Positions 1-64,000 of a DNA stretch of 64,000 nucleotides are shown here, piece by piece. Where the stretch lies: positions 1,488,001 to 1,552,000 of the forward strand of contig NZ_OCNH01000001.1 of NCBI RefSeq assembly GCF_900230225.1. The letters run 5' to 3'. Both the position numbers and the translations under genes were made by a program. This DNA comes from Spirosoma fluviale (GTDB lineage: Bacteria > Bacteroidota > Bacteroidia > Cytophagales > Spirosomataceae). The notes under the pieces were generated by a model. That model worked only from the letters and a program-made list of their open reading frames with translations, was not told the origin of the DNA and searched no databases. Numbering within the stretch: the stretch's first letter is position 1; each line of letters begins with the position of its first letter.

Positions 1-248
1 TCGGAGCCACCGGGTAGAATTTCACCCTTCAGACCGGGCCCTTCTACCGTACCCCCAAGAATAGGTATAATTCGGCGAAGGCCATGTGGGGTTTCACCGA
101 CAACATAGGCCGGTCCAATTTTTACGTTCAACTGCCCGACAAACGACAGACCAGGAGCGGCTGGGGTCTGAACCTTTTGGGCAAAAGCCTGCTGGCTGCA
201 AATTGCCAGCAGAATAAAGATATAGCCAGATTTTATCAGACGACTCAT
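1..248 (-). CDS. Secreted DUF3237-family protein, 3' end cut off by window edge
   Basis: The first 82 codons of a minus-strand gene that runs off the left edge. The translation starts MSRLIKSGYIFILLAIC and continues to QQAFAQ, a clear Sec signal peptide of about 24 residues. The mature part reads LNVKIGPAYVVGETPHGLRR and then IPILGGTVEGPGLKG and LPGGS, which is the start of a DUF3237 (PF11578) domain, a small beta-barrel family of unknown biochemical role. The ATG at 248 was chosen because the signal peptide begins there. The gene lies downstream of, and on the same strand as, the propeller gene ending at 452, but an intrinsic terminator at 383-419 separates them, so it is probably its own unit. 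The family assignment rests on recognition of the motif; the function is unknown. Confidence 0.75.
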   Translation of the reverse strand, partial: MSRLIKSGYIFILLAICSQQAFAQKVQTPAAPGLSFVGQLNVKIGPAYVVGETPHGLRRIIPILGGTVEGPGLKGEILPGGS

Positions 249-382
249 GATGGAAAATCAAATCAGCAGAAGCAAGGTCAATAGTAAAGCTTACAATAAT
301 CTAAAAATATATGATTAAAGTCTAATCACTTTTTGTGATTCGTCAATAAGAAATACTTATCAGAAGGTCAACACAGTAGTGT

Positions 383-419
383 GAAACAAAAGAAAGCTGA
401 CAGGTGACTGTCAGCTTTC
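383..419 (-). terminator. Intrinsic terminator of the propeller gene 452-3700
   Basis: A perfect 12-bp stem (392-403 with 408-419) with a GTGA loop. Read on the minus strand it is followed by a T-rich run (TTTTGTTTC). It sits about 30 nt after the stop codon of the gene ending at 452. Confidence 0.8.
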
Positions 420-451
420 CGAGTGAAGTACTAAAATAAGTAAGGGATGAT

Positions 452-3400
452 CTATTGCTTCGGAGCGGAAATAGCTATGTCCGGTACCGTAACTTTCTCT
501 AACTGCACCTGTCGGCATTGGTTATTGAATCGGGCAATATCGTTCTGAATCAGCAGGTTCATATCCGTTTTTAGTGGTTGCCAGATGGCGTTCAGCTCCG
601 ACAAACGCTCTTTCTGTCCGGCCGTTACGTAGGGTGTATTGACATCCAGTTCGCCTTTCAGAAAGATGTAATCGGCGCTCAGTTTATTCTCGAAATTGAT
701 CACGTCGTCGTTCGACTGCGACTTTGGTTGAATGACTTTTTCTTCCCATAGCTTGATCTTCTTCGCCAGTGCCCGACCTGAATCGGCCACGGCTTTCAGG
801 TTGGGTTTGTCGTCGATGAGGTCGACCAGATCGTTGATTTGCTTCTGGGCTTTACGCATCCGGTTCACGCCAAGGTGAATCTCTTTTACACCGTCTTCAA
901 TGCCGATCAGTGTTTTCTGCTGTTGTTCAAAATCGGCCGGAGTCGTGTTCAGGCGTGGATCGGACAGGATTTTGAACGGCACTGTTTTCTCCTGCTTGCC
1001 AAATCTGATCGTGGCTTTATACCCGCCGGGGGGCAGTTTTCGCCCTTTGTAATTGCCCTCGATAAATACCTTCTCGATGGCGGGTAGTGTTTCGGCGCGC
1101 ATATCCCAGACAAACCGATTCAGGCCCGGCTTCACGGTCAGCGTTGGCTCCGGCGAGGGACCACCGGGAAAGGCCACAAACTTCTTGTCTTTCTTGCTGC
1201 TCAACTTCCGAACGGACGTACCCTGATCGGATAGGATTTCCATCGTCAGCGTAGCGCTGGTATCGACTTTGGCGGGAAGCTGGTAGTAGATCACGACACC
1301 GGTTGATGGGTTGGTACCCGCAAATCCGTTCCGGCCGGGGCTGCTACCCGCGTCTTCATCATCGTCGTCCTCAATCACTTTGTCCAGTGAGCTTCCACCC
1401 GACACGCGGTAGGCATCTTCGGGTTTGTAGACGAGCAAACTGTCTTTGCTGGCTTTCTCGTCAAACTGCCGAATAGGGCCGAGATCGTCCAGAATCCAAA
1501 AAGACCGACCCGCAGTTGCCGCAATCAAATCGCCCTGGTGGACTTTCAGGTCGGTAACCGGACTGACGGGGAGGTTCAGCTGCATGGGCCGCCAGCTGGT
1601 GCCGCCATTGTAGGAAACGTAAACACCGGTTTCCGTTCCAGCATACAGCAGCCCTTTCCGTTCGGGATCTTCGCGAACGGTGCGGGTGAAAGCGCCGTAG
1701 GGGATACCTGTCACGATTTTTGTCCAGGTTTTGCCGTAATCAGTGGTTTTGTAAATAGCCGGGGCGAAATCATTGAATTTGTAGCGGGTGGTGGCAATGT
1801 AGGCAGTTGACTTATCGTGGGGCGATACCTCGATGGAGTTGATGAGCGTTTCGGGCAAACCCGTTGGCGTGACGTTGGTCCAGGTGGTGCCGCCGTCGCG
1901 GGTGAGGTAAACCAGCCCATCGTCGCTGCCCGTCCAGATAACTCCTTTTTCGGAAGGCGATTCGAGTACGTAGGTGATGGTCGCGTAGTTTTCGCCCCCG
2001 GCTCCTTCGTTGGTGTACGGTGCACCGCCCCAGCCCAGTTTGGTAGAATCGCGCCGGGTCAGATCGGGCGAAACGGTCATCCAGCTTTTACCCAGATCGG
2101 TCGTTTTGAAGAGCCGGTTCCCGGCGTGGTAAAACGCCTTCGGTTCGTGCTTCGACCAGATAATGGGCGCATTCCAGTTGAACCGGTATTTCATGGTCTT
2201 GGCCTGCAATGCCTGATACTGAATAGGCGATACCATGATGGGTTTCCCTTCTTTGGTTTGCTGGTCAAGCACCTCAATCGTGCCCTGATAACTGCCGCCC
2301 ATCACATGACGTGGATCGTCGGGGTTGAAGGCGAGGAACGCACTTTCGCCCCCGGCGGATGCCTCCCAGTCTTTATCCGTAATGCCGCTGCCGTTTGTGG
2401 TTCGACTGGCGATCATGACCGAGGTGTTATCCTGCTGACCACCATATACATAATACGGAAAGCGGTTGTCGGCGTTCACGCGGTAGAATTGCGCGGTAGG
2501 CTGGTTGTTCTCCGACGACCACGATTTGCCGCCGTTAAACGAAACGGCACCGCCCCCGTCGTTACTCAAAAACAGGTTTTTGTTATTCTTTGGACTAATC
2601 CATAGGTGGTGATGGTCGCCGTGCGAACCGGAAATTGTCGAAAATGTCTTACCGCCATCAATGGATTTCAGGACGGATGTGTTGAGGATGTATACCGTAT
2701 TTTCATCGATCGGGTCGGCGTAAATTTCAATATAATACCAGGCCCGCTGGATGGTGCGGTGATCTTTGCTCACCCGGTTCCAGCTTTTGCCGGCATCTTC
2801 GGACAGAAAAACGCCCCCTTTGTCGGCCTTAGAATCCGATTCGATGACCGCATACACCCGATTTGGGTTGGCTTTGGAGACCGAAATGCCCATTTTGCCC
2901 AACTCTTTCGGTAGACCTTTTTCGAGTTTGGTCCAGGTTTCGCCCGCGTCGGTCGATTTGTAGAGGCCACTGCCTTTGCCACCGCTTTGCACCTGCCAGG
3001 GCAGGCGTCGGTAATCCCACATGGATGCGTAGAGGATGCGCGGGTTGGTCATGTCCATGCTCAGGTCGTTGCAGCCGGTATTTTCATCCACGAACAGCAC
3101 TTTCTTCCACGACTTGCCGCCGTCGGTGGTTTTGTAGATACCCCGCTCGGGCGAGGAACCGTGCAGCGCACCCTGGGCGGCCACGAACGCCACATCGGGA
3201 TTTTGAGGGTGTACGCGAACGGCGGCAATGTGCCGGGTGAGATCGAGGCCGAGGTGCTGCCAGGTCTTACCCGCGTCGGTCGATTTATAGACGCCATCGC
3301 CGTAGGAGGTCATTACGCCACGGGGCGCGTGCTCGCCCATGCCCACATACACAACGGCCGGGTCGGATTCGCAAATGCCAATTGCCCCAACGGAGGATGT

Positions 3401-3700
3401 TTTGAGTTGCCCATCGGAGACGTTTTTCCAGGTCATACCGGCGTCTTCTGTCTTCCAGATGCCCCCGCCAACGGTGCCCATGTAGTACAGTTGCGGATCG
3501 CTGGTCACGCCCGACCCGGCCACGGAACGACCTCCCCGAAACGGGCCAATGTTCCGCCACTTGACGGGCTTAAAATAGGGGTCGATATTCTCCGCACCAT
3601 CCACACTAGACGCGGAAACGGGTTTGGCAAGCTTCGGCTTTTGGGCCAGTAATGGGCTGATTAATAGGACAGCGTAAAGAACAAGTAGGGTGTTTCGCAT
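452..3700 (-). CDS. Exported VPS10/sortilin-like BNR-repeat propeller protein (paralog 1)
   Basis: A 1082-residue protein with a signal peptide (cleavage near residue 20, LLAQ). Residues about 45-760 carry many Asp-box/BNR repeats of the form S/T-x-D-x-G-x-T/S-W (for example [24 protein letters not shown]), as in VPS10/sortilin and GH74-type double propellers. The conserved block [12 protein letters not shown] is at about 48-59 and an HGDHHHLW motif at 360-367. A short acidic stretch (EDDDDED) precedes a C-terminal Ig-like part ([12 protein letters not shown]) and a helical tail. Such genes are often annotated as glycosyl hydrolase, but no catalytic residues can be assigned, so the enzymatic role is open. 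It lies 66 nt downstream of hmuV on the same strand, suggesting it is the last gene of the heme operon. It probably acts in the periplasm or at the outer surface. Confidence 0.9.
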
Positions 3701-3766
3701 AGGAAGCCGTTTGTTGAATTAACGCTGGCTAAGATAGCGGAAATCAAGGTTAGCCCCGTACTATCA

Positions 3767-4546
3767 TCACCAAATCATAACCCGTCGCCCGGTTTCGGGA
3801 TGCGTGGTAAAGTACGGTCGAATCTTGAACACTGTTTCGATGGCTTCTACGGTGAGTACCTGCTCCGGAATACCCATAGCAAAAATGCGCCCCTGATCCA
3901 TCAGAATGACATTGTCGGCGTAGTGTAAGGCCAGATTGATATCGTGGACAATCACAAACACCACCCTATTTTTTGCGGCCAGATCACGCACCAGACCCAA
4001 AATCTGATGTTGATACTGGATATCCAGTGCCGAAATAGGCTCATCTAAAAATAGATATTTGACGGATTCGTCACCCGGTTGCCGGTATAACTGCGCCAGC
4101 ACCCGCGCCAGATGGATCTTCTGCTTTTCTCCCCCGGAGAGTGACGCAAACGCGCGGGTTTTGAACGAAAGCATACCAACGGATTCCAGACAATGATCGG
4201 CAATCTGTGTATCCTGCGCCGTCGGGTTGAGGTCGAAATACGGGTAGCGCCCCATCATGACAACCTCGTTCACGCTCAGGTCGAAAGGGAGAGACAGGAG
4301 TTGAGACAGCACGGCTTTCTGGCGCGCCTGGGTTGAGAGCGGAATGGAAGGCAGCGGCTGATCGCCGTAATAGATTTGACCCGTTTTTGGGGTTTCGGTG
4401 CCAGTCAGGAGTTTGAGCAAGGTACTTTTCCCGGCTCCGTTTGGCCCCAGCACCATCGTGAACTCGCCGGGTAACAGCGTTAACGAAACGTCGTCGATCA
4501 ATGTCTTTTGACCAATCTGAAACGACAGGTTTTCGGCTTTAAGCAT
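3767..4546 (-). CDS. hmuV: Heme ABC transporter ATPase HmuV
   Basis: A 259-residue ABC ATPase, normal length for the FecE/HmuV family. Walker A is GPNGAGKST (34-42), the ABC signature LSGGE is at 136-140, Walker B YLFLDEP at 164-170 and the switch HD at 201-202. It would power heme import through the inner-membrane permease HmuU. Its start overlaps the last 8 nt of hmuU, implying translational coupling. The hmuT-hmuU-hmuV order and the heme-type motif in HmuT make heme a better guess than siderophore or cobalamin, which use the same FecCD/FecE families. Confidence 0.9.
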   Translation of the reverse strand: MLKAENLSFQIGQKTLIDDVSLTLLPGEFTMVLGPNGAGKSTLLKLLTGTETPKTGQIYYGDQPLPSIPLSTQARQKAVLSQLLSLPFDLSVNEVVMMGRYPYFDLNPTAQDTQIADHCLESVGMLSFKTRAFASLSGGEKQKIHLARVLAQLYRQPGDESVKYLFLDEPISALDIQYQHQILGLVRDLAAKNRVVFVIVHDINLALHYADNVILMDQGRIFAMGIPEQVLTVEAIETVFKIRPYFTTHPETGRRVMIW

Positions 4547-5606
4547 AGAAACCTCCTTTCTGAAACGAGCGGGCGTTGCGAACGAGCAACCAGATAAATA
4601 CCGGAGCCCCTACAAAAGCGGTGATTACGCCAATCGGAAATTCGGCCGGAGCCACCAGCCGCCGGGCAATGGTGTCGGCCAGCGTAAGCAGCGAGCCGCC
4701 CAGCAGGGCCGAGGAGATGACCAGAAACCGGTTGTCGGATGTTTTGAGCAGGCGAAGTAAATGCGGCACTACCAGTCCAACGAACGAAATAACGCCAACC
4801 ATCGCCGTCCCAATAGCCACCAGCAGGGTGTTCAGTAGGAGCACCTGTATTTTGAGTCGGTCGATGTTATAACCCAGATGGCGGACTTCGTCTTCGCCCA
4901 GAATCAGGACATTCAACGCCTTCGTGAACCGCAACGAAAGTAGAATACCCACCGACGTTACGGGAAAAACGATGGCGAACTGTGTCCAGTCGGCACCCGA
5001 AAACGTACCCAGATTCCAGAAAGTGATGGAACGAGCCTGCGGGTCGCGGGCGATGTATGATAGAAAACCCGTGCCGCCGGTAGCCAGCGCGTTGATAGCG
5101 ATACCCGCCAGAACCATCGTCGCCACATTCACTTTACCACTGATCGACGCAATCCGATAGACCAGCAACGTTGCTCCAAAGGCGAAGACAAAGGCAACGC
5201 AGGGCAGTAAAAATAGACCCAGCGCGTCGGTAAAGGCCCAGTTGATGTTCTTGCCCAGCACAAACACCAGGGCCGCGCCCAGAGCCGCCCCCGAACTAGT
5301 GCCTACCAGCCCCGGCTCCACAATCGGGTTTCGAAATAGCGCCTGCATCAACACCCCCGACACCGACAGACCCGCCCCAACCGTAGCGCAAAGCAGCACC
5401 CGAGGTAACCGAATCTGTAAAAAAAGCCCCTGCGAAATTGGGTCAACCGCTGTATCTGACAGGCCGCTACCATTGAGCAGAATCTGGTTGATGTCGGCGA
5501 AGGTTAAATCGACGGCACCGATTCGCAAGGCGGCAATAATGGAGATGACGAGCAGTCCCGCCAGTAATCTGTACCATTGGCCGGGGGAAAGAGAGGGTGG
5601 TTTCAT
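4539..5606 (-). CDS. hmuU: Heme ABC transporter permease HmuU (FecCD family)
   Basis: A 355-residue FecCD/BtuC-type permease with about ten hydrophobic segments. Family hallmarks seen are RLPRVLLCATVGAGLSVSGVL, GTSSGAALGAAL and the C-terminal GVISFVGLVVPHLLR. The ATG at 5606 (MKPPSLSPG) is preferred over the in-frame ATG at 5654, because the longer form would run into the 21-bp inverted repeat at 5643-5689 and adds no family sequence. It sits between hmuT and hmuV, overlaps hmuV by 8 nt, and forms the channel for heme across the inner membrane. Confidence 0.9.
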   Translation of the reverse strand: MKPPSLSPGQWYRLLAGLLVISIIAALRIGAVDLTFADINQILLNGSGLSDTAVDPISQGLFLQIRLPRVLLCATVGAGLSVSGVLMQALFRNPIVEPGLVGTSSGAALGAALVFVLGKNINWAFTDALGLFLLPCVAFVFAFGATLLVYRIASISGKVNVATMVLAGIAINALATGGTGFLSYIARDPQARSITFWNLGTFSGADWTQFAIVFPVTSVGILLSLRFTKALNVLILGEDEVRHLGYNIDRLKIQVLLLNTLLVAIGTAMVGVISFVGLVVPHLLRLLKTSDNRFLVISSALLGGSLLTLADTIARRLVAPAEFPIGVITAFVGAPVFIWLLVRNARSFQKGGFYA

Positions 5607-5642
5607 GGGGATAGGAAAGAGATGAAGGAGTGTAGAGGCCTC

Positions 5643-5689
5643 TACTACCCCCAACCCCCTCCTGTTTTAGGAGGGGGTTGGGGGTAGTA
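5643..5689. repeat. Long GC-rich inverted repeat between hmuT and hmuU
   Basis: Arms 5643-5663 and 5669-5689 are perfectly complementary over 21 bp, with a 5-nt loop. The arms are runs of C and A (or G and T). The repeat lies inside the heme operon, between the hmuT stop and the hmuU start, so it would fold in the mRNA. It has no T-run after it on the minus strand, so it is not a classical terminator. It may be an RNA stability or processing hairpin. Confidence 0.9.
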
Positions 5690-5695
5690 AGACGA

Positions 5696-6565
5696 TTACT
5701 GATGGATCAACTTCATTAACAACTGCACATTCTCGCCCGTGCGGGGGCCGAGGTAGATCAGGTCGTGCTCTTCAATCCGGTAAATCTTCTTGTTTTTCCC
5801 GGCTGGCGTAAGCGCTATGCCGGGGAGGGTGGCCAGTTTGTCGGCGTTGCCCATCCGGTCATAGCCGAAGTCGGTGACCAGAATAATATCAGGTTGTGCC
5901 AGACTGATGATTTCCGGGCTTAGGGGTTTCATCCCCTTTAGTGTGTCCATCACGTTCTTACCCCCCGCCAGATCGAGCATATACGAAGCTGTTCCGGCTT
6001 TGCCGATTACAAGGTAGTTGTTGATGACCCGGCCGAAGTGAATAATTGCCACTTTAGGCACCGTTTTGTACTGTTTCACATCGGTGGCGGCTTTCGCCAG
6101 ATCAGCATCCAGCTTCGTTTTCAGACTGTCGGCCTGCTTTTGGGCACCAAACTGGGCAGCCAGGGTGTCGATCAGGGCTTTTGTCTCGGCGATGGTGTGC
6201 GCGTCTTTGAATACCTTCATTGGTACCCCTACTTTTTCGAGTTGTGTCATGACCGCTTCCGGGGCCACGTTGCCATCGTGGTACAAAGCGGTTGGCTTGA
6301 GGGCAATGATTCCTTCGGCATTAAGCAGCCGGTGATACCCCACTTTAGTCAGCTTCTGAGCCGCTGGCGGATAGGTGCTCGACAGGTCAACGCCCACCAG
6401 TTGATCGCCCGCGCCGAGGGCATAGATCAGTTCGGTTAACTGCTTGGCGACACAAACGATGCGCTGTTTGCCGGGGGCTTGCGTCTGATCTTTTTGGGTG
6501 GAGGTGCAGGCCAGAATGCCCGCACTAAACAGGGTAATTAGGATAAGGACTCGGGAAAATTTCAT
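5696..6565 (-). CDS. hmuT: Heme-binding periplasmic lipoprotein HmuT
   Basis: A 289-residue substrate-binding protein of the FecB/HmuT type. The N-terminus is a lipoprotein signal with lipobox GILAC (Cys20). Residues 75-92 read KVGYHRLLNAEGIIALKP in substance, the HmuT/ShuT motif whose Tyr (Y77 here) is the heme ligand in characterised relatives. The rest follows the two-lobe fold with a connecting helix. It hands heme from the outer-membrane receptor to HmuUV. It is the first gene after the TonB receptor in the minus-strand series, separated from it by a long inverted repeat, and 90 nt from hmuU. Confidence 0.88.
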   Translation of the reverse strand: MKFSRVLILITLFSAGILACTSTQKDQTQAPGKQRIVCVAKQLTELIYALGAGDQLVGVDLSSTYPPAAQKLTKVGYHRLLNAEGIIALKPTALYHDGNVAPEAVMTQLEKVGVPMKVFKDAHTIAETKALIDTLAAQFGAQKQADSLKTKLDADLAKAATDVKQYKTVPKVAIIHFGRVINNYLVIGKAGTASYMLDLAGGKNVMDTLKGMKPLSPEIISLAQPDIILVTDFGYDRMGNADKLATLPGIALTPAGKNKKIYRIEEHDLIYLGPRTGENVQLLMKLIHQ

Positions 6566-6612
6566 GGATTTTTCTGGTAATATAAGTTGGTGTTGTATGG
6601 GCTGATGACGTA

Positions 6613-6735
6613 ATGGCGCAAGGCTCTGGCCTTGTGTTTACTATTCTCTGGCCTCTGGCCGGGTTTAAATAATAGTAGCAATAGACCCGGCCAGAGGCCG
6701 GAGAATAATAGACACAAGGCAGAGCCTTGCGCCAT
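6613..6735. repeat. Imperfect ~51-nt-arm inverted repeat between TonB receptor and hmuT
   Basis: Left arm 6613-6664 and right arm 6685-6735 are complementary with a few mismatches and one single-base indel; the loop is about 20 nt. Shorter self-complementary words (CTCTGGCC, GGCCAGAG) also occur inside each arm. It fills the gap from just downstream of the receptor stop to the hmuT leader and could act as a partial transcription barrier that lowers hmuTUV expression relative to the receptor. Confidence 0.88.
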
Positions 6736-6744
6736 CGCATCGTC

Positions 6745-9087
6745 CTAAAACGTGTATTTCAACATAGCACCCGAATAGAACGTGATTTTTGGGGCGGGGT
6801 TGAAGAATAATGGGCGGTTGTTTGCCGGGTTGGGCAGGTTCAGGAAGATGAGCGACGAGTAGGTGCTGCTCAGCATATTATCCGAGCCCACATATACATC
6901 CAGACTGAAATGGCTCCCCAGCGCAGACCGGTATCCGACTTTGCCATTAACGAGCGTATACGCTTTGGCAAAATGATCGTTGGCCAGTGTAATGGGCATT
7001 TTGTCGACGTACATCAACGTTCCATTTAGGTAGAAGCCCGGACGTACTTCCAGATCGAAACCGGCGTTCAGCAGGTTGGGTGCAATGCCGGATTCTTTCT
7101 TGCCGGTATAGTTGATCGTTTTCGCGTTGCCGTTATTGTCGCTCTTGTAGTCTTTGTAATAGAAATCACTGTAAGTGTACGACACGAACGGACGGAACAG
7201 CGAGATGGCTCCGGTCGTTGGACGAAAAGCATACTGAACTGCCAGTTCCAGACCGTTATGCTGCACGTTGCCCGCGTTGGAGGTCAGGGTGTAGGCGGGT
7301 GAGGTGGGCGTAGCCGGGAAGTTCTGCGGGATAAGCTTGTCCGTTACGGCCATGCTGAAATACGCAATTTCATAGGTCAGGGCTTTCGTTAGCAGACTCC
7401 CTTTGCTGCCGATCTCGTAGCTGGTGCCTGTTTCCGGACGGAGGTTGTAATTGACCACGCCCGTCTGGGCGATGACGACCTGATTGGTGGCCGGTGCCGA
7501 ATAGCCCTGGCTGACACTTGCGTAGAACGATACATTGTCCGTCGCCTGATAGGAAACTGCCGCACGCGGTGTCAATACCGGCTCAAACCGTTTGTAGCCC
7601 GACGCGTTGACATAGGCGGGCGTGGTTGTACTGGCGCGCATGTCGGTAATGCCGTACTCGACGTAGTTCAGGCCCGCCCCTGCCGATACCGTCAGTCGGG
7701 GAGCCAGTTGCAGGGCGGCCTGGGCGAACACGTTGTATTGCATGGCCTGTATTTCGAGGTCAGAGCGAAGTGCCCCCAGAATCCCGTTCGACAGGCCGTA
7801 CCCTTTGGCGTAGTTGAAGTTCTTTAGGAATTCGGCACCGATGCTAAACGTTGGCTTCAGCGCGCTGGCATCGTTCATATACGTGAACATCGTGCGGCCC
7901 CCAAACTTGAATTTGTTGGTCTTATTAACCCCGGCAGCAAACGGCTGGTCGATAATCTGCCCACCCACAAACACGGTTGTCTTGTTCGAGAAGCGATCCG
8001 TAAACTGGTAGTTATGACTGATACCCGCCCGCGCACTTTCCGTTTTGATACTGGCATTGTTGGCCAGGTAGGCCACTTCGGCGGTATCGGGGTGGGCAAT
8101 CAGGTTCAGGCTGTCGACTTGCCCCGACAGCAGATCATACGAATTCGTGTAGCCGACAAAGACCGACATCGACCGTTTCTGACTCAGGTAGGTATCACTG
8201 GTAATATTCAGGAAATCTTTCTTCGAGGTGCCGTGCAGCCGGAATCCGTCATACTTCTGATGGCCGTAGTTGATGTTCAGGCTGGTATTGTCGGAGCCGG
8301 TTTTGATGGACGTGTTCGTGCGAAAGAGACCATACGAACCCGCCAGTACCTGCTGACTAACGCTCGTTTTGCCGATGGGCGCGCGTTCGGTATAGAAATT
8401 CACAACCCCACCCAGCGAATTGCCGTACGAACTGGACGCCGGACCTTTGATGATTTCAACGCGGCTAAGGTTCGTGAAATCCACATCGTCCAGAAAAGTC
8501 GTGCCATCACCGTCTGTTAGCGGAATGTCGTTCAGGTACGCCTTGTAGCCGACACCATTGAAGTTCGTCTGGTTGCCGTATCCCCGAATCACAATCCGGT
8601 TGCCCGCTGCCACCGTGCGCATCTCTACTTTGACGCCCGGAATCAGGTTCACAAAGTTTTGCAGGTGGATGCCGCTGGTCCGCTGAATGTCGCGGCTGGT
8701 GACGAGCCCAACCGCACCGGCCGTTCGCTGAATCGTCTGGGGTGTTGAATAGCCGGATACGATGACTTCGTTGAGGTCGATGTTCGACGATTCCAGTTCG
8801 ATGGTCAACGAACGGGTTGTGGCTTTGATTTTGACCGTTTGGGGCTGGTAGCCAATGGCCGACACTTGTAGTTGATCGCCTTCGCTGGCACTCAGTTCAA
8901 ATTGCCCTTTGTCGTTGGCTGTCGTACCGCGCGATGTGCCGGTGATCAACAGTGAAGCGCCCGCGATGGGTTGCGAATTTGTGGGATCGACTACCCGGCC
9001 GGTTATGGTTGTTTGGGCGTAAAGGTGTGTCCCTGAGAGCGTAGAAAAGATGAGTAAAATACTAGAAACTATATATGTGAATTTCAT
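6745..9087 (-). CDS. TonB-dependent outer-membrane receptor, heme-operon member
   Basis: A 780-residue receptor. A signal peptide ends near LYAQ (residue 25), then comes a carboxypeptidase-regulatory-like domain (ITGRVVDPTNSQPIAGASL, about 26-110), a plug domain (VSGYSTPQTIQRTAGAVG to the GPASSSYGNSLGGVVNF motif, about 115-225) and a 22-strand-type barrel ending in an aromatic residue (LKYTF). It imports a ligand across the outer membrane with TonB-ExbBD energy. Since hmuTUV follows on the same strand, the ligand is probably heme or a heme-iron complex. The plug lacks the hemoglobin-receptor signature seen in the receptor at 16663, so a siderophore ligand cannot be excluded. Confidence 0.9.
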   Translation of the reverse strand: MKFTYIVSSILLIFSTLSGTHLYAQTTITGRVVDPTNSQPIAGASLLITGTSRGTTANDKGQFELSASEGDQLQVSAIGYQPQTVKIKATTRSLTIELESSNIDLNEVIVSGYSTPQTIQRTAGAVGLVTSRDIQRTSGIHLQNFVNLIPGVKVEMRTVAAGNRIVIRGYGNQTNFNGVGYKAYLNDIPLTDGDGTTFLDDVDFTNLSRVEIIKGPASSSYGNSLGGVVNFYTERAPIGKTSVSQQVLAGSYGLFRTNTSIKTGSDNTSLNINYGHQKYDGFRLHGTSKKDFLNITSDTYLSQKRSMSVFVGYTNSYDLLSGQVDSLNLIAHPDTAEVAYLANNASIKTESARAGISHNYQFTDRFSNKTTVFVGGQIIDQPFAAGVNKTNKFKFGGRTMFTYMNDASALKPTFSIGAEFLKNFNYAKGYGLSNGILGALRSDLEIQAMQYNVFAQAALQLAPRLTVSAGAGLNYVEYGITDMRASTTTPAYVNASGYKRFEPVLTPRAAVSYQATDNVSFYASVSQGYSAPATNQVVIAQTGVVNYNLRPETGTSYEIGSKGSLLTKALTYEIAYFSMAVTDKLIPQNFPATPTSPAYTLTSNAGNVQHNGLELAVQYAFRPTTGAISLFRPFVSYTYSDFYYKDYKSDNNGNAKTINYTGKKESGIAPNLLNAGFDLEVRPGFYLNGTLMYVDKMPITLANDHFAKAYTLVNGKVGYRSALGSHFSLDVYVGSDNMLSSTYSSLIFLNLPNPANNRPLFFNPAPKITFYSGAMLKYTF

Positions 9088-9119
9088 GATGTTTTTGAGT
9101 TAAGGCATAAAAATCCTGT

Positions 9120-9202
9120 CAGTTAATGGTATCAGGAAGGTATTTCAAACGCTATATCTCCAAGATATGGCGTTTGAAATACCTTCCTGATACCATTAAC
9201 TG
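9120..9202. repeat. 40-bp-arm inverted repeat upstream of the TonB receptor
   Basis: Arms 9120-9159 and 9163-9202 match in 39 of 40 positions with a 3-nt loop. It sits between the end of the 179-residue protein gene and the receptor start. Confidence 0.92.
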
Positions 9203-9243
9203 GTCTACTGGTTGAAAAACCAGGTGGGAAAAGAAACAGGAGT

Positions 9244-9783
9244 TTATGAATTGGGTGGAGGGTAGGGAACCTCCAGCAGGGGAGCTGTAACGGGAGCGGC
9301 CAAGTATGAAAAGAATGACTGAATGCTGAAAAGCTTCAGAGCCGCCTGGGAATCAAAATAACTCCGAAGAATAGGATTGATCAGGCTTACCCATTTTACC
9401 CGTTTGGTACGGGTATTGGAGCGTCGGTAGGGGTGATGCGCGTCTTTGTACAGCCAGGCGGCTTCCTTGCGTAACTGCGTTTCGGCCTTATCCCGGAAAC
9501 CATACACAAAGAGGGTATCTGAAAGGACTTCCCGATGCAGCACATCGACCATTTCGCCTTTCCACTCAAATTCGCCATCGTGAAGTAGGTGAGCCGTTTC
9601 GCTTGTCAGGGCGGATTTGGGTACGGATATCAGAATCAACTCGTCGGCGGCAAAATAGTCTCTGTGCGCAAAGGCCCATTTTGCCAGTAGTTCAAGCCCG
9701 TAAAAATAGCCGCACACGCCCAGCACAGCTACACTGGCAGCTGCGAAGAGGAAGCGGGCTATATTTTTACGGGTGATGTGCAT
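9244..9783 (-). CDS. Membrane-anchored protein of unknown function in the heme gene series
   Basis: A 179-residue protein I do not recognise by name. One N-terminal hydrophobic segment (about residues 9-30) would act as a signal anchor; the remainder is probably periplasmic. It contains FEWKGEMVDVLHREV and SDTLFVYGFRDKAE, which look like a compact alpha/beta part, and ends in a Pro-rich tail (PYPPPNS). It has no Cys pair or obvious catalytic motif. It lies directly upstream of the TonB receptor on the same strand and downstream of two propeller genes, so a helper role in the same uptake system is the most likely guess. Confidence 0.7.
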   Translation of the reverse strand: MHITRKNIARFLFAAASVAVLGVCGYFYGLELLAKWAFAHRDYFAADELILISVPKSALTSETAHLLHDGEFEWKGEMVDVLHREVLSDTLFVYGFRDKAETQLRKEAAWLYKDAHHPYRRSNTRTKRVKWVSLINPILRSYFDSQAALKLFSIQSFFSYLAAPVTAPLLEVPYPPPNS

Positions 9784-9817
9784 GTGTTTTAATTAAGGTG
9801 AATTATGACTGGGTTTT

Positions 9818-9896
9818 AGTTTGTAGTGCCGACCGTCCCGGTCGGGTGCGAACTGCTGGAACATACGCCCGACCGGGACGGTCGGCACTACAAACT
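9818..9896. repeat. 31-nt-arm inverted repeat (GTAGTGCCGACCG type)
   Basis: Arms 9818-9848 and 9866-9896 are complementary except for one base. Each arm contains a smaller palindrome (GACCGTCCCGGTC). It lies between the stop of the propeller gene (9903) and the start of the next gene (9783), so it may serve as its 3' hairpin. A shorter relative with GTAGTACCG arms lies at 22400-22443. Confidence 0.92.
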
Positions 9897-9902
9897 CTAA
9901 TC

Positions 9903-12900
9903 TCAACCATTCGGTCTGATTTTACTCTGAATCGTTGGTTTGAGGTTTTCCAGCGTTTTGAGCTGCTCGTCCAGGCTCTTCGACAGACTGTTGTACTGGT
10001 CTTTTTGCTGCTGCGTTGGTTTCGAATCATCCGACTCGACGAAGCCGCCTAGTGCTGTAAATTTAGTGTTTAATCGAACGGGATGGTTCGTTAAATCCTG
10101 ATTGGCTTTGGCCCGAAACTGGTACAGCGCGTCTTCAATCCGCAACAGTTTGTCCTTCAGTTCAATAACCGTTGGGTCATTGGGGGAGTGGCTAGCGCTG
10201 TCCAACTGCTGGCGAAGTTTACGAATTGTTAAGACACCATTCCGAAGCTCGTTGATTCGCTCCCGGATGTTGATGAGCATGTCGAACTGCTGTTTGAACT
10301 CTTCCGGCGTCGTTTCGATGCGCGGGTCTTTAATGATGTCAAATGTCTGGGTGTAGGTTTTGCCGTCTACCGTGAGCTGCACCTTGTAGTTGCCCGGCAT
10401 GGCCAGCGGTCCCTTCGCCCGGCCGTGGGTAACGGAGTTGGGCAACGAGATGGGGTCGGGGTAACGCATGTCTTCCCAAACGAACGAGTTGCCGCCAATG
10501 TCGGCGGGCAGCATGGTTTCCCGGCGGACCGGTGGTGCCGGTTGGCGCATCTCAGATCGTGCAGATGAATCTTTCGACGTCGTTACCGAGGTAGAAACCG
10601 GGGTGGCACTTTTGTACGATTTGATCAACTGACCGCCGGCATCGAGGAAGGCCAGTGTGATTTGTCCTTTGGGCTTCTCTTTCAGGTAGTACACGACCTT
10701 CACGCCATTGGGCGGGTTCTTTCCCAGTTCATCGGATCCGCTGGGAACGGGTTTGATGGCCGGGTCCAGACCCGCTTTGAAGCGGACGGTTGGCCGGGGC
10801 TTGAATAGGTGAACCGCCGACTTCTGCACCTCATCCGTCAACTGATGAAGAACCGTTAGATCGTCCAGAATCCAGAACGAGCGTCCGTGCGTAGCCGCTA
10901 CCAGATCGTTGTCCTGAATGGCCAGATCATGAATCGGTACCACGGGCAGATTCAACTGAAGGGGTTGCCAGCGGGCACCATCGGTAAACGACACATACAT
11001 GCCTTTTTCGGTACCGGCGTACAATAAACCGCGACGTTTGGGGTCTTCGCGAATCACTCGGGTGAACTCATCGTCCGGAATTCCCTGGGTGATCTTCGTC
11101 CAGGTTTTGCCGTAATCGCTGGTCTTGTACAGGTAGGGGTGGAAGTCGTCCTGCTTGTATTTGAGAGCCGCTACATAAGCCGTTGCCGGGTCGTGGGGAG
11201 AGGGCTCTATGATGCTGATCCGGGCAAAGTCGGGCATGGCTTTCGGCGTTACGTTCTTCCACGTTTTGCCATTATCGACCGAAAGCTGAACGTAGCCATC
11301 ATCCGAACCCGACCAGAGTACACCCGCTTTTACCGGCGATTCGGCCAGGGCGAAGATTGTCCCGTACCACTCGACACCCGTATTATCGCGCTTGATCGGT
11401 CCCCAGTCTTTGCCAATCGACTGGTCATCCATCGTTGGGGTTTTTTCCAGCGTGGCCGGGTCAGAGCGCGACAGGTTGGGGCTGATAACCTGCCAGCTAG
11501 CCCCCTGATCCATCGACCGGTGTACATACTGGGAGGTCGCGTACAGGACTTTCGGGTTATGGGGCGAAGTAACGACCGGATACGTCCACTGGAAGCGGTA
11601 GGCCAGATCTGCTGAGCCGTAGCCGTACATATCGTCCGGAATAACTGAAACGTCTTTGAGCTGATTCGTTTTCAGATTCAGCCGGGTGAGCCAGTGGTGG
11701 TTGGCCGCGAAGATGAGCGATGGGTCGTTTTTGTCGAAGGCGATATAACCCGATTCACCCCCGCCCACGTCGAAGTTCTGATCGGGGTAGATGGCCCCGT
11801 AATCTGAGCGGCTGGGGACAGAAATGGTCGAATTGTCCTGTTGGGCACCATACACCCGATACGGAAACTTGTTGTCCGTAATAACGTGGTACATCTGGGC
11901 GGTGGGCTGGTTATAAATGCTCGACCACGATTTGCCGCCGTCGAAGGTGACCGTACCGCCCCCGTCGTTGGCCTGTACCATCCGGTTGGTGTCGTTGGGG
12001 TCAATCCAGAGCTGGTGGTTATCGCCGTGGGGTGGGTCGACTTTTTTGTAGGTCTTGCCGCCATCTTTCGATTTCCACATGTCGATGTTCAGCACCCAGA
12101 TGGTCTCGCTGTCTTTGGGGTCGGCCGCGAGGTGATGGTAATACCAGGGGCGTTGGAACAGATCGGCGAATTGGCTGACGAGCTGCCAGGACTTTCCGGC
12201 ATCGTCCGTTCGATAAACGCCCGTCTGTTCATTTTCGGCTTCAATAATGGCCCAGATACGGTCGGGTCTGGATGGTGACAGCGCCAGTCCAATGCGGCCC
12301 CGATTGGTGCCCGTTGGCAGGCCGGTATTTCGGGTAATATCGGTCCAGGTATCACCGCCGTCTGTCGATTTGTGGATACCCGCCCCCGGCCCGGCACTGC
12401 GAACGCCCCACGGAAACCGCCGGAATTCGAAGGTGGAGGCATACATGGTTTTGGGATTGGCCGGGTCGATGGTCAGGTCAATCGCGCCGACGTTGGGGTT
12501 TTTGTAGAGGACTTTCTTCCAGGATTTACCGCCATCGGTGGTTCGGAAAATGCCCCGTTCTTCATTTGGGCCAAAGGCATGGCCCAAGGCCGCTACGTAA
12601 ACGACATCCGGATTGGTGGGGTCGATGATTACCTGACCAATGTGGTAGGTGTCTGTCAGGCCAATGTGTTTCCACGTTTTGCCCGCATCGGTCGATTTAT
12701 AGACCCCATCGCCGTGCGACAGGTTACCCCGCAGCGTATGTTCGCCCATCCCTACATACAGGACCTTGGGGTTTGATCTAGACACCGCCACGGCACCGAC
12801 GGTTCCCGTCTTAAAAAAGCCGTCCGAAATGTTTTGCCAGGTAATGCCCCCATTCTCCGTTTTCCAGACACCCCCGCCGGTAGTGCCCATGTAAAACACG

Positions 12901-13094
12901 AGTCGCTCGGTAGGGTGCCCCGCCACGCAAACCGAACGCCCACCCCGAAAGGGGCCAATGTTTCGCCATTGCATGGCTTTCATAATGGAAGCCTGAGAAG
13001 CGTCCTGCGTCAGTAAGGTCGTTTGTGCCTGAGAGACCAGGCTGCTTAGCAGAATGAAGAAGCTAATAAAGGGATAGGTAAGTTGTTTTATCAT
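9903..13094 (-). CDS. Exported VPS10/sortilin-like BNR-repeat propeller protein (paralog 2)
   Basis: A 1063-residue protein with a signal peptide cleaved near SQAQ (residue 24). It has the same layout as the other three paralogs: [12 protein letters not shown] near residue 43, repeated Asp boxes ([32 protein letters not shown]), the motif PHGDNHQLW, YGAQQDNS and GGGESGYIAFD, then a C-terminal Ig-like part (MPGNYKVQLTVDGK) and a helical tail. It has an inserted Ser/Thr/Pro-rich linker before the C-terminal part. The function is not established. It probably binds or processes a protein ligand at the surface. It is the second of two tandem propeller genes upstream of the heme operon. Confidence 0.9.
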   Translation of the reverse strand: MIKQLTYPFISFFILLSSLVSQAQTTLLTQDASQASIMKAMQWRNIGPFRGGRSVCVAGHPTERLVFYMGTTGGGVWKTENGGITWQNISDGFFKTGTVGAVAVSRSNPKVLYVGMGEHTLRGNLSHGDGVYKSTDAGKTWKHIGLTDTYHIGQVIIDPTNPDVVYVAALGHAFGPNEERGIFRTTDGGKSWKKVLYKNPNVGAIDLTIDPANPKTMYASTFEFRRFPWGVRSAGPGAGIHKSTDGGDTWTDITRNTGLPTGTNRGRIGLALSPSRPDRIWAIIEAENEQTGVYRTDDAGKSWQLVSQFADLFQRPWYYHHLAADPKDSETIWVLNIDMWKSKDGGKTYKKVDPPHGDNHQLWIDPNDTNRMVQANDGGGTVTFDGGKSWSSIYNQPTAQMYHVITDNKFPYRVYGAQQDNSTISVPSRSDYGAIYPDQNFDVGGGESGYIAFDKNDPSLIFAANHHWLTRLNLKTNQLKDVSVIPDDMYGYGSADLAYRFQWTYPVVTSPHNPKVLYATSQYVHRSMDQGASWQVISPNLSRSDPATLEKTPTMDDQSIGKDWGPIKRDNTGVEWYGTIFALAESPVKAGVLWSGSDDGYVQLSVDNGKTWKNVTPKAMPDFARISIIEPSPHDPATAYVAALKYKQDDFHPYLYKTSDYGKTWTKITQGIPDDEFTRVIREDPKRRGLLYAGTEKGMYVSFTDGARWQPLQLNLPVVPIHDLAIQDNDLVAATHGRSFWILDDLTVLHQLTDEVQKSAVHLFKPRPTVRFKAGLDPAIKPVPSGSDELGKNPPNGVKVVYYLKEKPKGQITLAFLDAGGQLIKSYKSATPVSTSVTTSKDSSARSEMRQPAPPVRRETMLPADIGGNSFVWEDMRYPDPISLPNSVTHGRAKGPLAMPGNYKVQLTVDGKTYTQTFDIIKDPRIETTPEEFKQQFDMLINIRERINELRNGVLTIRKLRQQLDSASHSPNDPTVIELKDKLLRIEDALYQFRAKANQDLTNHPVRLNTKFTALGGFVESDDSKPTQQQKDQYNSLSKSLDEQLKTLENLKPTIQSKIRPNG

Positions 13095-13156
13095 AGTTTG
13101 GGAGATGAGGTTGTATGAGGGGTTGAGGGTTTTGGTGCGAGGTGGCGAGGGCTAAG

Positions 13157-13258
13157 GCTGGCGCGGGCATTTGCCCGTGCCTCTTAATAATGCAAGCATT
13201 CGCTTGCGTCAGTGAATACTGACTTTATAAAAAGGCACGGGCAAATGCCCGCGCCAGC
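13157..13258. repeat. Perfect 26-bp-arm inverted repeat with an inner hairpin
   Basis: Arms 13157-13182 and 13233-13258 are perfectly complementary and each is itself partly palindromic (GGGCATTTGCCC). The 50-nt spacer holds a second small hairpin (GCAAGC/GCTTGC, about 13192-13207). It lies in the 168-nt gap between the two tandem propeller genes, ending only 5 nt from the stop at 13263. Confidence 0.92.
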
Positions 13259-13262
13259 TTTG

Positions 13263-16200
13263 CTACATCCCAATACGTTGAACCGTTTTCGTTTTCAGCA
13301 GCGTGTCCAGTTCGGCCAGTTGTTTGTTCAGGTCGCCGGTGAGTTCTTCGTAGACTTTGTAGGAGCCGTTGGTAGGTTTGGCATCGCCGGATTCGATGCT
13401 GCGCCAGAGAGCCGCCAGCCGGTTGTTGAGCTTGATCGGGAAGTTCAGCGGGTCTTGTCCGCTTTGGTTACGAATCTGATACAGGTTCTCTTCAATGATG
13501 CTCAACTGCTCTTTCAGCTTTTTATTGGCCGGACTGTCTGGCTGTTTGGCCAGTTTTTCCTTCACCGCCCGAATCTGAACGACCGCGTCATTGGCCTTGC
13601 TCGTTTCATCCCGAATCTTCATCGCCATCTTGAATTGCTCCTGTACATCGGCCGTGGTCACGCCTTTCAGCCGGGGATCGAGTTTGATCTCGAAAGGCTG
13701 CGTAAACGTTTGGTCACCCACGGTTAATCGTACCTGATACTGGCCGGGCAACGCCAACGGACCGGAGGTCGGACGAGCGCCCCACATGATCATGCCTTTG
13801 AAATACGTAGCACCGGGGTAGCGTAAATCCCATTCGTAGCGATTCAGACCGGCCGCTGTGGTTGGGAGCTTAACCTGCGGTTTGCCTGCTTCCTCGTCGT
13901 CCTCATCGACTTTCGGATAGGTTGGTTTATTTCCCGTAAACGACTGGATAAGTGTTCCGGCGGCATCAAGAATTTCGATTTTCACGCTATCCGCTTTCTT
14001 CGCCAGATAGTACTGAAAAACGGCTGGCTGTACCCGGCGAACGGCGTAGTAGGGCTTGAACAGGTGAACGGCTTTTTTGCCCAAATCGGACGTGAACTCA
14101 CGAACGGGCGCTACATCGTCCAGCACATACATTGAGCGGCCGTGCGTACCGATCACCACATCTTTCTCCGTCACCTGAATGTCCGAAATCTGGGTGTCGG
14201 GTAGTTTGAGTTGCAGGGGCTGCCAGTTTTCGCCGTCGTTGAACGATACCCAAACGCCGTGCTCCATACCCGCGTAGAGCAGGCCAGGGCGGGTGATGTC
14301 TTCCCGGATGGCATGAGCGTAATCGTCGGTGCGTAGACCGCTGATGATCTTTTTCCAGGTCTTTCCGTAATCATCCGTTTTCCACAGATAGGGTGTGCGG
14401 TCGTCCATCTGGTAGCGTTTGGCGGCTACATAAGCCGTGCCCGGTTTGTGCCGCGACGCTTCGATAATGCTCACTCGGGTGTGTTTGGGCATATCTGGGG
14501 GAGTGATTTTCTGCCAGCTTTTGCCGTGGTCGCGGGTAATGTGAATCAGGCCATCGTCCGAGCCCGCCCAGATCGTGTTGACATTATGATAGGAGGGGGC
14601 CAGTGCGAAAACGGTCGCGTAAATCTCCGGGCCGTTCATGTCCATGGTAATAACGCCCCCGGTTTTGCCCAGCGTTGCCGTGTCGGCCAGGGTCAGGTCC
14701 GGGCTGATTTTATCCCAGCTCTGGCCTTCGTTGGTCGATACCCACACGTGCTGCGAACAAACATAAAGCCGGTTCGGGTCTTTGGGCGAGAAGACAATCG
14801 GGTAAGTCCACTGCCAGCGTTCGGGCAGGGCGCTGGCGGGTTCGCCGGAGAAGAAACGCGGATAAACCTGCACATCGCGGGTTTGGCCGGTCGTTCGGTC
14901 GTAGCGGGTGAGTAACGCGCCCTGACTGCCCGCGTAAAAGATGTTCGGGTTCTTCGGGTCCTGCGCAATGTAGCCCGACTCGCCACCGCCAACTTCGTAA
15001 GTCCATTCGCTCTTCTTAAGAGAATTACCTCGGGCTAACTGATTGGTCCAGCCTTCGCTGGCTACGGCTACCGTCGAGTTGTCCTGCTGGGCACCGGCAA
15101 CGTGATAGGGAAAATCGTTGGTGGCGGTAATATGGTAGAGTTGAGCCGTGGGGAAGTTTTCATCCGTCCAGGATTTTCCGCCGTTGACCGACACGGCTGC
15201 ACCGCCGTCGTTCGACGTAATCATGCGAGTCGAATCGGCCGGGTCAATCCATAAGTCGTGGTTATCGCCGTGGGGTACCTTCAACGACTTATTGAACTTC
15301 ACGCCCCCATCCGACGATTTGAAGAAATCGACGTTGAGGCAGTAAACGCCGTTTTTGTCGAGGGGATCGGCATAGATTCGGGAATAGTAGAAGGCCCGCT
15401 GACGAAGCTTCCGTTCGTCGTTGACGTGTTTCCAGGTCATGCCGGCATCATCCGAGCGGTACACGCCCCCGTCTTCGGCCTCCACTATGGCCCACACCCG
15501 ATTTGGATCGACGGGCGAAACGGTCACGCCAATTTTGCCGACCGTCCCTTTTGGCATCCCCGGTTTGCGGGTCAGTTCGGTCCAGGTTTCACCCCCGTCG
15601 GTCGATTTGAACAGGCCGGAGTCGCCCCCGCCACCCCACATCTTCCAGGGTTTGCGATACACTTGCCAGATCGAGGCATAGAGGACGTTCGGGTTGGTGC
15701 GGTCGATGATCAGGTCGACACCCCCGGCTTTGTCGCTTTTGTAGAGGACTTTCTTCCAGCTTTTGCCGCCATCGGTAGTTCGGAAAATACCTCGTTCTTC
15801 GTTGGGGCCGTAGGGATGTCCCAACGCGGCTACGTAAACTATATCGGGGTTGGTGGGGTGAATACGGACGCGGGCAATGGCCTGGGTATTTTTCAGCCCA
15901 ATATTGGTCCAGGTCTTCCCGGCGTTGATGGATTTATAGACGCCATCGCCCTGCATGATATTGCCCCGGAGCTGGGTCTCGCCCGTTCCGATATACACAA
16001 CATCAGGATTTGATTCGGCTACGGCCACAGCACCGACGGATGAACTGGTCAACTGACCATCCGTAACGGGCGACCAACTTTGGCCGCCATCCGTTGTTTT
16101 CCACAAGCCTCCGCCAACGGCTCCGAAATAATATTCCTGTTTACGGCTCGGCGACCCGGCCGACCCCAGTGACCGGCCGCCACGGGTTGGGCCAATATTA

Positions 16201-16328
16201 CGCCAGGCCATACCTTTAAATACGGGGTTGATGACGGTGTCGGGCTGTGTGGTTTGCTGGGCCCAACTGCTTGTGTTCAGGAGGAGGCTGAAAGCAATTG
16301 CCATCCGATATACGATAAGATGTTTCAT
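13263..16328 (-). CDS. Exported VPS10/sortilin-like BNR-repeat propeller protein (paralog 3)
   Basis: A 1021-residue protein with a signal peptide ending near SSWAQ (residue 24). It has the WRNIGPTRGGRS block, Asp boxes ([32 protein letters not shown]), PHGDNHDLW, AGAQQDNS and GGGESGY, an acidic linker (DEDDEE), and a C-terminal Ig-like and helical region as in the paralogs. It is the first gene of the minus-strand iron/heme series. The 334-nt gap upstream is shared with the divergent TonB receptor at 16663, so this spacer probably holds promoters for both series. Confidence 0.9.
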   Translation of the reverse strand: MKHLIVYRMAIAFSLLLNTSSWAQQTTQPDTVINPVFKGMAWRNIGPTRGGRSLGSAGSPSRKQEYYFGAVGGGLWKTTDGGQSWSPVTDGQLTSSSVGAVAVAESNPDVVYIGTGETQLRGNIMQGDGVYKSINAGKTWTNIGLKNTQAIARVRIHPTNPDIVYVAALGHPYGPNEERGIFRTTDGGKSWKKVLYKSDKAGGVDLIIDRTNPNVLYASIWQVYRKPWKMWGGGGDSGLFKSTDGGETWTELTRKPGMPKGTVGKIGVTVSPVDPNRVWAIVEAEDGGVYRSDDAGMTWKHVNDERKLRQRAFYYSRIYADPLDKNGVYCLNVDFFKSSDGGVKFNKSLKVPHGDNHDLWIDPADSTRMITSNDGGAAVSVNGGKSWTDENFPTAQLYHITATNDFPYHVAGAQQDNSTVAVASEGWTNQLARGNSLKKSEWTYEVGGGESGYIAQDPKNPNIFYAGSQGALLTRYDRTTGQTRDVQVYPRFFSGEPASALPERWQWTYPIVFSPKDPNRLYVCSQHVWVSTNEGQSWDKISPDLTLADTATLGKTGGVITMDMNGPEIYATVFALAPSYHNVNTIWAGSDDGLIHITRDHGKSWQKITPPDMPKHTRVSIIEASRHKPGTAYVAAKRYQMDDRTPYLWKTDDYGKTWKKIISGLRTDDYAHAIREDITRPGLLYAGMEHGVWVSFNDGENWQPLQLKLPDTQISDIQVTEKDVVIGTHGRSMYVLDDVAPVREFTSDLGKKAVHLFKPYYAVRRVQPAVFQYYLAKKADSVKIEILDAAGTLIQSFTGNKPTYPKVDEDDEEAGKPQVKLPTTAAGLNRYEWDLRYPGATYFKGMIMWGARPTSGPLALPGQYQVRLTVGDQTFTQPFEIKLDPRLKGVTTADVQEQFKMAMKIRDETSKANDAVVQIRAVKEKLAKQPDSPANKKLKEQLSIIEENLYQIRNQSGQDPLNFPIKLNNRLAALWRSIESGDAKPTNGSYKVYEELTGDLNKQLAELDTLLKTKTVQRIGM

Positions 16329-16662
16329 AGATGCAGGGTAAATAGGAAGATAAGGGGATTCATTGGTGTATTGAGAAGAGAGCGCTTGTCACTGAATAGA
16401 CGAAGAATTTGTCAGTAGGTTTACCACGGACAAACTTAGGAAAGTCCAATCCTAATTCACATAATCAGTACTAAGAAATATATTTTGAATTATTGGAAGA
16501 GTGCGTTATTTTAATCAGGGTAAGTTTAATTCAACCAATTATTTTTCTTAGCTATTTCGTTGAGAGCCAAATAATCAATAATTGAATGAGTTGTTTTCTG
16601 ATGAGATTAGGTATAGTCTCTTTAGCTTTACGGCATTAAAAAGTATTAATGTAGTAAAGCGT
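16329..16662. promoter_or_regulatory. Divergent promoter region between the two iron/heme gene series
   Basis: An AT-rich 334-nt gap between oppositely oriented genes. On the minus strand TAAGTTTG (16431-16438) matches the Bacteroidota -7 consensus TAnnTTTG exactly and would give a leader of about 100 nt for the propeller gene; no TTG is found at the ideal -33 distance. On the plus strand the TATTTTG near 16480 is a near match. I do not see a convincing Fur-type palindrome, so iron control is not shown by the sequence. Confidence 0.5.
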
Positions 16663-19077
16663 ATGAAACGGCTTCTTTATTTACCCTTTTGTTTATTGCC
16701 TATTTTGACATTTGCTCAAACCTTGTTGGTTCGGGATAAAACGACTCTTCAAGCCATCGAAAATGTAGAAGTCAGCGGGGGGGCTACTGAGTCACCCCGG
16801 CCTGTTTTTACGAACCGTTCGGGCCAGGTCGATGCGTCGAGGTTAGGCAGTGGCGGCAACGTTAGCTTCCGTCGGGTGGGTTACCAGACCGTTCAGTATT
16901 CAATGGAGCAGCTTCGGGCAATTAATTACAACGTGCTGCTAGCCGAAAAGCAGCTGGATCTGAATGAAGTTGTCGTTGCGGCTAATCGTACTGCCGAGCC
17001 GATCTCGCGGGTGGCCCAGCCCATTCGCGTCTTTACCCGAAACGAACTGCGTTTCCTGAACCAGCCGACCATGGCCGAGGTGTTGCAGCAAAGTGGGCAG
17101 GTGATGGTTCAAAAGAGCCAGCTCGGGGGAGGAAGCCCCATTCTTCGTGGTTTTGAGGCCAATAAAGTGTTGATGGTAGTCGATGGGGTTCGGATGAACA
17201 ACGCCATCTTTCGGGGCGGGCACCTGCAAAACATTCTGACCATCGACAATGCCGCTGTCGAACGGCTGGAAGTTGCCTTAGGGCCGGGTTCGGTGGTGTA
17301 TGGCAGCGATGCGCTGGGGGGCGTTATCTACGTACAAACACTGTCGCCGAAGGTAGGTGCTTCGGGAAATACAGCTATCAATGCCAATGGCTTTGTTCGC
17401 TACGGCAGTGCCATGAATGAAAAAACAGCTCATGCCGACTGGAACATAGGGTTTCGCAAATGGGCGTTTACAACGAGTGTTACCGGTTCGGACTTTGGCG
17501 ATCTTCGGCAGGGGAAGCAACGCAACGCCGATATGGGGCAGCTGGGTTTACGCCCATTCTACGCAGGTTTTGAGAACAATACCGATGTGAAGATCACCAA
17601 TCCTGACCCGTTGGTTCAGGTTGCATCGGGCTATAAACAGGTCGATCTGTTGCAAAAAGTGCTGTTTCAGCCGACCGACCGTACGCAGCACTTGCTCAAT
17701 GTTCAGTTCTCGACCAGCAGCGATATTCCACGATACGACCGACTTACCGAAGTCGATGCGAAGGGGAATCCAAGCCACGCTCAATGGTATTATGGCCCAC
17801 AAAAGCGTCTTTTAACGGCTTATGGCCTGACCAAACAGTTTAGCTCAGGTGTGGCCGATGAACTCAAACTCATTGCAGCCTACCAGTCGATTGAAGAGAG
17901 CCGACATAACCGACGCTTCGGAAATTATGGCTTGCAGCATCGAACGGAAAATGTGAACGTCTGGACGCTGAATGCCGATTTGAAAAAGAAAGTGGCTGAA
18001 TCGCATATGCTGCGCTACGGGTTCGAAGGGACCTACAATACCGTTCAGTCGACGGCGTACCGGCAACATGTACAAACCGGGAAAATTGACCCGCTGGACA
18101 CCCGCTACCCCGATGGAGGAGCCAATACCCAGTCATTGGCGGGTTATGTGTCGGGAACGCTGGATGTAAGCAGTCGCTCCACGCTCACCTACGGAGCCCG
18201 TTATGCGTACAATCGACTATACGCCAAATTCAACGATAAGACATTCTTTCCCTTTCCGTTCAATGACATCACCCAGCAGTCGGGTGCCGTTACGGGTAGC
18301 CTGGGCTGGGTAACGCGCCTGCCGGGCGACTGGCAACTGGCCACGTCGATTGCATCGGGGTATCGGGTGCCGAATGTCGATGATCTCGCGAAAGTGTTTG
18401 AGTCGGTGGCTGGGAATCTCATCGTCCCGAATCCGAATCTGAAACCGGAACGCACGTACACCTTCGATGCGGGCGTTCGGAAGCAGATTGCCGAGCGGGT
18501 GTCGCTCGAACTCGAAGGCTTTTACACAATCTACAACAATGCCATCAACACCCAGCCGGGCACGTTGAACGGACAATCGCAGATTGACTACAACGGACGC
18601 ACCAGCCGCATCGTTACACAGGTGAACTCGCAACGGGCGCGGTTATTTGGATTCAATGCGCAGGTTTCTGCCGATCTGACACAATCGCTTACTTTGTTTG
18701 GTACCGTTACCTACACCAAAGGCCGTATCCGGACCGATTCAACAGCCTACCCACTCGACCACATTCCACCGCTTTACGGCAAAGGCGGCCTCCGCCTGAC
18801 GATCAAGCAGTTTCGGGCTGAGGCCAATGTGTTGTTCAATGGCTGGAAACGCCTGAGTGAATACAATCTGGTTGGAGAGGACAACATCGTTTATGCCACA
18901 TCGCAGGGTATGCCTGCCTGGCAAACGATCAACCTGCGGACCAGCTATCAGCTTAATCGGTTCGTGCAGGTGCAGGCGTCTCTGGAAAATTTGCTGGATC
19001 GCAACTACCGGGTTTTTGCGTCGGGCATCAGTGCGCCGGGCCGAAATCTGGTTCTCACCCTGCGAGGGACCTTATAA
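16663..19077 (+). CDS. TonB-dependent hemoglobin/heme-type outer-membrane receptor
   Basis: An 804-residue receptor. The start at 16663 (MKRLLYLPFCLLPILTFAQ) gives a good signal peptide; the upstream in-frame ATG at 16582 would bury it. After a short regulatory-like domain (about 20-100) comes a plug with GGGSPILRGFEANKVLM, VVDGVRMNNAIFRGGHLQN and PGSVVYGSDALGGV, the signature of the hemoglobin/transferrin/lactoferrin receptor family (HmuR/HemR). The barrel includes NPNLKPERTYTFDAG and ends in a beta strand. It would extract heme from host or environmental hemoproteins or bind heme directly. It is followed by a propeller paralog and a PepSY membrane protein on the same strand. Confidence 0.9.
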   Translation: MKRLLYLPFCLLPILTFAQTLLVRDKTTLQAIENVEVSGGATESPRPVFTNRSGQVDASRLGSGGNVSFRRVGYQTVQYSMEQLRAINYNVLLAEKQLDLNEVVVAANRTAEPISRVAQPIRVFTRNELRFLNQPTMAEVLQQSGQVMVQKSQLGGGSPILRGFEANKVLMVVDGVRMNNAIFRGGHLQNILTIDNAAVERLEVALGPGSVVYGSDALGGVIYVQTLSPKVGASGNTAINANGFVRYGSAMNEKTAHADWNIGFRKWAFTTSVTGSDFGDLRQGKQRNADMGQLGLRPFYAGFENNTDVKITNPDPLVQVASGYKQVDLLQKVLFQPTDRTQHLLNVQFSTSSDIPRYDRLTEVDAKGNPSHAQWYYGPQKRLLTAYGLTKQFSSGVADELKLIAAYQSIEESRHNRRFGNYGLQHRTENVNVWTLNADLKKKVAESHMLRYGFEGTYNTVQSTAYRQHVQTGKIDPLDTRYPDGGANTQSLAGYVSGTLDVSSRSTLTYGARYAYNRLYAKFNDKTFFPFPFNDITQQSGAVTGSLGWVTRLPGDWQLATSIASGYRVPNVDDLAKVFESVAGNLIVPNPNLKPERTYTFDAGVRKQIAERVSLELEGFYTIYNNAINTQPGTLNGQSQIDYNGRTSRIVTQVNSQRARLFGFNAQVSADLTQSLTLFGTVTYTKGRIRTDSTAYPLDHIPPLYGKGGLRLTIKQFRAEANVLFNGWKRLSEYNLVGEDNIVYATSQGMPAWQTINLRTSYQLNRFVQVQASLENLLDRNYRVFASGISAPGRNLVLTLRGTL

Positions 19078-19158
19078 ATGAGAGTGTGCAACCGATTTAA
19101 TGCCTTTTCTCCGTTTCCTTGTATTATTTTGCAACATCCCAAACTAACCAAATTTTTC

Positions 19159-22100
19159 ATGGTAAATAGGAAATTTACTAACTGTATAATTGCCCTCGTA
19201 GTAATAGGCTTACAAAGCAATCTCACCTTTGCCCAGCGGAAAAGTAAACCAGTCCCTAAGTCAACGGCCGTCCAATCGACCGATAGCCTGATCAATGGCC
19301 TGCGCTGGCGCAATATTGGCCCCTTTCGGGGTGGGCGGTCGCTGGCCGCTGCCGGGCATTCGAGCCAGCCGCTAACCTATTATTTCGGGGCCACGGGTGG
19401 TGGCGTCTGGAAAACGATCGACGGCGGTGCCAACTGGTTCATGATCTCGGACAGCACCTTCAAATCCAGTTCAGTCGGCGCGGTTGCCGTGGCTCCTTCC
19501 GACCCGAACACGATTTATGTAGGGATGGGCGAAGCCGATATTCGAAGTAATATTGCCAATGGCGACGGGGTCTATAAATCGACAGACGCCGGAAAAACCT
19601 GGAAACACATTGGCCTAAAAATGGCCGATGCGGTCGCCAGCATTGAAATTCACCCGACCAATCCCGATGTGGCGTATGTGGCCGCTTTAGGAAACCCCTT
19701 TGCTCCCAACAAGGAGCGGGGCCTGTTTCGAACCACCGATGGCGGCAAAACCTGGAAACCCATTCTGACAAAAAATGATAGCACGGGAGCCATCGTCGTA
19801 AAACTCGACCCGAACAACCCGTCTATCGTCTACGCGTCGATGTGGCAGGCCTACCGGAACAGCTACACGATGAGCAGTGGCGGTCCCGGTTGTGGGTTGT
19901 TCAAATCGACCGACGGTGGCGATACCTGGACGAACCTGAGTACCAAACCCGGTATGCCAAAAGGCTTGCTGGGAAAAATCGGGATAACCGTTTCGCCTGC
20001 CAACTCGAACCGGCTCTATGCCATGGTCGAGAATGCAAAAGGTGGTTTATACCGCTCGGACGATGCCGGGGAGTCGTGGCAGTTGATCAATGAAGACAAA
20101 AACCTCTGGCAACGCCCGTGGTATTACATGATGCTGGCCGCCGATCCGCAGGATGAGAACGGCCTGATCGTGCTGAACGTGAACGCCCTGAAATCCTACG
20201 ACGGCGGTAAATCATTTTCGACCATTGGCGTACACCATGGCGATACACACGACATCTGGTGGAACCCCAAAAATCCACAGAACTTTATCATTGCCGATGA
20301 TGGCGGTGCCGAGATCACCTATAACGGGGGCGCAACCTTTTCTGATGTCGACATTCCAACCTCGCAGTTTTACCACGTAGCCGTCGACAACGATTTTCCG
20401 TATAACCTCTACGGCGCTCAGCAGGATAATTCCTCCATTCGAATCGCCAGCCGCACGACCGAGTATTCCATTGGCAAGTCGGCCTGGTATCCGGTATCGG
20501 GTGGCGAGTCGGGTTACATAACTCCCGACCCGAACAATCCGAACGTGACCTACGGCGGTAGCTACGATGGCCTGATTACCCGCTACGATAAAGCGACAGA
20601 CCAGAATCAGGTCATCAACGTGTATCCCGAATATTTCATGGGCGCGCCATCGTCGGCGCGGAAATACCGTTTTCAGTGGACGTATCCCATCGTCTTCTCG
20701 CCCCACGACAGCAAAACGCTGTACATCACCTCGCAATACCTGCACCGCAGTACCGACAATGGCCACTCCTGGCAGGACATCAGCCCCGACCTGACCCGCA
20801 ACGACCCCAAAACCCAGGGCGATACGGGCGGCCCGATCACCAAAGACAATACTGGTGCCGAAACTTTCCCCACGATCTTCACCTTCGCCGAATCGCCGGT
20901 TGAAAAGAATATCTTCTGGGCTGGTTCCGACGATGGACTGATGCACATCAGCCGCGATGGCGGCAAAAACTGGCAGAACATCACCCCGTCCCCATCCATG
21001 TTGCCCGAAATGGCCATTATGAGCATGGTTCACCCATCTGATCACACGGCGGGCAAAGCGTATCTGGCGGCCAAGCGGTACATGTCCGGCGACCGTAAGC
21101 CCTACCTGTTTAAAACGACGGATTACGGCAAAACCTGGACGAGCATATCGGCGGGTATCCCCTCGGATGAGCATTGCCACGTGGTACGCGAGGACCCAAA
21201 TAAACCCGGACTGTTGTACGCCGGAACCGAGCGCGGAGTGTATGTTTCGTTTAACGATGGCGGTTCGTGGGAGAAGTTAAGTATGAATTTACCGGTTACT
21301 CCCGTTCGCGATTTGCAGATTCAGAAGCGCGAGAAAGATTTGGTCATTGCGACCCACGGTCTGGCATTCTGGATCATGGACGACATTAGCCCGCTGCATG
21401 AACTGATGGATGTGAAACAGGGCGGTAAATCGGTGGCGCAGATGCATTTGTTCAAGCCCCGTCATGCCTACCGCATGGAAGGCGGTGCCGGTAATTCTCG
21501 CCGTGGTCGGGCTGCTCCGTCGGACGAAGGCGAAAATGCCCAGAATGGTGTCATTACGCGTTATTATCTCAAAAGCAAGCCGACGAAAGAACTGCGGCTG
21601 ATTTACATGACGACGAACGGCGATACCATCAGTTCGTACTCCAGCACGAAGGACAAAAAAGGACAGCCGCTCAAGATAGCGAAGGAGTTTTATCAGGACG
21701 AAACCGTCCAACGACCCGGCTCAATACCCGCCAGTCCGGGTATGAATGTGTTCGTTTGGGACATGCGTTATCCCGATGCCACCGCCGTTGACGGCATCAA
21801 CGTAATGTGGACGGGGCGTGGAACGGGAGCGAAAGTCATTCCCGGCATGTACAAAGTTCGGATGTTGCTGGGCGATTCGCTGATCTCAGAGCAGCCCATT
21901 GAAATCCGGAAAAACCCCCGTTTAGCGATCACCGCTGCCGAATACCAGGAGCAGTTTGACCTTTTGCAGAAGATCAACGGAAAGCTGTCCGAAACGCATA
22001 AAGCCATCAACCAGCTTCGCCTGATCAGAACCCAGATCAACGGCTATACGAATGGTGTGAAAGACCCGAAAATTGCCGAGAAGTTCAAAAACGCGGCCAA

Positions 22101-22395
22101 GCCCATCGTTGAGGAGTTGGATAAAATTGAATCGACCCTGATGCAGCCGAAGTCGAAAGCACCGCAGGACGCTCTGGCGTATCCGATTCGTCTGAACGAC
22201 AAAATTGCCGGTGTAGCTTCGGTTGTTTCCTCGGCCGATACCAAGCCAACCAAATCATCGTACACCGCGTATGATGACCTCTCGAAACAGATTGATACTG
22301 CGCTGACGAAGCTGAAAGAAGTTATCAACACGCAGGTGCCGAGCTTCAATAAAATGGTAACCGAGCAGCAGGTGCCCGCAATTATTTTGAATTAA
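19159..22395 (+). CDS. Exported VPS10/sortilin-like BNR-repeat propeller protein (paralog 4)
   Basis: A 1078-residue protein. The ATG at 19159 (MVNRKFTNCIIALVVIG) starts the signal peptide, which is cleaved near TFAQ; an in-frame ATG at 19078 directly abuts the receptor stop codon but adds a non-signal leader, so it is not preferred. It carries [12 protein letters not shown], Asp boxes ([32 protein letters not shown]), VHHGDTHDIW, YGAQQDNS and SGGESGYI, then a basic insert (SRRGRAA), an Ig-like part and a long helical tail with repeated Lys/Ile/Leu heptads. It is tightly linked to the heme-type receptor, in the same transcription unit. Its function is not known. Confidence 0.9.
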   Translation: MVNRKFTNCIIALVVIGLQSNLTFAQRKSKPVPKSTAVQSTDSLINGLRWRNIGPFRGGRSLAAAGHSSQPLTYYFGATGGGVWKTIDGGANWFMISDSTFKSSSVGAVAVAPSDPNTIYVGMGEADIRSNIANGDGVYKSTDAGKTWKHIGLKMADAVASIEIHPTNPDVAYVAALGNPFAPNKERGLFRTTDGGKTWKPILTKNDSTGAIVVKLDPNNPSIVYASMWQAYRNSYTMSSGGPGCGLFKSTDGGDTWTNLSTKPGMPKGLLGKIGITVSPANSNRLYAMVENAKGGLYRSDDAGESWQLINEDKNLWQRPWYYMMLAADPQDENGLIVLNVNALKSYDGGKSFSTIGVHHGDTHDIWWNPKNPQNFIIADDGGAEITYNGGATFSDVDIPTSQFYHVAVDNDFPYNLYGAQQDNSSIRIASRTTEYSIGKSAWYPVSGGESGYITPDPNNPNVTYGGSYDGLITRYDKATDQNQVINVYPEYFMGAPSSARKYRFQWTYPIVFSPHDSKTLYITSQYLHRSTDNGHSWQDISPDLTRNDPKTQGDTGGPITKDNTGAETFPTIFTFAESPVEKNIFWAGSDDGLMHISRDGGKNWQNITPSPSMLPEMAIMSMVHPSDHTAGKAYLAAKRYMSGDRKPYLFKTTDYGKTWTSISAGIPSDEHCHVVREDPNKPGLLYAGTERGVYVSFNDGGSWEKLSMNLPVTPVRDLQIQKREKDLVIATHGLAFWIMDDISPLHELMDVKQGGKSVAQMHLFKPRHAYRMEGGAGNSRRGRAAPSDEGENAQNGVITRYYLKSKPTKELRLIYMTTNGDTISSYSSTKDKKGQPLKIAKEFYQDETVQRPGSIPASPGMNVFVWDMRYPDATAVDGINVMWTGRGTGAKVIPGMYKVRMLLGDSLISEQPIEIRKNPRLAITAAEYQEQFDLLQKINGKLSETHKAINQLRLIRTQINGYTNGVKDPKIAEKFKNAAKPIVEELDKIESTLMQPKSKAPQDALAYPIRLNDKIAGVASVVSSADTKPTKSSYTAYDDLSKQIDTALTKLKEVINTQVPSFNKMVTEQQVPAIILN

Positions 22396-22399
22396 CTGT

Positions 22400-22443
22400 G
22401 TAGTACCGCATCGGCGTCCCGGCGACCTCCCGGTCGGTACTAC
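22400..22443. repeat. Short inverted repeat after paralog 4
   Basis: Arms GTAGTACCG (22400-22408) and CGGTACTAC (22435-22443) with a GC-rich centre that can pair further (GTCCCGG/CTCCCGGT region). It resembles a degraded version of the repeat at 9818-9896. It lies between the propeller gene and the PepSY gene. Confidence 0.6.
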
Positions 22444-22455
22444 TAATCAATACCT

Positions 22456-23511
22456 ATGTTCTCCGATAAAAATATTTACCGATACCACCGAATTCTTGGT
22501 TTGGTTGGCGGTCTTTTCATTCTACTCCTGACCGTCACCGGCTCCATTCTGGTCGTTGAAAAGCAGGTTGATTCGTTACTGAATCCAACCCTGACTCAGG
22601 TTGAACCCGCTGGTCAACGCCAGCCCTACAGTAAACTGATTGCCGCCCTTAACCAGCAATATCCAGCGGCTACCCTACGAAACATACGGTTGTCGGATAG
22701 CCCCACCGAAGCCATCCGGGCCGATCTGATGGACAAGGGCGAACGGGTCTGGGTATCCATCAACCCCTATACCGGAGCCATTATCGGGGCTCGACAAGCC
22801 GAGGCAACGTTAATCCGGCGGGCACGTGAGCTGCACGAAAATTTGTTGCTGGAGCCTGTAGGCGGCTTTGTGATGGGACTGGCGGGTATTTGCCTGATGG
22901 GGTCTGTGCTGACTGGAACCTGGTATTACCGGCGGTCGCTGCTGAGCGTGTTCAAGATTGGCGTACGCTGGAACAAAGCCCCCCGGATTGTGTATGCCGA
23001 CATTCATAAGTGGCTTGGCGTTGTGGCGTTGCTGTTCATGCTTATGATGAGTGCCACGGGTATTTTCTTCCACTGGGAACAGATCGAGCGGAAGTTTGGC
23101 GATGGGCGAAAATCAGAAAATACAACGGCTGCTCCAATATCGTTGTCAACGATTCCGGTTGATGCAGCAGTGACTTCTGCTAAGGCATCCATTGCTGATT
23201 TTCAGCCTCAGCTCATCGATTTTCCCAAACCGGGCGATACCACAATGGTCATTCGGGGCAATATGCCGGGTAGCCTTCGGATACTTGGGAAGTACAACGT
23301 GTCGGCCACGGTCGATGCCCGGACTGGAAAATACATCAGCGGATTCGACGCCCGCGATGCCGATCTGGAATACATCGCCGAACATATTTTCGAGGAACTG
23401 CACTTTGGTCGTTACGGCGGCATCATTACCCAAGTGCTTTACATTATTCTGGCAATGGCCACCGCTATCGTAACCGTTAGTGGGTTGTTCTTGTGGTATT
23501 TGAAGAAGTGA
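22456..23511 (+). CDS. PepSY-associated TM protein (PiuB/FoxB-like)
   Basis: A 351-residue inner-membrane protein with the PepSY_TM layout: a first TM helix (HRILGLVGGLFILLLTVTG, about 13-33), a periplasmic PepSY loop, two central helices (FVMGLAGICLMGSVLTGTWYY in substance, and HKWLGVVALLFMLMMSATG) and a last helix at the C-terminus (about 327-348). Conserved His residues lie at the ends of helices (YRYHR, ADIHKW, FFHWEQ). Relatives are found with siderophore and heme receptors and are proposed or shown to reduce ferric iron. Here it lies 60 nt after a propeller gene downstream of a heme-type receptor, which fits that role. The reaction itself is inferred. Confidence 0.85.
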   Translation: MFSDKNIYRYHRILGLVGGLFILLLTVTGSILVVEKQVDSLLNPTLTQVEPAGQRQPYSKLIAALNQQYPAATLRNIRLSDSPTEAIRADLMDKGERVWVSINPYTGAIIGARQAEATLIRRARELHENLLLEPVGGFVMGLAGICLMGSVLTGTWYYRRSLLSVFKIGVRWNKAPRIVYADIHKWLGVVALLFMLMMSATGIFFHWEQIERKFGDGRKSENTTAAPISLSTIPVDAAVTSAKASIADFQPQLIDFPKPGDTTMVIRGNMPGSLRILGKYNVSATVDARTGKYISGFDARDADLEYIAEHIFEELHFGRYGGIITQVLYIILAMATAIVTVSGLFLWYLKK

Positions 23512-23598
23512 CATAGAGCTACAAACTGATGGGTTCTGGTGGTGTGGGGTCTGAAGACTCAACATCACCAGGACCCATTAGTTTGTAGCTCTATGTCA
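23509..23598. repeat. 36-nt-arm inverted repeat that includes the PepSY gene stop codon
   Basis: Arms 23509-23544 and 23563-23598 match with three mismatches and an 18-nt loop. The first base of the left arm is the T of the TGA stop codon of the preceding gene. It probably forms the 3' end structure of that transcript. Confidence 0.9.
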
Positions 23599-23602
23599 TC
23601 AG

Positions 23603-24165
23603 GATGTATGTTAACATGGATATTTTTCGACCCTGTTAATGAGCAATTTTACTTAACATAAGTAAACCATAGCCAGCGTTATTGGATTCGCTTGATAACC
23701 GATCTTGTACTTGGTTTATGTGGGTAAAGGCCGATATTCTTCATCAATGTCCGGAGCTTCGAAATAGATTTATTCATCAAATAAGTCAAAGCACTGAAAA
23801 AAAAGAAGAAGTTTTTTGAAAAATTTTTAAAGTTTTGTTTTTATATATTTAAAAAATAAAACTTTAAATTTACATTAATTAATTTATGAATATAAAAGAT
23901 TATTCATAGAATGAGGCTTTAATTGTTAATTAATAAAAGAGAATAAATATTAACAATAAAGTGTGTATATATTAGACTTATTCATATTTATATTATCAGT
24001 AAAAGAATTTTTTTTAGCAATAATATATGAAAATGATGATCTAAGTTAATAGAGTATCGTTCAATTCTTTGTAGTCTAATTGTCAGATGAAAATGATTTC
24101 ATTTTCTGGTCGTAGCTTTGTTTTCAACCTACAGAATGGTGTGAATTTTAAACAGCTTTACTACC
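23603..24165. other. AT-rich gap, no convincing gene
   Basis: About 560 nt without a supported gene. From about 23790 to 24060 the sequence is almost all A and T with long homopolymer runs, unlike the rest of the window. A 32-codon frame on the minus strand (23679-23777, MNKSISKLRTLMKNIGLYPH...) has sensible composition but no recognised family. A perfect 8-bp palindrome (GAAAATGA-TT-TCATTTTC, 24089-24106) lies about 60 nt before the acyltransferase start and may be an operator. Confidence 0.5.
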
Positions 24166-25323
24166 ATGAGTATGAAAGTAAAAGAATCTTCTCATTTGTC
24201 CTTTTTAGACGGACTAAGAGCAATTGCTGCTTTATACGTTGTTCTATATCATGCTAAAATGCAGGTTATAGACAAGCCCAAAATACAAATAGTAAACCTA
24301 TTGGGACGTATGTTTGACTTCGGGCATTATGCCGTTGATGTATTCATTGTTATATCCGGGTTTTGCTTAATGCTTCCAGTGGTAAAAAATAAAGGAATTT
24401 TACCTAGAAGCACATTCGATTTTATTAAGAGACGGGCTAAACGCATATTACCGCCTTATTATTTATCAATAGTCTTTGCCTTAATACTTATCGCTACGCT
24501 AATTGGTGAGAAAACGAATACACATTGGGATACATCTATTCCAGTTTCAATTTTCGATATTTTAACTCACCTCGTTTTAATTCAAGATATATTTTTGGAT
24601 TCAAGTACAAAGATTAGCCATTCTCTTTGGTCTGTTTCTGTTGAATGGAGAATATATTTACTCTTTCCAGCTATGCTTATTTTTTGGAGAAGTAAAGGGC
24701 CATTTATAGTAACATTTTTGGCAATTTTCATTTCATGTTTATTGTGGTTTTCTTTAGATGTAATGACTATACCTAATTTAAACATGACTGAATATGGTAT
24801 GTGTATCCACTATATAGGCCTTTTTGCAATGGGTATGTTAGCGGCAGAAATATCGTTTTCTATGCAGCCTTTTTATGGTAAAATCAGACAGAATATATCG
24901 GGTATGCATCTACAGTACTTACCATTCTTAATCTTCATGGTAGCGATGGCTCTAAAAAATTATACACATTGGGTATTGATCGATATTCTCATAGGCTGTT
25001 CCGCATCTACTTTGTTAATAGGGCTTTCTACAAACAAACTTAACAAAGTTAAGAGGCTACTCTCCTGGAATCCGTTGGTGTTTATTGGAACTTTTGCTTA
25101 TAGTATATATCTAGTTCATCCTCCTCTTCTTCAGGTTATTCATCAGTACTTCCTAAATCCATTGAACCTAAGTACAGATGCTCTACTTATAGTTTTTCTT
25201 TTTGTAAGTCCAATATTTGTCGTATTTCTAGCTTATATTTTCTTTCTAGTGGCCGAAAAGCCGTTTATTCCTGGAAAAAAACATAAAAGTTATGATATCG
25301 CGAAAGTGACCGTCAATAGCTAA
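24166..25323 (+). CDS. Acyltransferase 3 family membrane protein (OafA/YrhL-like)
   Basis: A 385-residue polytopic protein with about ten TM helices. The N-terminus has the family block FLDGLRAIAALYVVLYHA (His in the first helix), followed by a cytoplasmic loop FIKRRAKRILPPYY with the Arg-rich motif and SHSLWSVSVEWRIYLLFPA. Members transfer O-acetyl or other acyl groups to cell-surface polysaccharides, peptidoglycan or antibiotics. The substrate here cannot be told. Codon use is strongly AT-biased relative to the neighbours and the gene is alone between AT-rich DNA and an odd 330-nt gap, which suggests horizontal acquisition. A second ATG two codons downstream is possible. Confidence 0.88.
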   Translation: MSMKVKESSHLSFLDGLRAIAALYVVLYHAKMQVIDKPKIQIVNLLGRMFDFGHYAVDVFIVISGFCLMLPVVKNKGILPRSTFDFIKRRAKRILPPYYLSIVFALILIATLIGEKTNTHWDTSIPVSIFDILTHLVLIQDIFLDSSTKISHSLWSVSVEWRIYLLFPAMLIFWRSKGPFIVTFLAIFISCLLWFSLDVMTIPNLNMTEYGMCIHYIGLFAMGMLAAEISFSMQPFYGKIRQNISGMHLQYLPFLIFMVAMALKNYTHWVLIDILIGCSASTLLIGLSTNKLNKVKRLLSWNPLVFIGTFAYSIYLVHPPLLQVIHQYFLNPLNLSTDALLIVFLFVSPIFVVFLAYIFFLVAEKPFIPGKKHKSYDIAKVTVNS

Positions 25324-25651
25324 TCCTGTTTACCAGAGCTCGGTTTCAACTTCTCAGCCGAACGCCTTCGTCCAGTTCACTGCCGATTTTCAGACACAAC
25401 TACCCCTCTTATTTGCCAGTGTATAGTACACGTCAGACCGCCAGCGAGAACCAGGCCATTTTGGCCTCCTCACTGGCGGAGCGCTAAATTCCAGACCCAG
25501 ATGCGGGTCAAGCGAAGTTCACAGACCTTGGTAGGTGCTAGACTCACCAAGGAGAGTAGTTACTAGTTGAGCAACCACCGAGTAAGTCGCTACCAAAGCT
25601 TTAAGGTTTAACAATGATCCTGATACAAAGCTTAAGACACACATGGCTTGA
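25324..25651. other. Gap with possible gene remnants
   Basis: About 330 nt after the acyltransferase. The base composition returns toward that of the host. One plus-strand frame stays open for about 75 codons up to 25564 (it includes LGFNFSAERLRP) and a second frame gives NAFVQFTADFQTQLP before a stop, but neither has a good start or a recognised family; they may be fragments of a decayed gene. A hairpin CCGCCAG...CTGGCGG spans about 25439-25479. Confidence 0.35.
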
Positions 25652-26530
25652 CTAATAAATCTCTCCGCGCGCAGCTTTCAGGGTATTCTGCATCAGTGAG
25701 CAGATGGTCATCAGACCAACTCCGCCCGGAACCGGGGTGATGAAGCTCGTTTTCGGCGCTACTTCGTCGAATTTGACGTCGCCTTTGAGAGAAAAGCCGC
25801 TTTTCTTGCTGGCATCCGGCACCCGCTCCAGACCCACGTCGATAACCACGGCTCCCTCTTTTACCATATCAGCCGTAACGAACTCTGGTTTGCCAAGGGC
25901 AGCTACCAGAATATCGGCAGAGCGGCATATCTCGGCGAGGTTTTGCGTCCGGCTGTGAGTGATGGTTACGGTGCAATTGCCGGGATACGTATTCCGCTGC
26001 ATTAGAATCGACATTGGTAAGCCCACAATCTGACTCCGGCCGACAACCACACAGTGTTTCCCGGCGGTTTTAATGTCGTATCGTTTAATCATTTCCAGAA
26101 CGCCCTGTGGCGTCGCCGAAATGTAGGCGGGTAATCCTTTCGCCATTCGGCCAATGTTTATCGGGTGAAAACCGTCCACATCTTTGGCGGGATTGATGGT
26201 TTCCATTACGCGGTCGGGATTGATATGGTCGGGGAGGGGGAGCTGGACGATCAGGCCGTCCATATCGGGATTTTCGTTCACCTCGCGAACCTTGTCGAGA
26301 AGTTCATCTTCCGTAACCGACGGGTCGAATCGGATGAGGGTAGAGTGCATGCCAACCTCTTCGCAGTTTTTCATTTTAGAGGCCACGTAGGTTTCCGAGG
26401 CTCCTTTATTGCCTACCAGAATAGCGACCAGATGCGGGATTTTGCCACCCTGCTCTTTGATCTGTGCGACTTCTGCCGCGATTTCCTGTTTTATTTGTGC
26501 TGAAAGAAACTTACCGTCAAGGAGTTGCAT
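25652..26530 (-). CDS. folD: Bifunctional methylenetetrahydrofolate dehydrogenase/cyclohydrolase FolD
   Basis: A 292-residue cytoplasmic enzyme that converts 5,10-methylene-THF to 10-formyl-THF with NADP. Seen are [14 protein letters not shown] with the catalytic Lys, [27 protein letters not shown], the nucleotide-binding [13 protein letters not shown] and the C-terminal [16 protein letters not shown]. The ATG at 26530 ([12 protein letters not shown]) is preferred over an in-frame ATG at 26575. It is 56 nt downstream of the DUF4385 gene on the same strand and may share its transcript. Confidence 0.95.
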
Positions 26531-26586
26531 AAGGTAGTCGTCAATGATTGATCGAATCAGCCGCAAAGGTCGCAAAGATTAGGGAA

Positions 26587-27087
26587 CTACCCGTATTTCT
26601 GCTGCCATTCCTTCTTTAGTTTCTTGTAGTCGGCATCTTCCCGTGCTTCGAGGTACTTCCCGTAAAATATCCGGGCCGACTCCGCTTTTACCGGGTCTTC
26701 TTCGCGGGGCAACTGATCGCGGCCGTGTGCGCCGGACTGCCCTTTTTTGTCGTCAGGGACGGGACCGTTGTATTTTTGACCGGTTTTGTGGTTCGCGTAA
26801 CGCCTTGACCGGGTGTATCCCATTTGCAGAAACTTCCTGGCCATGTCCATGCCAATGAAGTCTCCTTTTTCCTTATAATCGAGAAAGAGCTGGTAGATCT
26901 TTTCGGACGATTCGCGGGCAATGTCGGGGGTTTTAAATCGCCAGTAGGGCAAGATTTCGTCTTTGTAGGGCCGTACCAGCAGTACGCCCATTTCGCCCTT
27001 GCCAACGCGGTAGAGTTCGGGTTGTTCGCGAAGGTTCAGCGTTCGGTAGTCAAGGTCGTAGTTAAATGCGCGATTGTTTTCTGGCAT
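26587..27087 (-). CDS. DUF4385 family protein
   Basis: A 166-residue cytoplasmic protein. Conserved parts are YRVGKGEMGVLLVRPYKDE, LPYWRFKTPDIARES and GMDMARKFLQMGYTRSRRYANH, which identify DUF4385 (PF14328). The family is widespread in bacteria and its function is unknown. It has many charged and aromatic residues and no membrane segments. It precedes folD on the same strand. Confidence 0.85.
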   Translation of the reverse strand: MPENNRAFNYDLDYRTLNLREQPELYRVGKGEMGVLLVRPYKDEILPYWRFKTPDIARESSEKIYQLFLDYKEKGDFIGMDMARKFLQMGYTRSRRYANHKTGQKYNGPVPDDKKGQSGAHGRDQLPREEDPVKAESARIFYGKYLEAREDADYKKLKKEWQQKYG

Positions 27088-27198
27088 AGGCTGTCATTTT
27101 TTGTCGTGTAGGTATAACAAAAAAAGAGCAGCCAGGGGTTGTGACCGGCTGGTACAATCTTCCTGATTTGCTTAATTTTCCACTAAAATGAAAGGTCT

Positions 27199-27738
27199 AT
27201 GATTTGGTACAACAAACCCGCCATCTGGTCGGAAGATAAGGACAGTGTATTTATGCGGGTGGATGGCGGCACGGATTTCTGGCGAGTGACGCATTACGAC
27301 TTCATCCGCGATAACGGCCATTTTTACTACCGGGAGCAGAGTGGTGATTTTGTCGCCAGCGTTAAAGTGACGGGCCAGTATAAAGCGCTGTACGACCAGG
27401 CCGGACTAATGCTCCGGCTCGATGAGCAGAACTGGATAAAGACCGGTATCGAGTACGTCGATGAACTCCAGAATGTTAGTGCCGTTGTCACGCGTCAGTT
27501 TTCGGACTGGTCGGTGAGTCCCCAGACCCATCACCCGGAGTCGATCTACCTGCGTCTGACCCGTCAGGGCGATTCCGTTCGAATCGATTATTCCTTTGAC
27601 GATTTTACGTACCAATTACTCCGGCTAGCTTACTTTTCACCCGATGTTACCGTACAAATTGGCCTGATGGCAGCCGCTCCAGATGGAAATGGGTTTGACG
27701 TAGTCTTCGAGCAGTTTACGGTGCTTGATATATCCTGA
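27199..27738 (+). CDS. DUF1349 family protein (concanavalin-like fold)
   Basis: A 179-residue protein with no signal peptide. The stretch YDQAGLMLRLDEQNWIKTGIEYVD and the following SAVVTRQFSDWSV are the core of DUF1349, a beta-sandwich related to concanavalin A-like lectins (yeast Ree1, a regulator of enolase, belongs to it). It is probably a cytoplasmic sugar- or protein-binding module. The gene stands alone on the plus strand, convergent with the PPOX gene whose stop is 9 nt away. Confidence 0.85.
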   Translation: MIWYNKPAIWSEDKDSVFMRVDGGTDFWRVTHYDFIRDNGHFYYREQSGDFVASVKVTGQYKALYDQAGLMLRLDEQNWIKTGIEYVDELQNVSAVVTRQFSDWSVSPQTHHPESIYLRLTRQGDSVRIDYSFDDFTYQLLRLAYFSPDVTVQIGLMAAAPDGNGFDVVFEQFTVLDIS

Positions 27739-27746
27739 ATGGCCGT

Positions 27747-28385
27747 TTAAGGGGCTAGCCACGTCATTTTTGACTCAGGCTCGTACTGGAATTTCGCCCG
27801 GACCTGTCCTTCGCGGCTTAGTCGTAAATAGTCCATCGCTAACACCCGGCACTCGATTACGGCAAAGTTTGGCCGACCCGCTTCACTTGCTTCGGGTGTT
27901 GGCAGGTTAGCACCCAGAGCGGGCGGAAAGCCGGGATAGGGGGCGGGTTGCTCACTGCCCGGCTCCTGCTCAGAAAGGTAGTTCTTGCGGCTGCCCACGC
28001 CAACCTCTTTCCAATGCTCATCGGCAATATAATCATCGGAATGTAAGTGAGTTTCGACAGTAAACCGAAGCTGCGTTCGGAGCGTTTCGTCCCAAAAGAG
28101 CAGTGTAGCGGCCGGGAATGCTTCGAATTGCATCACCTTAGCGGCCCGGACATCTGTATGGAACCAGATATACTTGCGGTCGGTATCAACTTTCCGAAGT
28201 ACCACGGTGCGGGCATCGGCACTGGTTTCGGTTCGAGAGGCAACAATCATCGTTTTAAATCCGGGAGCAGGGGAGGCATCGGTGCGTTCGTCGAGAACGG
28301 ATGCCAGTTGCTGCCAGCTAGCCTTTGCAATATCGGCAAGTGAATGGGTCGGTCCGGGGTAAACGGAGGGTTCAGGTGAAGTCAT
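27747..28385 (-). CDS. Pyridoxamine 5'-phosphate oxidase-like FMN-binding protein (Alr4036 type)
   Basis: A 212-residue split-barrel flavoprotein. GFKTMIVASRTETSADARTVVLRKVD followed by IWFHTDVRAAKVMQF and ATLLFWDETLRTQLRF match the FMN-binding PPOX family; the C-terminal YLRLSREGQVRAKFQY is the dimerisation/FMN part. It lacks the full PdxH C-terminal signature, so true PNP oxidase activity is doubtful. The start MTSPEPS (28385) was chosen; an in-frame ATG six codons upstream (28403) is equally possible. Confidence 0.85.
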   Translation of the reverse strand: MTSPEPSVYPGPTHSLADIAKASWQQLASVLDERTDASPAPGFKTMIVASRTETSADARTVVLRKVDTDRKYIWFHTDVRAAKVMQFEAFPAATLLFWDETLRTQLRFTVETHLHSDDYIADEHWKEVGVGSRKNYLSEQEPGSEQPAPYPGFPPALGANLPTPEASEAGRPNFAVIECRVLAMDYLRLSREGQVRAKFQYEPESKMTWLAP

Positions 28386-28556
28386 TCGAATGAAAGTAGG
28401 CATTTAGAGCCGTGTACAGGCTGGTAAACGTGTGGTAGACTTTATTTGTTTGTCTTCGAAAGGTATTGGTTAAATGCCGCAATCAGATAACTGGTTGGGG
28501 TATTTAACCGTTTAACAGATACATCAATCACCGTTCTAAACCGGCTTACTAATCGT

Positions 28557-29300
28557 ATGTGTTTTCATAAATCGCTCAATGTCAAGGCCGAGGAGCTCGA
28601 AGCTCGTTATGAGGCCGTGCTGCCGCCAACGGCTGGGTTTCACCCTGTTTATCATGCTAATGCCTATAATTTTCCGGCCTGGCCCATCGTAACACGGCAG
28701 GAACCGGGAAAACTGCAACTTATTAACTGGGGACTTATTCCGCGCTGGGCACGAAGTAAAAAGGATGCGGCCGACATTCGGACGAAAACGATCAATGCCC
28801 GCTCCGAAACTATTTACGAAAAACCCTCATTTAAATCGGCTGCACAGGCTGGAAAACGCTGTCTGATTCCGGTGACCGGCTTTTTTGAGTGGTATACACA
28901 GGGCAGTAAAAAGTATCCATTCTACATCTATACCAGCGATCAGAAAATAAGCTCGATTGCCGGTTTGTGGGACGAGTGGCCCGACCCTGAAACGGGGGAG
29001 TTGATGCCAACCTACACGCTCCTCACCACAGAAGCTAACCCCTTGCTGGCCGCTATTCATAACACAAAAAAACGAATGCCCTGTGTGCTGACTCCCGATG
29101 CTGAACACGCCTGGCTACACGGAGACCTGTCCGAAAAAGAGGCTTTAGCGTTGTTGGCAGAGCCTTATCCGTCTGGTAAAATGCATAGCTACAGCATTAG
29201 TAAACGGATCACATCAAGAACCGAACCCAGCGATGTTCCTGACGTGCTGACACGGGCCGATTATCCGGAATTGAGTAGTAATCCTCAGTTGTTTAGCTAG
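28557..29300 (+). CDS. SOS response-associated protein, YedK/HMCES family
   Basis: A 247-residue SRAP-domain protein that forms a covalent bond with abasic sites in single-stranded DNA. The catalytic Cys is residue 2 (MCFHKS), requiring Met removal. Others seen are the Asn/Arg of TKTINARSETI, the Glu of PVTGFFEWY and the His of HNTKKRMPCVL. All key residues are present, so it should be active. Its plus-strand neighbours are unrelated, and I see no LexA-type box upstream. Confidence 0.92.
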   Translation: MCFHKSLNVKAEELEARYEAVLPPTAGFHPVYHANAYNFPAWPIVTRQEPGKLQLINWGLIPRWARSKKDAADIRTKTINARSETIYEKPSFKSAAQAGKRCLIPVTGFFEWYTQGSKKYPFYIYTSDQKISSIAGLWDEWPDPETGELMPTYTLLTTEANPLLAAIHNTKKRMPCVLTPDAEHAWLHGDLSEKEALALLAEPYPSGKMHSYSISKRITSRTEPSDVPDVLTRADYPELSSNPQLFS

Positions 29301-29413
29301 GTAATGGATCCCGTTTGTCCATCTGTTAACCCGCTTATGTAGAATTAGATTTTATCAGGATTTTTGTAGCGAATTTTGACCACCTGGCTTATTCACGTGT
29401 GAATATCCCAAGT

Positions 29414-29432
29414 TGGCACGTTTAATGTGCCA
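29414..29432. promoter_or_regulatory. Perfect palindrome TGGCAC-N7-GTGCCA upstream of the outer-membrane barrel gene
   Basis: Two 6-bp half sites spaced by 7 nt, 26 nt before the ATG at 29458. The left half (TTGGCACG) also looks like the -24 element of a sigma-54 promoter, but the -12 GC is not at the right spacing (GT is found). It may be an operator. Confidence 0.4.
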
Positions 29433-29457
29433 CGCAAAATATTGTCTACAACTTGAT

Positions 29458-32109
29458 ATGAAAAAAACAGTACTGTCTCTATGTATTTGCTCTGCTTTGT
29501 TAACGACCCCCAAGCTGATTTGGGCGCAGTTTCCGGGAATGCCCGGTGGTGCGCAACAGCCAGCAGCCGCCATTCCGGGTACGTCGACTGACAATACGCC
29601 CCGTGGTAATGCTAAACTAACAGGGATTGTAACGGATTCCACAACGGGTAAACCTGTTGAGTTTGCCAGCATTGCCCTGATCAATGCACAAACAAAAAAG
29701 CCGATTGATGGAACGGTGGCTGATGAGAAAGGTAAGTTTACCCTGAATAAATTGCCGCAGGGTGATTTTCAGCTCCTGATTTCGTTCGTTGGGTACCGCA
29801 ACAAAACCATTTCCAGCGTAAAGCTCGACCGTAAGGGCGATATCAACCTGGGCGCGATCAAACTGGGGGCCGATGTCCGAACCCTGAAAGAGGTAGAAGT
29901 GGTTGGGCAGGCTTCGCTCGTTGAAGAGAAAGTTGACCGGCTGGTTTACAACGCCGATAAAGACCTTACGGCAAAAGGAGGTGATGCTACGGATGTGATG
30001 CGGAAAGTACCGCTGCTATCCGTTGACCTGGATGGTAACGTCAGCTTGCGGGGAAGTAGCAACGTACGGGTGTTGATCAACAACAAACCCTCAACGATTG
30101 TGGCCAGCAGCGTGGCCGATGCCCTGAAGCAGATTCCAGCCGACATGATCAAGACCGTTGAAGTAATTACCAGCCCATCGGCCAAGTACGATGCGGAGGG
30201 CTCGGCGGGTATTATCAATATCATCACCAAGAAAACAACCTTGCAGGGCTTCACGCTGAACGTCGATTCGGGCGTGGGTAACCGGGGTACGAACCTGGGC
30301 CTGAACGGGAATTTGCGGACGGGTAAAATGGGTTTCAGCCTGGGTGGTTTTGGTCGGGCTAATTACAATGTTGTCGGCAGATTTGCCAATACGCAGCAAA
30401 CGTTCGGCAGTAAAGGAATCACAACGACTGAACAAACCGCCAATACCCGTAACCGTGGTCTGTTTGGGCAGTATACGCTGGGCTGGGATTACGACATCAG
30501 TAAGACGAGTTCCATTACCGCCAGCCTGCGCTACGGTGCCCGGAACAATTACCAGAATCAGGATAACTTCCTGACGCGTACGCTCTCGCCAGGCTCCCTT
30601 TTCCCCATTGTGTCGGATCGGAATGTATTGACCAAAGACTTGTCCGGGACGGTCGATGCTAACGTCGATTACACCCGCACATTTAAGCCACAGCAGGAGT
30701 TAAGCGTATCGGCGCAGTTTAGCCGCAACAACCGTAACAATGACTTTACGGCCGATATCATGAGTGCGCCAAATTTTACGGACGTGCTGTCCCGCCAGCA
30801 GAACCTGAATAACAGCTTTAACCAGGAGTCGACCATTCAGGGCGATTACCAGACTCCCATTGGGAAAAACCAACTGCTCGAATTTGGTGGTAAGGGTATA
30901 TTCCGGCAGGTAGAGAGTGCTTTCAGTTATAATTACGCCGTTGGTTCGGGAGGTTTTGTTACAGACCCTTCCCGTGCTGCCAACACGCTGAACTACGACC
31001 AGAGTATTGGGGCTGGTTATGTTTCCTATACGCTGACGACAAAAAAGAAGTACACCTTCAAGGCTGGCACACGCTACGAACACACCACCATCAATGCGAA
31101 TTTCAGCCAGAATCAGCCGGGCGAACAGGGTGGAGCGGCCGGTAAGGATCTGGGCATTCCGAGCTATAGCAATCTGGTACCGAGCATCAACATTTCGAAA
31201 TCGCTTAAAGGGGGAAAAACGGTTAAACTGGCGTATAATCGTCGATTGCAGCGGCCGGGTATTCAATTCCTGAACCCGAACGTAAACACGTCCAATCCAA
31301 CCAGCATTACACGAGGTAACCCGTTGCTGTCGCCCGAACTGACCGATAACCTGGAGTTGAGCACCAGTGCTTACATTAAAAGTGTTTACCTGAACGTGTC
31401 GCTGTTTGCGCGCCAAACCAACAACTCCATTACCAGTGTTCGGGACACCATTAGGGCAGATGCCAGTTTGGGAACCACGTCAACGCTGGCGCAGGCTATT
31501 CAAACAAGCTATTTCAACATTGGCCGTGAAGCAGCTTATGGAACAAACGTGTTCGGTAACGCGACGCTCTTCTCAAAATGGCAAATCGGGGGTGGCTTCG
31601 ATCTATATTACGCCAATCTGACCAACAACAATGCCGGGTCGGTATACAACGCTACAAATTCGGGCTGGGTAACAACCGGGCGCTTTTTCACCAGCCTGAC
31701 CCTTAAAAATGGCTGGGGTATGCAGGGCTTCGGATTTATTCGGGGACGGCAAGTGCAGTTGCAGGGGTATCAGGGAGGCTTTGCTTTCTATAGCATCGGA
31801 TTCAAAAAAGACCTGAAAGACAAACGGGGCAGCTTCGGTGTTGCGGCAGAGAACTTCCTTAACCATCCGTTCACGGTTAACTCTGAATCGTCATCGCCCA
31901 TTTTTGCCCAGACGAGTACCACCAGTTTGTACAATGCGGGTGTTCGGGTCAACTTCAGCTATAAAATTGGTAAACTCAGCTTCGATTCGCCACAACGTCA
32001 GAAAAAGTCAATCAACAACGACGACATAAAAAGTGGTGAAGGCGGAGGTGGCGAACAACAGCCACAAGCCGCTCCCGCCGGTGGTGGTGGTGCCCGTCGA
32101 CCACGGTAG
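29458..32109 (+). CDS. Outer-membrane beta-barrel protein with carboxypeptidase-regulatory-like domain (TonB-receptor-like)
   Basis: An 883-residue protein. A signal peptide ends near IWAQ, followed by a Pro/Gly-rich stretch and a CarboxypepD_reg-like domain (LTGIVTDSTTGKPVEFASI, about 55-135), then a plug-like domain (VDRLVYNADKDLTAKGGDATDVMRKV in substance, with VITSPSAKYDAEGSAGIINI) and a barrel. The C-terminus is a Gly/Pro/Gln tail (GGGGEQQPQAAPAGGGG) rather than a terminal aromatic residue, as in the outer-membrane beta-barrel family 14 group. Substrate unknown. The start is ATG 29458; upstream in-frame ATGs at 29413 and 29425 lack signal character. Confidence 0.85.
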   Translation: MKKTVLSLCICSALLTTPKLIWAQFPGMPGGAQQPAAAIPGTSTDNTPRGNAKLTGIVTDSTTGKPVEFASIALINAQTKKPIDGTVADEKGKFTLNKLPQGDFQLLISFVGYRNKTISSVKLDRKGDINLGAIKLGADVRTLKEVEVVGQASLVEEKVDRLVYNADKDLTAKGGDATDVMRKVPLLSVDLDGNVSLRGSSNVRVLINNKPSTIVASSVADALKQIPADMIKTVEVITSPSAKYDAEGSAGIINIITKKTTLQGFTLNVDSGVGNRGTNLGLNGNLRTGKMGFSLGGFGRANYNVVGRFANTQQTFGSKGITTTEQTANTRNRGLFGQYTLGWDYDISKTSSITASLRYGARNNYQNQDNFLTRTLSPGSLFPIVSDRNVLTKDLSGTVDANVDYTRTFKPQQELSVSAQFSRNNRNNDFTADIMSAPNFTDVLSRQQNLNNSFNQESTIQGDYQTPIGKNQLLEFGGKGIFRQVESAFSYNYAVGSGGFVTDPSRAANTLNYDQSIGAGYVSYTLTTKKKYTFKAGTRYEHTTINANFSQNQPGEQGGAAGKDLGIPSYSNLVPSINISKSLKGGKTVKLAYNRRLQRPGIQFLNPNVNTSNPTSITRGNPLLSPELTDNLELSTSAYIKSVYLNVSLFARQTNNSITSVRDTIRADASLGTTSTLAQAIQTSYFNIGREAAYGTNVFGNATLFSKWQIGGGFDLYYANLTNNNAGSVYNATNSGWVTTGRFFTSLTLKNGWGMQGFGFIRGRQVQLQGYQGGFAFYSIGFKKDLKDKRGSFGVAAENFLNHPFTVNSESSSPIFAQTSTTSLYNAGVRVNFSYKIGKLSFDSPQRQKKSINNDDIKSGEGGGGEQQPQAAPAGGGGARRPR

Positions 32110-32111
32110 AT

Positions 32112-32240
32112 AAAAGGTCAAAAAGGGTCAAGAAGTCAAGAAGGGTCAAGGGGTCAAAAGGTCAAGAAGTAGCTAACGCGTGTGTTGCTTTTGCGTCGGC
32201 TACTTCTTGACCTTTTGACCCCTTGACCCTTTGACCTTTT
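32112..32240. repeat. Inverted repeat built of GGTCAA-type tandem words
   Basis: The left arm (32112-32174) consists of iterated AAGGGTCAA/AGGTCAA words; the right arm (32199-32240) is its complement with some words missing. The innermost 33 bp pair perfectly. It lies between convergent genes and reaches the stop codon of the ROK gene at 32240, so it may end both transcripts. Confidence 0.9.
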
Positions 32241-33160
32241 CACAATAACGCAGCGCCGAACACACCGGCGCTATCGCCCAGTTTGGGTTTCAGGAAACGC
32301 GTGTTGATTTCGCGGCTGTTGAAAACGTATTTTTTTGCCCGTTCCACGCCTTCGGTGTAGAGTAGGTCCACATTACCCACTCCTCCGCCAAGTACAATGG
32401 CATCGGGGTCAAGAATGTTAATGATAACCGAAACGGCCCGGCCAAAATACTCAAGCATTCGATTGACCGTCTGGCTCGCTACCAGATCATTTCCCTCCTG
32501 GTACCGCTCCATGATTTCTTTCATGGTCCGCTCTTCTCCGCTAATCTGTTGATAATACCGTTGCAGCGCCGGGCCTGATATGACCTGCTCGTTACAGCCG
32601 CGTTTTCCACAATAGCAGGCATACCCGTTTTCTTCCAGGATGTTGTGGCCCCATTCGCCCCCAATACCCTGCAAACCGTTTAGTACGAAGGGAACACCGT
32701 CGCGCCCGCGTACTACCACACCACCGCCAACGCCGGTACCCATAATCACCCCGAAAACGGATTGAAAGTTGGGAACCACATCGGGCACAATGCCCATTGT
32801 CGATTCGGCAAGGGCGAAGCAGTTAGCATCATTGGCTACGGCCACGGGTACATTGAGCAAGCGGGCCAGATCTTGTTTCATTGGTCGGCCGTTCAGTACG
32901 GTCGTGTTGCAGTTTTTCATCGTTTGCCGGGCGGGGTCAAACGTGCCGGGTGTTCCAAAGCCAATGCGATCTGGCTGAAGATCGGTTTCTGCTTTGAGCA
33001 AATCGATGAGTCGAACAATCTGACTCATAATATGGTCATACCCTAAATGAGCCTCTGTATCAATACGTTTACGAATAATGACAGCATCTGGAGAGGGTGC
33101 CGATAAAATTACACCCTCTATTTTGGTGCCGCCGAGGTCAATTCCCCAATAATTTTGCAT
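32240..33160 (-). CDS. ROK family sugar kinase
   Basis: A 306-residue cytoplasmic kinase of the ROK family (fructokinase, glucokinase or N-acetylglucosamine kinase type). Seen are the ATP motif WGIDLGGTKIEG at the N-terminus, ANDANCFALAES with the catalytic Asp, GTGVGGGVV, and the zinc-binding motif CYCGKRGCNEQ with the ROK-type His upstream (EWGHNIL). No HTH is present, so it is an enzyme and not a repressor. The substrate cannot be decided; the glucose/fructose group is most likely. Confidence 0.88.
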   Translation of the reverse strand: MQNYWGIDLGGTKIEGVILSAPSPDAVIIRKRIDTEAHLGYDHIMSQIVRLIDLLKAETDLQPDRIGFGTPGTFDPARQTMKNCNTTVLNGRPMKQDLARLLNVPVAVANDANCFALAESTMGIVPDVVPNFQSVFGVIMGTGVGGGVVVRGRDGVPFVLNGLQGIGGEWGHNILEENGYACYCGKRGCNEQVISGPALQRYYQQISGEERTMKEIMERYQEGNDLVASQTVNRMLEYFGRAVSVIINILDPDAIVLGGGVGNVDLLYTEGVERAKKYVFNSREINTRFLKPKLGDSAGVFGAALL

Positions 33161-33436
33161 CTAAAAAATCGGTCTATAAGTCTGAATCAGGAGCAGGACT
33201 GTATATGGGTTATAGTCGTCAGCCGGGCATATATACTCTTCTCTGACAGCTCTTTTACTGAAGTATACTGGGTGCAATTTATAAACCTTCGTTTGGATTG
33301 GCACAACTCCGCAAGTTTAGCGTGAAAAAGAACTGGTTTTGCCTGCCCTTTTTCGGAATTTCGCTGGTCGTCGGGAATTTTAAGACTAAGTGTCCGCCCA
33401 ACTTTATACCTTGCGCCAAAAAATTAACCCGTTACT

Positions 33437-33901
33437 ATGCTAACCCCCGGTCAGAAAGCCCCCGAGTTTACCCTTTTCAGCAGCGACAAAAAAGAAGTAT
33501 CGCTGGCTGATTTTAAAGGAAAGAATGTTGTCATCCTGTTTTTTCCAATGGCATTTACCAGTGTTTGCACTGCAGAACTGTGTGAAATGCGGGACAACGT
33601 CAGTGTTTATTCAGGTTTGAATGCGGAAATACTAGGCATTTCGGTCGATTCTCCGTTTACACTGGCTAAGTTCAAGGAAGAGCAGAACCTGCCGTTCAAC
33701 TTACTGTCAGATTTTAACAAAGACGTTTCTCAGGCGTATGATACCTATTACGAAACATTCGTGATGAACTTGAAAGGTGTCAGTAAACGCTCAGCGTTCG
33801 TAGTTGATCAGGAGGGCACTATCCAGTACGCTGAAGTTCTGGAAAGCGCCGGTGATGTGCCTGATTTTCAAGCCGTACAGGAAACGCTGGCAGCACTTTA
33901 A
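33437..33901 (+). CDS. Peroxiredoxin (AhpE/BCP-like)
   Basis: A 154-residue thioredoxin-fold peroxidase. The peroxidatic Cys44 is in PMAFTSVCTAELC, with a second Cys at 49; Pro37 and Thr41 complete the PxxxTxxC site. It reduces peroxides in the cytoplasm using thioredoxin or a related thiol donor. The second Cys five residues away suggests an atypical or 1-Cys mechanism as in AhpE-type proteins. Only the ATG at 33437 matches the family start. The upstream TATACCTTG resembles a -7 box. Confidence 0.92.
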   Translation: MLTPGQKAPEFTLFSSDKKEVSLADFKGKNVVILFFPMAFTSVCTAELCEMRDNVSVYSGLNAEILGISVDSPFTLAKFKEEQNLPFNLLSDFNKDVSQAYDTYYETFVMNLKGVSKRSAFVVDQEGTIQYAEVLESAGDVPDFQAVQETLAAL

Positions 33902-33902
33902 T

Positions 33903-33993
33903 TGTGAATGAGTGAATAATAGAATGAGTGAATGAAAAAGGGTAATTTTTTATTAGCTGTATCTGTTCACTCATTCTGTTATTCATTCAATCA
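33903..33993. repeat. Imperfect inverted repeat of GAATGAGT words
   Basis: Arms about 33903-33935 and 33964-33993 consist of GAATGA/GTGAAT words and their complements. It starts directly after the peroxiredoxin stop codon and ends just before the methyltransferase start. The same word type recurs at 61683-61771. Confidence 0.8.
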
Positions 33994-34001
33994 GTTAAAC
34001 A

Positions 34002-34769
34002 ATGGCTTGGTACCACAATTTTTTTCACGGATTGCCGCAAACGGCCTGGAAGGCTGCACAAACGGAAGAACAAACGCATCTTGATCTCGAACTACTCGTT
34101 GAGACCCTTGATTTTGGTCCGGGTGATCGGTTGCTGGACATTTTTTGCGGCTATGGGCGACACGCGTTACCCCTGGCCCGAATGGGTACGCACGTAACGG
34201 CAGTTGATATTTCGGCTGAGTACATCGCTGAATTACAAGCCAGTGCAAAAGCTGACAAGCTTTCTCTAGTCGCGCTTGAAGCCGATTTTATGGCGGTCTC
34301 TGAGACAGAAATCGGGGACCCTGGTGTGTTTGATGCGGCTTATTGTTTAGGAAATAGCTTTAGCTTTTTTGCGCACTCAGACATGCTGGCCTTTCTGACG
34401 CGCATTGCCCACTTTTTAAAACCGGGAGGACGCTTTCTGGCTCATTCAGAGATGTTGGCCGAATCGGTATTGCCCGATTATCAGGCCCGAAACTGGCAAC
34501 CAATTGGCGATGATGAAGGTAATCCTATCCTGTTTCTGGCTGAGAATGAATATGATCCGCTCGAAAGCCGTATCGACTCTTACTTAACCTACGTGCAGGC
34601 CGGTAAAACCCAGACCCGAAAAGCAGAACATTTTGTGTACACACTAGCTGAACTTCGCCGGTTGTTTGACAAGGCAGGTTTGCAGGTAGTTGCCTGTTAC
34701 GGCTCGGTTGATGGTGAGCCATTTAGCCTGGGAGATGAAGCGGTATGGATACATGCTTACAAGCAATAA
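34002..34769 (+). CDS. Class I SAM-dependent methyltransferase
   Basis: A 255-residue Rossmann-fold methyltransferase. Motif I is LLDIFCGYGRHALPLA, followed by the acidic end of beta 2 (VTAVDIS), motif FDAAYCLGNSFSFF and LKPGGRFLAHSEM. The substrate is not predictable from sequence; it resembles small-molecule methylases of the Methyltransf_25 group. It lies alone on the plus strand between the peroxiredoxin and a TetR gene. Confidence 0.85.
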   Translation: MAWYHNFFHGLPQTAWKAAQTEEQTHLDLELLVETLDFGPGDRLLDIFCGYGRHALPLARMGTHVTAVDISAEYIAELQASAKADKLSLVALEADFMAVSETEIGDPGVFDAAYCLGNSFSFFAHSDMLAFLTRIAHFLKPGGRFLAHSEMLAESVLPDYQARNWQPIGDDEGNPILFLAENEYDPLESRIDSYLTYVQAGKTQTRKAEHFVYTLAELRRLFDKAGLQVVACYGSVDGEPFSLGDEAVWIHAYKQ

Positions 34770-34972
34770 GTACTACTCTTTTAATTTTCTGTAACTATTG
34801 TTTGTCGGCAGGTATAGTTAGTTGTCGGGTAAAAGGTTGATATTCAGTATATTATATAATATATCGTAGTGTTTGTTTAACTTTTCTTAGAAAAATTGTA
34901 TTCTTTCCATGTAAATACGTAGTTTTCGGGTGATTTAACACCGTTAACTGACCACTTAATAACTAAATTTGT

Positions 34973-35566
34973 ATGGAAACTATCGAGCGTAAGCCCCGGA
35001 GCCGAGAGCAGGCTCGTTCCGGTATTATCAAAACGGCGAAGGCAATCGCCCGGCAGGAAGGGTGGCAAGCCGTGTCAATTCGTAAAATAGCTGACGCAAT
35101 AGAATACAGTGCCCCCATAGTTTATGAATATTTTGATAGCAAAGATATTCTTCTGGATGAAATTCGAAACGAGGGTTTTCGTCACTTATACCAGGAGTAC
35201 GAACGCATTCTGAAACTGTACCGTGACCCAGAAAAGCGGTTGTACGAAATCTCACTGGTTCAGTGGGAGTTTGCCCGCCAGCAGCCCGAAATCTACCAGG
35301 TAATGTACAATATGGATGGCGCTTTCTGCACTATTCCGGTTTATCAGTCAGAGACTATGCAGGAAGTGAGCCGACTGGTTCGTGAAGCCATCTTCTCATT
35401 TATTCCCAAAGCAGACGAGAGTATTAGACGACTGCACTTTCAGTGGTTATCGGTATCTCATGGCACAATTATGCTGGCTATGTTGCTTAAAGATGAGCAG
35501 TCACTGGATCAGTCGGAGCAGATCTATCGGGAAACCATGCGTCGTTTTGTGCGCGAACTGAGGTAA
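34973..35566 (+). CDS. TetR family transcriptional regulator
   Basis: A 197-residue repressor-type regulator. The N-terminal HTH is clear (SGIIKTAKAIARQEGWQAV and then SIRKIADAIEYSAPIVYEYF, about residues 17-60), followed by an all-helical ligand domain. It is followed 89 nt later on the same strand by an NAD(P)-binding protein gene, a common target arrangement for TetR regulators. TAAATTTG ends two bases before the ATG, so the real transcription start may be upstream or the match is chance. Confidence 0.9.
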   Translation: METIERKPRSREQARSGIIKTAKAIARQEGWQAVSIRKIADAIEYSAPIVYEYFDSKDILLDEIRNEGFRHLYQEYERILKLYRDPEKRLYEISLVQWEFARQQPEIYQVMYNMDGAFCTIPVYQSETMQEVSRLVREAIFSFIPKADESIRRLHFQWLSVSHGTIMLAMLLKDEQSLDQSEQIYRETMRRFVRELR

Positions 35567-35655
35567 TTTTCCGATGTCTGAAATGTCATTTGTTTCTATC
35601 CGGTGGTTAACGTGGTAAAATAAGCTATCCATTTAGAAAGCTTGTTTTACCACTT

Positions 35656-36525
35656 ATGAGCATGACCATAGCTATACTTGGTGCAACGGGAATGCTTGGG
35701 CAACCTATTGCAAGTGAACTGATTCGGGCAGGATTTCCAGTGCGCATTATTGTCCGTGATGTTGAAAAAGCACGCCAGCTTTTTCCTCAGGCTGATATTG
35801 TTTCCGGTGATTTGCGCAATGTTGATAGTCTGATCTATGCCTTGAAGGAAATCGACGTAGTCTATCTGAACCTATCCATTAAACAAACCGAAAAACAAAC
35901 TGATTTTCATGCCGAGCAGGCAGGGTTGATAAATTTGATTCAGGCCGCTCAGGCTGCGGGTGTTCGCCGAATAGGTTATTTATCCTCAATTGCTATGCGG
36001 TATCAGGGGATGAATAGCTTTAACTGGTGGGTCTTTTCCATAAAAAACGAAGCGGTTCGGCTTATAAAAAACGCAGGCATACCTTATAGTATTTTTTACC
36101 CATCCTGTTTCATGGAATCCCTGAACGGTACCCAACGACTGGGGCCGTTTGTACTTTTAGTGGGCCGCTCACCGGTCAAACCCTGGTACATTGCGGCTCA
36201 TGATTACGGGAAGCAGGTCGCTCAGGCTTTTCAGATTGCTGGAGAAGGTCTTAATGAGGAGTACATTATTCAGGGTCCGGAATCTGTAACCCAGCACGAA
36301 GCGGCCGAACGATTTGTTGGTGCTTACCAGAAAGAAAAGCTTTCTGTAGTGACAACCCCTTCCTTCCTGATGAAACTAGGGAGGCCCTTTTCCCCACAAG
36401 CCGATTACGGTTGGCATATTACCGAAGCACTCAATAACTACCCGGAAAAATTTGAAGCCGGACAAACGTGGGCTGAGCTCGGTAAGCCAGAAACCACCCT
36501 GGAGCAATTTGCTGCCAGTCTATAA
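35656..36525 (+). CDS. NmrA-like NAD(P)-binding protein
   Basis: A 289-residue atypical short-chain dehydrogenase. The N-terminal dinucleotide motif ILGATGMLGQPIA (GxxGxxG) and VRRIGYLSSIAM are typical of NmrA/complex I NDUFA9-like proteins; the usual Tyr-x3-Lys catalytic pair is not obvious. It may be a redox sensor or an epimerase-like enzyme. Likely co-regulated with the upstream TetR gene. Confidence 0.85.
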   Translation: MSMTIAILGATGMLGQPIASELIRAGFPVRIIVRDVEKARQLFPQADIVSGDLRNVDSLIYALKEIDVVYLNLSIKQTEKQTDFHAEQAGLINLIQAAQAAGVRRIGYLSSIAMRYQGMNSFNWWVFSIKNEAVRLIKNAGIPYSIFYPSCFMESLNGTQRLGPFVLLVGRSPVKPWYIAAHDYGKQVAQAFQIAGEGLNEEYIIQGPESVTQHEAAERFVGAYQKEKLSVVTTPSFLMKLGRPFSPQADYGWHITEALNNYPEKFEAGQTWAELGKPETTLEQFAASL

Positions 36526-36561
36526 AACACTTTTCTGCTACTTGAGCGCTATCGACGTGCC

Positions 36562-37431
36562 TCAGTGCATGGGCAGACTCTTAACTTTACCCCCCGATAC
36601 GTCGTCAACGCTGTGTTGTATGATGAACGCTTTTGGGTCAATCTGGATGACTATTGTTCTTAACCGGCTGATTTCGAGACGGGTAATAACTGTATACAGC
36701 ACTGTGTCTATTTCCTGGTGACTGCCGTGTTTGCCGTATCCTCCCTGACCTTTCAGGATGGTGATGCCCCATCCCCGTTCGATGATTTTTTCCCGAATCT
36801 CTTCATTCTGCTTGGAAATAATGATGATCGCCGTGTACTCTTCAATACCGTGAATAAGGAAGTCGACCGTTTTGGAAGCAGCGAAATACGTAATCATCGA
36901 GTAAAGAGCCGGATTCAGGCCCAGAAAGAAAGCGGCCGCCCCAAAAATAAGTACATTCAGGACTAGGATAACATCACTCACTTTCAGAATAGGGCTGCTT
37001 CGGCTGATAAGTAAAGCGGCTATTTCCGTGCCATCCAGTACGGCGCCCCCCCGCATGGCTAATCCAATACCGGCACCGATAAAAAAACCGCCAAAAACCG
37101 CAGTGAGCAGCAAATCGGGGGTAGCATCCGGGTAGGGGATAACAGCCAGACTGATGGATAGACCTGTAATGGCTAGTATACTTTTGAACGCGAACTGACG
37201 GCCAAACTGACGATATCCAAGGCCAACAAATGGCAAATTGATAACCAGTAGCCAGATAGGTAAGGGGATATCTATAAGCGATGCCAGCAACATGGATACA
37301 CCCGTGACACCCCCATCAATAAAATGACTCGACAGCAAAAAACCTTTAATGCCCATACCGGCGCTTAGCACACCGGCAGTAATAAAAACAGTATCTTTTA
37401 TTGTACGGAAAGAAGAGGTTTGGGTTATCAT
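36562..37431 (-). CDS. YitT family membrane protein with C-terminal DUF2179 domain
   Basis: A 289-residue protein with five or six TM helices in the first 210 residues (GVLSAGMGIKGFLLSSHFIDGGVTGVSML in substance is the YitT_membrane repeat start) and a soluble DUF2179 domain at the end (TAIIIISKQNEEIREKI, GQGGYGKHGSHQEIDTVLYTVI, IDPKAFIIQHSV). The family is annotated as a possible transporter; no substrate is known. It is convergent with the NmrA-like gene. Confidence 0.9.
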   Translation of the reverse strand: MITQTSSFRTIKDTVFITAGVLSAGMGIKGFLLSSHFIDGGVTGVSMLLASLIDIPLPIWLLVINLPFVGLGYRQFGRQFAFKSILAITGLSISLAVIPYPDATPDLLLTAVFGGFFIGAGIGLAMRGGAVLDGTEIAALLISRSSPILKVSDVILVLNVLIFGAAAFFLGLNPALYSMITYFAASKTVDFLIHGIEEYTAIIIISKQNEEIREKIIERGWGITILKGQGGYGKHGSHQEIDTVLYTVITRLEISRLRTIVIQIDPKAFIIQHSVDDVSGGKVKSLPMH

Positions 37432-37494
37432 TAAGTTGAGTGGTGGTTTAGTTGAACGTGTACTGCAACCAGCTGGCTATTCGTAAAATGGAGA

Positions 37495-37529
37495 ATCAGT
37501 AGAGTCGATTAATTACCAACTCTACTGAT
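37495..37529 (-). terminator. Hairpin after cysK
   Basis: An 11-bp perfect stem (ATCAGTAGAGT with ACTCTACTGAT) with a 13-nt loop, 23 nt after the cysK stop at 37552. No T-run follows on the minus strand, so termination is only likely. Confidence 0.55.
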
Positions 37530-37551
37530 CCTTTAAGCACTCGCCTGTTAC

Positions 37552-38460
37552 TTAATATAAGCCTTCAATGGATAAGTATCGTTCCCCGGTGTCGTAACAA
37601 AAGGTTAGAATTCGGCTGCCAGGAGCCAGATCGGGAAGTTTTTTTGCAATGGCGGCCAGGGATGCACCCGATGAAACGCCAACAAATGTACCCTCTTCCC
37701 GCGCCGACCGACGGGCCATTTCGTACGCTTCGTCTTTGCTGACCTGAATAGCACCATCCAACACATCGGTATGCAGATTCTGGGGGATGAAACCGGCGCC
37801 AATACCCTGAATCGGGTGCGGACCCGGTGCGCTCCCACTAATTACCGGTGAAAGTTCGGGCTCAACGGCATACACTTTTAGATTAGGAAACTTCTGCTTC
37901 AGGGCCTGACCAACGGCGGTGATATGGCCGCCAGTGCCAACGCCGGTGATCAGCACATCAAAACCCTCCGGAAAATCGTCAAGTATCTCCTGAGCTGTTG
38001 TTTTGACATGGATATCAATGTTTGCCTGATTCTCGAATTGCTGGGGCATCCAGGCGCCCGGCGTTTGGGCAATCAGTTCATGAGCGCGCTCAATAGCCCC
38101 TTTCATGCCTTTTTCGCGGGGCGTCAGGTCAAATTGGGCTCCGTAAGCCGCCATAATCTTACGCCGTTCGATGCTCATCGACTCCGGCATGACCAGAATG
38201 ATCTTGTAGCCTTTCACCGCAGCAACCATGGCCAGGCCAATGCCGGTATTTCCTGAAGTTGGTTCAATGATGGTACTATCCGAAGTTAATATACCTTTTG
38301 CCTCGGCATCTTCTATCATGGCCAGCGCGATGCGGTCTTTGATGCTGGCACCGGGATTAGCCCGTTCCAGCTTGGTCCAGACTTCATAACCCGGAAATAA
38401 CCGGTTGATCCGAACATGGGGCGTCCTGCCAATGGTGTCGAGGATAGTAGTCGCTTTCAT
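37552..38460 (-). CDS. cysK: Cysteine synthase A (O-acetylserine sulfhydrylase)
   Basis: A 302-residue PLP enzyme that makes cysteine from O-acetylserine and sulfide. PLP-binding Lys41 is in [13 protein letters not shown], the substrate loop is PTSGNTGIG (67-75), the phosphate loop is [12 protein letters not shown], and the end is SSGASLAAI and [10 protein letters not shown]. It follows the serine acetyltransferase gene by 9 nt, so the two form a cysteine operon and may form the classic synthase complex. Confidence 0.95.
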
Positions 38461-38469
38461 AGTAAATGG

Positions 38470-40753
<2,284 letters not shown>

Positions 40754-40778
40754 GTGGTCAACTAATTGAATATGGTTT

Positions 40779-40824
40779 AAGGCAGAAAAAGCCCGACTCT
40801 CATCAGTCGGGCTTTTTCTGCCTT
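40779..40824. terminator. Strong bidirectional terminator
   Basis: A 20-bp perfect stem (40779-40798 and 40805-40824) with a 6-nt loop; the arms contain AAAAA and TTTTT so that a T-run follows the GC core on either strand. It ends the sugar dehydrogenase transcript. Confidence 0.9.
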
Positions 40825-40866
40825 GTGTTTTATCGAAACAGGCGTTAAGTTACACTGTCATACCTG

Positions 40867-41364
40867 ATGTCTTTCGTAACTATGGAACCCCACACCCGCG
40901 ACCTGTTGAATGCCGATGAACTGCTTGCCGAACCTTGCCTGCCCGCCAGTCAAGGTAAACGGTTTCTGAATCTGCTGATTGATTTTGTGTTTTTTTACAT
41001 AATCATGGTAACGGTAGGTGTAATCATGTTTCTGATCAGCCCGGAGCTTCTTGATTCAAAGGTATTGACCAACCGTGTTACCAGCATGTTGTTGTATGTC
41101 GCTTATTACTTGGCCTTTGAAGCATGGCTGGGTAAAACACCCGGTAAGATTCTCACAAAAACGAAAGTTGTCGATAAAAACGGCCAAAAACCCGATCTTC
41201 TAACCTGTCTATGGCGCAACCTTGCCAGACTAATTCCGTTCGATACGTTTACGTTTCTTCGTGAGAAGCCAATTGGTATGCATGACCGGATGTCGGGTAC
41301 CATGGTTGTAGATGACCGCCCGAGCCTGTCACTGGATCAGTCGATTCGAAATACACCTTATTAA
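40867..41364 (+). CDS. RDD family membrane protein
   Basis: A 165-residue protein with the RDD motif near the start of the first TM helix (GKRFLNLLIDFVFFYII) and a second helix (SMLLYVAYYLAFEAW) followed by GKTPGKILTKTKVVDKNG, typical of the family. Function unknown; some members are Na+/Li+ exchangers. An alternative start is the ATG at 40882 (MEPHTRD). The stop codon directly abuts the ogt ATG, so both are translated from one mRNA. Confidence 0.85.
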   Translation: MSFVTMEPHTRDLLNADELLAEPCLPASQGKRFLNLLIDFVFFYIIMVTVGVIMFLISPELLDSKVLTNRVTSMLLYVAYYLAFEAWLGKTPGKILTKTKVVDKNGQKPDLLTCLWRNLARLIPFDTFTFLREKPIGMHDRMSGTMVVDDRPSLSLDQSIRNTPY

Positions 41365-41856
41365 ATGACGACTACCGTTTTTGACTCCCCTCTGGGTTTA
41401 GTGGCTATTACCGGTAATGATACTGGCGTTTCGGTCATTACCTGTATGAATGTTTCTCCGTTTGAAAATGCTCCGGAAGGGCCGGTAGCTGAGCCTGTTC
41501 GATTAGCCGCCGAGCAACTCAAAGCCTACTTTGCCGGGCAGTTGATGTCATTCGATTTTCCAATCAATCCGGTCGGAACGGCTTTTCAGCAGTCGGTTTG
41601 GCGAGCCTTACTCGACGTGCCTTTTGGCACGACACTTTCTTACCTGACATTGGCCCGGCGGATGGGTGATGAGAAGGCAATTCGCGCCGTAGCCGCAGCA
41701 AACGGCCGAAATCCACTCTGGATTGTGATACCCTGCCACCGCATTATTGGTTCCGACGGCTCCCTGACGGGGTATGCCGGGGGGCTCTGGCGGAAACAAT
41801 GGCTACTGGAACACGAAGGCGCGCTGGCCCGTTCGGGGCAGATGTCGCTGTTTTAA
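41365..41856 (+). CDS. ogt: Methylated-DNA-[protein]-cysteine S-methyltransferase
   Basis: A 163-residue suicide DNA repair protein that takes methyl groups from O6-methylguanine. The active-site motif IPCHRIIGSDGSLTGYAGG is complete; GTAFQQSVWRALLDVPFG supplies the Arg-finger helix. It has no Ada DNA-binding part. It starts immediately after the RDD gene stop. Confidence 0.95.
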   Translation: MTTTVFDSPLGLVAITGNDTGVSVITCMNVSPFENAPEGPVAEPVRLAAEQLKAYFAGQLMSFDFPINPVGTAFQQSVWRALLDVPFGTTLSYLTLARRMGDEKAIRAVAAANGRNPLWIVIPCHRIIGSDGSLTGYAGGLWRKQWLLEHEGALARSGQMSLF

Positions 41857-41890
41857 AAACAACATACCCATACACTCGCTTCACTATACT

Positions 41891-42931
41891 ATGCTCACTT
41901 TATCGCCCCGGTTGCTGCTTATGGGTTTCCTGCTCACTTTCTCGGCCTGTGCACCGCGTTACAAAGGACCTGTTACGGATCATTTCGACGGGAAGAAGTT
42001 CTTTAATCCCGACATGCCCGAACGGACATCGGGCGGACTTTTAAAATGGCTTTTTAATCGGGACAAAGGCCCCTGGCCCGAACAACCCGATGCCTATGTG
42101 GGTGCCCGACCTGCCACGCGCATTGAAGGGGATAGTCTGGTCCTGACTTTTGTGAACCATTCGACCTTCCTGATTCAGACCGCCGGACTCAACATATTGA
42201 CAGACCCCGTCTGGTCGAAGCGCGTTGGGCCAACGTCCTGGTTGGGTGTCAAACGGAAGCGTCCACCGGGGTTGCGGTTCGAGGAGTTACCGCCCATCGA
42301 CGTTGTATTACTCAGCCACAACCACTATGACCACCTTGATTTGCCGACCATCGAGAAGCTCGTGAAGGTACATAACCCACTTTTTGTTACCCCACTGGGC
42401 GTATCCTACCTGCCAAAATCCGTCAACGGACGCATAACCCGCGAACTCGACTGGAACGATACCCTGCGGATCAATGAAAAGCTGGCGCTGACGTGTACAC
42501 AGGCGCAGCACTTCAGCAACCGCGGACTGGGCGACCGGGAGGAAACCCTCTGGTGTGGCTACCTGCTTCACACGAGCTTTGGCACAACCTACTTTTGTGG
42601 CGATAGTGGCTATGGAGCCCATTTTAAGAAAATTGCTGAACAGGCCCGGAACTCGGCAACAGGTCCTGTTAAGCTGGCTCTGCTGCCCATTGGATCCTAT
42701 CGGCCAGAGTGGTTTATGGCTCCGGTACACGTATCTCCGGCTGGAGCCGTAAAGGCGTTTGTCGACCTGAACCCGACGCAGGCAGTTGGTATTCACTTCG
42801 GCACATTTCAGCAGGGTGATGACGGCCTGGATGAACCCGCCGACGATTTACGTAAAGCATTACTGGCCGCTAAAATTCCTGAAAACAAGTTCATCGTTCC
42901 AAAAGAAGGCCGCCCAATGGTCTTCAGGTAA
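41891..42931 (+). CDS. Metallo-beta-lactamase-fold lipoprotein (NAPE-PLD/RomA-like)
   Basis: A 346-residue exported protein with lipobox FSAC near residue 19. The metal motif is LLSHNHYDHLDL (HxHxDH), with later His and Asp in QAQHFSNRG, YFCGDSGYG and GIHFGTF. This set matches the NAPE-PLD/UlaG-like group of MBL-fold hydrolases, whose targets range from phospholipids to lactones. The start (MLTLSPRLLLMGF) at 41891 is preferred over a frame open from 41774 inside ogt. Confidence 0.88.
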   Translation: MLTLSPRLLLMGFLLTFSACAPRYKGPVTDHFDGKKFFNPDMPERTSGGLLKWLFNRDKGPWPEQPDAYVGARPATRIEGDSLVLTFVNHSTFLIQTAGLNILTDPVWSKRVGPTSWLGVKRKRPPGLRFEELPPIDVVLLSHNHYDHLDLPTIEKLVKVHNPLFVTPLGVSYLPKSVNGRITRELDWNDTLRINEKLALTCTQAQHFSNRGLGDREETLWCGYLLHTSFGTTYFCGDSGYGAHFKKIAEQARNSATGPVKLALLPIGSYRPEWFMAPVHVSPAGAVKAFVDLNPTQAVGIHFGTFQQGDDGLDEPADDLRKALLAAKIPENKFIVPKEGRPMVFR

Positions 42932-43020
42932 TTGACCTGTAGCCAACAAAAGCCGGGGTTGCAACGTTAAGTAAAGACAAGAAGGCCAAGTTTAAGGTGT
43001 TGAAAAGGCGGATATACGGT

Positions 43021-43689
43021 ATGAAGTTAGTACAGTTAAGTTGTTACCTGACTTTAGTGTTCAGTAGCTTCACAATAAGTATAAAAGCAGTTTACGGGCA
43101 GGATAAAGAAGGCTGGCGTCTGGCGAAAGATAAAGACCAGATTCTGGTGTACACCCGAGAGGTGCCGGGAAGCCGGTCAACTGAGTTGAAGGTCGAATGC
43201 ACGATGCCGGGTACACAGAGTCATCTGGTGGCGTTGCTGTCGGATATCGCCAACTACAAGAACGTCATGTACAAAACCAAATCTGCACAGCTGGTAAAGC
43301 GTATTAGCGAAACGGAATTGGTGTACCACGTTGTAACGGCTTTGCCCTGGCCGGTGAGTGACCGCGACATGAGCGTTCAGCTTACGTTTGAACAGGACCC
43401 AAACACTAAAGTGGTGCAGGTAAAGGGTGTAGGTGTCCCTAATATGGTAGCTACCCGGCCCAATACGGTTCGTATTGCCGACTGGCTGGCTATCTGGAAA
43501 ATTCGCCCGATTGCCAAACAGCGTATTCATGTTACCTACACCTGCCGGGTCGATCCGGGTGGGGATATTCCGGCCTGGCTTGATCACATGGCCGCAGCCA
43601 ACAGTGCCTATCAGTCTTTTATGCTCATTCGAAATAGTGTTACACTGCCACGCTATCAGGGCAAATCCTTTGCCTTTCTGAACCAGTAG
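43021..43689 (+). CDS. Exported START-domain protein
   Basis: A 222-residue protein with a signal peptide (MKLVQLSCYLTLVFSSFTI to AVYGQ) and a START-like lipid-binding domain (KDKDQILVYTREVPGSRSTELK, ALPWPVSDRDMSVQLTF, TYTCRVDPGGDIPAWL). It probably binds a hydrophobic molecule in the periplasm. The ATG at 43021 is preferred over one at 42997. It is convergent with the GNAT gene, 10 nt apart. Confidence 0.85.
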   Translation: MKLVQLSCYLTLVFSSFTISIKAVYGQDKEGWRLAKDKDQILVYTREVPGSRSTELKVECTMPGTQSHLVALLSDIANYKNVMYKTKSAQLVKRISETELVYHVVTALPWPVSDRDMSVQLTFEQDPNTKVVQVKGVGVPNMVATRPNTVRIADWLAIWKIRPIAKQRIHVTYTCRVDPGGDIPAWLDHMAAANSAYQSFMLIRNSVTLPRYQGKSFAFLNQ

Positions 43690-43699
43690 TCACGTTAAT

Positions 43700-44200
43700 C
43701 TATACCTGCTTTTCGTAAGCCAAAAACCGCAATCCCGGCCGGAAACTGAGTGCTATATCACCGGCATACCGATAGCCGAGCTTCGGGAAAAGCGCTTGGG
43801 TAACCTGATTTTCTGAGTTCGTGTCGATACGCAGGAAGCGAATGCTCCGTTCAAGGGCAAGTTGTTCGGCCTGAGCCAGTAGCGCAACGGCCACACCCCG
43901 TCCGCGAAAAGCCGGATCAACCGCCAGCCGGTGCGTAACAATGGCTCGTTCGTTTACGTTAAAGCCAACCTGAGCGTACTCCGGCTCCTGATCTTCGGTA
44001 AGGGCGGCAACCCCTGCCAGAAGCCCATCTACATATGCTACCCAAAGCTGACCTTTGGCAATATCCTCCGAAAAAACGGCCTGATTAGGATAATGTTCGT
44101 CCCACTGGAAATTTCCGGCTTTGCGCATGAGGGGAACAACGTGCCGGATGAGGTTCATAAGAGCCGGAAGATCGGTCAGGGTGGCCGGGCGAATGGTCAT
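43700..44200 (-). CDS. GNAT family N-acetyltransferase
   Basis: A 166-residue GNAT fold. The acetyl-CoA binding motif A is HRLAVDPAFRGRGVAVALLAQAEQLA (R/Q-x-x-G-x-G/A type), preceded by WVAYVDGLLAGVAAL. The acceptor is unknown. Same strand as the TlpA-like gene, 47 nt downstream of it. Confidence 0.88.
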   Translation of the reverse strand: MTIRPATLTDLPALMNLIRHVVPLMRKAGNFQWDEHYPNQAVFSEDIAKGQLWVAYVDGLLAGVAALTEDQEPEYAQVGFNVNERAIVTHRLAVDPAFRGRGVAVALLAQAEQLALERSIRFLRIDTNSENQVTQALFPKLGYRYAGDIALSFRPGLRFLAYEKQV

Positions 44201-44247
44201 ACTATTGTCAATTATTAATTTTGATCTTGCCTTGCTGACATGATAAA

Positions 44248-46206
44248 TTATTTCCCTTCTTTCAGCATCTCGACAACGAGGCTCAGTTCATTTACCGTTG
44301 ATTCGGGATTGCCGGAGTACCCAATGGTGCGGTACCGTACACGCCCGTCAGGACCAATAACTACTTTGGTAGGAATACCCTGCACTTTATAGGCATTGGC
44401 AACTTTTTGCTGCCCGTCGAGGGGTACCACAAAGTTATAGGGGTGCTTGCTCATGAAATTATGAACGCGCTGTACCGGCCCGCCCTCGCGTGTATTGACG
44501 AATAGGAACTTAACATTGGGGTCGTTCTGAAACCTCGTTTGTGCCTGTTGCATGGCTGGAAAGGAAGCAATACAGGGGCCGCACCAGGTTGCCCAGAAGT
44601 CCAGTACAATCACTTTTCCCTTAAACGCAGAGGACGAAATAGTCCGCCCCAGTAAATCGGTGAGCGTAAACGCCGGTGCCGGTTCGTTAATGAGCAATTG
44701 TTGAAGTTCGTCCCGCTGGTCGGCGCGTAAATCGGCTTCCAACTGGGTCAAATAGGCATCGGCTTTAGCAGGCGTGTTGCCAGGTTGTCTGGCGTACCAG
44801 TCGCGCAGGGCTCGTTTTAAGCCGGAGGTTGCTTTCCCCGCCTGAACGGCAGCTTCGGCCATCGGGCGTGCTTCGGCAACGTGGTTCGTTTGGAGTGCAC
44901 ATAGAAAATAGCGTTCTGTAAGGCGAGGCTCGGTACTTTCGATCTCGTTAGGATCGATAACTGTCTGGTAAGCTGCGTAAGCACCGGCATAATCACCCTG
45001 CTGCTCCCGTACACGGGCGTAGGTGTTCATTAATTGACGCTGCCGGGTTTGCTTCTCAGCTTCCCAGTTGCTGGCTTTGTTGCCCGACCTGGGTTGTAAT
45101 GTGAGCACATCGATCGCCCGCTTTATTATCTTTTCCGCTTCCGGTAACGAACGACGTTCATCGGCCAATTGAAAGGCGATCGTGTTCAACATCAGCACGT
45201 CGGTATGTGAAGTGGGCTGCTTTTCCACAAAAGTGACCAACCCCGGAATGTCATTGTTTTTGAAATACCCATCGGTCATCATAACCGTCAGCGCGGGGAG
45301 GTAGGAGGAGTTCGGAAACTCGGTCATGAATGCCTGATAAGCGGCCTTTTTGCGCTCCCAGTTTGGTTCCGTTCGGATTGCCATCGACCGGTCTTTCTGC
45401 GCCAGTGAGCCGGTTGGTTCCACCAACTTCTGCCGTTCCCGTAAGGCAGTTGCTTTAGGAAAGTCACCGAGGCTCTCGTAAAGCTGTGCTGCCGTGGTTA
45501 GTTCGGCTGCGGTTGGGGTGGGTCGAGAGGCCAGATACGATTCAATACCTGCTTTTACGACAGGCCCATAACCGGGCTTTTTTTGTTTCACCTGAGCCGC
45601 CAGCAAGTCCGACCAGTAGTAGGGGCGTAGTTCCGGATTCTGGGCCAGTTCATGCGCATAGAGCGTTACCACCCAGTTCGGATCAGGGCGTCCACCGGAT
45701 TCGTACAGAAAATGACTGCGGCTAAATACTGATGCCTGCCCACCCGTAGCATGGGGGACAATGCGTCCATTGGCATCGCAAACCGGAATAACGTAAAGCT
45801 GACCGTTATTTAAATCGGTACGTTTTGGCTGAAGGCTATTTCGGAAGAGGAGCATCATACCCGCCACATCTTTACGCGGAATGAATAGCTCGCCCACAAA
45901 GTCGTTGCCCTGTCGCACCAGTTTAACGGTTGTAGGCTGGCTAAGCTGGATCACATTGGGAGCACCATACCGTACGTATCGGCCTTCGAGCGTACTATCA
46001 GCCGCTAAAGGCGTTGTTTGTGGGGTATAGGTAAAAGACACCACTTGCCCGACCTGCGGTCTCTCCGGCGAAAAACAGAACTGTGCCTGAACATAAGTTG
46101 CCGTAAAAAGCAGGATCAGGAAAACCGGAGCGATGCAACCTGCTGTGCCTCTTTTTATGCGGACGAACGATAGATCAATGAAGGATAAAAAATCTTTAGT
46201 TTTCAT
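44248..46206 (-). CDS. TPR-containing TlpA/thioredoxin-like protein
   Basis: A 652-residue exported protein. The signal or anchor segment (APVFLILLFTATYVQAQ) is at about 26-42. A central helical region with TPR-like repeats (about 200-500) ends in an AlpA/TlpA thioredoxin domain with FWATWCGPCIASFPAM (about residue 555) and the cis-Pro GIPTKVVI. This is the usual Bacteroidota layout for periplasmic thiol-disulfide reductases. Partner proteins are not evident. It is 43 nt downstream of a sodium symporter gene on the same strand. Confidence 0.88.
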   Translation of the reverse strand: MKTKDFLSFIDLSFVRIKRGTAGCIAPVFLILLFTATYVQAQFCFSPERPQVGQVVSFTYTPQTTPLAADSTLEGRYVRYGAPNVIQLSQPTTVKLVRQGNDFVGELFIPRKDVAGMMLLFRNSLQPKRTDLNNGQLYVIPVCDANGRIVPHATGGQASVFSRSHFLYESGGRPDPNWVVTLYAHELAQNPELRPYYWSDLLAAQVKQKKPGYGPVVKAGIESYLASRPTPTAAELTTAAQLYESLGDFPKATALRERQKLVEPTGSLAQKDRSMAIRTEPNWERKKAAYQAFMTEFPNSSYLPALTVMMTDGYFKNNDIPGLVTFVEKQPTSHTDVLMLNTIAFQLADERRSLPEAEKIIKRAIDVLTLQPRSGNKASNWEAEKQTRQRQLMNTYARVREQQGDYAGAYAAYQTVIDPNEIESTEPRLTERYFLCALQTNHVAEARPMAEAAVQAGKATSGLKRALRDWYARQPGNTPAKADAYLTQLEADLRADQRDELQQLLINEPAPAFTLTDLLGRTISSSAFKGKVIVLDFWATWCGPCIASFPAMQQAQTRFQNDPNVKFLFVNTREGGPVQRVHNFMSKHPYNFVVPLDGQQKVANAYKVQGIPTKVVIGPDGRVRYRTIGYSGNPESTVNELSLVVEMLKEGK

Positions 46207-46249
46207 TGTGTTGAGGAGTTTCCGTCCGATCGGGTGAATTGGCCGGGGT

Positions 46250-47713
46250 CTATACTGCTATAACTTCTTCTTTTACAACCGGTTTCGAGACCGCCCACAA
46301 GCCAATAAAGGTAAATAAACCATTTAGCAACAGCCGCTCAAAACCAAACTGATAACCGCCAAACCAGGCAGCCGAATTCTCATTGACTACGTAGGTGAAA
46401 ATGGGTGAAGCCAGGCAAATCCAGGGTACAAAGCGATCCATAACGGGGCGCTTATTGAAAATGCCGAACGCATACAGCCCTAACAGCGGCCCATAGGTAT
46501 AGCCCGCAATATCGAAAACGGCGGTAATAACTTCTTTACTGTTGACCTGACGGAAGATAATAATCACGACGTAGAACAGCAGTGAAAAACCGATATGAAC
46601 AATCTGTTTGATACGTGACCGTTCGGTTTCGGGACGTTTTTCGACATTCATGAAATCGACGCAAAACGAGGTAGTCAGAGCTGTCAAAGCGGAGTCGGCG
46701 CTGGCGTAAGTAGCGGCTGTTATGCCCAGCAGGAATGTAATACCAACAACCAGCCCCAGATGACTAAGCGCCAGTAACGGGTACAAATCGTCGGTACGGG
46801 TTGGAATGGCAATGCCTTCGCGTTGGGCGTATACGTATAACAGAACGCCCAGCGACAGGAACATGAAATTGACGAAGACAAGCGTAACGGTAAACCAGAA
46901 CATGTTTTTCTGGGCTTCACCGATGTTTTTGCAGGTCAGGTTTTTCTGCATCAGATCCTGATCCAGTCCGGTCATAACAATGGCAATGAACGCGCCGGAT
47001 ATAAATTGTTTGAAGAAGTTCTTTGGGTCATTTGCATCCCAATAGAATACCTGCGACATACTACTGTCTCTCACCGTCCGAACCAGGTCGCCAAAGGAGT
47101 AACCCAATTCCTGCGAGATCAAGACGATTGTCAGGATAACGGCGGTAACCAGAAACACGGTTTGGAGCGTGTCGGTAACGATAATCGTTTTAACACCACC
47201 TTTAAACGTATACACCCAGATCAACGCGATGGTGATAAGTACCGCAACTTCAAAAGGGATACCCAGATCGTTAAACAACGCGATTTGTAACACGCCAGCG
47301 GCTACATACAGCCGAACGGCTGATCCAACTGTTCGGGCCAGCAGGAAGAAGCCCGCGCCTGTTTTGTACGACCAGAAGCCAAACCGTTTTTCCAGATAGC
47401 CATAAATTGAAATCAGGTTCAATCGATAATAAAGAGGCATTAATACGGAGCCAATGACAAAGTACCCAACAATGTAGCCTAGTACTACCTGAAAATAGGA
47501 GAACCCGATTTTACCCACCGCGCCCGGCACCGAAATAAACGTAACCCCCGACAGCGACGTACCAATCATGCCAAACGCCACTAACCACCAGGGCGACTGC
47601 CGGTTAGCTGTAAAAAAGGCATTGGTGTCGGCACCCCGGGCGGTATAAAAGGAAACAGCAATCAACATTCCGAAGTAAGCAATCAGAATGACTAAAGCAA
47701 GGGTGGTATTCAT
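46250..47713 (-). CDS. Sodium:solute symporter (SSS family)
   Basis: A 487-residue protein with 12-13 hydrophobic segments. Family signatures are GMIGTSLSGVTFISVPGAVG, FQVVLGYIVGY and GITAATYASADSALTALTTSFCVDF (the sodium-binding TM8-like segment). Substrate not predictable; nearby genes do not help. It lies divergent from clpS with a 110-nt gap. Confidence 0.9.
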   Translation of the reverse strand: MNTTLALVILIAYFGMLIAVSFYTARGADTNAFFTANRQSPWWLVAFGMIGTSLSGVTFISVPGAVGKIGFSYFQVVLGYIVGYFVIGSVLMPLYYRLNLISIYGYLEKRFGFWSYKTGAGFFLLARTVGSAVRLYVAAGVLQIALFNDLGIPFEVAVLITIALIWVYTFKGGVKTIIVTDTLQTVFLVTAVILTIVLISQELGYSFGDLVRTVRDSSMSQVFYWDANDPKNFFKQFISGAFIAIVMTGLDQDLMQKNLTCKNIGEAQKNMFWFTVTLVFVNFMFLSLGVLLYVYAQREGIAIPTRTDDLYPLLALSHLGLVVGITFLLGITAATYASADSALTALTTSFCVDFMNVEKRPETERSRIKQIVHIGFSLLFYVVIIIFRQVNSKEVITAVFDIAGYTYGPLLGLYAFGIFNKRPVMDRFVPWICLASPIFTYVVNENSAAWFGGYQFGFERLLLNGLFTFIGLWAVSKPVVKEEVIAV

Positions 47714-47793
47714 ATAAAATCTGGCAACTTTTCAGGCCTGAATGGAGTTATTTTATGGGACGGCAGAGGTTTTTTTTAGTGCCCATTTTGCCG

Positions 47794-47801
47794 TAAATTT
47801 G
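47794..47801 (+). promoter_or_regulatory. -7 promoter box of clpS
   Basis: TAAATTTG matches the Bacteroidota primary-sigma -7 consensus TAnnTTTG exactly and would start transcription about 20 nt before the clpS ATG. A T-run is at the -33 distance but no TTG. Confidence 0.55.
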
Positions 47802-47826
47802 CTAAGTAAACACCATTTTATCTTCT

Positions 47827-48105
47827 ATGCAACCTTTTGAAGAAACCGTTGTGGACGTGCTCGACCAAGTCGTTGAAACCGACGTTCATAACCTTGTGGT
47901 CTTCAACGACGAAGTCAATACGTTCGATCATGTCATCGAAACGCTCATTGATGTTTGCGGACATACACCCGAGCAGGCCGAGCAGTGTACATTGCTTATT
48001 CACTATAAAGGGAAGTGCTCCGTAAAGAACGGATCATGGGAAGAACTCGTACCAATGCGCAACGAAATCTGCCGTCGCGGGATCAGCGCTGAAGTATTAA
48101 ATTAA
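47827..48105 (+). CDS. clpS: ATP-dependent Clp protease adaptor ClpS
   Basis: A 92-residue N-end-rule adaptor for ClpAP. The core HNLVVFNDEVNTFDHVIETLIDV, the later EQCTLLIHYKGKCSVKNG and the binding-pocket Asn-Asp are present. It delivers proteins with destabilising N-terminal residues. Transcribed with the downstream recR, although an inverted repeat separates them. Confidence 0.95.
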   Translation: MQPFEETVVDVLDQVVETDVHNLVVFNDEVNTFDHVIETLIDVCGHTPEQAEQCTLLIHYKGKCSVKNGSWEELVPMRNEICRRGISAEVLN

Positions 48106-48189
48106 AGAGCAAGAGAGCGAAAGAGTGAAGGAGCGAGAGTTAGCCCGCCAGCCATTCTTTCGCTCTCTCACTCTTTCACTCTTTAATTT
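48100..48189. repeat. Inverted repeat of AGAG/GCGA words between clpS and recR
   Basis: Left arm 48100-48139 and right arm 48158-48189 pair over about 30 nt with mismatches; the arms consist of iterated AAGAG/GAGCGA words. The left arm includes the clpS stop codon (TAA at 48103-48105) and the right arm ends 9 nt before the recR TTG start. Confidence 0.85.
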
Positions 48190-48197
48190 GACCAAAA

Positions 48198-48809
48198 TTG
48201 GAATACCCATCCAAACTGATAGAAGACGCGGTGAACGAGGTGTCGAAACTGCCGGGAATCGGGAAGAAAACCGCTCTCCGTCTGGTACTTCACCTACTCA
48301 AACGCGATGAAGAACAAACCGAAACGCTGGCCCAGAGTTTGACGGCCATGCGTACAAAAGTGAAGCACTGCCGTAAATGCCATAATTTGTCCGACCATGA
48401 ATTGTGTACTATCTGCGCCAGTAACAAACGTGATCAGTCGATTATTTGCGTCGTAGAGGATACGCGCGATGTGCTGGCTATTGAAAACACAGCGCAGTAT
48501 AGGGGCTTGTATCACGTATTGGGCGGCATTATCTCGCCCGTTGAAGGAATTGGTCCCAGCGATTTGCAGATTGATTCGCTTATGACCCGGCTACGTGGCG
48601 AAGAAAGCGAACAGGTACGCGAAATTATCCTGGCAATTAGCCCCACGATGGAAGGCGATACAACCGCATTCTATCTTCAGAAAAAACTCAAGCCATTTAA
48701 CCTGAAGCTATCGACTATTGCACGCGGTATACCCATTGGGGGCGATCTTGAATACGCCGATGAGGTGACGCTGGGTCGGAGTATCCTGAGCCGGATTGCC
48801 TACGATTAA
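48198..48809 (+). CDS. recR: Recombination mediator RecR
   Basis: A 203-residue DNA repair protein that acts with RecO/RecF to load RecA. Seen are the N-terminal HhH (LPGIGKKTALRL), the C4 zinc finger (Cys58, 61, 70, 73), the Toprim domain (IICVVEDTRDVLAIE to GIISPVEGIGP) and the end AYRGLYH... The start is a TTG at 48198 (codon for EYPSKLIEDAV following), because no ATG precedes the conserved helix before a stop; the family length is about 200. Confidence 0.93.
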   Translation: MEYPSKLIEDAVNEVSKLPGIGKKTALRLVLHLLKRDEEQTETLAQSLTAMRTKVKHCRKCHNLSDHELCTICASNKRDQSIICVVEDTRDVLAIENTAQYRGLYHVLGGIISPVEGIGPSDLQIDSLMTRLRGEESEQVREIILAISPTMEGDTTAFYLQKKLKPFNLKLSTIARGIPIGGDLEYADEVTLGRSILSRIAYD

Positions 48810-48895
48810 CGAATCCAGCAGTCTCTGGCTGTTGGGGCTATTCGCGAAACATACTAACGGTAGGATGCTGTCAGATACAAAAAACTCGTTTCTTT

Positions 48896-48972
48896 GCGTC
48901 TGTGACGAATTAAGCTGTTGAACATTCGAGCAATTTGAATGTTGTCAATACAGCCTAACCCGTCACAGACGC
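48896..48972. repeat. Hairpin in the recR-sodA gap (possible leader or terminator)
   Basis: A perfect 12-bp stem GCGTCTGTGACG (48896-48907) with CGTCACAGACGC (48961-48972), followed by TTTTT. The interior holds a further AACATTC/GAATGTT pair. It may terminate recR or fold in the sodA leader, since a -7-like TTTCTTTG lies just before it. Confidence 0.65.
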
Positions 48973-48998
48973 TTTTTCGTTTTTAAACCAACATTCGC

Positions 48999-49694
48999 AT
49001 GAATCGCTCCGAGTTTTTGAAATTGGCCTTCGGCGCATCGGCCGGTTTAGTTGCCTTCCGTTCATTCGGTCTTGCTCCTGCCCAGGCAGAGGGACCCTTT
49101 AAACTGGCTCCCTTACCGTATGATGCGGGTGCACTTGAACCCCACATCGACAAAATGACCATGGAAATTCACCATGGCAAACATCACAAAGCTTATGTCG
49201 ACAATCTGAACAAGGCCGTTGCCGGAACCGACATGGCGAAAATGGACATTGATGCATTAGTAAAAAGCGTAAGCAGCAGCACCCCGGCCGCCGTTCGCAA
49301 TAACGCGGGAGGCCATTGGAACCATACCTTTTTCTGGAACATCATGGGTCCCAGTGCGGGTGGTGTACCAAAAGGCGCCCTGGCCGATGCCATCAACAAA
49401 AAATACACTTCGTTCGATAATTTCAAAGCCGAGTGGGCCAAAGCAGCAACCGGACGGTTCGGTTCGGGCTGGGTTTGGCTGATTAAAAATGGCAACGATG
49501 TTGAAATCATTTCGACGCCTAACCAGGATAATCCATTGATGGGTCTGGCAGAGAAAAAAGGCACCCCCGTTCTCGGACTTGACGTGTGGGAGCACGCCTA
49601 TTATCTGAAATACCAGAACCGTCGGCCAGAATACGTAACGGCCTTCTGGAACGTAGTTGACTGGAATAAAGTCGGTAAGAACTTTGGCGCGTAA
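48999..49694 (+). CDS. sodA: Exported Mn-type superoxide dismutase
   Basis: A 231-residue Fe/Mn superoxide dismutase. The N-terminal ~30 residues ([20 protein letters not shown] to APAQA) form a signal peptide, so the enzyme is periplasmic; the motif resembles Tat (RxFLK) but lacks the second Arg. Metal ligands are in [24 protein letters not shown] and [28 protein letters not shown] and the later TPNQD point to the Mn-type. The mature part is about 200 residues, normal for the family. Confidence 0.93.
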
Positions 49695-49712
49695 CTAAAA
49701 CGGGTAAATATT

Positions 49713-49785
49713 GGGACGCAATACCTTGCGTCTTCTGTGGCTCAGTGGTTGTATCCGGCACAGAAGACGCAAGGTATTGCGTCTC
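49713..49785. repeat. 27-bp-arm inverted repeat after sodA
   Basis: Arms 49713-49739 and 49759-49785 match with one mismatch; the arms contain GACGCAAT and ATTGCGTC words. It lies 18 nt after the sodA stop and probably forms its 3' end. Confidence 0.92.
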
Positions 49786-49820
49786 TACATTTACCTGCCA
49801 GCAGATTAGGCAATCTTTCG

Positions 49821-49828
49821 TATTTTTG
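49821..49828 (+). promoter_or_regulatory. -7 promoter box of the 2OG oxygenase gene
   Basis: TATTTTTG matches TAnnTTTG exactly and ends 17 nt before the ATG at 49846. No clear -33 TTG is seen at 19 nt. Confidence 0.5.
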
Positions 49829-49845
49829 TGAAAATAGTTTAGTCA

Positions 49846-50802
49846 ATGGCAGCAGAAGAATTATATAATGAAATACCGTCATTGGATTTGTCGGATTTCA
49901 CCTCAGGGGACTTCGAACGTAAAGCCCGCTTTGTGGAGGATTTAGGTCGGGCCTTTAACCAGATTGGCTTTGTCGCAATTCGTAACCATGGATTAACGAA
50001 CGAGTTGACCAAAAAACTCTACGATTCAGCCCAGTCGTTTTTCTCATCGCCCGATTCACTCAAGCAGAAGTACGAACGCCCCGATCTGAACGGCCAGCGG
50101 GGGTATATTGGCAAGGGAAAAGAAACCGCAAAAGGATTTAAAGTAGCTGATTTAAAAGAGTTTTATCATATCGGTCAGCCAGAACCCGTTGGTAATATGC
50201 CCGCCAACGTGCTGCCCGACGAGTTTCCCGAGTTTAGTGAAGCCACCCAAACGGCTTATCGAACGCTCGAAGATGCGGGTAAGCAGTTGCTTCGGGCTAT
50301 TGCGCTCTATCTTGAACTTCCCGAAAACTATTTCGATGATAAAGTCCAGAATGGCGATAGTATTTTGCGGGCGTTGCACTACTTCCCGCTCGACCCCGAT
50401 AAGACGCCCGATGGCGCGGTACGGGCCGCTCCCCACGGCGATATTAACCTGATTACATTGCTGATGGGAGCATCGGCCGATGGGCTGGAAGTGTTGCGTC
50501 GGGATGGTAAATGGATCAGTATCACCGCTCTGCCCGACCAGGTTGTTGTGAACGTGGGCGATATGCTGGACCGGTTAACGAATCATAAACTTAAGTCGAC
50601 CATTCACCAGGTTGTCAACCCCCCGCGCGAGAAAATGAACCAGTCGCGCTATTCAATCCCGTTCTTTATGCATCCCCGCGCTGATATGGACCTGACTAGT
50701 CTGGAAAGCTGTATCGATGCGCAACATCCGAAGATTTATGTCGACATGACGGCGGGCGAATTTCTGGATGAACGCTTAATGGAACTTGGCCTGAAAAAAT
50801 AG
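49846..50802 (+). CDS. 2-oxoglutarate/Fe(II)-dependent oxygenase (isopenicillin N synthase-like)
   Basis: A 318-residue cytoplasmic dioxygenase. The N-terminal DIOX_N part (DLGRAFNQIGFVAIRNHGL) is followed by the iron triad His197 and Asp199 (AAPHGDINLIT) and His254 (LKSTIHQV), with the 2OG-binding Arg268/Ser270 (SRYS). It resembles IPNS/flavonol-synthase-like enzymes; the substrate is unknown. It lies alone after sodA. Confidence 0.88.
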   Translation: MAAEELYNEIPSLDLSDFTSGDFERKARFVEDLGRAFNQIGFVAIRNHGLTNELTKKLYDSAQSFFSSPDSLKQKYERPDLNGQRGYIGKGKETAKGFKVADLKEFYHIGQPEPVGNMPANVLPDEFPEFSEATQTAYRTLEDAGKQLLRAIALYLELPENYFDDKVQNGDSILRALHYFPLDPDKTPDGAVRAAPHGDINLITLLMGASADGLEVLRRDGKWISITALPDQVVVNVGDMLDRLTNHKLKSTIHQVVNPPREKMNQSRYSIPFFMHPRADMDLTSLESCIDAQHPKIYVDMTAGEFLDERLMELGLKK

Positions 50803-50896
50803 TCAGTTCCGGTCGGAGAAGGTCGGTAAGTAGTGCCCTGCGTTACGAGCCGATCTTTTCTGTTCATCCCCGATTTTCTTCTGACCCTCCCTATAG

Positions 50897-52099
50897 ATGC
50901 TTCCATACCTGTCTACTGTTCAGCCTGTCCGCCGAATTCGGTACATCATCTTTTTAAAAGATGTGCTGATTCTGGCGCTGACGACCTTTGGCGGGCCGCA
51001 GGTACATCTGGCCATGTTTTACGAGCGTCTGGTACAGAAACGGCGCTATCTGACGGAGGATGAACTACTGGAGTTAAACGCGTTGGGGCAGGTACTACCG
51101 GGACCAACGTCTACTCAGACAATTACGGCAATCGGTTTCAAGATTGGCGGTCCGAATCTGGCTTACATCACGTTGCTGCTTTGGATTTTACCTGCGGTAT
51201 GTATCATGACAGCCGCCGGCATGGGGATTTATTACCTGGAAAAGCATCATTTATCGTTGCAGTTTGCCCGCTTTATTCAGCCTATGGCTGTAGGATTCAT
51301 GGTGGTAGCCGGGTATCGGATCGGGCAGAAAGTCATAAAAAATCAGGTCAGTCTGGCGTTGGCGCTGGTTGCTGTGGTTGTGGCCTATTTGTTTCGGTCA
51401 CCGTTCATGACACCCATTGTTATTGCGGTGGGTGGGCTTACCACGGCGCTGACCTACGAAAAGCAAAAGCGAATGGAAAAACAGCCCCTGCGTGTGCAGT
51501 GGTCTAACTTTTTTCTGTGGCTGGGCGTATTTATCGGGGCAGCTACCCTGGGCGCTTTCACCCAGTCGTTACCGGTACGCCTGTTTGAGAACTTTTACCG
51601 GAATGGCAGTTTCGTTTTTGGTGGAGGGCAGGTGCTAACGCCGATGCTGTATAACGAGTTTGTAGCTTTTAAACATTATTTATCACGGGAGGAGTTCTTG
51701 TCGGGTTTGGGTTTGGTGCAGGCCGTTCCCGGACCGGTCTTCGCGCTTGCTTCGTACATCGGGGTATTGTCCATGCGTAGTTCAGGTATACATGGACAGC
51801 TTTGGGGAAGTGTCGTATCGACTACCGGAATTTTCCTGCCCGGTACGTTTCTGATCTTTTTCGTGTATCGATTCTGGGAACAGTTGAAGCGCTACCGGGT
51901 TGTACGGGCGTCTCTGGAAGGTATCAATGCCGCCAGCACGGGTTTAACAGCGGCAGCCGCTTTAGCGCTTTTCGAACCCATGGCGGCCCACTGGCCATCC
52001 GTCGTGGTGGTGGTGCTCACCATTGTCGTGCTGCTGTACACAAAAATTCCACCCTATGTGTTGATTCTGATTGGTTTATTGACTGGCGTGATTCTGTAA
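50897..52099 (+). CDS. chrA: Chromate transporter ChrA
   Basis: A 400-residue CHR-family protein with two homologous halves, the usual bidomain length. The first half has FGGPQVHLAMFYERLVQKRRYL and LNALGQVLPGPTSTQT, the second VFGGGQVLTPMLYNEFV and LGLVQAVPGPVFALASYIG. Members export chromate or related anions. A chrB regulator is not nearby. Confidence 0.92.
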   Translation: MLPYLSTVQPVRRIRYIIFLKDVLILALTTFGGPQVHLAMFYERLVQKRRYLTEDELLELNALGQVLPGPTSTQTITAIGFKIGGPNLAYITLLLWILPAVCIMTAAGMGIYYLEKHHLSLQFARFIQPMAVGFMVVAGYRIGQKVIKNQVSLALALVAVVVAYLFRSPFMTPIVIAVGGLTTALTYEKQKRMEKQPLRVQWSNFFLWLGVFIGAATLGAFTQSLPVRLFENFYRNGSFVFGGGQVLTPMLYNEFVAFKHYLSREEFLSGLGLVQAVPGPVFALASYIGVLSMRSSGIHGQLWGSVVSTTGIFLPGTFLIFFVYRFWEQLKRYRVVRASLEGINAASTGLTAAAALALFEPMAAHWPSVVVVVLTIVVLLYTKIPPYVLILIGLLTGVIL

Positions 52100-52117
52100 A
52101 GAAAGCGTTAAAACCTG

Positions 52118-53035
52118 TCAGGCGTACCATATACCTTCTGAGATTAGCTTGTTGCGTCCGCCAACATTTATCTCGTAACGCTCATTAGCTAAACGCCCAT
52201 TTAGATACAGGTACGATTTGCGATTCATTTGAAATCCCTGCTCTACGGTCGCCGTAATCTTGCCATCTATGTGCGTTAAAAGGTACGCCAGAAAGCAGCC
52301 GTTCGCGCTCCCCGTGGCTGCATCTTCCGAAACTTTGTTGTTTTCAATCAGCAGCATTCGGGTAGTATAATCGTTGTCTGCTTCATAGGTCTCGCTGGTG
52401 AAGAAAAACAGCGACGTGGAGTGGCCTGTCGAACTATTCGTTCTGTACTTATTGCGGGCGGTTAAAAACGCTTTAAAGGACTCCAGGCGTAGTGACAGCG
52501 CATCAATTGCCGCACGGCTCCTCAGAGGAATAATAATGTAAGGTAGCCCAGTGCTGACCTCCTGTATTGGTAATGAGTCATCAATGTCGTGGCGGGGGAT
52601 GCCCAGTTCATTGGCAATCTCATCGGCGGTGAAGAACGAGCCAAACGTTGGTTGTGCCTGGCGCATGAAAAAAATACTATCGTCCAGGTTCGCCGGATTT
52701 TCCAGTGTAATGGCTATATCGCTATGAGCCAGTTCAAGTGTCAGCGCACGACTGGCTTCGGGCAGGATGAATTTATTGATGATATAGCTCGTACCCAGCG
52801 ATGGATGTCCCGCAAAGGGAACCTCATGTTCCGGGGTGAATATCCGGACAACGAAGCGAAGATCAGTCTTTATCGCTTTGATAAACGTTGTCTCCGCAAA
52901 GTTGATTTCTTTGGCAATCTGCTGCATTAGCTGGTCGGATAGCTGATTGTCCATGTCGAGGAACACGGCGAGCTGGTTGCCTTCGTAGCGATTTGCCGCA
53001 AATACATCAACGATATAAAATTTGATCTCGTGCAT
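52118..53035 (-). CDS. PhzF family isomerase-like protein
   Basis: A 305-residue protein of the diaminopimelate-epimerase fold. Start at 53035 (MHEIKFYIVDVFAANRYEGNQLAVF) agrees with the family; the longer frame upstream overlaps the neighbouring gene. The catalytic Glu is E48 in EINFAETTF; later GHPSLGTSYI and EDAATGSANGC are conserved. PhzF proteins isomerise or epimerise small molecules; the substrate is unknown and no phenazine genes are present. Confidence 0.92.
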   Translation of the reverse strand: MHEIKFYIVDVFAANRYEGNQLAVFLDMDNQLSDQLMQQIAKEINFAETTFIKAIKTDLRFVVRIFTPEHEVPFAGHPSLGTSYIINKFILPEASRALTLELAHSDIAITLENPANLDDSIFFMRQAQPTFGSFFTADEIANELGIPRHDIDDSLPIQEVSTGLPYIIIPLRSRAAIDALSLRLESFKAFLTARNKYRTNSSTGHSTSLFFFTSETYEADNDYTTRMLLIENNKVSEDAATGSANGCFLAYLLTHIDGKITATVEQGFQMNRKSYLYLNGRLANERYEINVGGRNKLISEGIWYA

Positions 53036-53081
53036 CGGTCGGGTCAACAAAAGATAAACTGTGTACGTAAAGTGAAGATAT

Positions 53082-53122
53082 AAAAAACGCCCCTCGTTGC
53101 GATAAATAACGAGGAGCGTTTT
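53082..53122 (-). terminator. Intrinsic terminator of the coil-4TM operon
   Basis: A 13-bp stem with one mismatch (53087-53099 with 53110-53122), followed on the minus strand by TTTTTATA. It lies 22 nt beyond the stop codon at 53145. Confidence 0.85.
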
Positions 53123-53144
53123 AACATAGAGAGTAGCTTTTAAA

Positions 53145-54500
53145 TCAAAGCTCGTCCGACAAAAATTTCCGGATCGTTTGATGAGGCCGCATGCCTTGTG
53201 GCTTGCCATTCGAACCGGATGGTCGATTATCCGCCATGCGGGGGCGATTCCCATTCTGGAGGTTTAACATTTCTTTCCGTAGCTGACGCTGTTCGTCGTC
53301 ACTTAGCACCGTGCGCGTCGCTTCCCCCTGTCCGTAGCCATCATTGAAATTGCTGATCCGGCTATCCGTTTGGGCCAGTTTTAATTCGGCCAGCAGTTCG
53401 TTAAGTTCAGTCGTTACGGCCTGTCGTTGTTGTTTCAGATCGCCCAGACCGGGAATCAGATCAAGATTGTGCTGGAGTACGTTTTGCTGGGTGCTTTGCT
53501 CGGCTAGCTGTATCTCAAGGGGAGTCACTTCTTTATCTATGCGTTTCAACCGACGGCGTAGTTTCCAGAGTTTTATATCCGCCTGCAACCACCGGAACCA
53601 GAACGCTGATAGTACTGGCAGTGCAATGCCCAGGCACACAGCACCGGCCAGGGCGAACAGAATTCCGCTCAAAACAAATGACAGTAACGCCCATGGGCTG
53701 TTTACAAGCGCCAGATTCAACTCGCTCGATTCGCTAAGCTGTTTCTCGATTTTGCCCATCGTAGCGGCATCGAGCGTTTGTGTTGTCGCTGTAGGGTCGG
53801 TAGTTAACTGAAGTTGCCGAACCGATTTGTTAATGGCGGCCTTCAGTTGGTCGGTGCGGTAGGCTTCGTAACGGAACCACCCCAAAACCGCTAGTGTCAG
53901 GATGGCAAATACGGCCAGCGTGATCTTGAAACGCTCATATTTACGCCCGTTTGCTACAGGGTTTTCCTGATACGGCTTTTCAATGAGTCGGTCATAGGCC
54001 GGTTTCAGCAGGATGGAAACCATGGCCAGACCTACCGCAAAGGCCCAGGCTTCGTTCGTATTCCGGATATTGAGCGCGTACGCAACGATTTCGTGTGATA
54101 TAATCAGGTCGCCCGCCAGAAACGAAATACCCGCCACCAGAAACAGCAAACCGGCAAACAGTGAATAATCAGGAGACGCTTTAGCGCGCCGTGCCCGTAG
54201 GTGGTCCCGATCAGCCTCAATGGCTTGCTTTGCGGTTTCCAGCTTTTCGACTTGTTTGACCAGCCGTTCTACCTGGAGCGTGTGTGTTTGCAAGGTGGTG
54301 AACGCAGCCCTATTCGCTTCGGTGGCTTCGGCTAGTTGTTGATTGATGGACGAAACTTCCGCCCGCTTTTCACTAATTCGTTCGGTTAGCCAGTCCGTAT
54401 TTATCTGACTGGATAAGTACCCTTCGTATGTTTCCCGATTAACGCCTTCAACGCCACTCGTGTAGCCATGCTGAAAATCCGGATGATTGCTTGGTTCCAT
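53145..54500 (-). CDS. Coiled-coil polytopic membrane protein of unknown function
   Basis: A 451-residue protein I do not recognise. An N-terminal coiled coil (about 40-108, with regular Glu/Lys/Leu heptads) precedes four hydrophobic segments (about 114-133, 150-168, 191-209 and 265-292), with a second coiled coil at about 305-385 and a Gly/Asn/Pro-rich C-terminal tail (NGNRPRMADNRPSGSNGKP). The layout coil-4TM-coil is shared with the next upstream gene product. No nucleotide-binding or catalytic motif is seen. It may be a membrane scaffold. It is the last gene of the three-gene operon, ended by the terminator at 53082-53122. Confidence 0.75.
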   Translation of the reverse strand: MEPSNHPDFQHGYTSGVEGVNRETYEGYLSSQINTDWLTERISEKRAEVSSINQQLAEATEANRAAFTTLQTHTLQVERLVKQVEKLETAKQAIEADRDHLRARRAKASPDYSLFAGLLFLVAGISFLAGDLIISHEIVAYALNIRNTNEAWAFAVGLAMVSILLKPAYDRLIEKPYQENPVANGRKYERFKITLAVFAILTLAVLGWFRYEAYRTDQLKAAINKSVRQLQLTTDPTATTQTLDAATMGKIEKQLSESSELNLALVNSPWALLSFVLSGILFALAGAVCLGIALPVLSAFWFRWLQADIKLWKLRRRLKRIDKEVTPLEIQLAEQSTQQNVLQHNLDLIPGLGDLKQQRQAVTTELNELLAELKLAQTDSRISNFNDGYGQGEATRTVLSDDEQRQLRKEMLNLQNGNRPRMADNRPSGSNGKPQGMRPHQTIRKFLSDEL

Positions 54501-54521
54501 AGCTTAATGAATTAAGAATGA

Positions 54522-54549
54522 CGAGTTATGAATCATTCATAATTCATCA
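54522..54549. repeat. Short inverted repeat between the two coil-4TM genes
   Basis: GACGAGTTATGAAT (54522-54535) pairs with ATTCATAATTCATC (54536-54549) with two mismatches; no loop remains. It overlaps the stop codon of the upstream gene. Confidence 0.6.
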
Positions 54550-55615
54550 TTGATTTACGCTGTTGCTCCGTGAGTCGGTCGCGGAGGCTGCGGGCGAGCT
54601 CAAACTCGCTTAAAAACAAGTTAACAAACTCATCGCGCTGGGTGTTCAATCGAGACCTTTGCGCTTGTATATGGCCCAGAGTTGTTACAATTGGCCATTT
54701 TTGTGTCCGAATGGTGTCAACTTCACGGGTCAATCTGTCAATTTCTGTTTCCCAACGGGGTATGTTCCGGGTTTTGTTGAGTGCCAGTAACCGATTCGCC
54801 TTACTGATGGTAAGATCTGTTTGTAAGCTTGTCAGGTTCGTGAGAAACAAGCTACCCGCCAACAGAAATAAGAACAGAATAAAAACAAATAGGGCAATGG
54901 CCTGGCCAACTGGCTGCGTTTGATAAGCCTGGATAAGAACAAATACCGATGCAGCGAACGGGAGTCCAATTTCGGTCAGAATTCGCCGACCTGATATTTT
55001 CGCTCCTTCTTCATAAAAGAACGATGTACGACCGAACAAATTGAACATACCGGCCAGAAATATGCCTACTGCAATCCAGCGATTCGGAAAAACGGGGCGC
55101 AGGGTTTCGTCGATCAGGTAAAAATTACTGATGCAAATACCAACAGAAAGCAGCAGGCTTACCGATGTCCGAATCAAGTTGGTAGGTTTGGGCTGGCTTT
55201 CGCGCAGATCGGTTAGCTGGTCGCGGAGGCTCAGGATTCGGTTTTCGCGCTGTTCGATAAAGAGATTAAGCTCACCTATTTTTTCGGACTGTTCATCAAT
55301 AGATTCATCCAGTGGAGCAATCTGCCGAGTAAAATAAGCCCGTATCTGGGCGATTTTTTCATCGGGTCGGGCATTCGATAGGCCAAACAAGACGCCTTCG
55401 TCCCGGAGGGCATCGGCATCGGCCAGCCAGCCGGGCAATGGTTCCTGTGTGTAGGCGGGTAATGGACTGGCATCGGTCGAGGTTAGAGACCGATGGGGGT
55501 TGTACTCAGGCACTACAGGAATAGAAACCGGAACGGATGACACCTCACCTTGGCTGGGATACGCTGACTTTCTGGTTAAAAGCTGGCGAATATGCTGGAA
55601 TAATGTCATTGGCAC
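54533..55615 (-). CDS. Coiled-coil polytopic membrane protein of unknown function
   Basis: A 360-residue protein. A Pro/Ser-rich N-terminal part (about 18-62) leads to a coiled coil (about 100-140), four TM segments (about 148-167, 180-197, 215-231 and 238-260) and a second coiled coil (about 270-350). It shares this plan with the 451-residue neighbour but shows little direct sequence similarity by eye. No known domain is recognised. It lies 57 nt downstream of the 239-residue protein gene and 32 nt before the next gene, so the three genes are one operon. Confidence 0.75.
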   Translation of the reverse strand: MPMTLFQHIRQLLTRKSAYPSQGEVSSVPVSIPVVPEYNPHRSLTSTDASPLPAYTQEPLPGWLADADALRDEGVLFGLSNARPDEKIAQIRAYFTRQIAPLDESIDEQSEKIGELNLFIEQRENRILSLRDQLTDLRESQPKPTNLIRTSVSLLLSVGICISNFYLIDETLRPVFPNRWIAVGIFLAGMFNLFGRTSFFYEEGAKISGRRILTEIGLPFAASVFVLIQAYQTQPVGQAIALFVFILFLFLLAGSLFLTNLTSLQTDLTISKANRLLALNKTRNIPRWETEIDRLTREVDTIRTQKWPIVTTLGHIQAQRSRLNTQRDEFVNLFLSEFELARSLRDRLTEQQRKSMMNYE

Positions 55616-55672
55616 ACGGGTGAAAAATGGTTGTTAACGGATAAAGCGGCTATTGAGCCAAAATATACATGT

Positions 55673-56392
55673 TTAAAGCTGGAATACCCGTTTTAATGCG
55701 CTCCAAAGCTGTTTTTTTAAATTCTGATCAGCTTCAATGGTTGGCAGTGAATCGGCCATGAGAAACGTAATTCCCTCAAAGCGAACCGGCGAATAGCGGT
55801 CCATCATAATGTCGAGGTCGATTCGCTCGAAGGGCACACCAAACGTAATAAAATGGTTGATGTACTTCCCCCGCAGTAACTCTGCAAAATTCATACCTTC
55901 TACACCGTGCAGGTTGAGTAAGTCAACACCGTCGATATTCAGGTTAACGGCTTTTAGGATTCGTTCGAGAAACAGGATGTTACTGGGGTCCAGTGCTTCA
56001 TCGGCCAGCAACAGAACTTTATGATTCAGTTGTGGCATTCTGGATTGCTGTTGAACGGGTGGAATTACAGAAGGCGTTGTTGGGCGCGGTACTTCTTTGG
56101 GCAATGGTTCGGGCGTTGGCGTTGCAACGACCAGGGGTGGTTCAGGGGCCAACGGCGCAGAAACGTCTGATACACGATCAGTCGGGAGTCTATCTGCGGC
56201 AACTTCAAATTTACCTATGGACAATGCATCCAGCTCTGCCAGTAAGTCCAGATTTTCGGTGTCTACCGCAATAAGTTCTTCAGCTGTGCCGTCTGATGGT
56301 GCTGATGGGAGGATTGCCGACCACGATTCGCCGGGCACCCGGAAAAGCGTGTCGGTCTGATAGACAGTTTGATAGAAATTCTTTAAGGACAT
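55673..56392 (-). CDS. Pro-rich-linker protein, C-terminal domain reminiscent of DNA polymerase III psi
   Basis: A 239-residue soluble protein. Residues 1-75 are acidic and low in order, 78-120 are a Pro-rich linker, and 125-239 form a compact alpha/beta domain (NHKVLLLADEALDPSNILFLERILKAVNLN, ITFGVPFERIDL, ITFLMADSL, LKKQLWSALKRVF). The order of parts in this domain and its LW-x-xLK end recall HolD (psi) and the uracil-DNA-glycosylase-like fold, which is only a guess. It is the first gene of the operon with the two coil-4TM proteins and lies downstream of purA, separated by an intrinsic terminator. Confidence 0.6.
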   Translation of the reverse strand: MSLKNFYQTVYQTDTLFRVPGESWSAILPSAPSDGTAEELIAVDTENLDLLAELDALSIGKFEVAADRLPTDRVSDVSAPLAPEPPLVVATPTPEPLPKEVPRPTTPSVIPPVQQQSRMPQLNHKVLLLADEALDPSNILFLERILKAVNLNIDGVDLLNLHGVEGMNFAELLRGKYINHFITFGVPFERIDLDIMMDRYSPVRFEGITFLMADSLPTIEADQNLKKQLWSALKRVFQL

Positions 56393-56433
56393 AACAGCTA
56401 AATCGAACCCGATTCATTTTGTCAAAAATAGGC

Positions 56434-56467
56434 AAAAAGCCGCCCTCGCTATGAAAACGAGGGCGGC
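56434..56467 (-). terminator. Intrinsic terminator of purA
   Basis: GCCGCCCTCG (56439-56448) pairs perfectly with CGAGGGCGGC (56458-56467), with a 9-nt loop, followed on the minus strand by TTTTT. Confidence 0.9.
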
Positions 56468-56496
56468 CGTTGGTTATTAAATACCAAATATGCCAG

Positions 56497-57783
56497 TTAA
56501 GCGATCAGGGCCTGACGGTGAATGATAGCTTCGCGGTCGGGACTGGTCGAAATAAAGTTGATCGGCAGACCCAGAGTATCTTCAAGGAAATAGACATACG
56601 TTGCCAATTCCGCAGGTACGTCGACAAACGAACGGATGTCGGTCAAATCCGTTTGCCAGCCCTTAAACGATTGATAAATAGGGGTCACGTCCGTGTCGCA
56701 AAGGTCATACGGCATCTGTTCGGTGATGGTACCATCTGACAACTTGTAATGCGTACATACCTGAATTTCATCGAAGATGTTGAGAACGTCGACTTTCATC
56801 ATTACCAACTGCGTAACGCCGTTGATCATGATGGCGTACTTCAGAGCGGGTAAATCCAGCCAGCCACACCGGCGCGGACGGCCGGTTGTTGCGCCAAATT
56901 CACGGCCTTCCTTCCGAATTTGCTCGCCCGTTTCATCATTGAGTTCGGTAGGGAAGGGGCCACTGCCCACGCGGGTACAGTACGCTTTAAAAATGCCGAA
57001 TACTTCACCAATTTTTCGCGGGGCAACGCCCAGACCGGTGCAGGCTCCGGCTGCCATGGTGCTGGATGATGTTACGAACGGATAGGAACCGAAATCAATA
57101 TCGAGAAGCGAACCCTGAGCACCTTCGGCCAGTACTTTCTTACCACTGGCGATGGCTTCATTTACGGCGTACTCACTATCGTTCAGTTGGAACTGCTTCA
57201 TGAACTCCACCGCACCAAAGAATTCGGCTTCGGCCTGGGGCAAAACAGACGCGTAATCGAAGTTGTTCTGCTCCAGAATGACCTTGTGAACGGCCACCAG
57301 CTTATCGTACTTGGCCCGGAAATTGGGCGATTCAACATCACCGACCCGGAGACCCAGACGTGCTACTTTGTCCTGATAAGTCGGCCCAATGCCCCGGAGT
57401 GTCGACCCAATTTTCGACTCACCCTTGGCCTGTTCGTAGGCGGCATCAAGCAGACGGTGAGTTGGCAGGATAATAGACGCCTTGCGGGAGATTTGCAGGT
57501 TTTCGGTAAGGGCAAGGTTGTATTTTGCCAGGCCATCGATTTCTTTTTTGAAGACAATGGGGTCAAGCACCACACCATTTCCAATAATATTAAGAATATC
57601 GTTTCGGAAAATACCCGATGGAATCTGGTGCAACACGTGCTTTAGTCCGTTAAATTCGAGGGTATGTCCGGCATTGGGACCACCCTGAAAACGGGCTACT
57701 ACCTGATACTGTGGAGCCAGTACGTCCACAATTTTACCTTTTCCTTCGTCGCCCCACTGGAGGCCTAATAAAACATCGATCAT
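56497..57783 (-). CDS. purA: Adenylosuccinate synthetase
   Basis: A 428-residue enzyme that joins IMP and aspartate with GTP in AMP synthesis. N-terminal LGLQWGDEGKGKIVD with the catalytic Asp, GPNAGHTL, the His41-type base, GGAQGSLLDIDFGSYPFVTSS in part and TGRPRRCGWLDL are conserved. The length is normal. It lies 12 nt downstream of the HNH nuclease gene on the same strand, so the small HNH module may have inserted in its promoter region or supply its transcript. Confidence 0.97.
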   Translation of the reverse strand: MIDVLLGLQWGDEGKGKIVDVLAPQYQVVARFQGGPNAGHTLEFNGLKHVLHQIPSGIFRNDILNIIGNGVVLDPIVFKKEIDGLAKYNLALTENLQISRKASIILPTHRLLDAAYEQAKGESKIGSTLRGIGPTYQDKVARLGLRVGDVESPNFRAKYDKLVAVHKVILEQNNFDYASVLPQAEAEFFGAVEFMKQFQLNDSEYAVNEAIASGKKVLAEGAQGSLLDIDFGSYPFVTSSSTMAAGACTGLGVAPRKIGEVFGIFKAYCTRVGSGPFPTELNDETGEQIRKEGREFGATTGRPRRCGWLDLPALKYAIMINGVTQLVMMKVDVLNIFDEIQVCTHYKLSDGTITEQMPYDLCDTDVTPIYQSFKGWQTDLTDIRSFVDVPAELATYVYFLEDTLGLPINFISTSPDREAIIHRQALIA

Positions 57784-57795
57784 TACAGAAAAAAA

Positions 57796-58194
57796 TTAAA
57801 ATATGCCCCGGTCAGGCAGTCTTATCTTGTCGTTGAACCGGAAAATATCGACGGTAACTTTTCCTATTACGGTTATTGGTTCAATGAATCCTTCCGATAG
57901 TCTAAAGTGCTCAGCCCAGATGTCGGTTCTTGGGTTGAAAAAGCGAACAATATCCCTGGTGTTCCAGTCAATGGATGCCAGATCAGTCCCTTTATTACGA
58001 TTACAGTCTGGACAGGAGTAGGCTAGATTGCTATCTTCATTTGAACCGTTGTGTTTACGACTTATAATGTGATCCACCTCAAATCCTATAAACGATCCTT
58101 CGTCTTGGGCAAGGCAGTATTCACAAATGTACGAAGCGCGATGAGCAACTCGTTTTCGAACAATGGCCGAAACAGGTATATTATTGGTGGGCAT
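57796..58194 (-). CDS. HNH endonuclease
   Basis: A 132-residue nuclease with a complete HNH motif: Cys24/Cys27 and Cys61/Cys64 hold a zinc, Asp41-His42 lie in VDHIISRKH, Asn56 in EDSNLAYSC and the end is CNRNKGTDL. It should cut DNA. It overlaps the last 14 nt of the 76-residue gene upstream, a coupled pair found widely next to HNH genes in bacteria, and precedes purA by 12 nt. Confidence 0.9.
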   Translation of the reverse strand: MPTNNIPVSAIVRKRVAHRASYICEYCLAQDEGSFIGFEVDHIISRKHNGSNEDSNLAYSCPDCNRNKGTDLASIDWNTRDIVRFFNPRTDIWAEHFRLSEGFIEPITVIGKVTVDIFRFNDKIRLPDRGIF

Positions 58195-58411
58195 ACTGTT
58201 TGGCCTTTGCTTTAGCTAGCCGCATAATATGCTCAACATTCATAAAATCATTAATCAACTCTATTTCTTCCTGGGTAGCAATACCATTTTTCTCTTTGTC
58301 GACCAACATGTAAAAATAGTCATGTACTTCCTCTGATGCCCTGAACTGAAGCACTGCTTCGGGCTTTGCGTGAGTCAGAATAAAGTCAACCAGTGTTAAA
58401 TAGGGATTCAT
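58181..58411 (-). CDS. Small partner protein of the HNH nuclease
   Basis: A 76-residue acidic helical protein. The part VDKEKNGIATQEEIELINDFMNVEHIMRLAKAKAK resembles small proteins commonly encoded in front of HNH genes in cyanobacteria and Bacteroidota. The gene overlaps the HNH gene by 14 nt, indicating translational coupling. Its role is unknown; an antitoxin or nuclease cofactor would fit, but nothing in the sequence proves it. Confidence 0.7.
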   Translation of the reverse strand: MNPYLTLVDFILTHAKPEAVLQFRASEEVHDYFYMLVDKEKNGIATQEEIELINDFMNVEHIMRLAKAKAKQYAHQ

Positions 58412-58489
58412 TTTACCTTGTTAGTTATTGGGTTGACTCATTTCTCTTAGAATCAAGTATCCATTTACCCTACATCATACATAAAAAAC

Positions 58490-59014
58490 TTATCCCTCTA
58501 CCGGCACCTGAACCGTATCGACGGACCGCCCTTGCTGATCTTTCTCTGTAATCTGTCTGTTTTCGCAGATGTCGCGGGCGCAGGAGCCGTAGAAAATCAG
58601 GGAATGGTGCATGACGTTGAACTTCAACATGTCGCCCACCATGTTCTGGATGTTCTGAACGCGTGGGTCGCAGAATTCCATCACCTTGTGGCAATCCGTA
58701 CAGATGAGGTGGTCGTGCTGCCGGTAGCCGTACGATTTTTCGTACTGGGCCAGGTTACGGCCAAACTGGTGTTTGGTCACCAGATCGCAGTCAACCAGTA
58801 CGTCCAGCGTGTTATAAACCGTGGCCCGGCTAACCCGGTATTTTTTATTTTTCATCGAGATGTACAACTCGTCTACATCGAAGTGGTCCTGTCGATTGTA
58901 AATCTCTTCAAGAATGGCAAACCGCTCGGGGGTTTTCCGGAGACCCTTCCGCTCAAGGTAGGCCCGGAAAATCATTTGAGCAGCGTCTAAATTTGTTTGC
59001 GTCGGAGCAGGCAT
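58490..59014 (-). CDS. Fur family transcriptional regulator
   Basis: A 174-residue metal-dependent repressor. The winged HTH (GLRKTPERFAILEEIYNRQDHFD and SRATVYNTLDVL) is followed by the regulatory site HDHLICTDCHKVMEF with two Cys and a second pair in GSCARDIC. It may be Fur, Zur or PerR. Given the large iron locus in this window Fur is plausible. The start at 59014 (MPAPTQTNLD) is preferred over 59074. TACTTTTG lies 5 nt before the ATG (59019-59026, minus). Confidence 0.9.
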   Translation of the reverse strand: MPAPTQTNLDAAQMIFRAYLERKGLRKTPERFAILEEIYNRQDHFDVDELYISMKNKKYRVSRATVYNTLDVLVDCDLVTKHQFGRNLAQYEKSYGYRQHDHLICTDCHKVMEFCDPRVQNIQNMVGDMLKFNVMHHSLIFYGSCARDICENRQITEKDQQGRSVDTVQVPVEG

Positions 59015-59029
59015 AAGACAAAAGTAATG

Positions 59030-59096
59030 ATGAATGATGAATGGTGAACAGCTTTGGACAATAGCTTTCAGCATCCATCATTCAGGATTCATCAGT
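59030..59096. repeat. Imperfect inverted repeat between rel and fur
   Basis: GATGAATGATGAATGG (about 59030-59045) with CCATCATTCAGGATTCATC (about 59077-59095). It sits between the rel stop codon and the fur start. Confidence 0.55.
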
Positions 59097-59097
59097 T

Positions 59098-61374
59098 TTA
59101 AGAATCAAACCGAACCACTTCAAAAACCCCCTGAACGCGTTCTAATTTCTGCATCAGGATTTCGAGGTGGCTGGTATCGTGAACGTAGAGCCGAATATTT
59201 CCCTCAAAGATACCGTCTTTCGAGTCAATCGCCACAGAGCGCATGTTAATATGCAGCTCATTGCTGATAACCCGTGTTACGTCATTGATCAATCCAACCC
59301 GGTCGGTGCCGGTAATCCGGAGGCCAGCCAGGAAAGCAAGCTCTTTCTGGGAGGTCCATTTCGCCTTTATGATCCGGTTGCCGTGATTCGACATCAGTTC
59401 CACGGCATTCGGGCAGGTAACCCGGTGGATTTTTATCCCATCGTTAATCGTCACAAAGCCAAAAACGTCGTCGCCGGAAATCGGGTTGCAGCATTTCGAG
59501 AGGGTATAGTCGATTTTGTCCATGTCCTCGCCAATGAGGAGCATGTCGGCATCGGCCCGCTCGCCGTGAATTTTCTTTAGTTCTTTGACAAACGCCTTGG
59601 CATCGGGTAGGGCGTCGGTGTTTAGTTTGTTCGCCCGATTTTCTTTGGCTTCTTTATCCGATTTGAATTTTTTCAGCTCACCAACATCGATATGCCCTTT
59701 TCCAATCCGGTAGAAGAAATCGTCGGTGGTTTTGGAGCCGAAATAAGCGCGTAGCTGGTTGATGACTTCGTTGGTCATTTCCATGCGCAGTACCCGAAGT
59801 TTCTTATTCACCAACTCGCGGCCGTCGGTCACGAACCGTTTGTTTTCTTCCTTGATCAAATCCTTGATCTTGGTCCGGGCTTTCGACGTAACCACAAACC
59901 GGAGCCAGTCTTCGCTGGGTTTCTGCCGGTTGGAGGTGATCACTTCCACCTGATCGCCGTTTTGCAGCACATAGCTCAGCGGCACAAGGGTGTTGTTGAC
60001 CTTGGCGGCCATACAACGCGCCCCAATCTGGGTATGGATGTCGAAGGCAAAATCGAGGGCGGTGGCGCCCCGTTGCAGCACCTGTAGATCGCCTTTGGGG
60101 GTAAATACAAAGACCTCTTCGCTGTACAGATTGCTTCTGAAATCATCGACAAACTCAATAGCGGCCCGCTTGTCGCCACTTCCCGCCGACTCGATCATGT
60201 CGCGAACCTGACTAATCCAGGCTTCGATGCCTGCGCCGGTCTGGGTGTCGTTGCCTTTGTATTTCCAGTGGGCCGCGTAGCCTTTCTCGGCAATCTCATT
60301 CATCCGCTCAGTCCGAATCTGAACCTCAACCCACTGGCCTAACCGACTCATTACGGTGGTATGCAGCGATTCGTAGCCGTTGGTTCGCGGGGTGCTGATC
60401 CAGTCTTTCAGCCGGTCGGGGTTGGGTTTATAATGATCCGTTACGATGGAATAGGCCCGCCAGCAGGCAGCTTTTTCCTCTTCCTGAGGCACGTCCAGAA
60501 TAATTCGGACGGCAAACAGGTCATAAATTTCCTCGAACGGTTTTTTCGACTTATTCAGCTTGGTCCAGATGGAATAAATCGACTTCGGGCGACCTTTGAT
60601 GATGTATTTGATGCCCGTTTCGGCCAGATCTTTTTCGATAGGTTCGATAAATCGACCGATAAACCGATCCCGTGCCAGCCGCGTTTCACGCAGCTTTTTC
60701 GCGATGTCCTTGTACGCTTCCGGCTCGACGTGCTTCAGATACAGGTCTTCCAGCTCCGATTTAATGGTATATAATCCAAGCCGGTGCGCCAGGGGAGCGT
60801 AGATATAAATCGTCTCGGAGGCAATCTTCAACTGCTTATCGCGGGGCATAGAGTCCAGCGTTCGCATATTATGCAGCCGGTCGGCGAGTTTGATCAGGAT
60901 CACCCGCACATCGTCTGACAGCGTCAGGAGCATTTTGCGGAAATTCTCGGCCTGCTGCGAGGTTCCGTATTCAAAGTAGCCGGAAATTTTGGTTAGTCCG
61001 TCAATGATTTTGGCTACTTTCGGTCCAAACGCCCGATCAATATCGGCGATGGTCGTTTCTGTATCTTCAACGACATCATGCAGGAGAGCGGCTACAATAC
61101 TTGTCGTACCAAGGCCAATTTCTTCAACGGCAATCTGGGCAACGGCCAGCGGATGATAGATATAAGGCTCTCCCGAACGCCGTCGCATATTCTTGTGCGC
61201 TTCGGCAGAGGTATTGAACGCTTTCTTGATCAGTTTGGCGTCATCCCCTTTTAGCATAGGTTTGGCGGCCCGTAATAACCGGCGATAGCGCTTCAGTATT
61301 TCCTGCCGCTCCAGTTCCAGATCAATAACGGGTTCACTTGTATTATTGGCTTGATGCTCGATGGCATTCATCAT
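59098..61374 (-). CDS. rel: Bifunctional (p)ppGpp synthetase/hydrolase RelA/SpoT
   Basis: A 758-residue stringent response enzyme. The hydrolase domain is intact (YIYHPLAVAQIAVE with His74, ALLHDVVEDT with HD at 99-100). The synthetase domain has RPKSIYSIWTKL and NGYESLHTTV. Then come a TGS domain (VFVFTPKGDLQVLQRGATA), a zinc-type region (LSKCCNPISGDDVFGFVT) and a C-terminal ACT domain. Both activities should be present. An alternative start is the second Met. Confidence 0.95.
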   Translation of the reverse strand: MMNAIEHQANNTSEPVIDLELERQEILKRYRRLLRAAKPMLKGDDAKLIKKAFNTSAEAHKNMRRRSGEPYIYHPLAVAQIAVEEIGLGTTSIVAALLHDVVEDTETTIADIDRAFGPKVAKIIDGLTKISGYFEYGTSQQAENFRKMLLTLSDDVRVILIKLADRLHNMRTLDSMPRDKQLKIASETIYIYAPLAHRLGLYTIKSELEDLYLKHVEPEAYKDIAKKLRETRLARDRFIGRFIEPIEKDLAETGIKYIIKGRPKSIYSIWTKLNKSKKPFEEIYDLFAVRIILDVPQEEEKAACWRAYSIVTDHYKPNPDRLKDWISTPRTNGYESLHTTVMSRLGQWVEVQIRTERMNEIAEKGYAAHWKYKGNDTQTGAGIEAWISQVRDMIESAGSGDKRAAIEFVDDFRSNLYSEEVFVFTPKGDLQVLQRGATALDFAFDIHTQIGARCMAAKVNNTLVPLSYVLQNGDQVEVITSNRQKPSEDWLRFVVTSKARTKIKDLIKEENKRFVTDGRELVNKKLRVLRMEMTNEVINQLRAYFGSKTTDDFFYRIGKGHIDVGELKKFKSDKEAKENRANKLNTDALPDAKAFVKELKKIHGERADADMLLIGEDMDKIDYTLSKCCNPISGDDVFGFVTINDGIKIHRVTCPNAVELMSNHGNRIIKAKWTSQKELAFLAGLRITGTDRVGLINDVTRVISNELHINMRSVAIDSKDGIFEGNIRLYVHDTSHLEILMQKLERVQGVFEVVRFDS

Positions 61375-61487
61375 AGTGGGCTTTGTTGCGTAATAGCCTT
61401 TAGGTTGTACTCGTACTACAAGTTAACAAATTATTAATCGAAAAAGGGCGGGAAACTTGCTAAAAATAAAACCTTGCAAAAAAAAGC

Positions 61488-61517
61488 TTGACATAGTCAA
61501 TTCTTTTCGTACTTTTG
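61488..61517 (+). promoter_or_regulatory. Complete -33/-7 promoter for tRNA-Leu (and perhaps tig)
   Basis: TTG (61488-61490), 19 nt, then TACTTTTG (61510-61517) is the canonical Bacteroidota primary-sigma promoter (TTG-N19-TAnnTTTG). It is about 78 nt before the tRNA gene. It is the clearest promoter in the window. Confidence 0.8.
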
Positions 61518-61594
61518 CACCCTGAAATGTCGGTAATGACCCACGGTCATCAGGCATTCAGCGAACAGATTCTCCCTGTTCAGGCCATCAATAT

Positions 61595-61676
61595 GCGGGC
61601 GTGGCGAAATTGGTAGACGTGCCAGACTTAGGATCTGGTGCCGCAAGGCATGGGGGTTCGAGTCCCTCCGCCCGTA
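61595..61676 (+). tRNA. tRNA-Leu (anticodon UAG)
   Basis: An 82-nt cloverleaf: acceptor arm GCGGGCG with CGCCCGT (first pair G-U), D arm, anticodon stem CCAGA/TCTGG with loop CTTAGGA (anticodon TAG), a long class II variable arm (TGCCGCAAGGCA) and a T arm with GGTTCGAGTCC. Discriminator A, CCA not encoded. Confidence 0.95.
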
Positions 61677-61682
61677 CAGAAG

Positions 61683-61771
61683 TTTAGAATGAGTGAATGA
61701 GTGAATGAGTGAATTGAATTTTGTCGTATTGACTAACATTCGCTCAATCTCTCATTCGCTCATTCACCATT
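61683..61771. repeat. Inverted repeat of GAATGAGT words between tRNA-Leu and tig
   Basis: The left arm (about 61686-61716) is GAATGAGT repeated three to four times; the right arm (about 61739-61771) carries the complement. The same word type occurs at 33903-33993. Confidence 0.85.
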
Positions 61772-61787
61772 TTAAACCGATACAAAC

Positions 61788-63134
61788 GTGGATATTACCT
61801 TAGAAAAAGCCAGCGATACCAATGCCTCGCTGAAAATAACGCTGACACCGGCCGATTATAAGCCTGAAGTAGATAAGAAGCTGAAAGATTACGGCCGTAA
61901 GGTTCAACTGAAAGGGTTCCGCCCTGGTCATGTACCAGCTTCACTCGTGCAGAAAATGTACGGTAAAAGCATTCTGGTTGACGAAATCAACTCGATGCTC
62001 AGCAAAACGGTTAGTCAGTATATCCGCGAAAATAAACTCCAGGTTGTTGGTGACCCCGTCCCTGATCGGGAGAAAGCCGATGCGATCGACTGGGATAACC
62101 AATCTGATTTTGCCTTCAGCTATACCTTAGGTCTGGCGTCTGAATTCGATATTGATTTCAGCGACCTGCCAAGTGTTACCCAGTACGAAATTCAGGCTGG
62201 CGAAACCGAAATCAACTCAACCATTGCTGATCTGCAACAGCGCTTTCACAACCACGCCCACGGCGAAGAAGTGAACGACGGCGATACCATATACGGCGAA
62301 CTGAAGCAGGTTGATGGCCCATTTTCGGCAAAAACTGCTTTCCCAACCAACCAGATGGCCGAAGACGCCAAAGGTCAGTTTGTTGGTAAGAAAAAAGGTG
62401 ATGTTGTAACGTTCGTACTGGAGCAGGCTTTCCCCGACGAGAAAGCACGGGCCAACGCAACGGGCGTGAAGAAAGAAGAAGCCGCCGACCTGACGGGTGA
62501 GTTTACCTTTGAGGTTGACGACATTACCCGCCATGAGCCCGCTGAACTGAATCAGGAGTTCTTCGATAAAGTTTTGGGTGTTGGCACTGTTTCTGACGAA
62601 GAGCAGTTCCGGACCAAAGTAGCCGAAATCATTAAAGGGAATTACGGCCGGGAGTCGGCTCAGTTGCTTCGGTTGGACATCGAGAAAACGCTGATCGACA
62701 ACACGCCGATCCTGCTGCCTGATGAGTTCCTGAAGAACTGGCTGCTGGAGGTAAACGAAGGTAAGTTTACCCCCGAGCAGATTGATGAGCAGTACGATGA
62801 GTTTACAAAGTCGGTTAAGCTACAGCTTATCAAAAATAAAATTGCCGAGAAAGCCGACATTAACGTTGAGTTCGACGAAGTACTCGCCGTAACGCGTCTG
62901 ATGGTTCAGGAGCAGTTTGGTTTCATGGGTGGCGAAGATGAGGAGATGAACAAAACCATCGACCGCATTGCCCGCAATTACCTGATGGATGAGAAAAACA
63001 ATGGTCAGAACTACACCAATACGTTCAACCGGGTGTATGACGACAAAGTAATCGAATATACAAAAACACAAATAACGGTCGTCTCACAGGAGATCACCGT
63101 CGACGAATTCAAAGCCCTGGTTGAGAATCGTTAA
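61788..63134 (+). CDS. tig: Trigger factor (ribosome-associated chaperone and PPIase)
   Basis: A 448-residue chaperone. The N-terminal ribosome-binding domain has KGFRPGHVPASLVQKMYGK (family GFRxGxxP motif), followed by a diverged PPIase part (GDTIYGELKQVDG) and a helical C-terminal domain. The start is a GTG at 61788, read as Met; no nearby ATG fits the conserved beginning (DITLEKASDTN). An intrinsic terminator follows. Confidence 0.93.
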   Translation: MDITLEKASDTNASLKITLTPADYKPEVDKKLKDYGRKVQLKGFRPGHVPASLVQKMYGKSILVDEINSMLSKTVSQYIRENKLQVVGDPVPDREKADAIDWDNQSDFAFSYTLGLASEFDIDFSDLPSVTQYEIQAGETEINSTIADLQQRFHNHAHGEEVNDGDTIYGELKQVDGPFSAKTAFPTNQMAEDAKGQFVGKKKGDVVTFVLEQAFPDEKARANATGVKKEEAADLTGEFTFEVDDITRHEPAELNQEFFDKVLGVGTVSDEEQFRTKVAEIIKGNYGRESAQLLRLDIEKTLIDNTPILLPDEFLKNWLLEVNEGKFTPEQIDEQYDEFTKSVKLQLIKNKIAEKADINVEFDEVLAVTRLMVQEQFGFMGGEDEEMNKTIDRIARNYLMDEKNNGQNYTNTFNRVYDDKVIEYTKTQITVVSQEITVDEFKALVENR

Positions 63135-63157
63135 GTAAGTGTATGTTTAGTTTTTTA

Positions 63158-63184
63158 GACGGCCCGGTCATTGATCGGGCCGTC
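63158..63184 (+). terminator. Intrinsic terminator of tig
   Basis: GACGGCCCG and CGGGCCGTC form a perfect 9-bp stem, followed by TTGTTTT, 23 nt after the tig stop codon. Confidence 0.9.
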
Positions 63185-63189
63185 TTGTT

Positions 63190-63402
63190 TTAACGTGAAT
63201 AATGGCCGCGTAGCGGCTTGATGTTTGTAGTAAAAGTGGCCCTCTGCTTCAATGGGCGTGCCGTAGGTACGCGACTCCTACCGATTGTTGCGTACCTACG
63301 GTACGCCCGGTGAAGCAGAGGACCACTTTTACTACAAACATTCCGTACCTAAGGCACTTAAATTGCTGATAGTCAAAGGATATGGTCCGTTATTCACGTT
63401 AA
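63190..63402. repeat. Nested inverted repeat element (possible MITE-like)
   Basis: Outer arms 63190-63205 and 63387-63402 match in 15 of 16 positions (TTAACGTGAATAA type). Inside lie larger arms 63222-63272 and 63290-63340 that match in 47 of 51 positions. The 213-nt element lies between two terminators in the gap between tig and the last gene. It carries no ORF. Confidence 0.8.
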
Positions 63403-63406
63403 ACAG

Positions 63407-63433
63407 AGAAGGAGGCCCGCTGGGCCTCCTTCT
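63407..63433. terminator. Strong hairpin near the end of the last gene
   Basis: A 12-bp perfect stem (AGAAGGAGGCCC with GGGCCTCCTTCT) with a 3-nt loop, 24 nt from the stop codon of the minus-strand gene at 63458. The T-run is weak. Confidence 0.7.
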
Positions 63434-63457
63434 ACTGTGCTCTTATAAGACAATGCG

Positions 63458-64000
63458 CTACTGATACTGAATGTACATAGGCTTGGGCGTTAACGCGAGT
63501 ACTTCGGCGGGCGTCATGATGCGGGAGCCGGGTTTGCGGAAGTCATTATCGTAAAATAGCTTGAAACCGGTGTATTGCACGGGTTCTTTCTGAATGTAGG
63601 CCAGATAAGAGTCCTTCTTGAGTACCGGTGGACCCCAGCCATCCATGTCCATCACAATCTGGACATTTGGATCAAGCTTGATATTTTTATAGTTTTTAAT
63701 CATCCCCTGCGTGAAGCGGTGTACCACCAGAATTTTAGGGGGAAGGTTATTTTCCTTTACGATCTTGCTCAAAAATTTGACCGCCTGGTTAACGTCTGCC
63801 GCATCGTACGACCCAATTTTCGTTCCTGGTTTTGCGCCTGTCACCATCGAAAACTCGGGGTCGATGCCCAAATGGACAAATGGAAGTTTCAGGTATTTGG
63901 TCATGTATTCCATTTCGGGGCCGAGGGGTGCGTGACCCCGCTGAATGTCCAGGAAAACGACCGCTTTATGATCATTACCCCATTTAAGTACTTTCTTGAT
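63458..64000 (-). CDS. Conserved protein of unknown function, 5' end cut off by window edge
   Basis: The frame is open to the right edge, so at least 180 residues are shown and the start lies outside. The sequence runs KAVVFLDIQRGHAPLG, LPFVHLGIDPEFSM, KILVVHRFTQGMIKNY, MDMDGWGPPVLKKD and ends TPAEVLALTPKPMYIQYQ. I know this pattern as a conserved family of unknown activity in Bacteroidota and Actinobacteria; alternating beta strands and acidic residues suggest a TIM-barrel hydrolase, which is inference. An ATG at 63913 is internal and not the true start. Confidence 0.75.
   Translation of the reverse strand: MKKVLKWGNDHKAVVFLDIQRGHAPLGPEMEYMTKYLKLPFVHLGIDPEFSMVTGAKPGTKIGSYDAADVNQAVKFLSKIVKENNLPPKILVVHRFTQGMIKNYKNIKLDPNVQIVMDMDGWGPPVLKKDSYLAYIQKEPVQYTGFKLFYDNDFRKPGSRIMTPAEVLALTPKPMYIQYQ

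Follow-up and report, generated by a model that had tools for sequence, protein, structure and literature searches.

Exported Asp-box propellers keep company with a heme-type importer at many chromosomal positions in Spirosoma

Why do four large exported propeller proteins lie among heme-uptake genes, and could they take part in the uptake? We addressed this question in a window of 64,000 nucleotides, the whole stretch of DNA analysed, from Spirosoma fluviale (RefSeq assembly GCF_900230225.1, contig NZ_OCNH01000001.1, positions 1,488,001 to 1,552,000). Here four exported propellers of about 1020–1080 residues alternate with a heme-type ABC importer, two TonB receptors and a PepSY protein, an interleaving that had been described in a sequence-only reading and that open reading frames together with Pfam and NCBIfam matches confirm. 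A search of the literature in open-licence PMC papers found no account of these propellers in heme uptake.

Organization of the locus

The genes form two divergent runs, P3-P2-U179-TBDT1-HmuTUV-P1 and TBDT2-P4-PepSY, each of which may be co-transcribed:

452–3700, minus strand: P1, exported Asp-box propeller, 1082 aa, at the end of the heme importer unit
3767–4546, minus strand: HmuV, heme ABC ATPase (NF010068, 286 bits, cut-off 261)
4539–5654, minus strand: HmuU, FecCD-type permease (PF01032, 295 bits)
5696–6565, minus strand: HmuT, heme-type periplasmic binding lipoprotein (nearest solved relatives heme-binding)
6745–9087, minus strand: TBDT1, TonB-dependent receptor, PqqU/YncD-like by nearest solved relative
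9244–9783, minus strand: U179, small protein with an N-terminal hydrophobic stretch, adjoining TBDT1 (no Pfam match)
9903–13094, minus strand: P2, exported Asp-box propeller, 1063 aa
13263–16328, minus strand: P3, exported Asp-box propeller, 1021 aa
16660–19077, plus strand: TBDT2, heme/hemoglobin-type TonB-dependent receptor (PhuR nearest solved relative)
19159–22395 (open reading frame from 19078), plus strand: P4, exported Asp-box propeller between TBDT2 and PepSY
22456–23511, plus strand: PepSY_TM inner-membrane protein, putative ferric reductase (PF03929, 174 bits)

A 67-nt gap separates P1 from HmuV, and P4 probably starts at the Met at about 19159, to judge from its signal peptide. By eye, a CAAACTTAGG stretch in the divergent promoter region recurs in part of the genomes compared by footprinting. 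A genome-wide search of the 7.8-Mb genome found five large propellers, four in this region and the fifth on a separate contig. Judged from their translations, the neighbours of this fifth copy resemble gltX and acyl-CoA carboxylase genes.

The importer and its receptors

All three HmuTUV subunits match the expected families and have the expected nearest solved relatives. HmuV passes the NCBIfam heme cut-off, and five of the first seven solved structures matched by HmuT were deposited under heme- or hemin-binding names; the other two, which we take to be RhuT and PhuT, are named only 'periplasmic binding protein', and BtuF follows far behind. A GYxRxLxAEG stretch occurs in 10 of the 12 HmuT orthologs scanned. 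On this sequence evidence, HmuTUV is a heme-type ABC importer. The receptors had both been read as heme receptors, which suits only one of them. TBDT2 is closest to PhuR among solved structures (1.2e-25, with BtuB second at about 3e-15), yet its best-scoring family, TIGR01785, is matched at 209.5 bits, under the curated cut-off of 316.85. By contrast, the nearest solved relatives of TBDT1 are PqqU/YncD, not heme receptors.

A cassette conserved at shifting positions in the genus

Among 36 genomes of the genus, 15 carry propellers, 14 carry an HmuU ortholog and 13 carry both. Propellers are thus present in 13/14 genomes with an HmuU ortholog and absent from 20/22 without one (Fisher p=5.8e-7, kinship ignored), and P3 occurs within the genus only in genomes with an HmuU ortholog (13/14 with HmuU versus 0/22 without; Fisher p=6.1e-9, kinship ignored). 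Thirteen other members of the genus have HmuU orthologs, 86–94% identical. Genes in relatives were called as six-frame open reading frames picked by length, a method that may miss genes, as is possible for HmuT, uncalled in G008 and G025. Gene order and strand are conserved across islands with mostly short gaps, and the 13 propeller-bearing islands occupy at least nine chromosomal contexts, as judged by comparing genes in the fetched flanks with thresholds of 50% for identity and 70% for length. In S. fluviale itself (G000) folD lies 2.1 kb from PepSY, whereas in G001, G008, G011, G018 and G024 it lies 0.76–3.6 Mb away from the island and still adjoins its usual 983–985-aa gene. Between islands, propellers are 75–98% and PepSY proteins 67–94% identical. 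The cassette is kept together as a unit at differing chromosomal positions in the genus, so that the link between propellers and heme uptake proposed from this one genome extends to 13. That heme-uptake genes accompany the propellers at many positions suggests that propellers can work in iron capture.

The membership of the cassette varies. The P1 ortholog directly follows HmuV in G011, G024, G026 and G035 and, in pieces, in G016, lies 2.8–5.4 kb from it in G013 and G008, sits on a separate contig in G025 and G028 and was not found among the length-picked six-frame frames of G001, G018 and G031. P2 is present in 8/13 islands, and a fifth propeller, P5, follows the TBDT2-P4-PepSY run in 8/13. 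TBDT2 orthologs occur in 7/13 islands, S. fluviale included; since 6/13 islands are without one, P4-PepSY often stands without TBDT2. The order TBDT-propeller-PepSY is found in S. fluviale (16660–23511) and in the six relatives that keep the TBDT2 ortholog. U179 was called beside TBDT1 in 11/13 islands and in the propeller-less G019, but not in G008 or G026; its identity is 50–78% in pairs above the 50% cut-off and lower in the remaining pairs. In G016 the propeller genes are split into several frames, and because its folD match is also truncated, assembly indels are likelier than gene decay. Propellers and heme genes can also part: G019 has HmuTUV-TBDT1-U179 and no propellers, and propellers of the P2 and P4 types occur in G007 and G010 without an HmuU ortholog.

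A tree of 219 propellers places P1 and P5 in clades apart from P2–P4, which form a single clade of 29 tips, 23 from the genus and 6 from outside it (support 0.976). For each of P2, P3 and P4 the tree also contains relatives from beyond the genus, and the three are sister lineages that predate it. The separate clades of P1 and P5 and the non-genus relatives of the other three led us to reject the idea that the cluster arose by recent tandem duplication; because P2, P3 and P4 share one clade, an old in-place duplication giving rise to these three is possible.

Propellers outside the genus

Relatives of the propellers occur in many Bacteroidota and, among the matches listed, at least in records titled Acidobacteria, Gemmatimonadetes, Pirellulaceae, KSB1 and others, and a single genome can contain as many as a dozen matches. 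We sampled 80 order-level propeller loci picked among the matches listed (with G043:C6, G045 and G046 taken separately), a named sample comprising the best 80 of at least 542 relatives, and 20 control loci, of which 12 were folD regions and 8 were arbitrary positions. HmuU was present in the fetched flanks of 0/80 order-level loci (among the matches listed) and 0/80 named loci (best 80 of at least 542). With HmuU near 0/160 non-genus loci sampled among the matches listed, the propeller family is not generally heme-linked, and a general link was rejected; heme linkage belongs to the genus cassette. The expected co-occurrence of propellers and heme genes is therefore an enrichment inside the genus that does not extend beyond it. 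Receptors like TBDT1 or TBDT2 lie near only 4/80 and 3/80 sampled loci (among the matches listed), mostly with weak scores. Six TBDT2 homologs outside the order, taken from 53 hits beyond the S. fluviale genome, were read over 7–10 kb, and no propeller lay in these stretches. Two of the 14 order-level genomes with a TBDT2 homolog have a distant propeller near a TBDT2-like receptor: in G046 it follows the receptor at about 70 nt, and in G045 the distance is 3.8 kb.

This distribution bears on whether the propellers might be passengers, general envelope proteins carried along with the heme genes but uninvolved in taking up heme. The 0/160 non-genus loci with HmuU (among the matches listed) fit such passengers, as do the orthologs of P1, P2 and P4 that live apart from heme genes. 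Against this, at least three propeller lineages (P1, the P2–P4 group and P5) share the cassette, P3 tracks HmuU, and a common gene order survives in at least nine contexts. We consider passengers without a role in heme uptake unlikely.

Other neighbours recur at a few loci. Related propellers adjoin SusC-type and SusD-like proteins and a PD40-amidohydrolase in G010, and a prolyl-oligopeptidase-family protein in G043. Genes of similar size stand at the place of these G010 neighbours in G007 and G031. S9-type neighbours were found at 5/80 named loci (best 80 of at least 542) and 0/80 order-level loci (among the matches listed), and PD40-amidohydrolase-like neighbours at 3 named, 2 order-level and 1/20 control loci, with the same limits on the two samples. 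Ferrochelatase and/or UPF0093 (HemJ-type) genes lie in the propeller gene block at 11/80 named loci (best 80 of at least 542), a neighbourhood that is weakly indicated overall: ferrochelatase is near 1/80 order-level loci (picked among the matches listed) and 1/20 controls. In a phylum sample of 218 genomes, with at most three propeller candidates scored per genome, the only genomes with ferrochelatase within 3 kb of a scored propeller are G265 and G281, which belong to one family; six genomes of that family carry both genes, 31 kb apart in G277.

Ycf48 and HCF136 are Asp-box proteins in photosystem II assembly, and the propellers might likewise hold tetrapyrrole-loaded proteins during maturation. 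The ferrochelatase and UPF0093 neighbours of the named sample would suit this role, as would a weak profile similarity to HCF136 and Ycf48 (E 1.5e-5 and 3.4e-4) and the Pfam family PSII_BNR, matched over its cut-off by P1 and P4 and under it by P3. Similarity of this type is, however, general among Asp-box proteins, and the order-level, control and phylum counts of ferrochelatase also argue against such chaperones, which we regard as very improbable.

Sequence and predicted fold of the propellers

P2, P3, P4 and the fifth copy are 41–43% identical to P1, and P1–P4 share the motif WRNIGP(F/T)RGGRS, as the sequence-only reading had noted. All four score far above the Sortilin-Vps10 cut-off of 33 bits (PF15902; P1/P2/P3/P4, 116/109/128/121 bits), with best stretches that cover only about 110–130 of 446 profile positions and no Pfam match to Sortilin_C; they reach 123–149 bits for NF045728 (F510_1955 glycosylhydrolase), under its curated 175. 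An AlphaFold2 model of P4 (1083 residues as modelled; pLDDT 89, pTM 0.87) has a strand-rich segment at about 803–923, compatible with the Ig-like domain proposed earlier, followed by long helices at 931–1074. The first 25 Foldseek matches of this model are GH74 enzymes (E down to 6e-25) with alignments of 806–877 columns and moderate TM scores (0.31–0.42 by query, 0.40–0.59 by target), and a GH74 profile matches at E 8e-24. No sortilin is among the 50 structure matches listed. A sortilin-like receptor was accordingly rejected, and the suggested analogy with sortilin finds no backing in the predicted fold. Nor is display at the cell surface, likewise suggested, borne out: no lipobox Cys follows the signal peptides of P1–P4 as read from their sequences, and no secretion-tail or T9SS C-terminal sorting family in Pfam or NCBIfam matches them at E≤0.001, so that P1–P4 may be periplasmic, with a place outside the cell as the other candidate.

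Are the propellers enzymes? A stretch ARADIGGAYR contains what we take to be one GH74 catalytic Asp, present in 2cn2 and replaced by Ala at the same place in the 2cn3 sequence. The 2cn3 alignment pairs this position with the Thr of the propeller family's GATGGGVW, and P1–P4 carry Thr or Val there (GTVGGG, GTTGGG, GAVGGG and GATGGG, respectively). With this Asp missing, an active GH74 glycosidase is unlikely. Exported enzymes of another kind could instead cleave or strip a ligand, either a peptide or one that bears heme, ahead of its uptake or afterwards, with the conserved HGDxH, QQD and Arg as the active site. Residues including R56, R65, H365, D367, D386, Y410, Q427 and D428 are invariant in an alignment of 49 sequences, 48 of them homologs 29–50% identical to P4, and the G010 and G043 neighbours point in the same direction. 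Residues invariant across the family, HGDxH for one, are also found in propellers outside any heme context, and this favours a core activity of a general kind. Weighing against enzymes are the presumed catalytic Asp that the nearest fold has and these proteins lack, the result that no catalytic family in Pfam or NCBIfam is matched by P1–P4 beyond Asp-box labels, and the rarity of S9-type and PD40-amidohydrolase-like neighbours in the 80+80 sampled loci (among the matches listed). We hold such a ligand-cutting enzyme to be somewhat unlikely.

A candidate role in heme acquisition

Most likely, the propellers would be exported proteins that hold or process ligands in partnership with heme import. 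Our tentative preference, which falls a little short of an even chance, is that they hold and present ligands to the receptors of a heme/iron acquisition cassette. We infer ligand, handover and propeller function as follows: exported without a lipid anchor, the propellers would pair with receptors as XusB does with XusA and BtuG with BtuB, and would bind either a carrier of heme or a ligand resembling heme; the receptor would move the bound ligand across the outer membrane, HmuTUV would carry heme inward and PepSY would reduce the iron. A bolder proposal, and a rather doubtful one, is that the family constitutes a new class of exported ligand-handling proteins and that, in this genus, a heme-piracy cassette of shifting position recruited several of its long-diverged members. 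There these propellers would bind or take apart chelates and proteins that carry heme and would supply the paired TonB receptors, which would make the cassette a Xus-like system with an unrelated propeller. The cassette ties propeller members to a defined pathway and so offers a handle on their ligand.

Comparison with known systems

The sortilin/VPS10 receptor is a 10-bladed propeller with a 10CC domain and a membrane anchor. The propellers resemble it in their Asp-box repeats and PF15902 scores, and differ in the structure matches and the missing Sortilin_C match given above. With GH74 xyloglucanases, P4 shares its predicted tandem Asp-box propeller fold, whereas P1–P4 have Thr or Val for the Asp of the catalytic stretch and the propellers carry extra C-terminal parts. 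The evidence here does not support the glycosyl hydrolase and VPS10 labels on this widespread family; in PMC9936825, a Flavobacterium protein bears a Sortilin-Vps10 label together with a PA_subtilisin domain. The importer resembles HmuTUV/BhuTUV in the families and nearest solved relatives of its three subunits, but is set among propellers and adjoins a PqqU/YncD-like receptor.

BtuG is the partner of BtuB in vitamin B12 uptake, a receptor with a substrate-binding partner as proposed here; the substrate differs, and the partner proteins are likened by role. BtuB-BtuG is also named in PMC13142918, which describes XusABC of Bacteroides, a xenosiderophore uptake system whose TonB receptor, β-propeller and PepSY protein are encoded side by side, XusB being a seven-bladed DUF4374 lipoprotein with a surface export signal. 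XusA-XusB-XusC (PMC13142918) matches the TBDT-propeller-PepSY order, the link to iron acquisition and the occurrence in Bacteroidota. P4, by contrast, is larger than XusB and unrelated to it, with a GH74-like propeller part, strand-rich segment and helical tail, and is without a lipobox; none of P1–P4 matches DUF4374 in Pfam at E≤0.001. The Spirosoma cassette, for its part, includes as many as five propellers together with a heme ABC importer. If the propellers handle heme ligands, iron and vitamin piracy by a propeller plus a TonB receptor would extend to a different and much larger protein family.

Exported propellers are interleaved with a heme-type importer

The window carries four exported Asp-box propeller proteins (P1–P4) together with an ABC importer (HmuTUV), two TonB-dependent receptors (TBDT1 and TBDT2), an inner-membrane PepSY protein and the small protein U179, in two divergent gene sets that form one cassette.

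Cassette features
452–3700, minus strand: propeller P1
Same strand as P1: HmuV, HmuU, HmuT, TBDT1, U179 (179 aa), propellers P2 and P3
Up to 23511, plus strand, divergent from the minus-strand set: TBDT2, propeller P4, PepSY

P2–P4 are 41–43% identical to P1. Searches with PF15902 and with a propeller alignment agree on five large propellers in the 7.8-Mb genome, four of them in the window, bearing out the sequence-only reading that several exported propellers are interleaved with a heme-type importer. The fifth lies elsewhere, adjoining apparent gltX and acyl-CoA carboxylase genes, and four smaller proteins elsewhere match PF15902 below its cut-off. The cassette genes may be co-transcribed. 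A Fur-family regulator gene (PF01475; 58490–59074) lies 35 kb from the cassette.

The importer is of heme type. HmuV scores 286 bits against a curated heme-ATPase cut-off of 261, and the first seven solved relatives of HmuT are heme-binding (E 1.6e-44 to 2.7e-23), five of them so named in their depositions and the other two being RhuT and PhuT, followed by BtuF at E about 1e-12. A GYxRxLxAEG stretch, whose Tyr is a heme ligand in relatives, occurs in 10 of 12 HmuT orthologs scanned. The island copy is the only HmuU-type match in the genome at E ≤ 1e-30. Of the receptors, TBDT2 has PhuR as its best solved relative, then BtuB, though its heme-receptor family score is below cut-off; TBDT1 is nearest to PqqU/YncD, and "both heme receptors" is therefore an overstatement. 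In the HmuU search, a second HmuU type (about 45–48% identical) was present in 16 of 22 genus members without island-type HmuU and absent from 8 of 14 with it, as if the island could replace an older importer.

The cassette is conserved at differing chromosomal positions

Across 59 surveyed genomes, 36 from the genus including the window's own, propellers were matched in 27. Within the genus, 15 of 36 genomes have propellers, 14 an HmuU ortholog (≥86% identity) and 13 both. G019 carries HmuTUV–TBDT1–U179 without a propeller, and G007 and G010 carry P2 and P4 types without an HmuU ortholog. P3 co-occurs with HmuU with the sole exception of G019 (Fisher p = 6.1e-9, uncorrected for kinship). Fetched islands have a common basic order, P1–HmuVUT–TBDT1–U179–P2–P3 divergent from TBDT2–P4–PepSY. 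Among 13 islands, a fifth propeller of about 999 aa (P5) follows PepSY in eight, P2 is absent from five and the TBDT2 ortholog from six, and P1 is relocated in four and was not found in three. The G025 island is spread over several contigs, and the PepSY-side genes are rearranged in G031.

In the fetched flanks, genes are common only to G000 (the window's genome), G026 and G035, to G008 and G013 (between HmuV and P1) and to G025 and G028; the other six propeller-bearing islands have no flank gene in common, so the 13 islands occupy at least nine contexts. The distance between the gene folD and the cassette is 2.1 kb in G000 but ranges from 0.76 to 3.6 Mb in G001, G008, G011, G018 and G024. In 11 of 12 genomes read, these five included, folD adjoins a 983–988-aa gene, separated from it in some genomes by a short ORF or by as much as 1.8 kb; the twelfth, without such a neighbour, is another genus. 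Order around folD is otherwise stable, and because those five genomes keep the folD neighbour, they show the folD site without the cassette.

A midpoint-rooted FastTree phylogeny of 219 propellers puts P1 in a group that includes Persicitalea and Pontibacter sequences and gives P5 a separate clade. P2, P3 and P4 branch as sister lineages within a single 29-tip clade (support 0.976); six of its tips lie outside the genus, of which one joins P2, two join P3 and three join P4. The copies therefore predate the genus, and a recent tandem array as their origin is ruled out by these placements; P2–P4 possibly arose by old in-place duplication. P1, P2 and P4 also have orthologs at places that lack heme genes. 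P1's nearest named relative among the matches listed, from Fibrivirga algicola (87%), has no Hmu genes within 10 kb.

Palindromes and hairpins

A dispersed palindrome lies at 9120–9202 and 14 other genome places (L261, L263–L275). Its 25-nt core, of ACGCCATATC-NNNNN-GATATGGCGT type with up to 2 mismatches, occurs at these 15 places, and a reversed-pattern control at none in the genome. The flanks of 13 of the 15 copies are mutually complementary at 19 or more of the 20 nt on either side, yet the arms are unrelated among copies (mean identity 31%, maximum 70%); every copy therefore has an inverted repeat of its own, as would result from reverse copying of flanking DNA. The 9088–9243 gap has a folding z of −15. 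Further very long hairpins (6604–6744, 9818–9896, 13154–13261, 23509–23598, 32141–32231, 49703–49795 and 63221–63341) lie between called genes or just past one, with arms mostly of 29–55 nt and about −64 to −110 kcal/mol. Cassette hairpins occur one per gap at TBDT1/HmuT, U179/TBDT1, P2/U179 and P3/P2, and directly 3′ of PepSY.

The heme link is absent outside the genus

ORFs from 80 order-level loci, 80 named public-genome loci (the best of 542 relatives listed) and 20 control loci were searched with models of the island proteins. HmuU lay near no propeller in either set of 80, and HmuT near one order-level propeller (32 bits, contig edge) and no named one. TBDT1/TBDT2-like receptors were near four order-level and three named propellers (seven and five counting SusC-type), PepSY near none and one (23 bits), and generic ABC ATPases matching the HmuV model near six and eight; controls gave no HmuU, HmuT, receptors or PepSY, and two ABC ATPases. 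More than one propeller occurred at one order-level and 22 named loci. The proposed enrichment of propellers beside heme genes thus stands inside the genus but not beyond it. In two of 14 order-level genomes having a TBDT2 homolog, whose loci were examined separately, the TBDT2-like receptor lies about 70 nt (G046) and 3.8 kb (G045) from a distant-clade propeller; among 53 further homologs in the phylum sample, none of six read has a propeller within 7–10 kb.

In G010, a SusC-type receptor, a PD40-amidohydrolase, a SusD-like protein and a further propeller neighbour a P4-type propeller and a TBDT2-like receptor, a grouping that resembles a nutrient-use locus; genes of comparable size are present in G007 and G031. 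This observation covers L112:4064–19000, L113:1–6145, L108 and L128. Eleven of the 80 named loci, most of them from Flavobacteriaceae (L034, L037, L057, L058, L067, L090, L098, L100, L103, L104 and L105), have propellers in a largely one-strand block with ferrochelatase (PF00762) and/or a UPF0093 gene (HemJ), an enoyl-CoA hydratase and a histidine kinase. Ferrochelatase occurs at one of 80 order-level loci and one of 20 controls; in the 218-genome phylum sample only two genomes, both of one family, have it 3 kb or less from a scored propeller.

A GH74-like fold and a candidate ligand-holding role

AlphaFold2 with 48 homologs gave a confident P4 model (pLDDT 89, pTM 0.87). Foldseek ranked GH74 enzymes 1–25; propellers of two-component sensors, WD40 proteins and PorZ (rank 37) come after them, and sortilin is missing from the 50 matches listed. 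The predicted fold is therefore GH74-like, against the sortilin analogy drawn earlier, and TM-scores to GH74 (0.31–0.42 by query, 0.40–0.59 by target) mean related architecture rather than a close copy. At the one catalytic position compared, the GH74 Asp (Ala in the 2cn3 sequence) is Thr or Val in P1–P4. PMC2716378 assigns the Asp-box propellers of GH74 (7+7 blades) and those of the sortilin-type VPS10 group (10 blades) to different organisational types and anticipates more families.

The main rival account of the propellers, whose ligand, mechanism and location we infer, is that they are enzymes acting on the ligand, because invariant polar residues of the aligned family (including R56, R65, H365, D367, D386, Y410, Q427 and D428) could form a site and a related propeller in G010 adjoins SusCD-type and amidohydrolase genes. 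The most economical reading, since TBDT2–P4–PepSY repeats the gene order of XusABC, is that P4, and by extension the other propellers, would be a ligand-holding partner of the receptor. According to PMC13142918, neighbouring XusABC genes encode a TonB receptor, a propeller lipoprotein with seven blades and a PepSY protein, and the propeller binds the iron ligand and hands it to the receptor; judged from that description, the two systems have the same gene order, but their propellers are unrelated.
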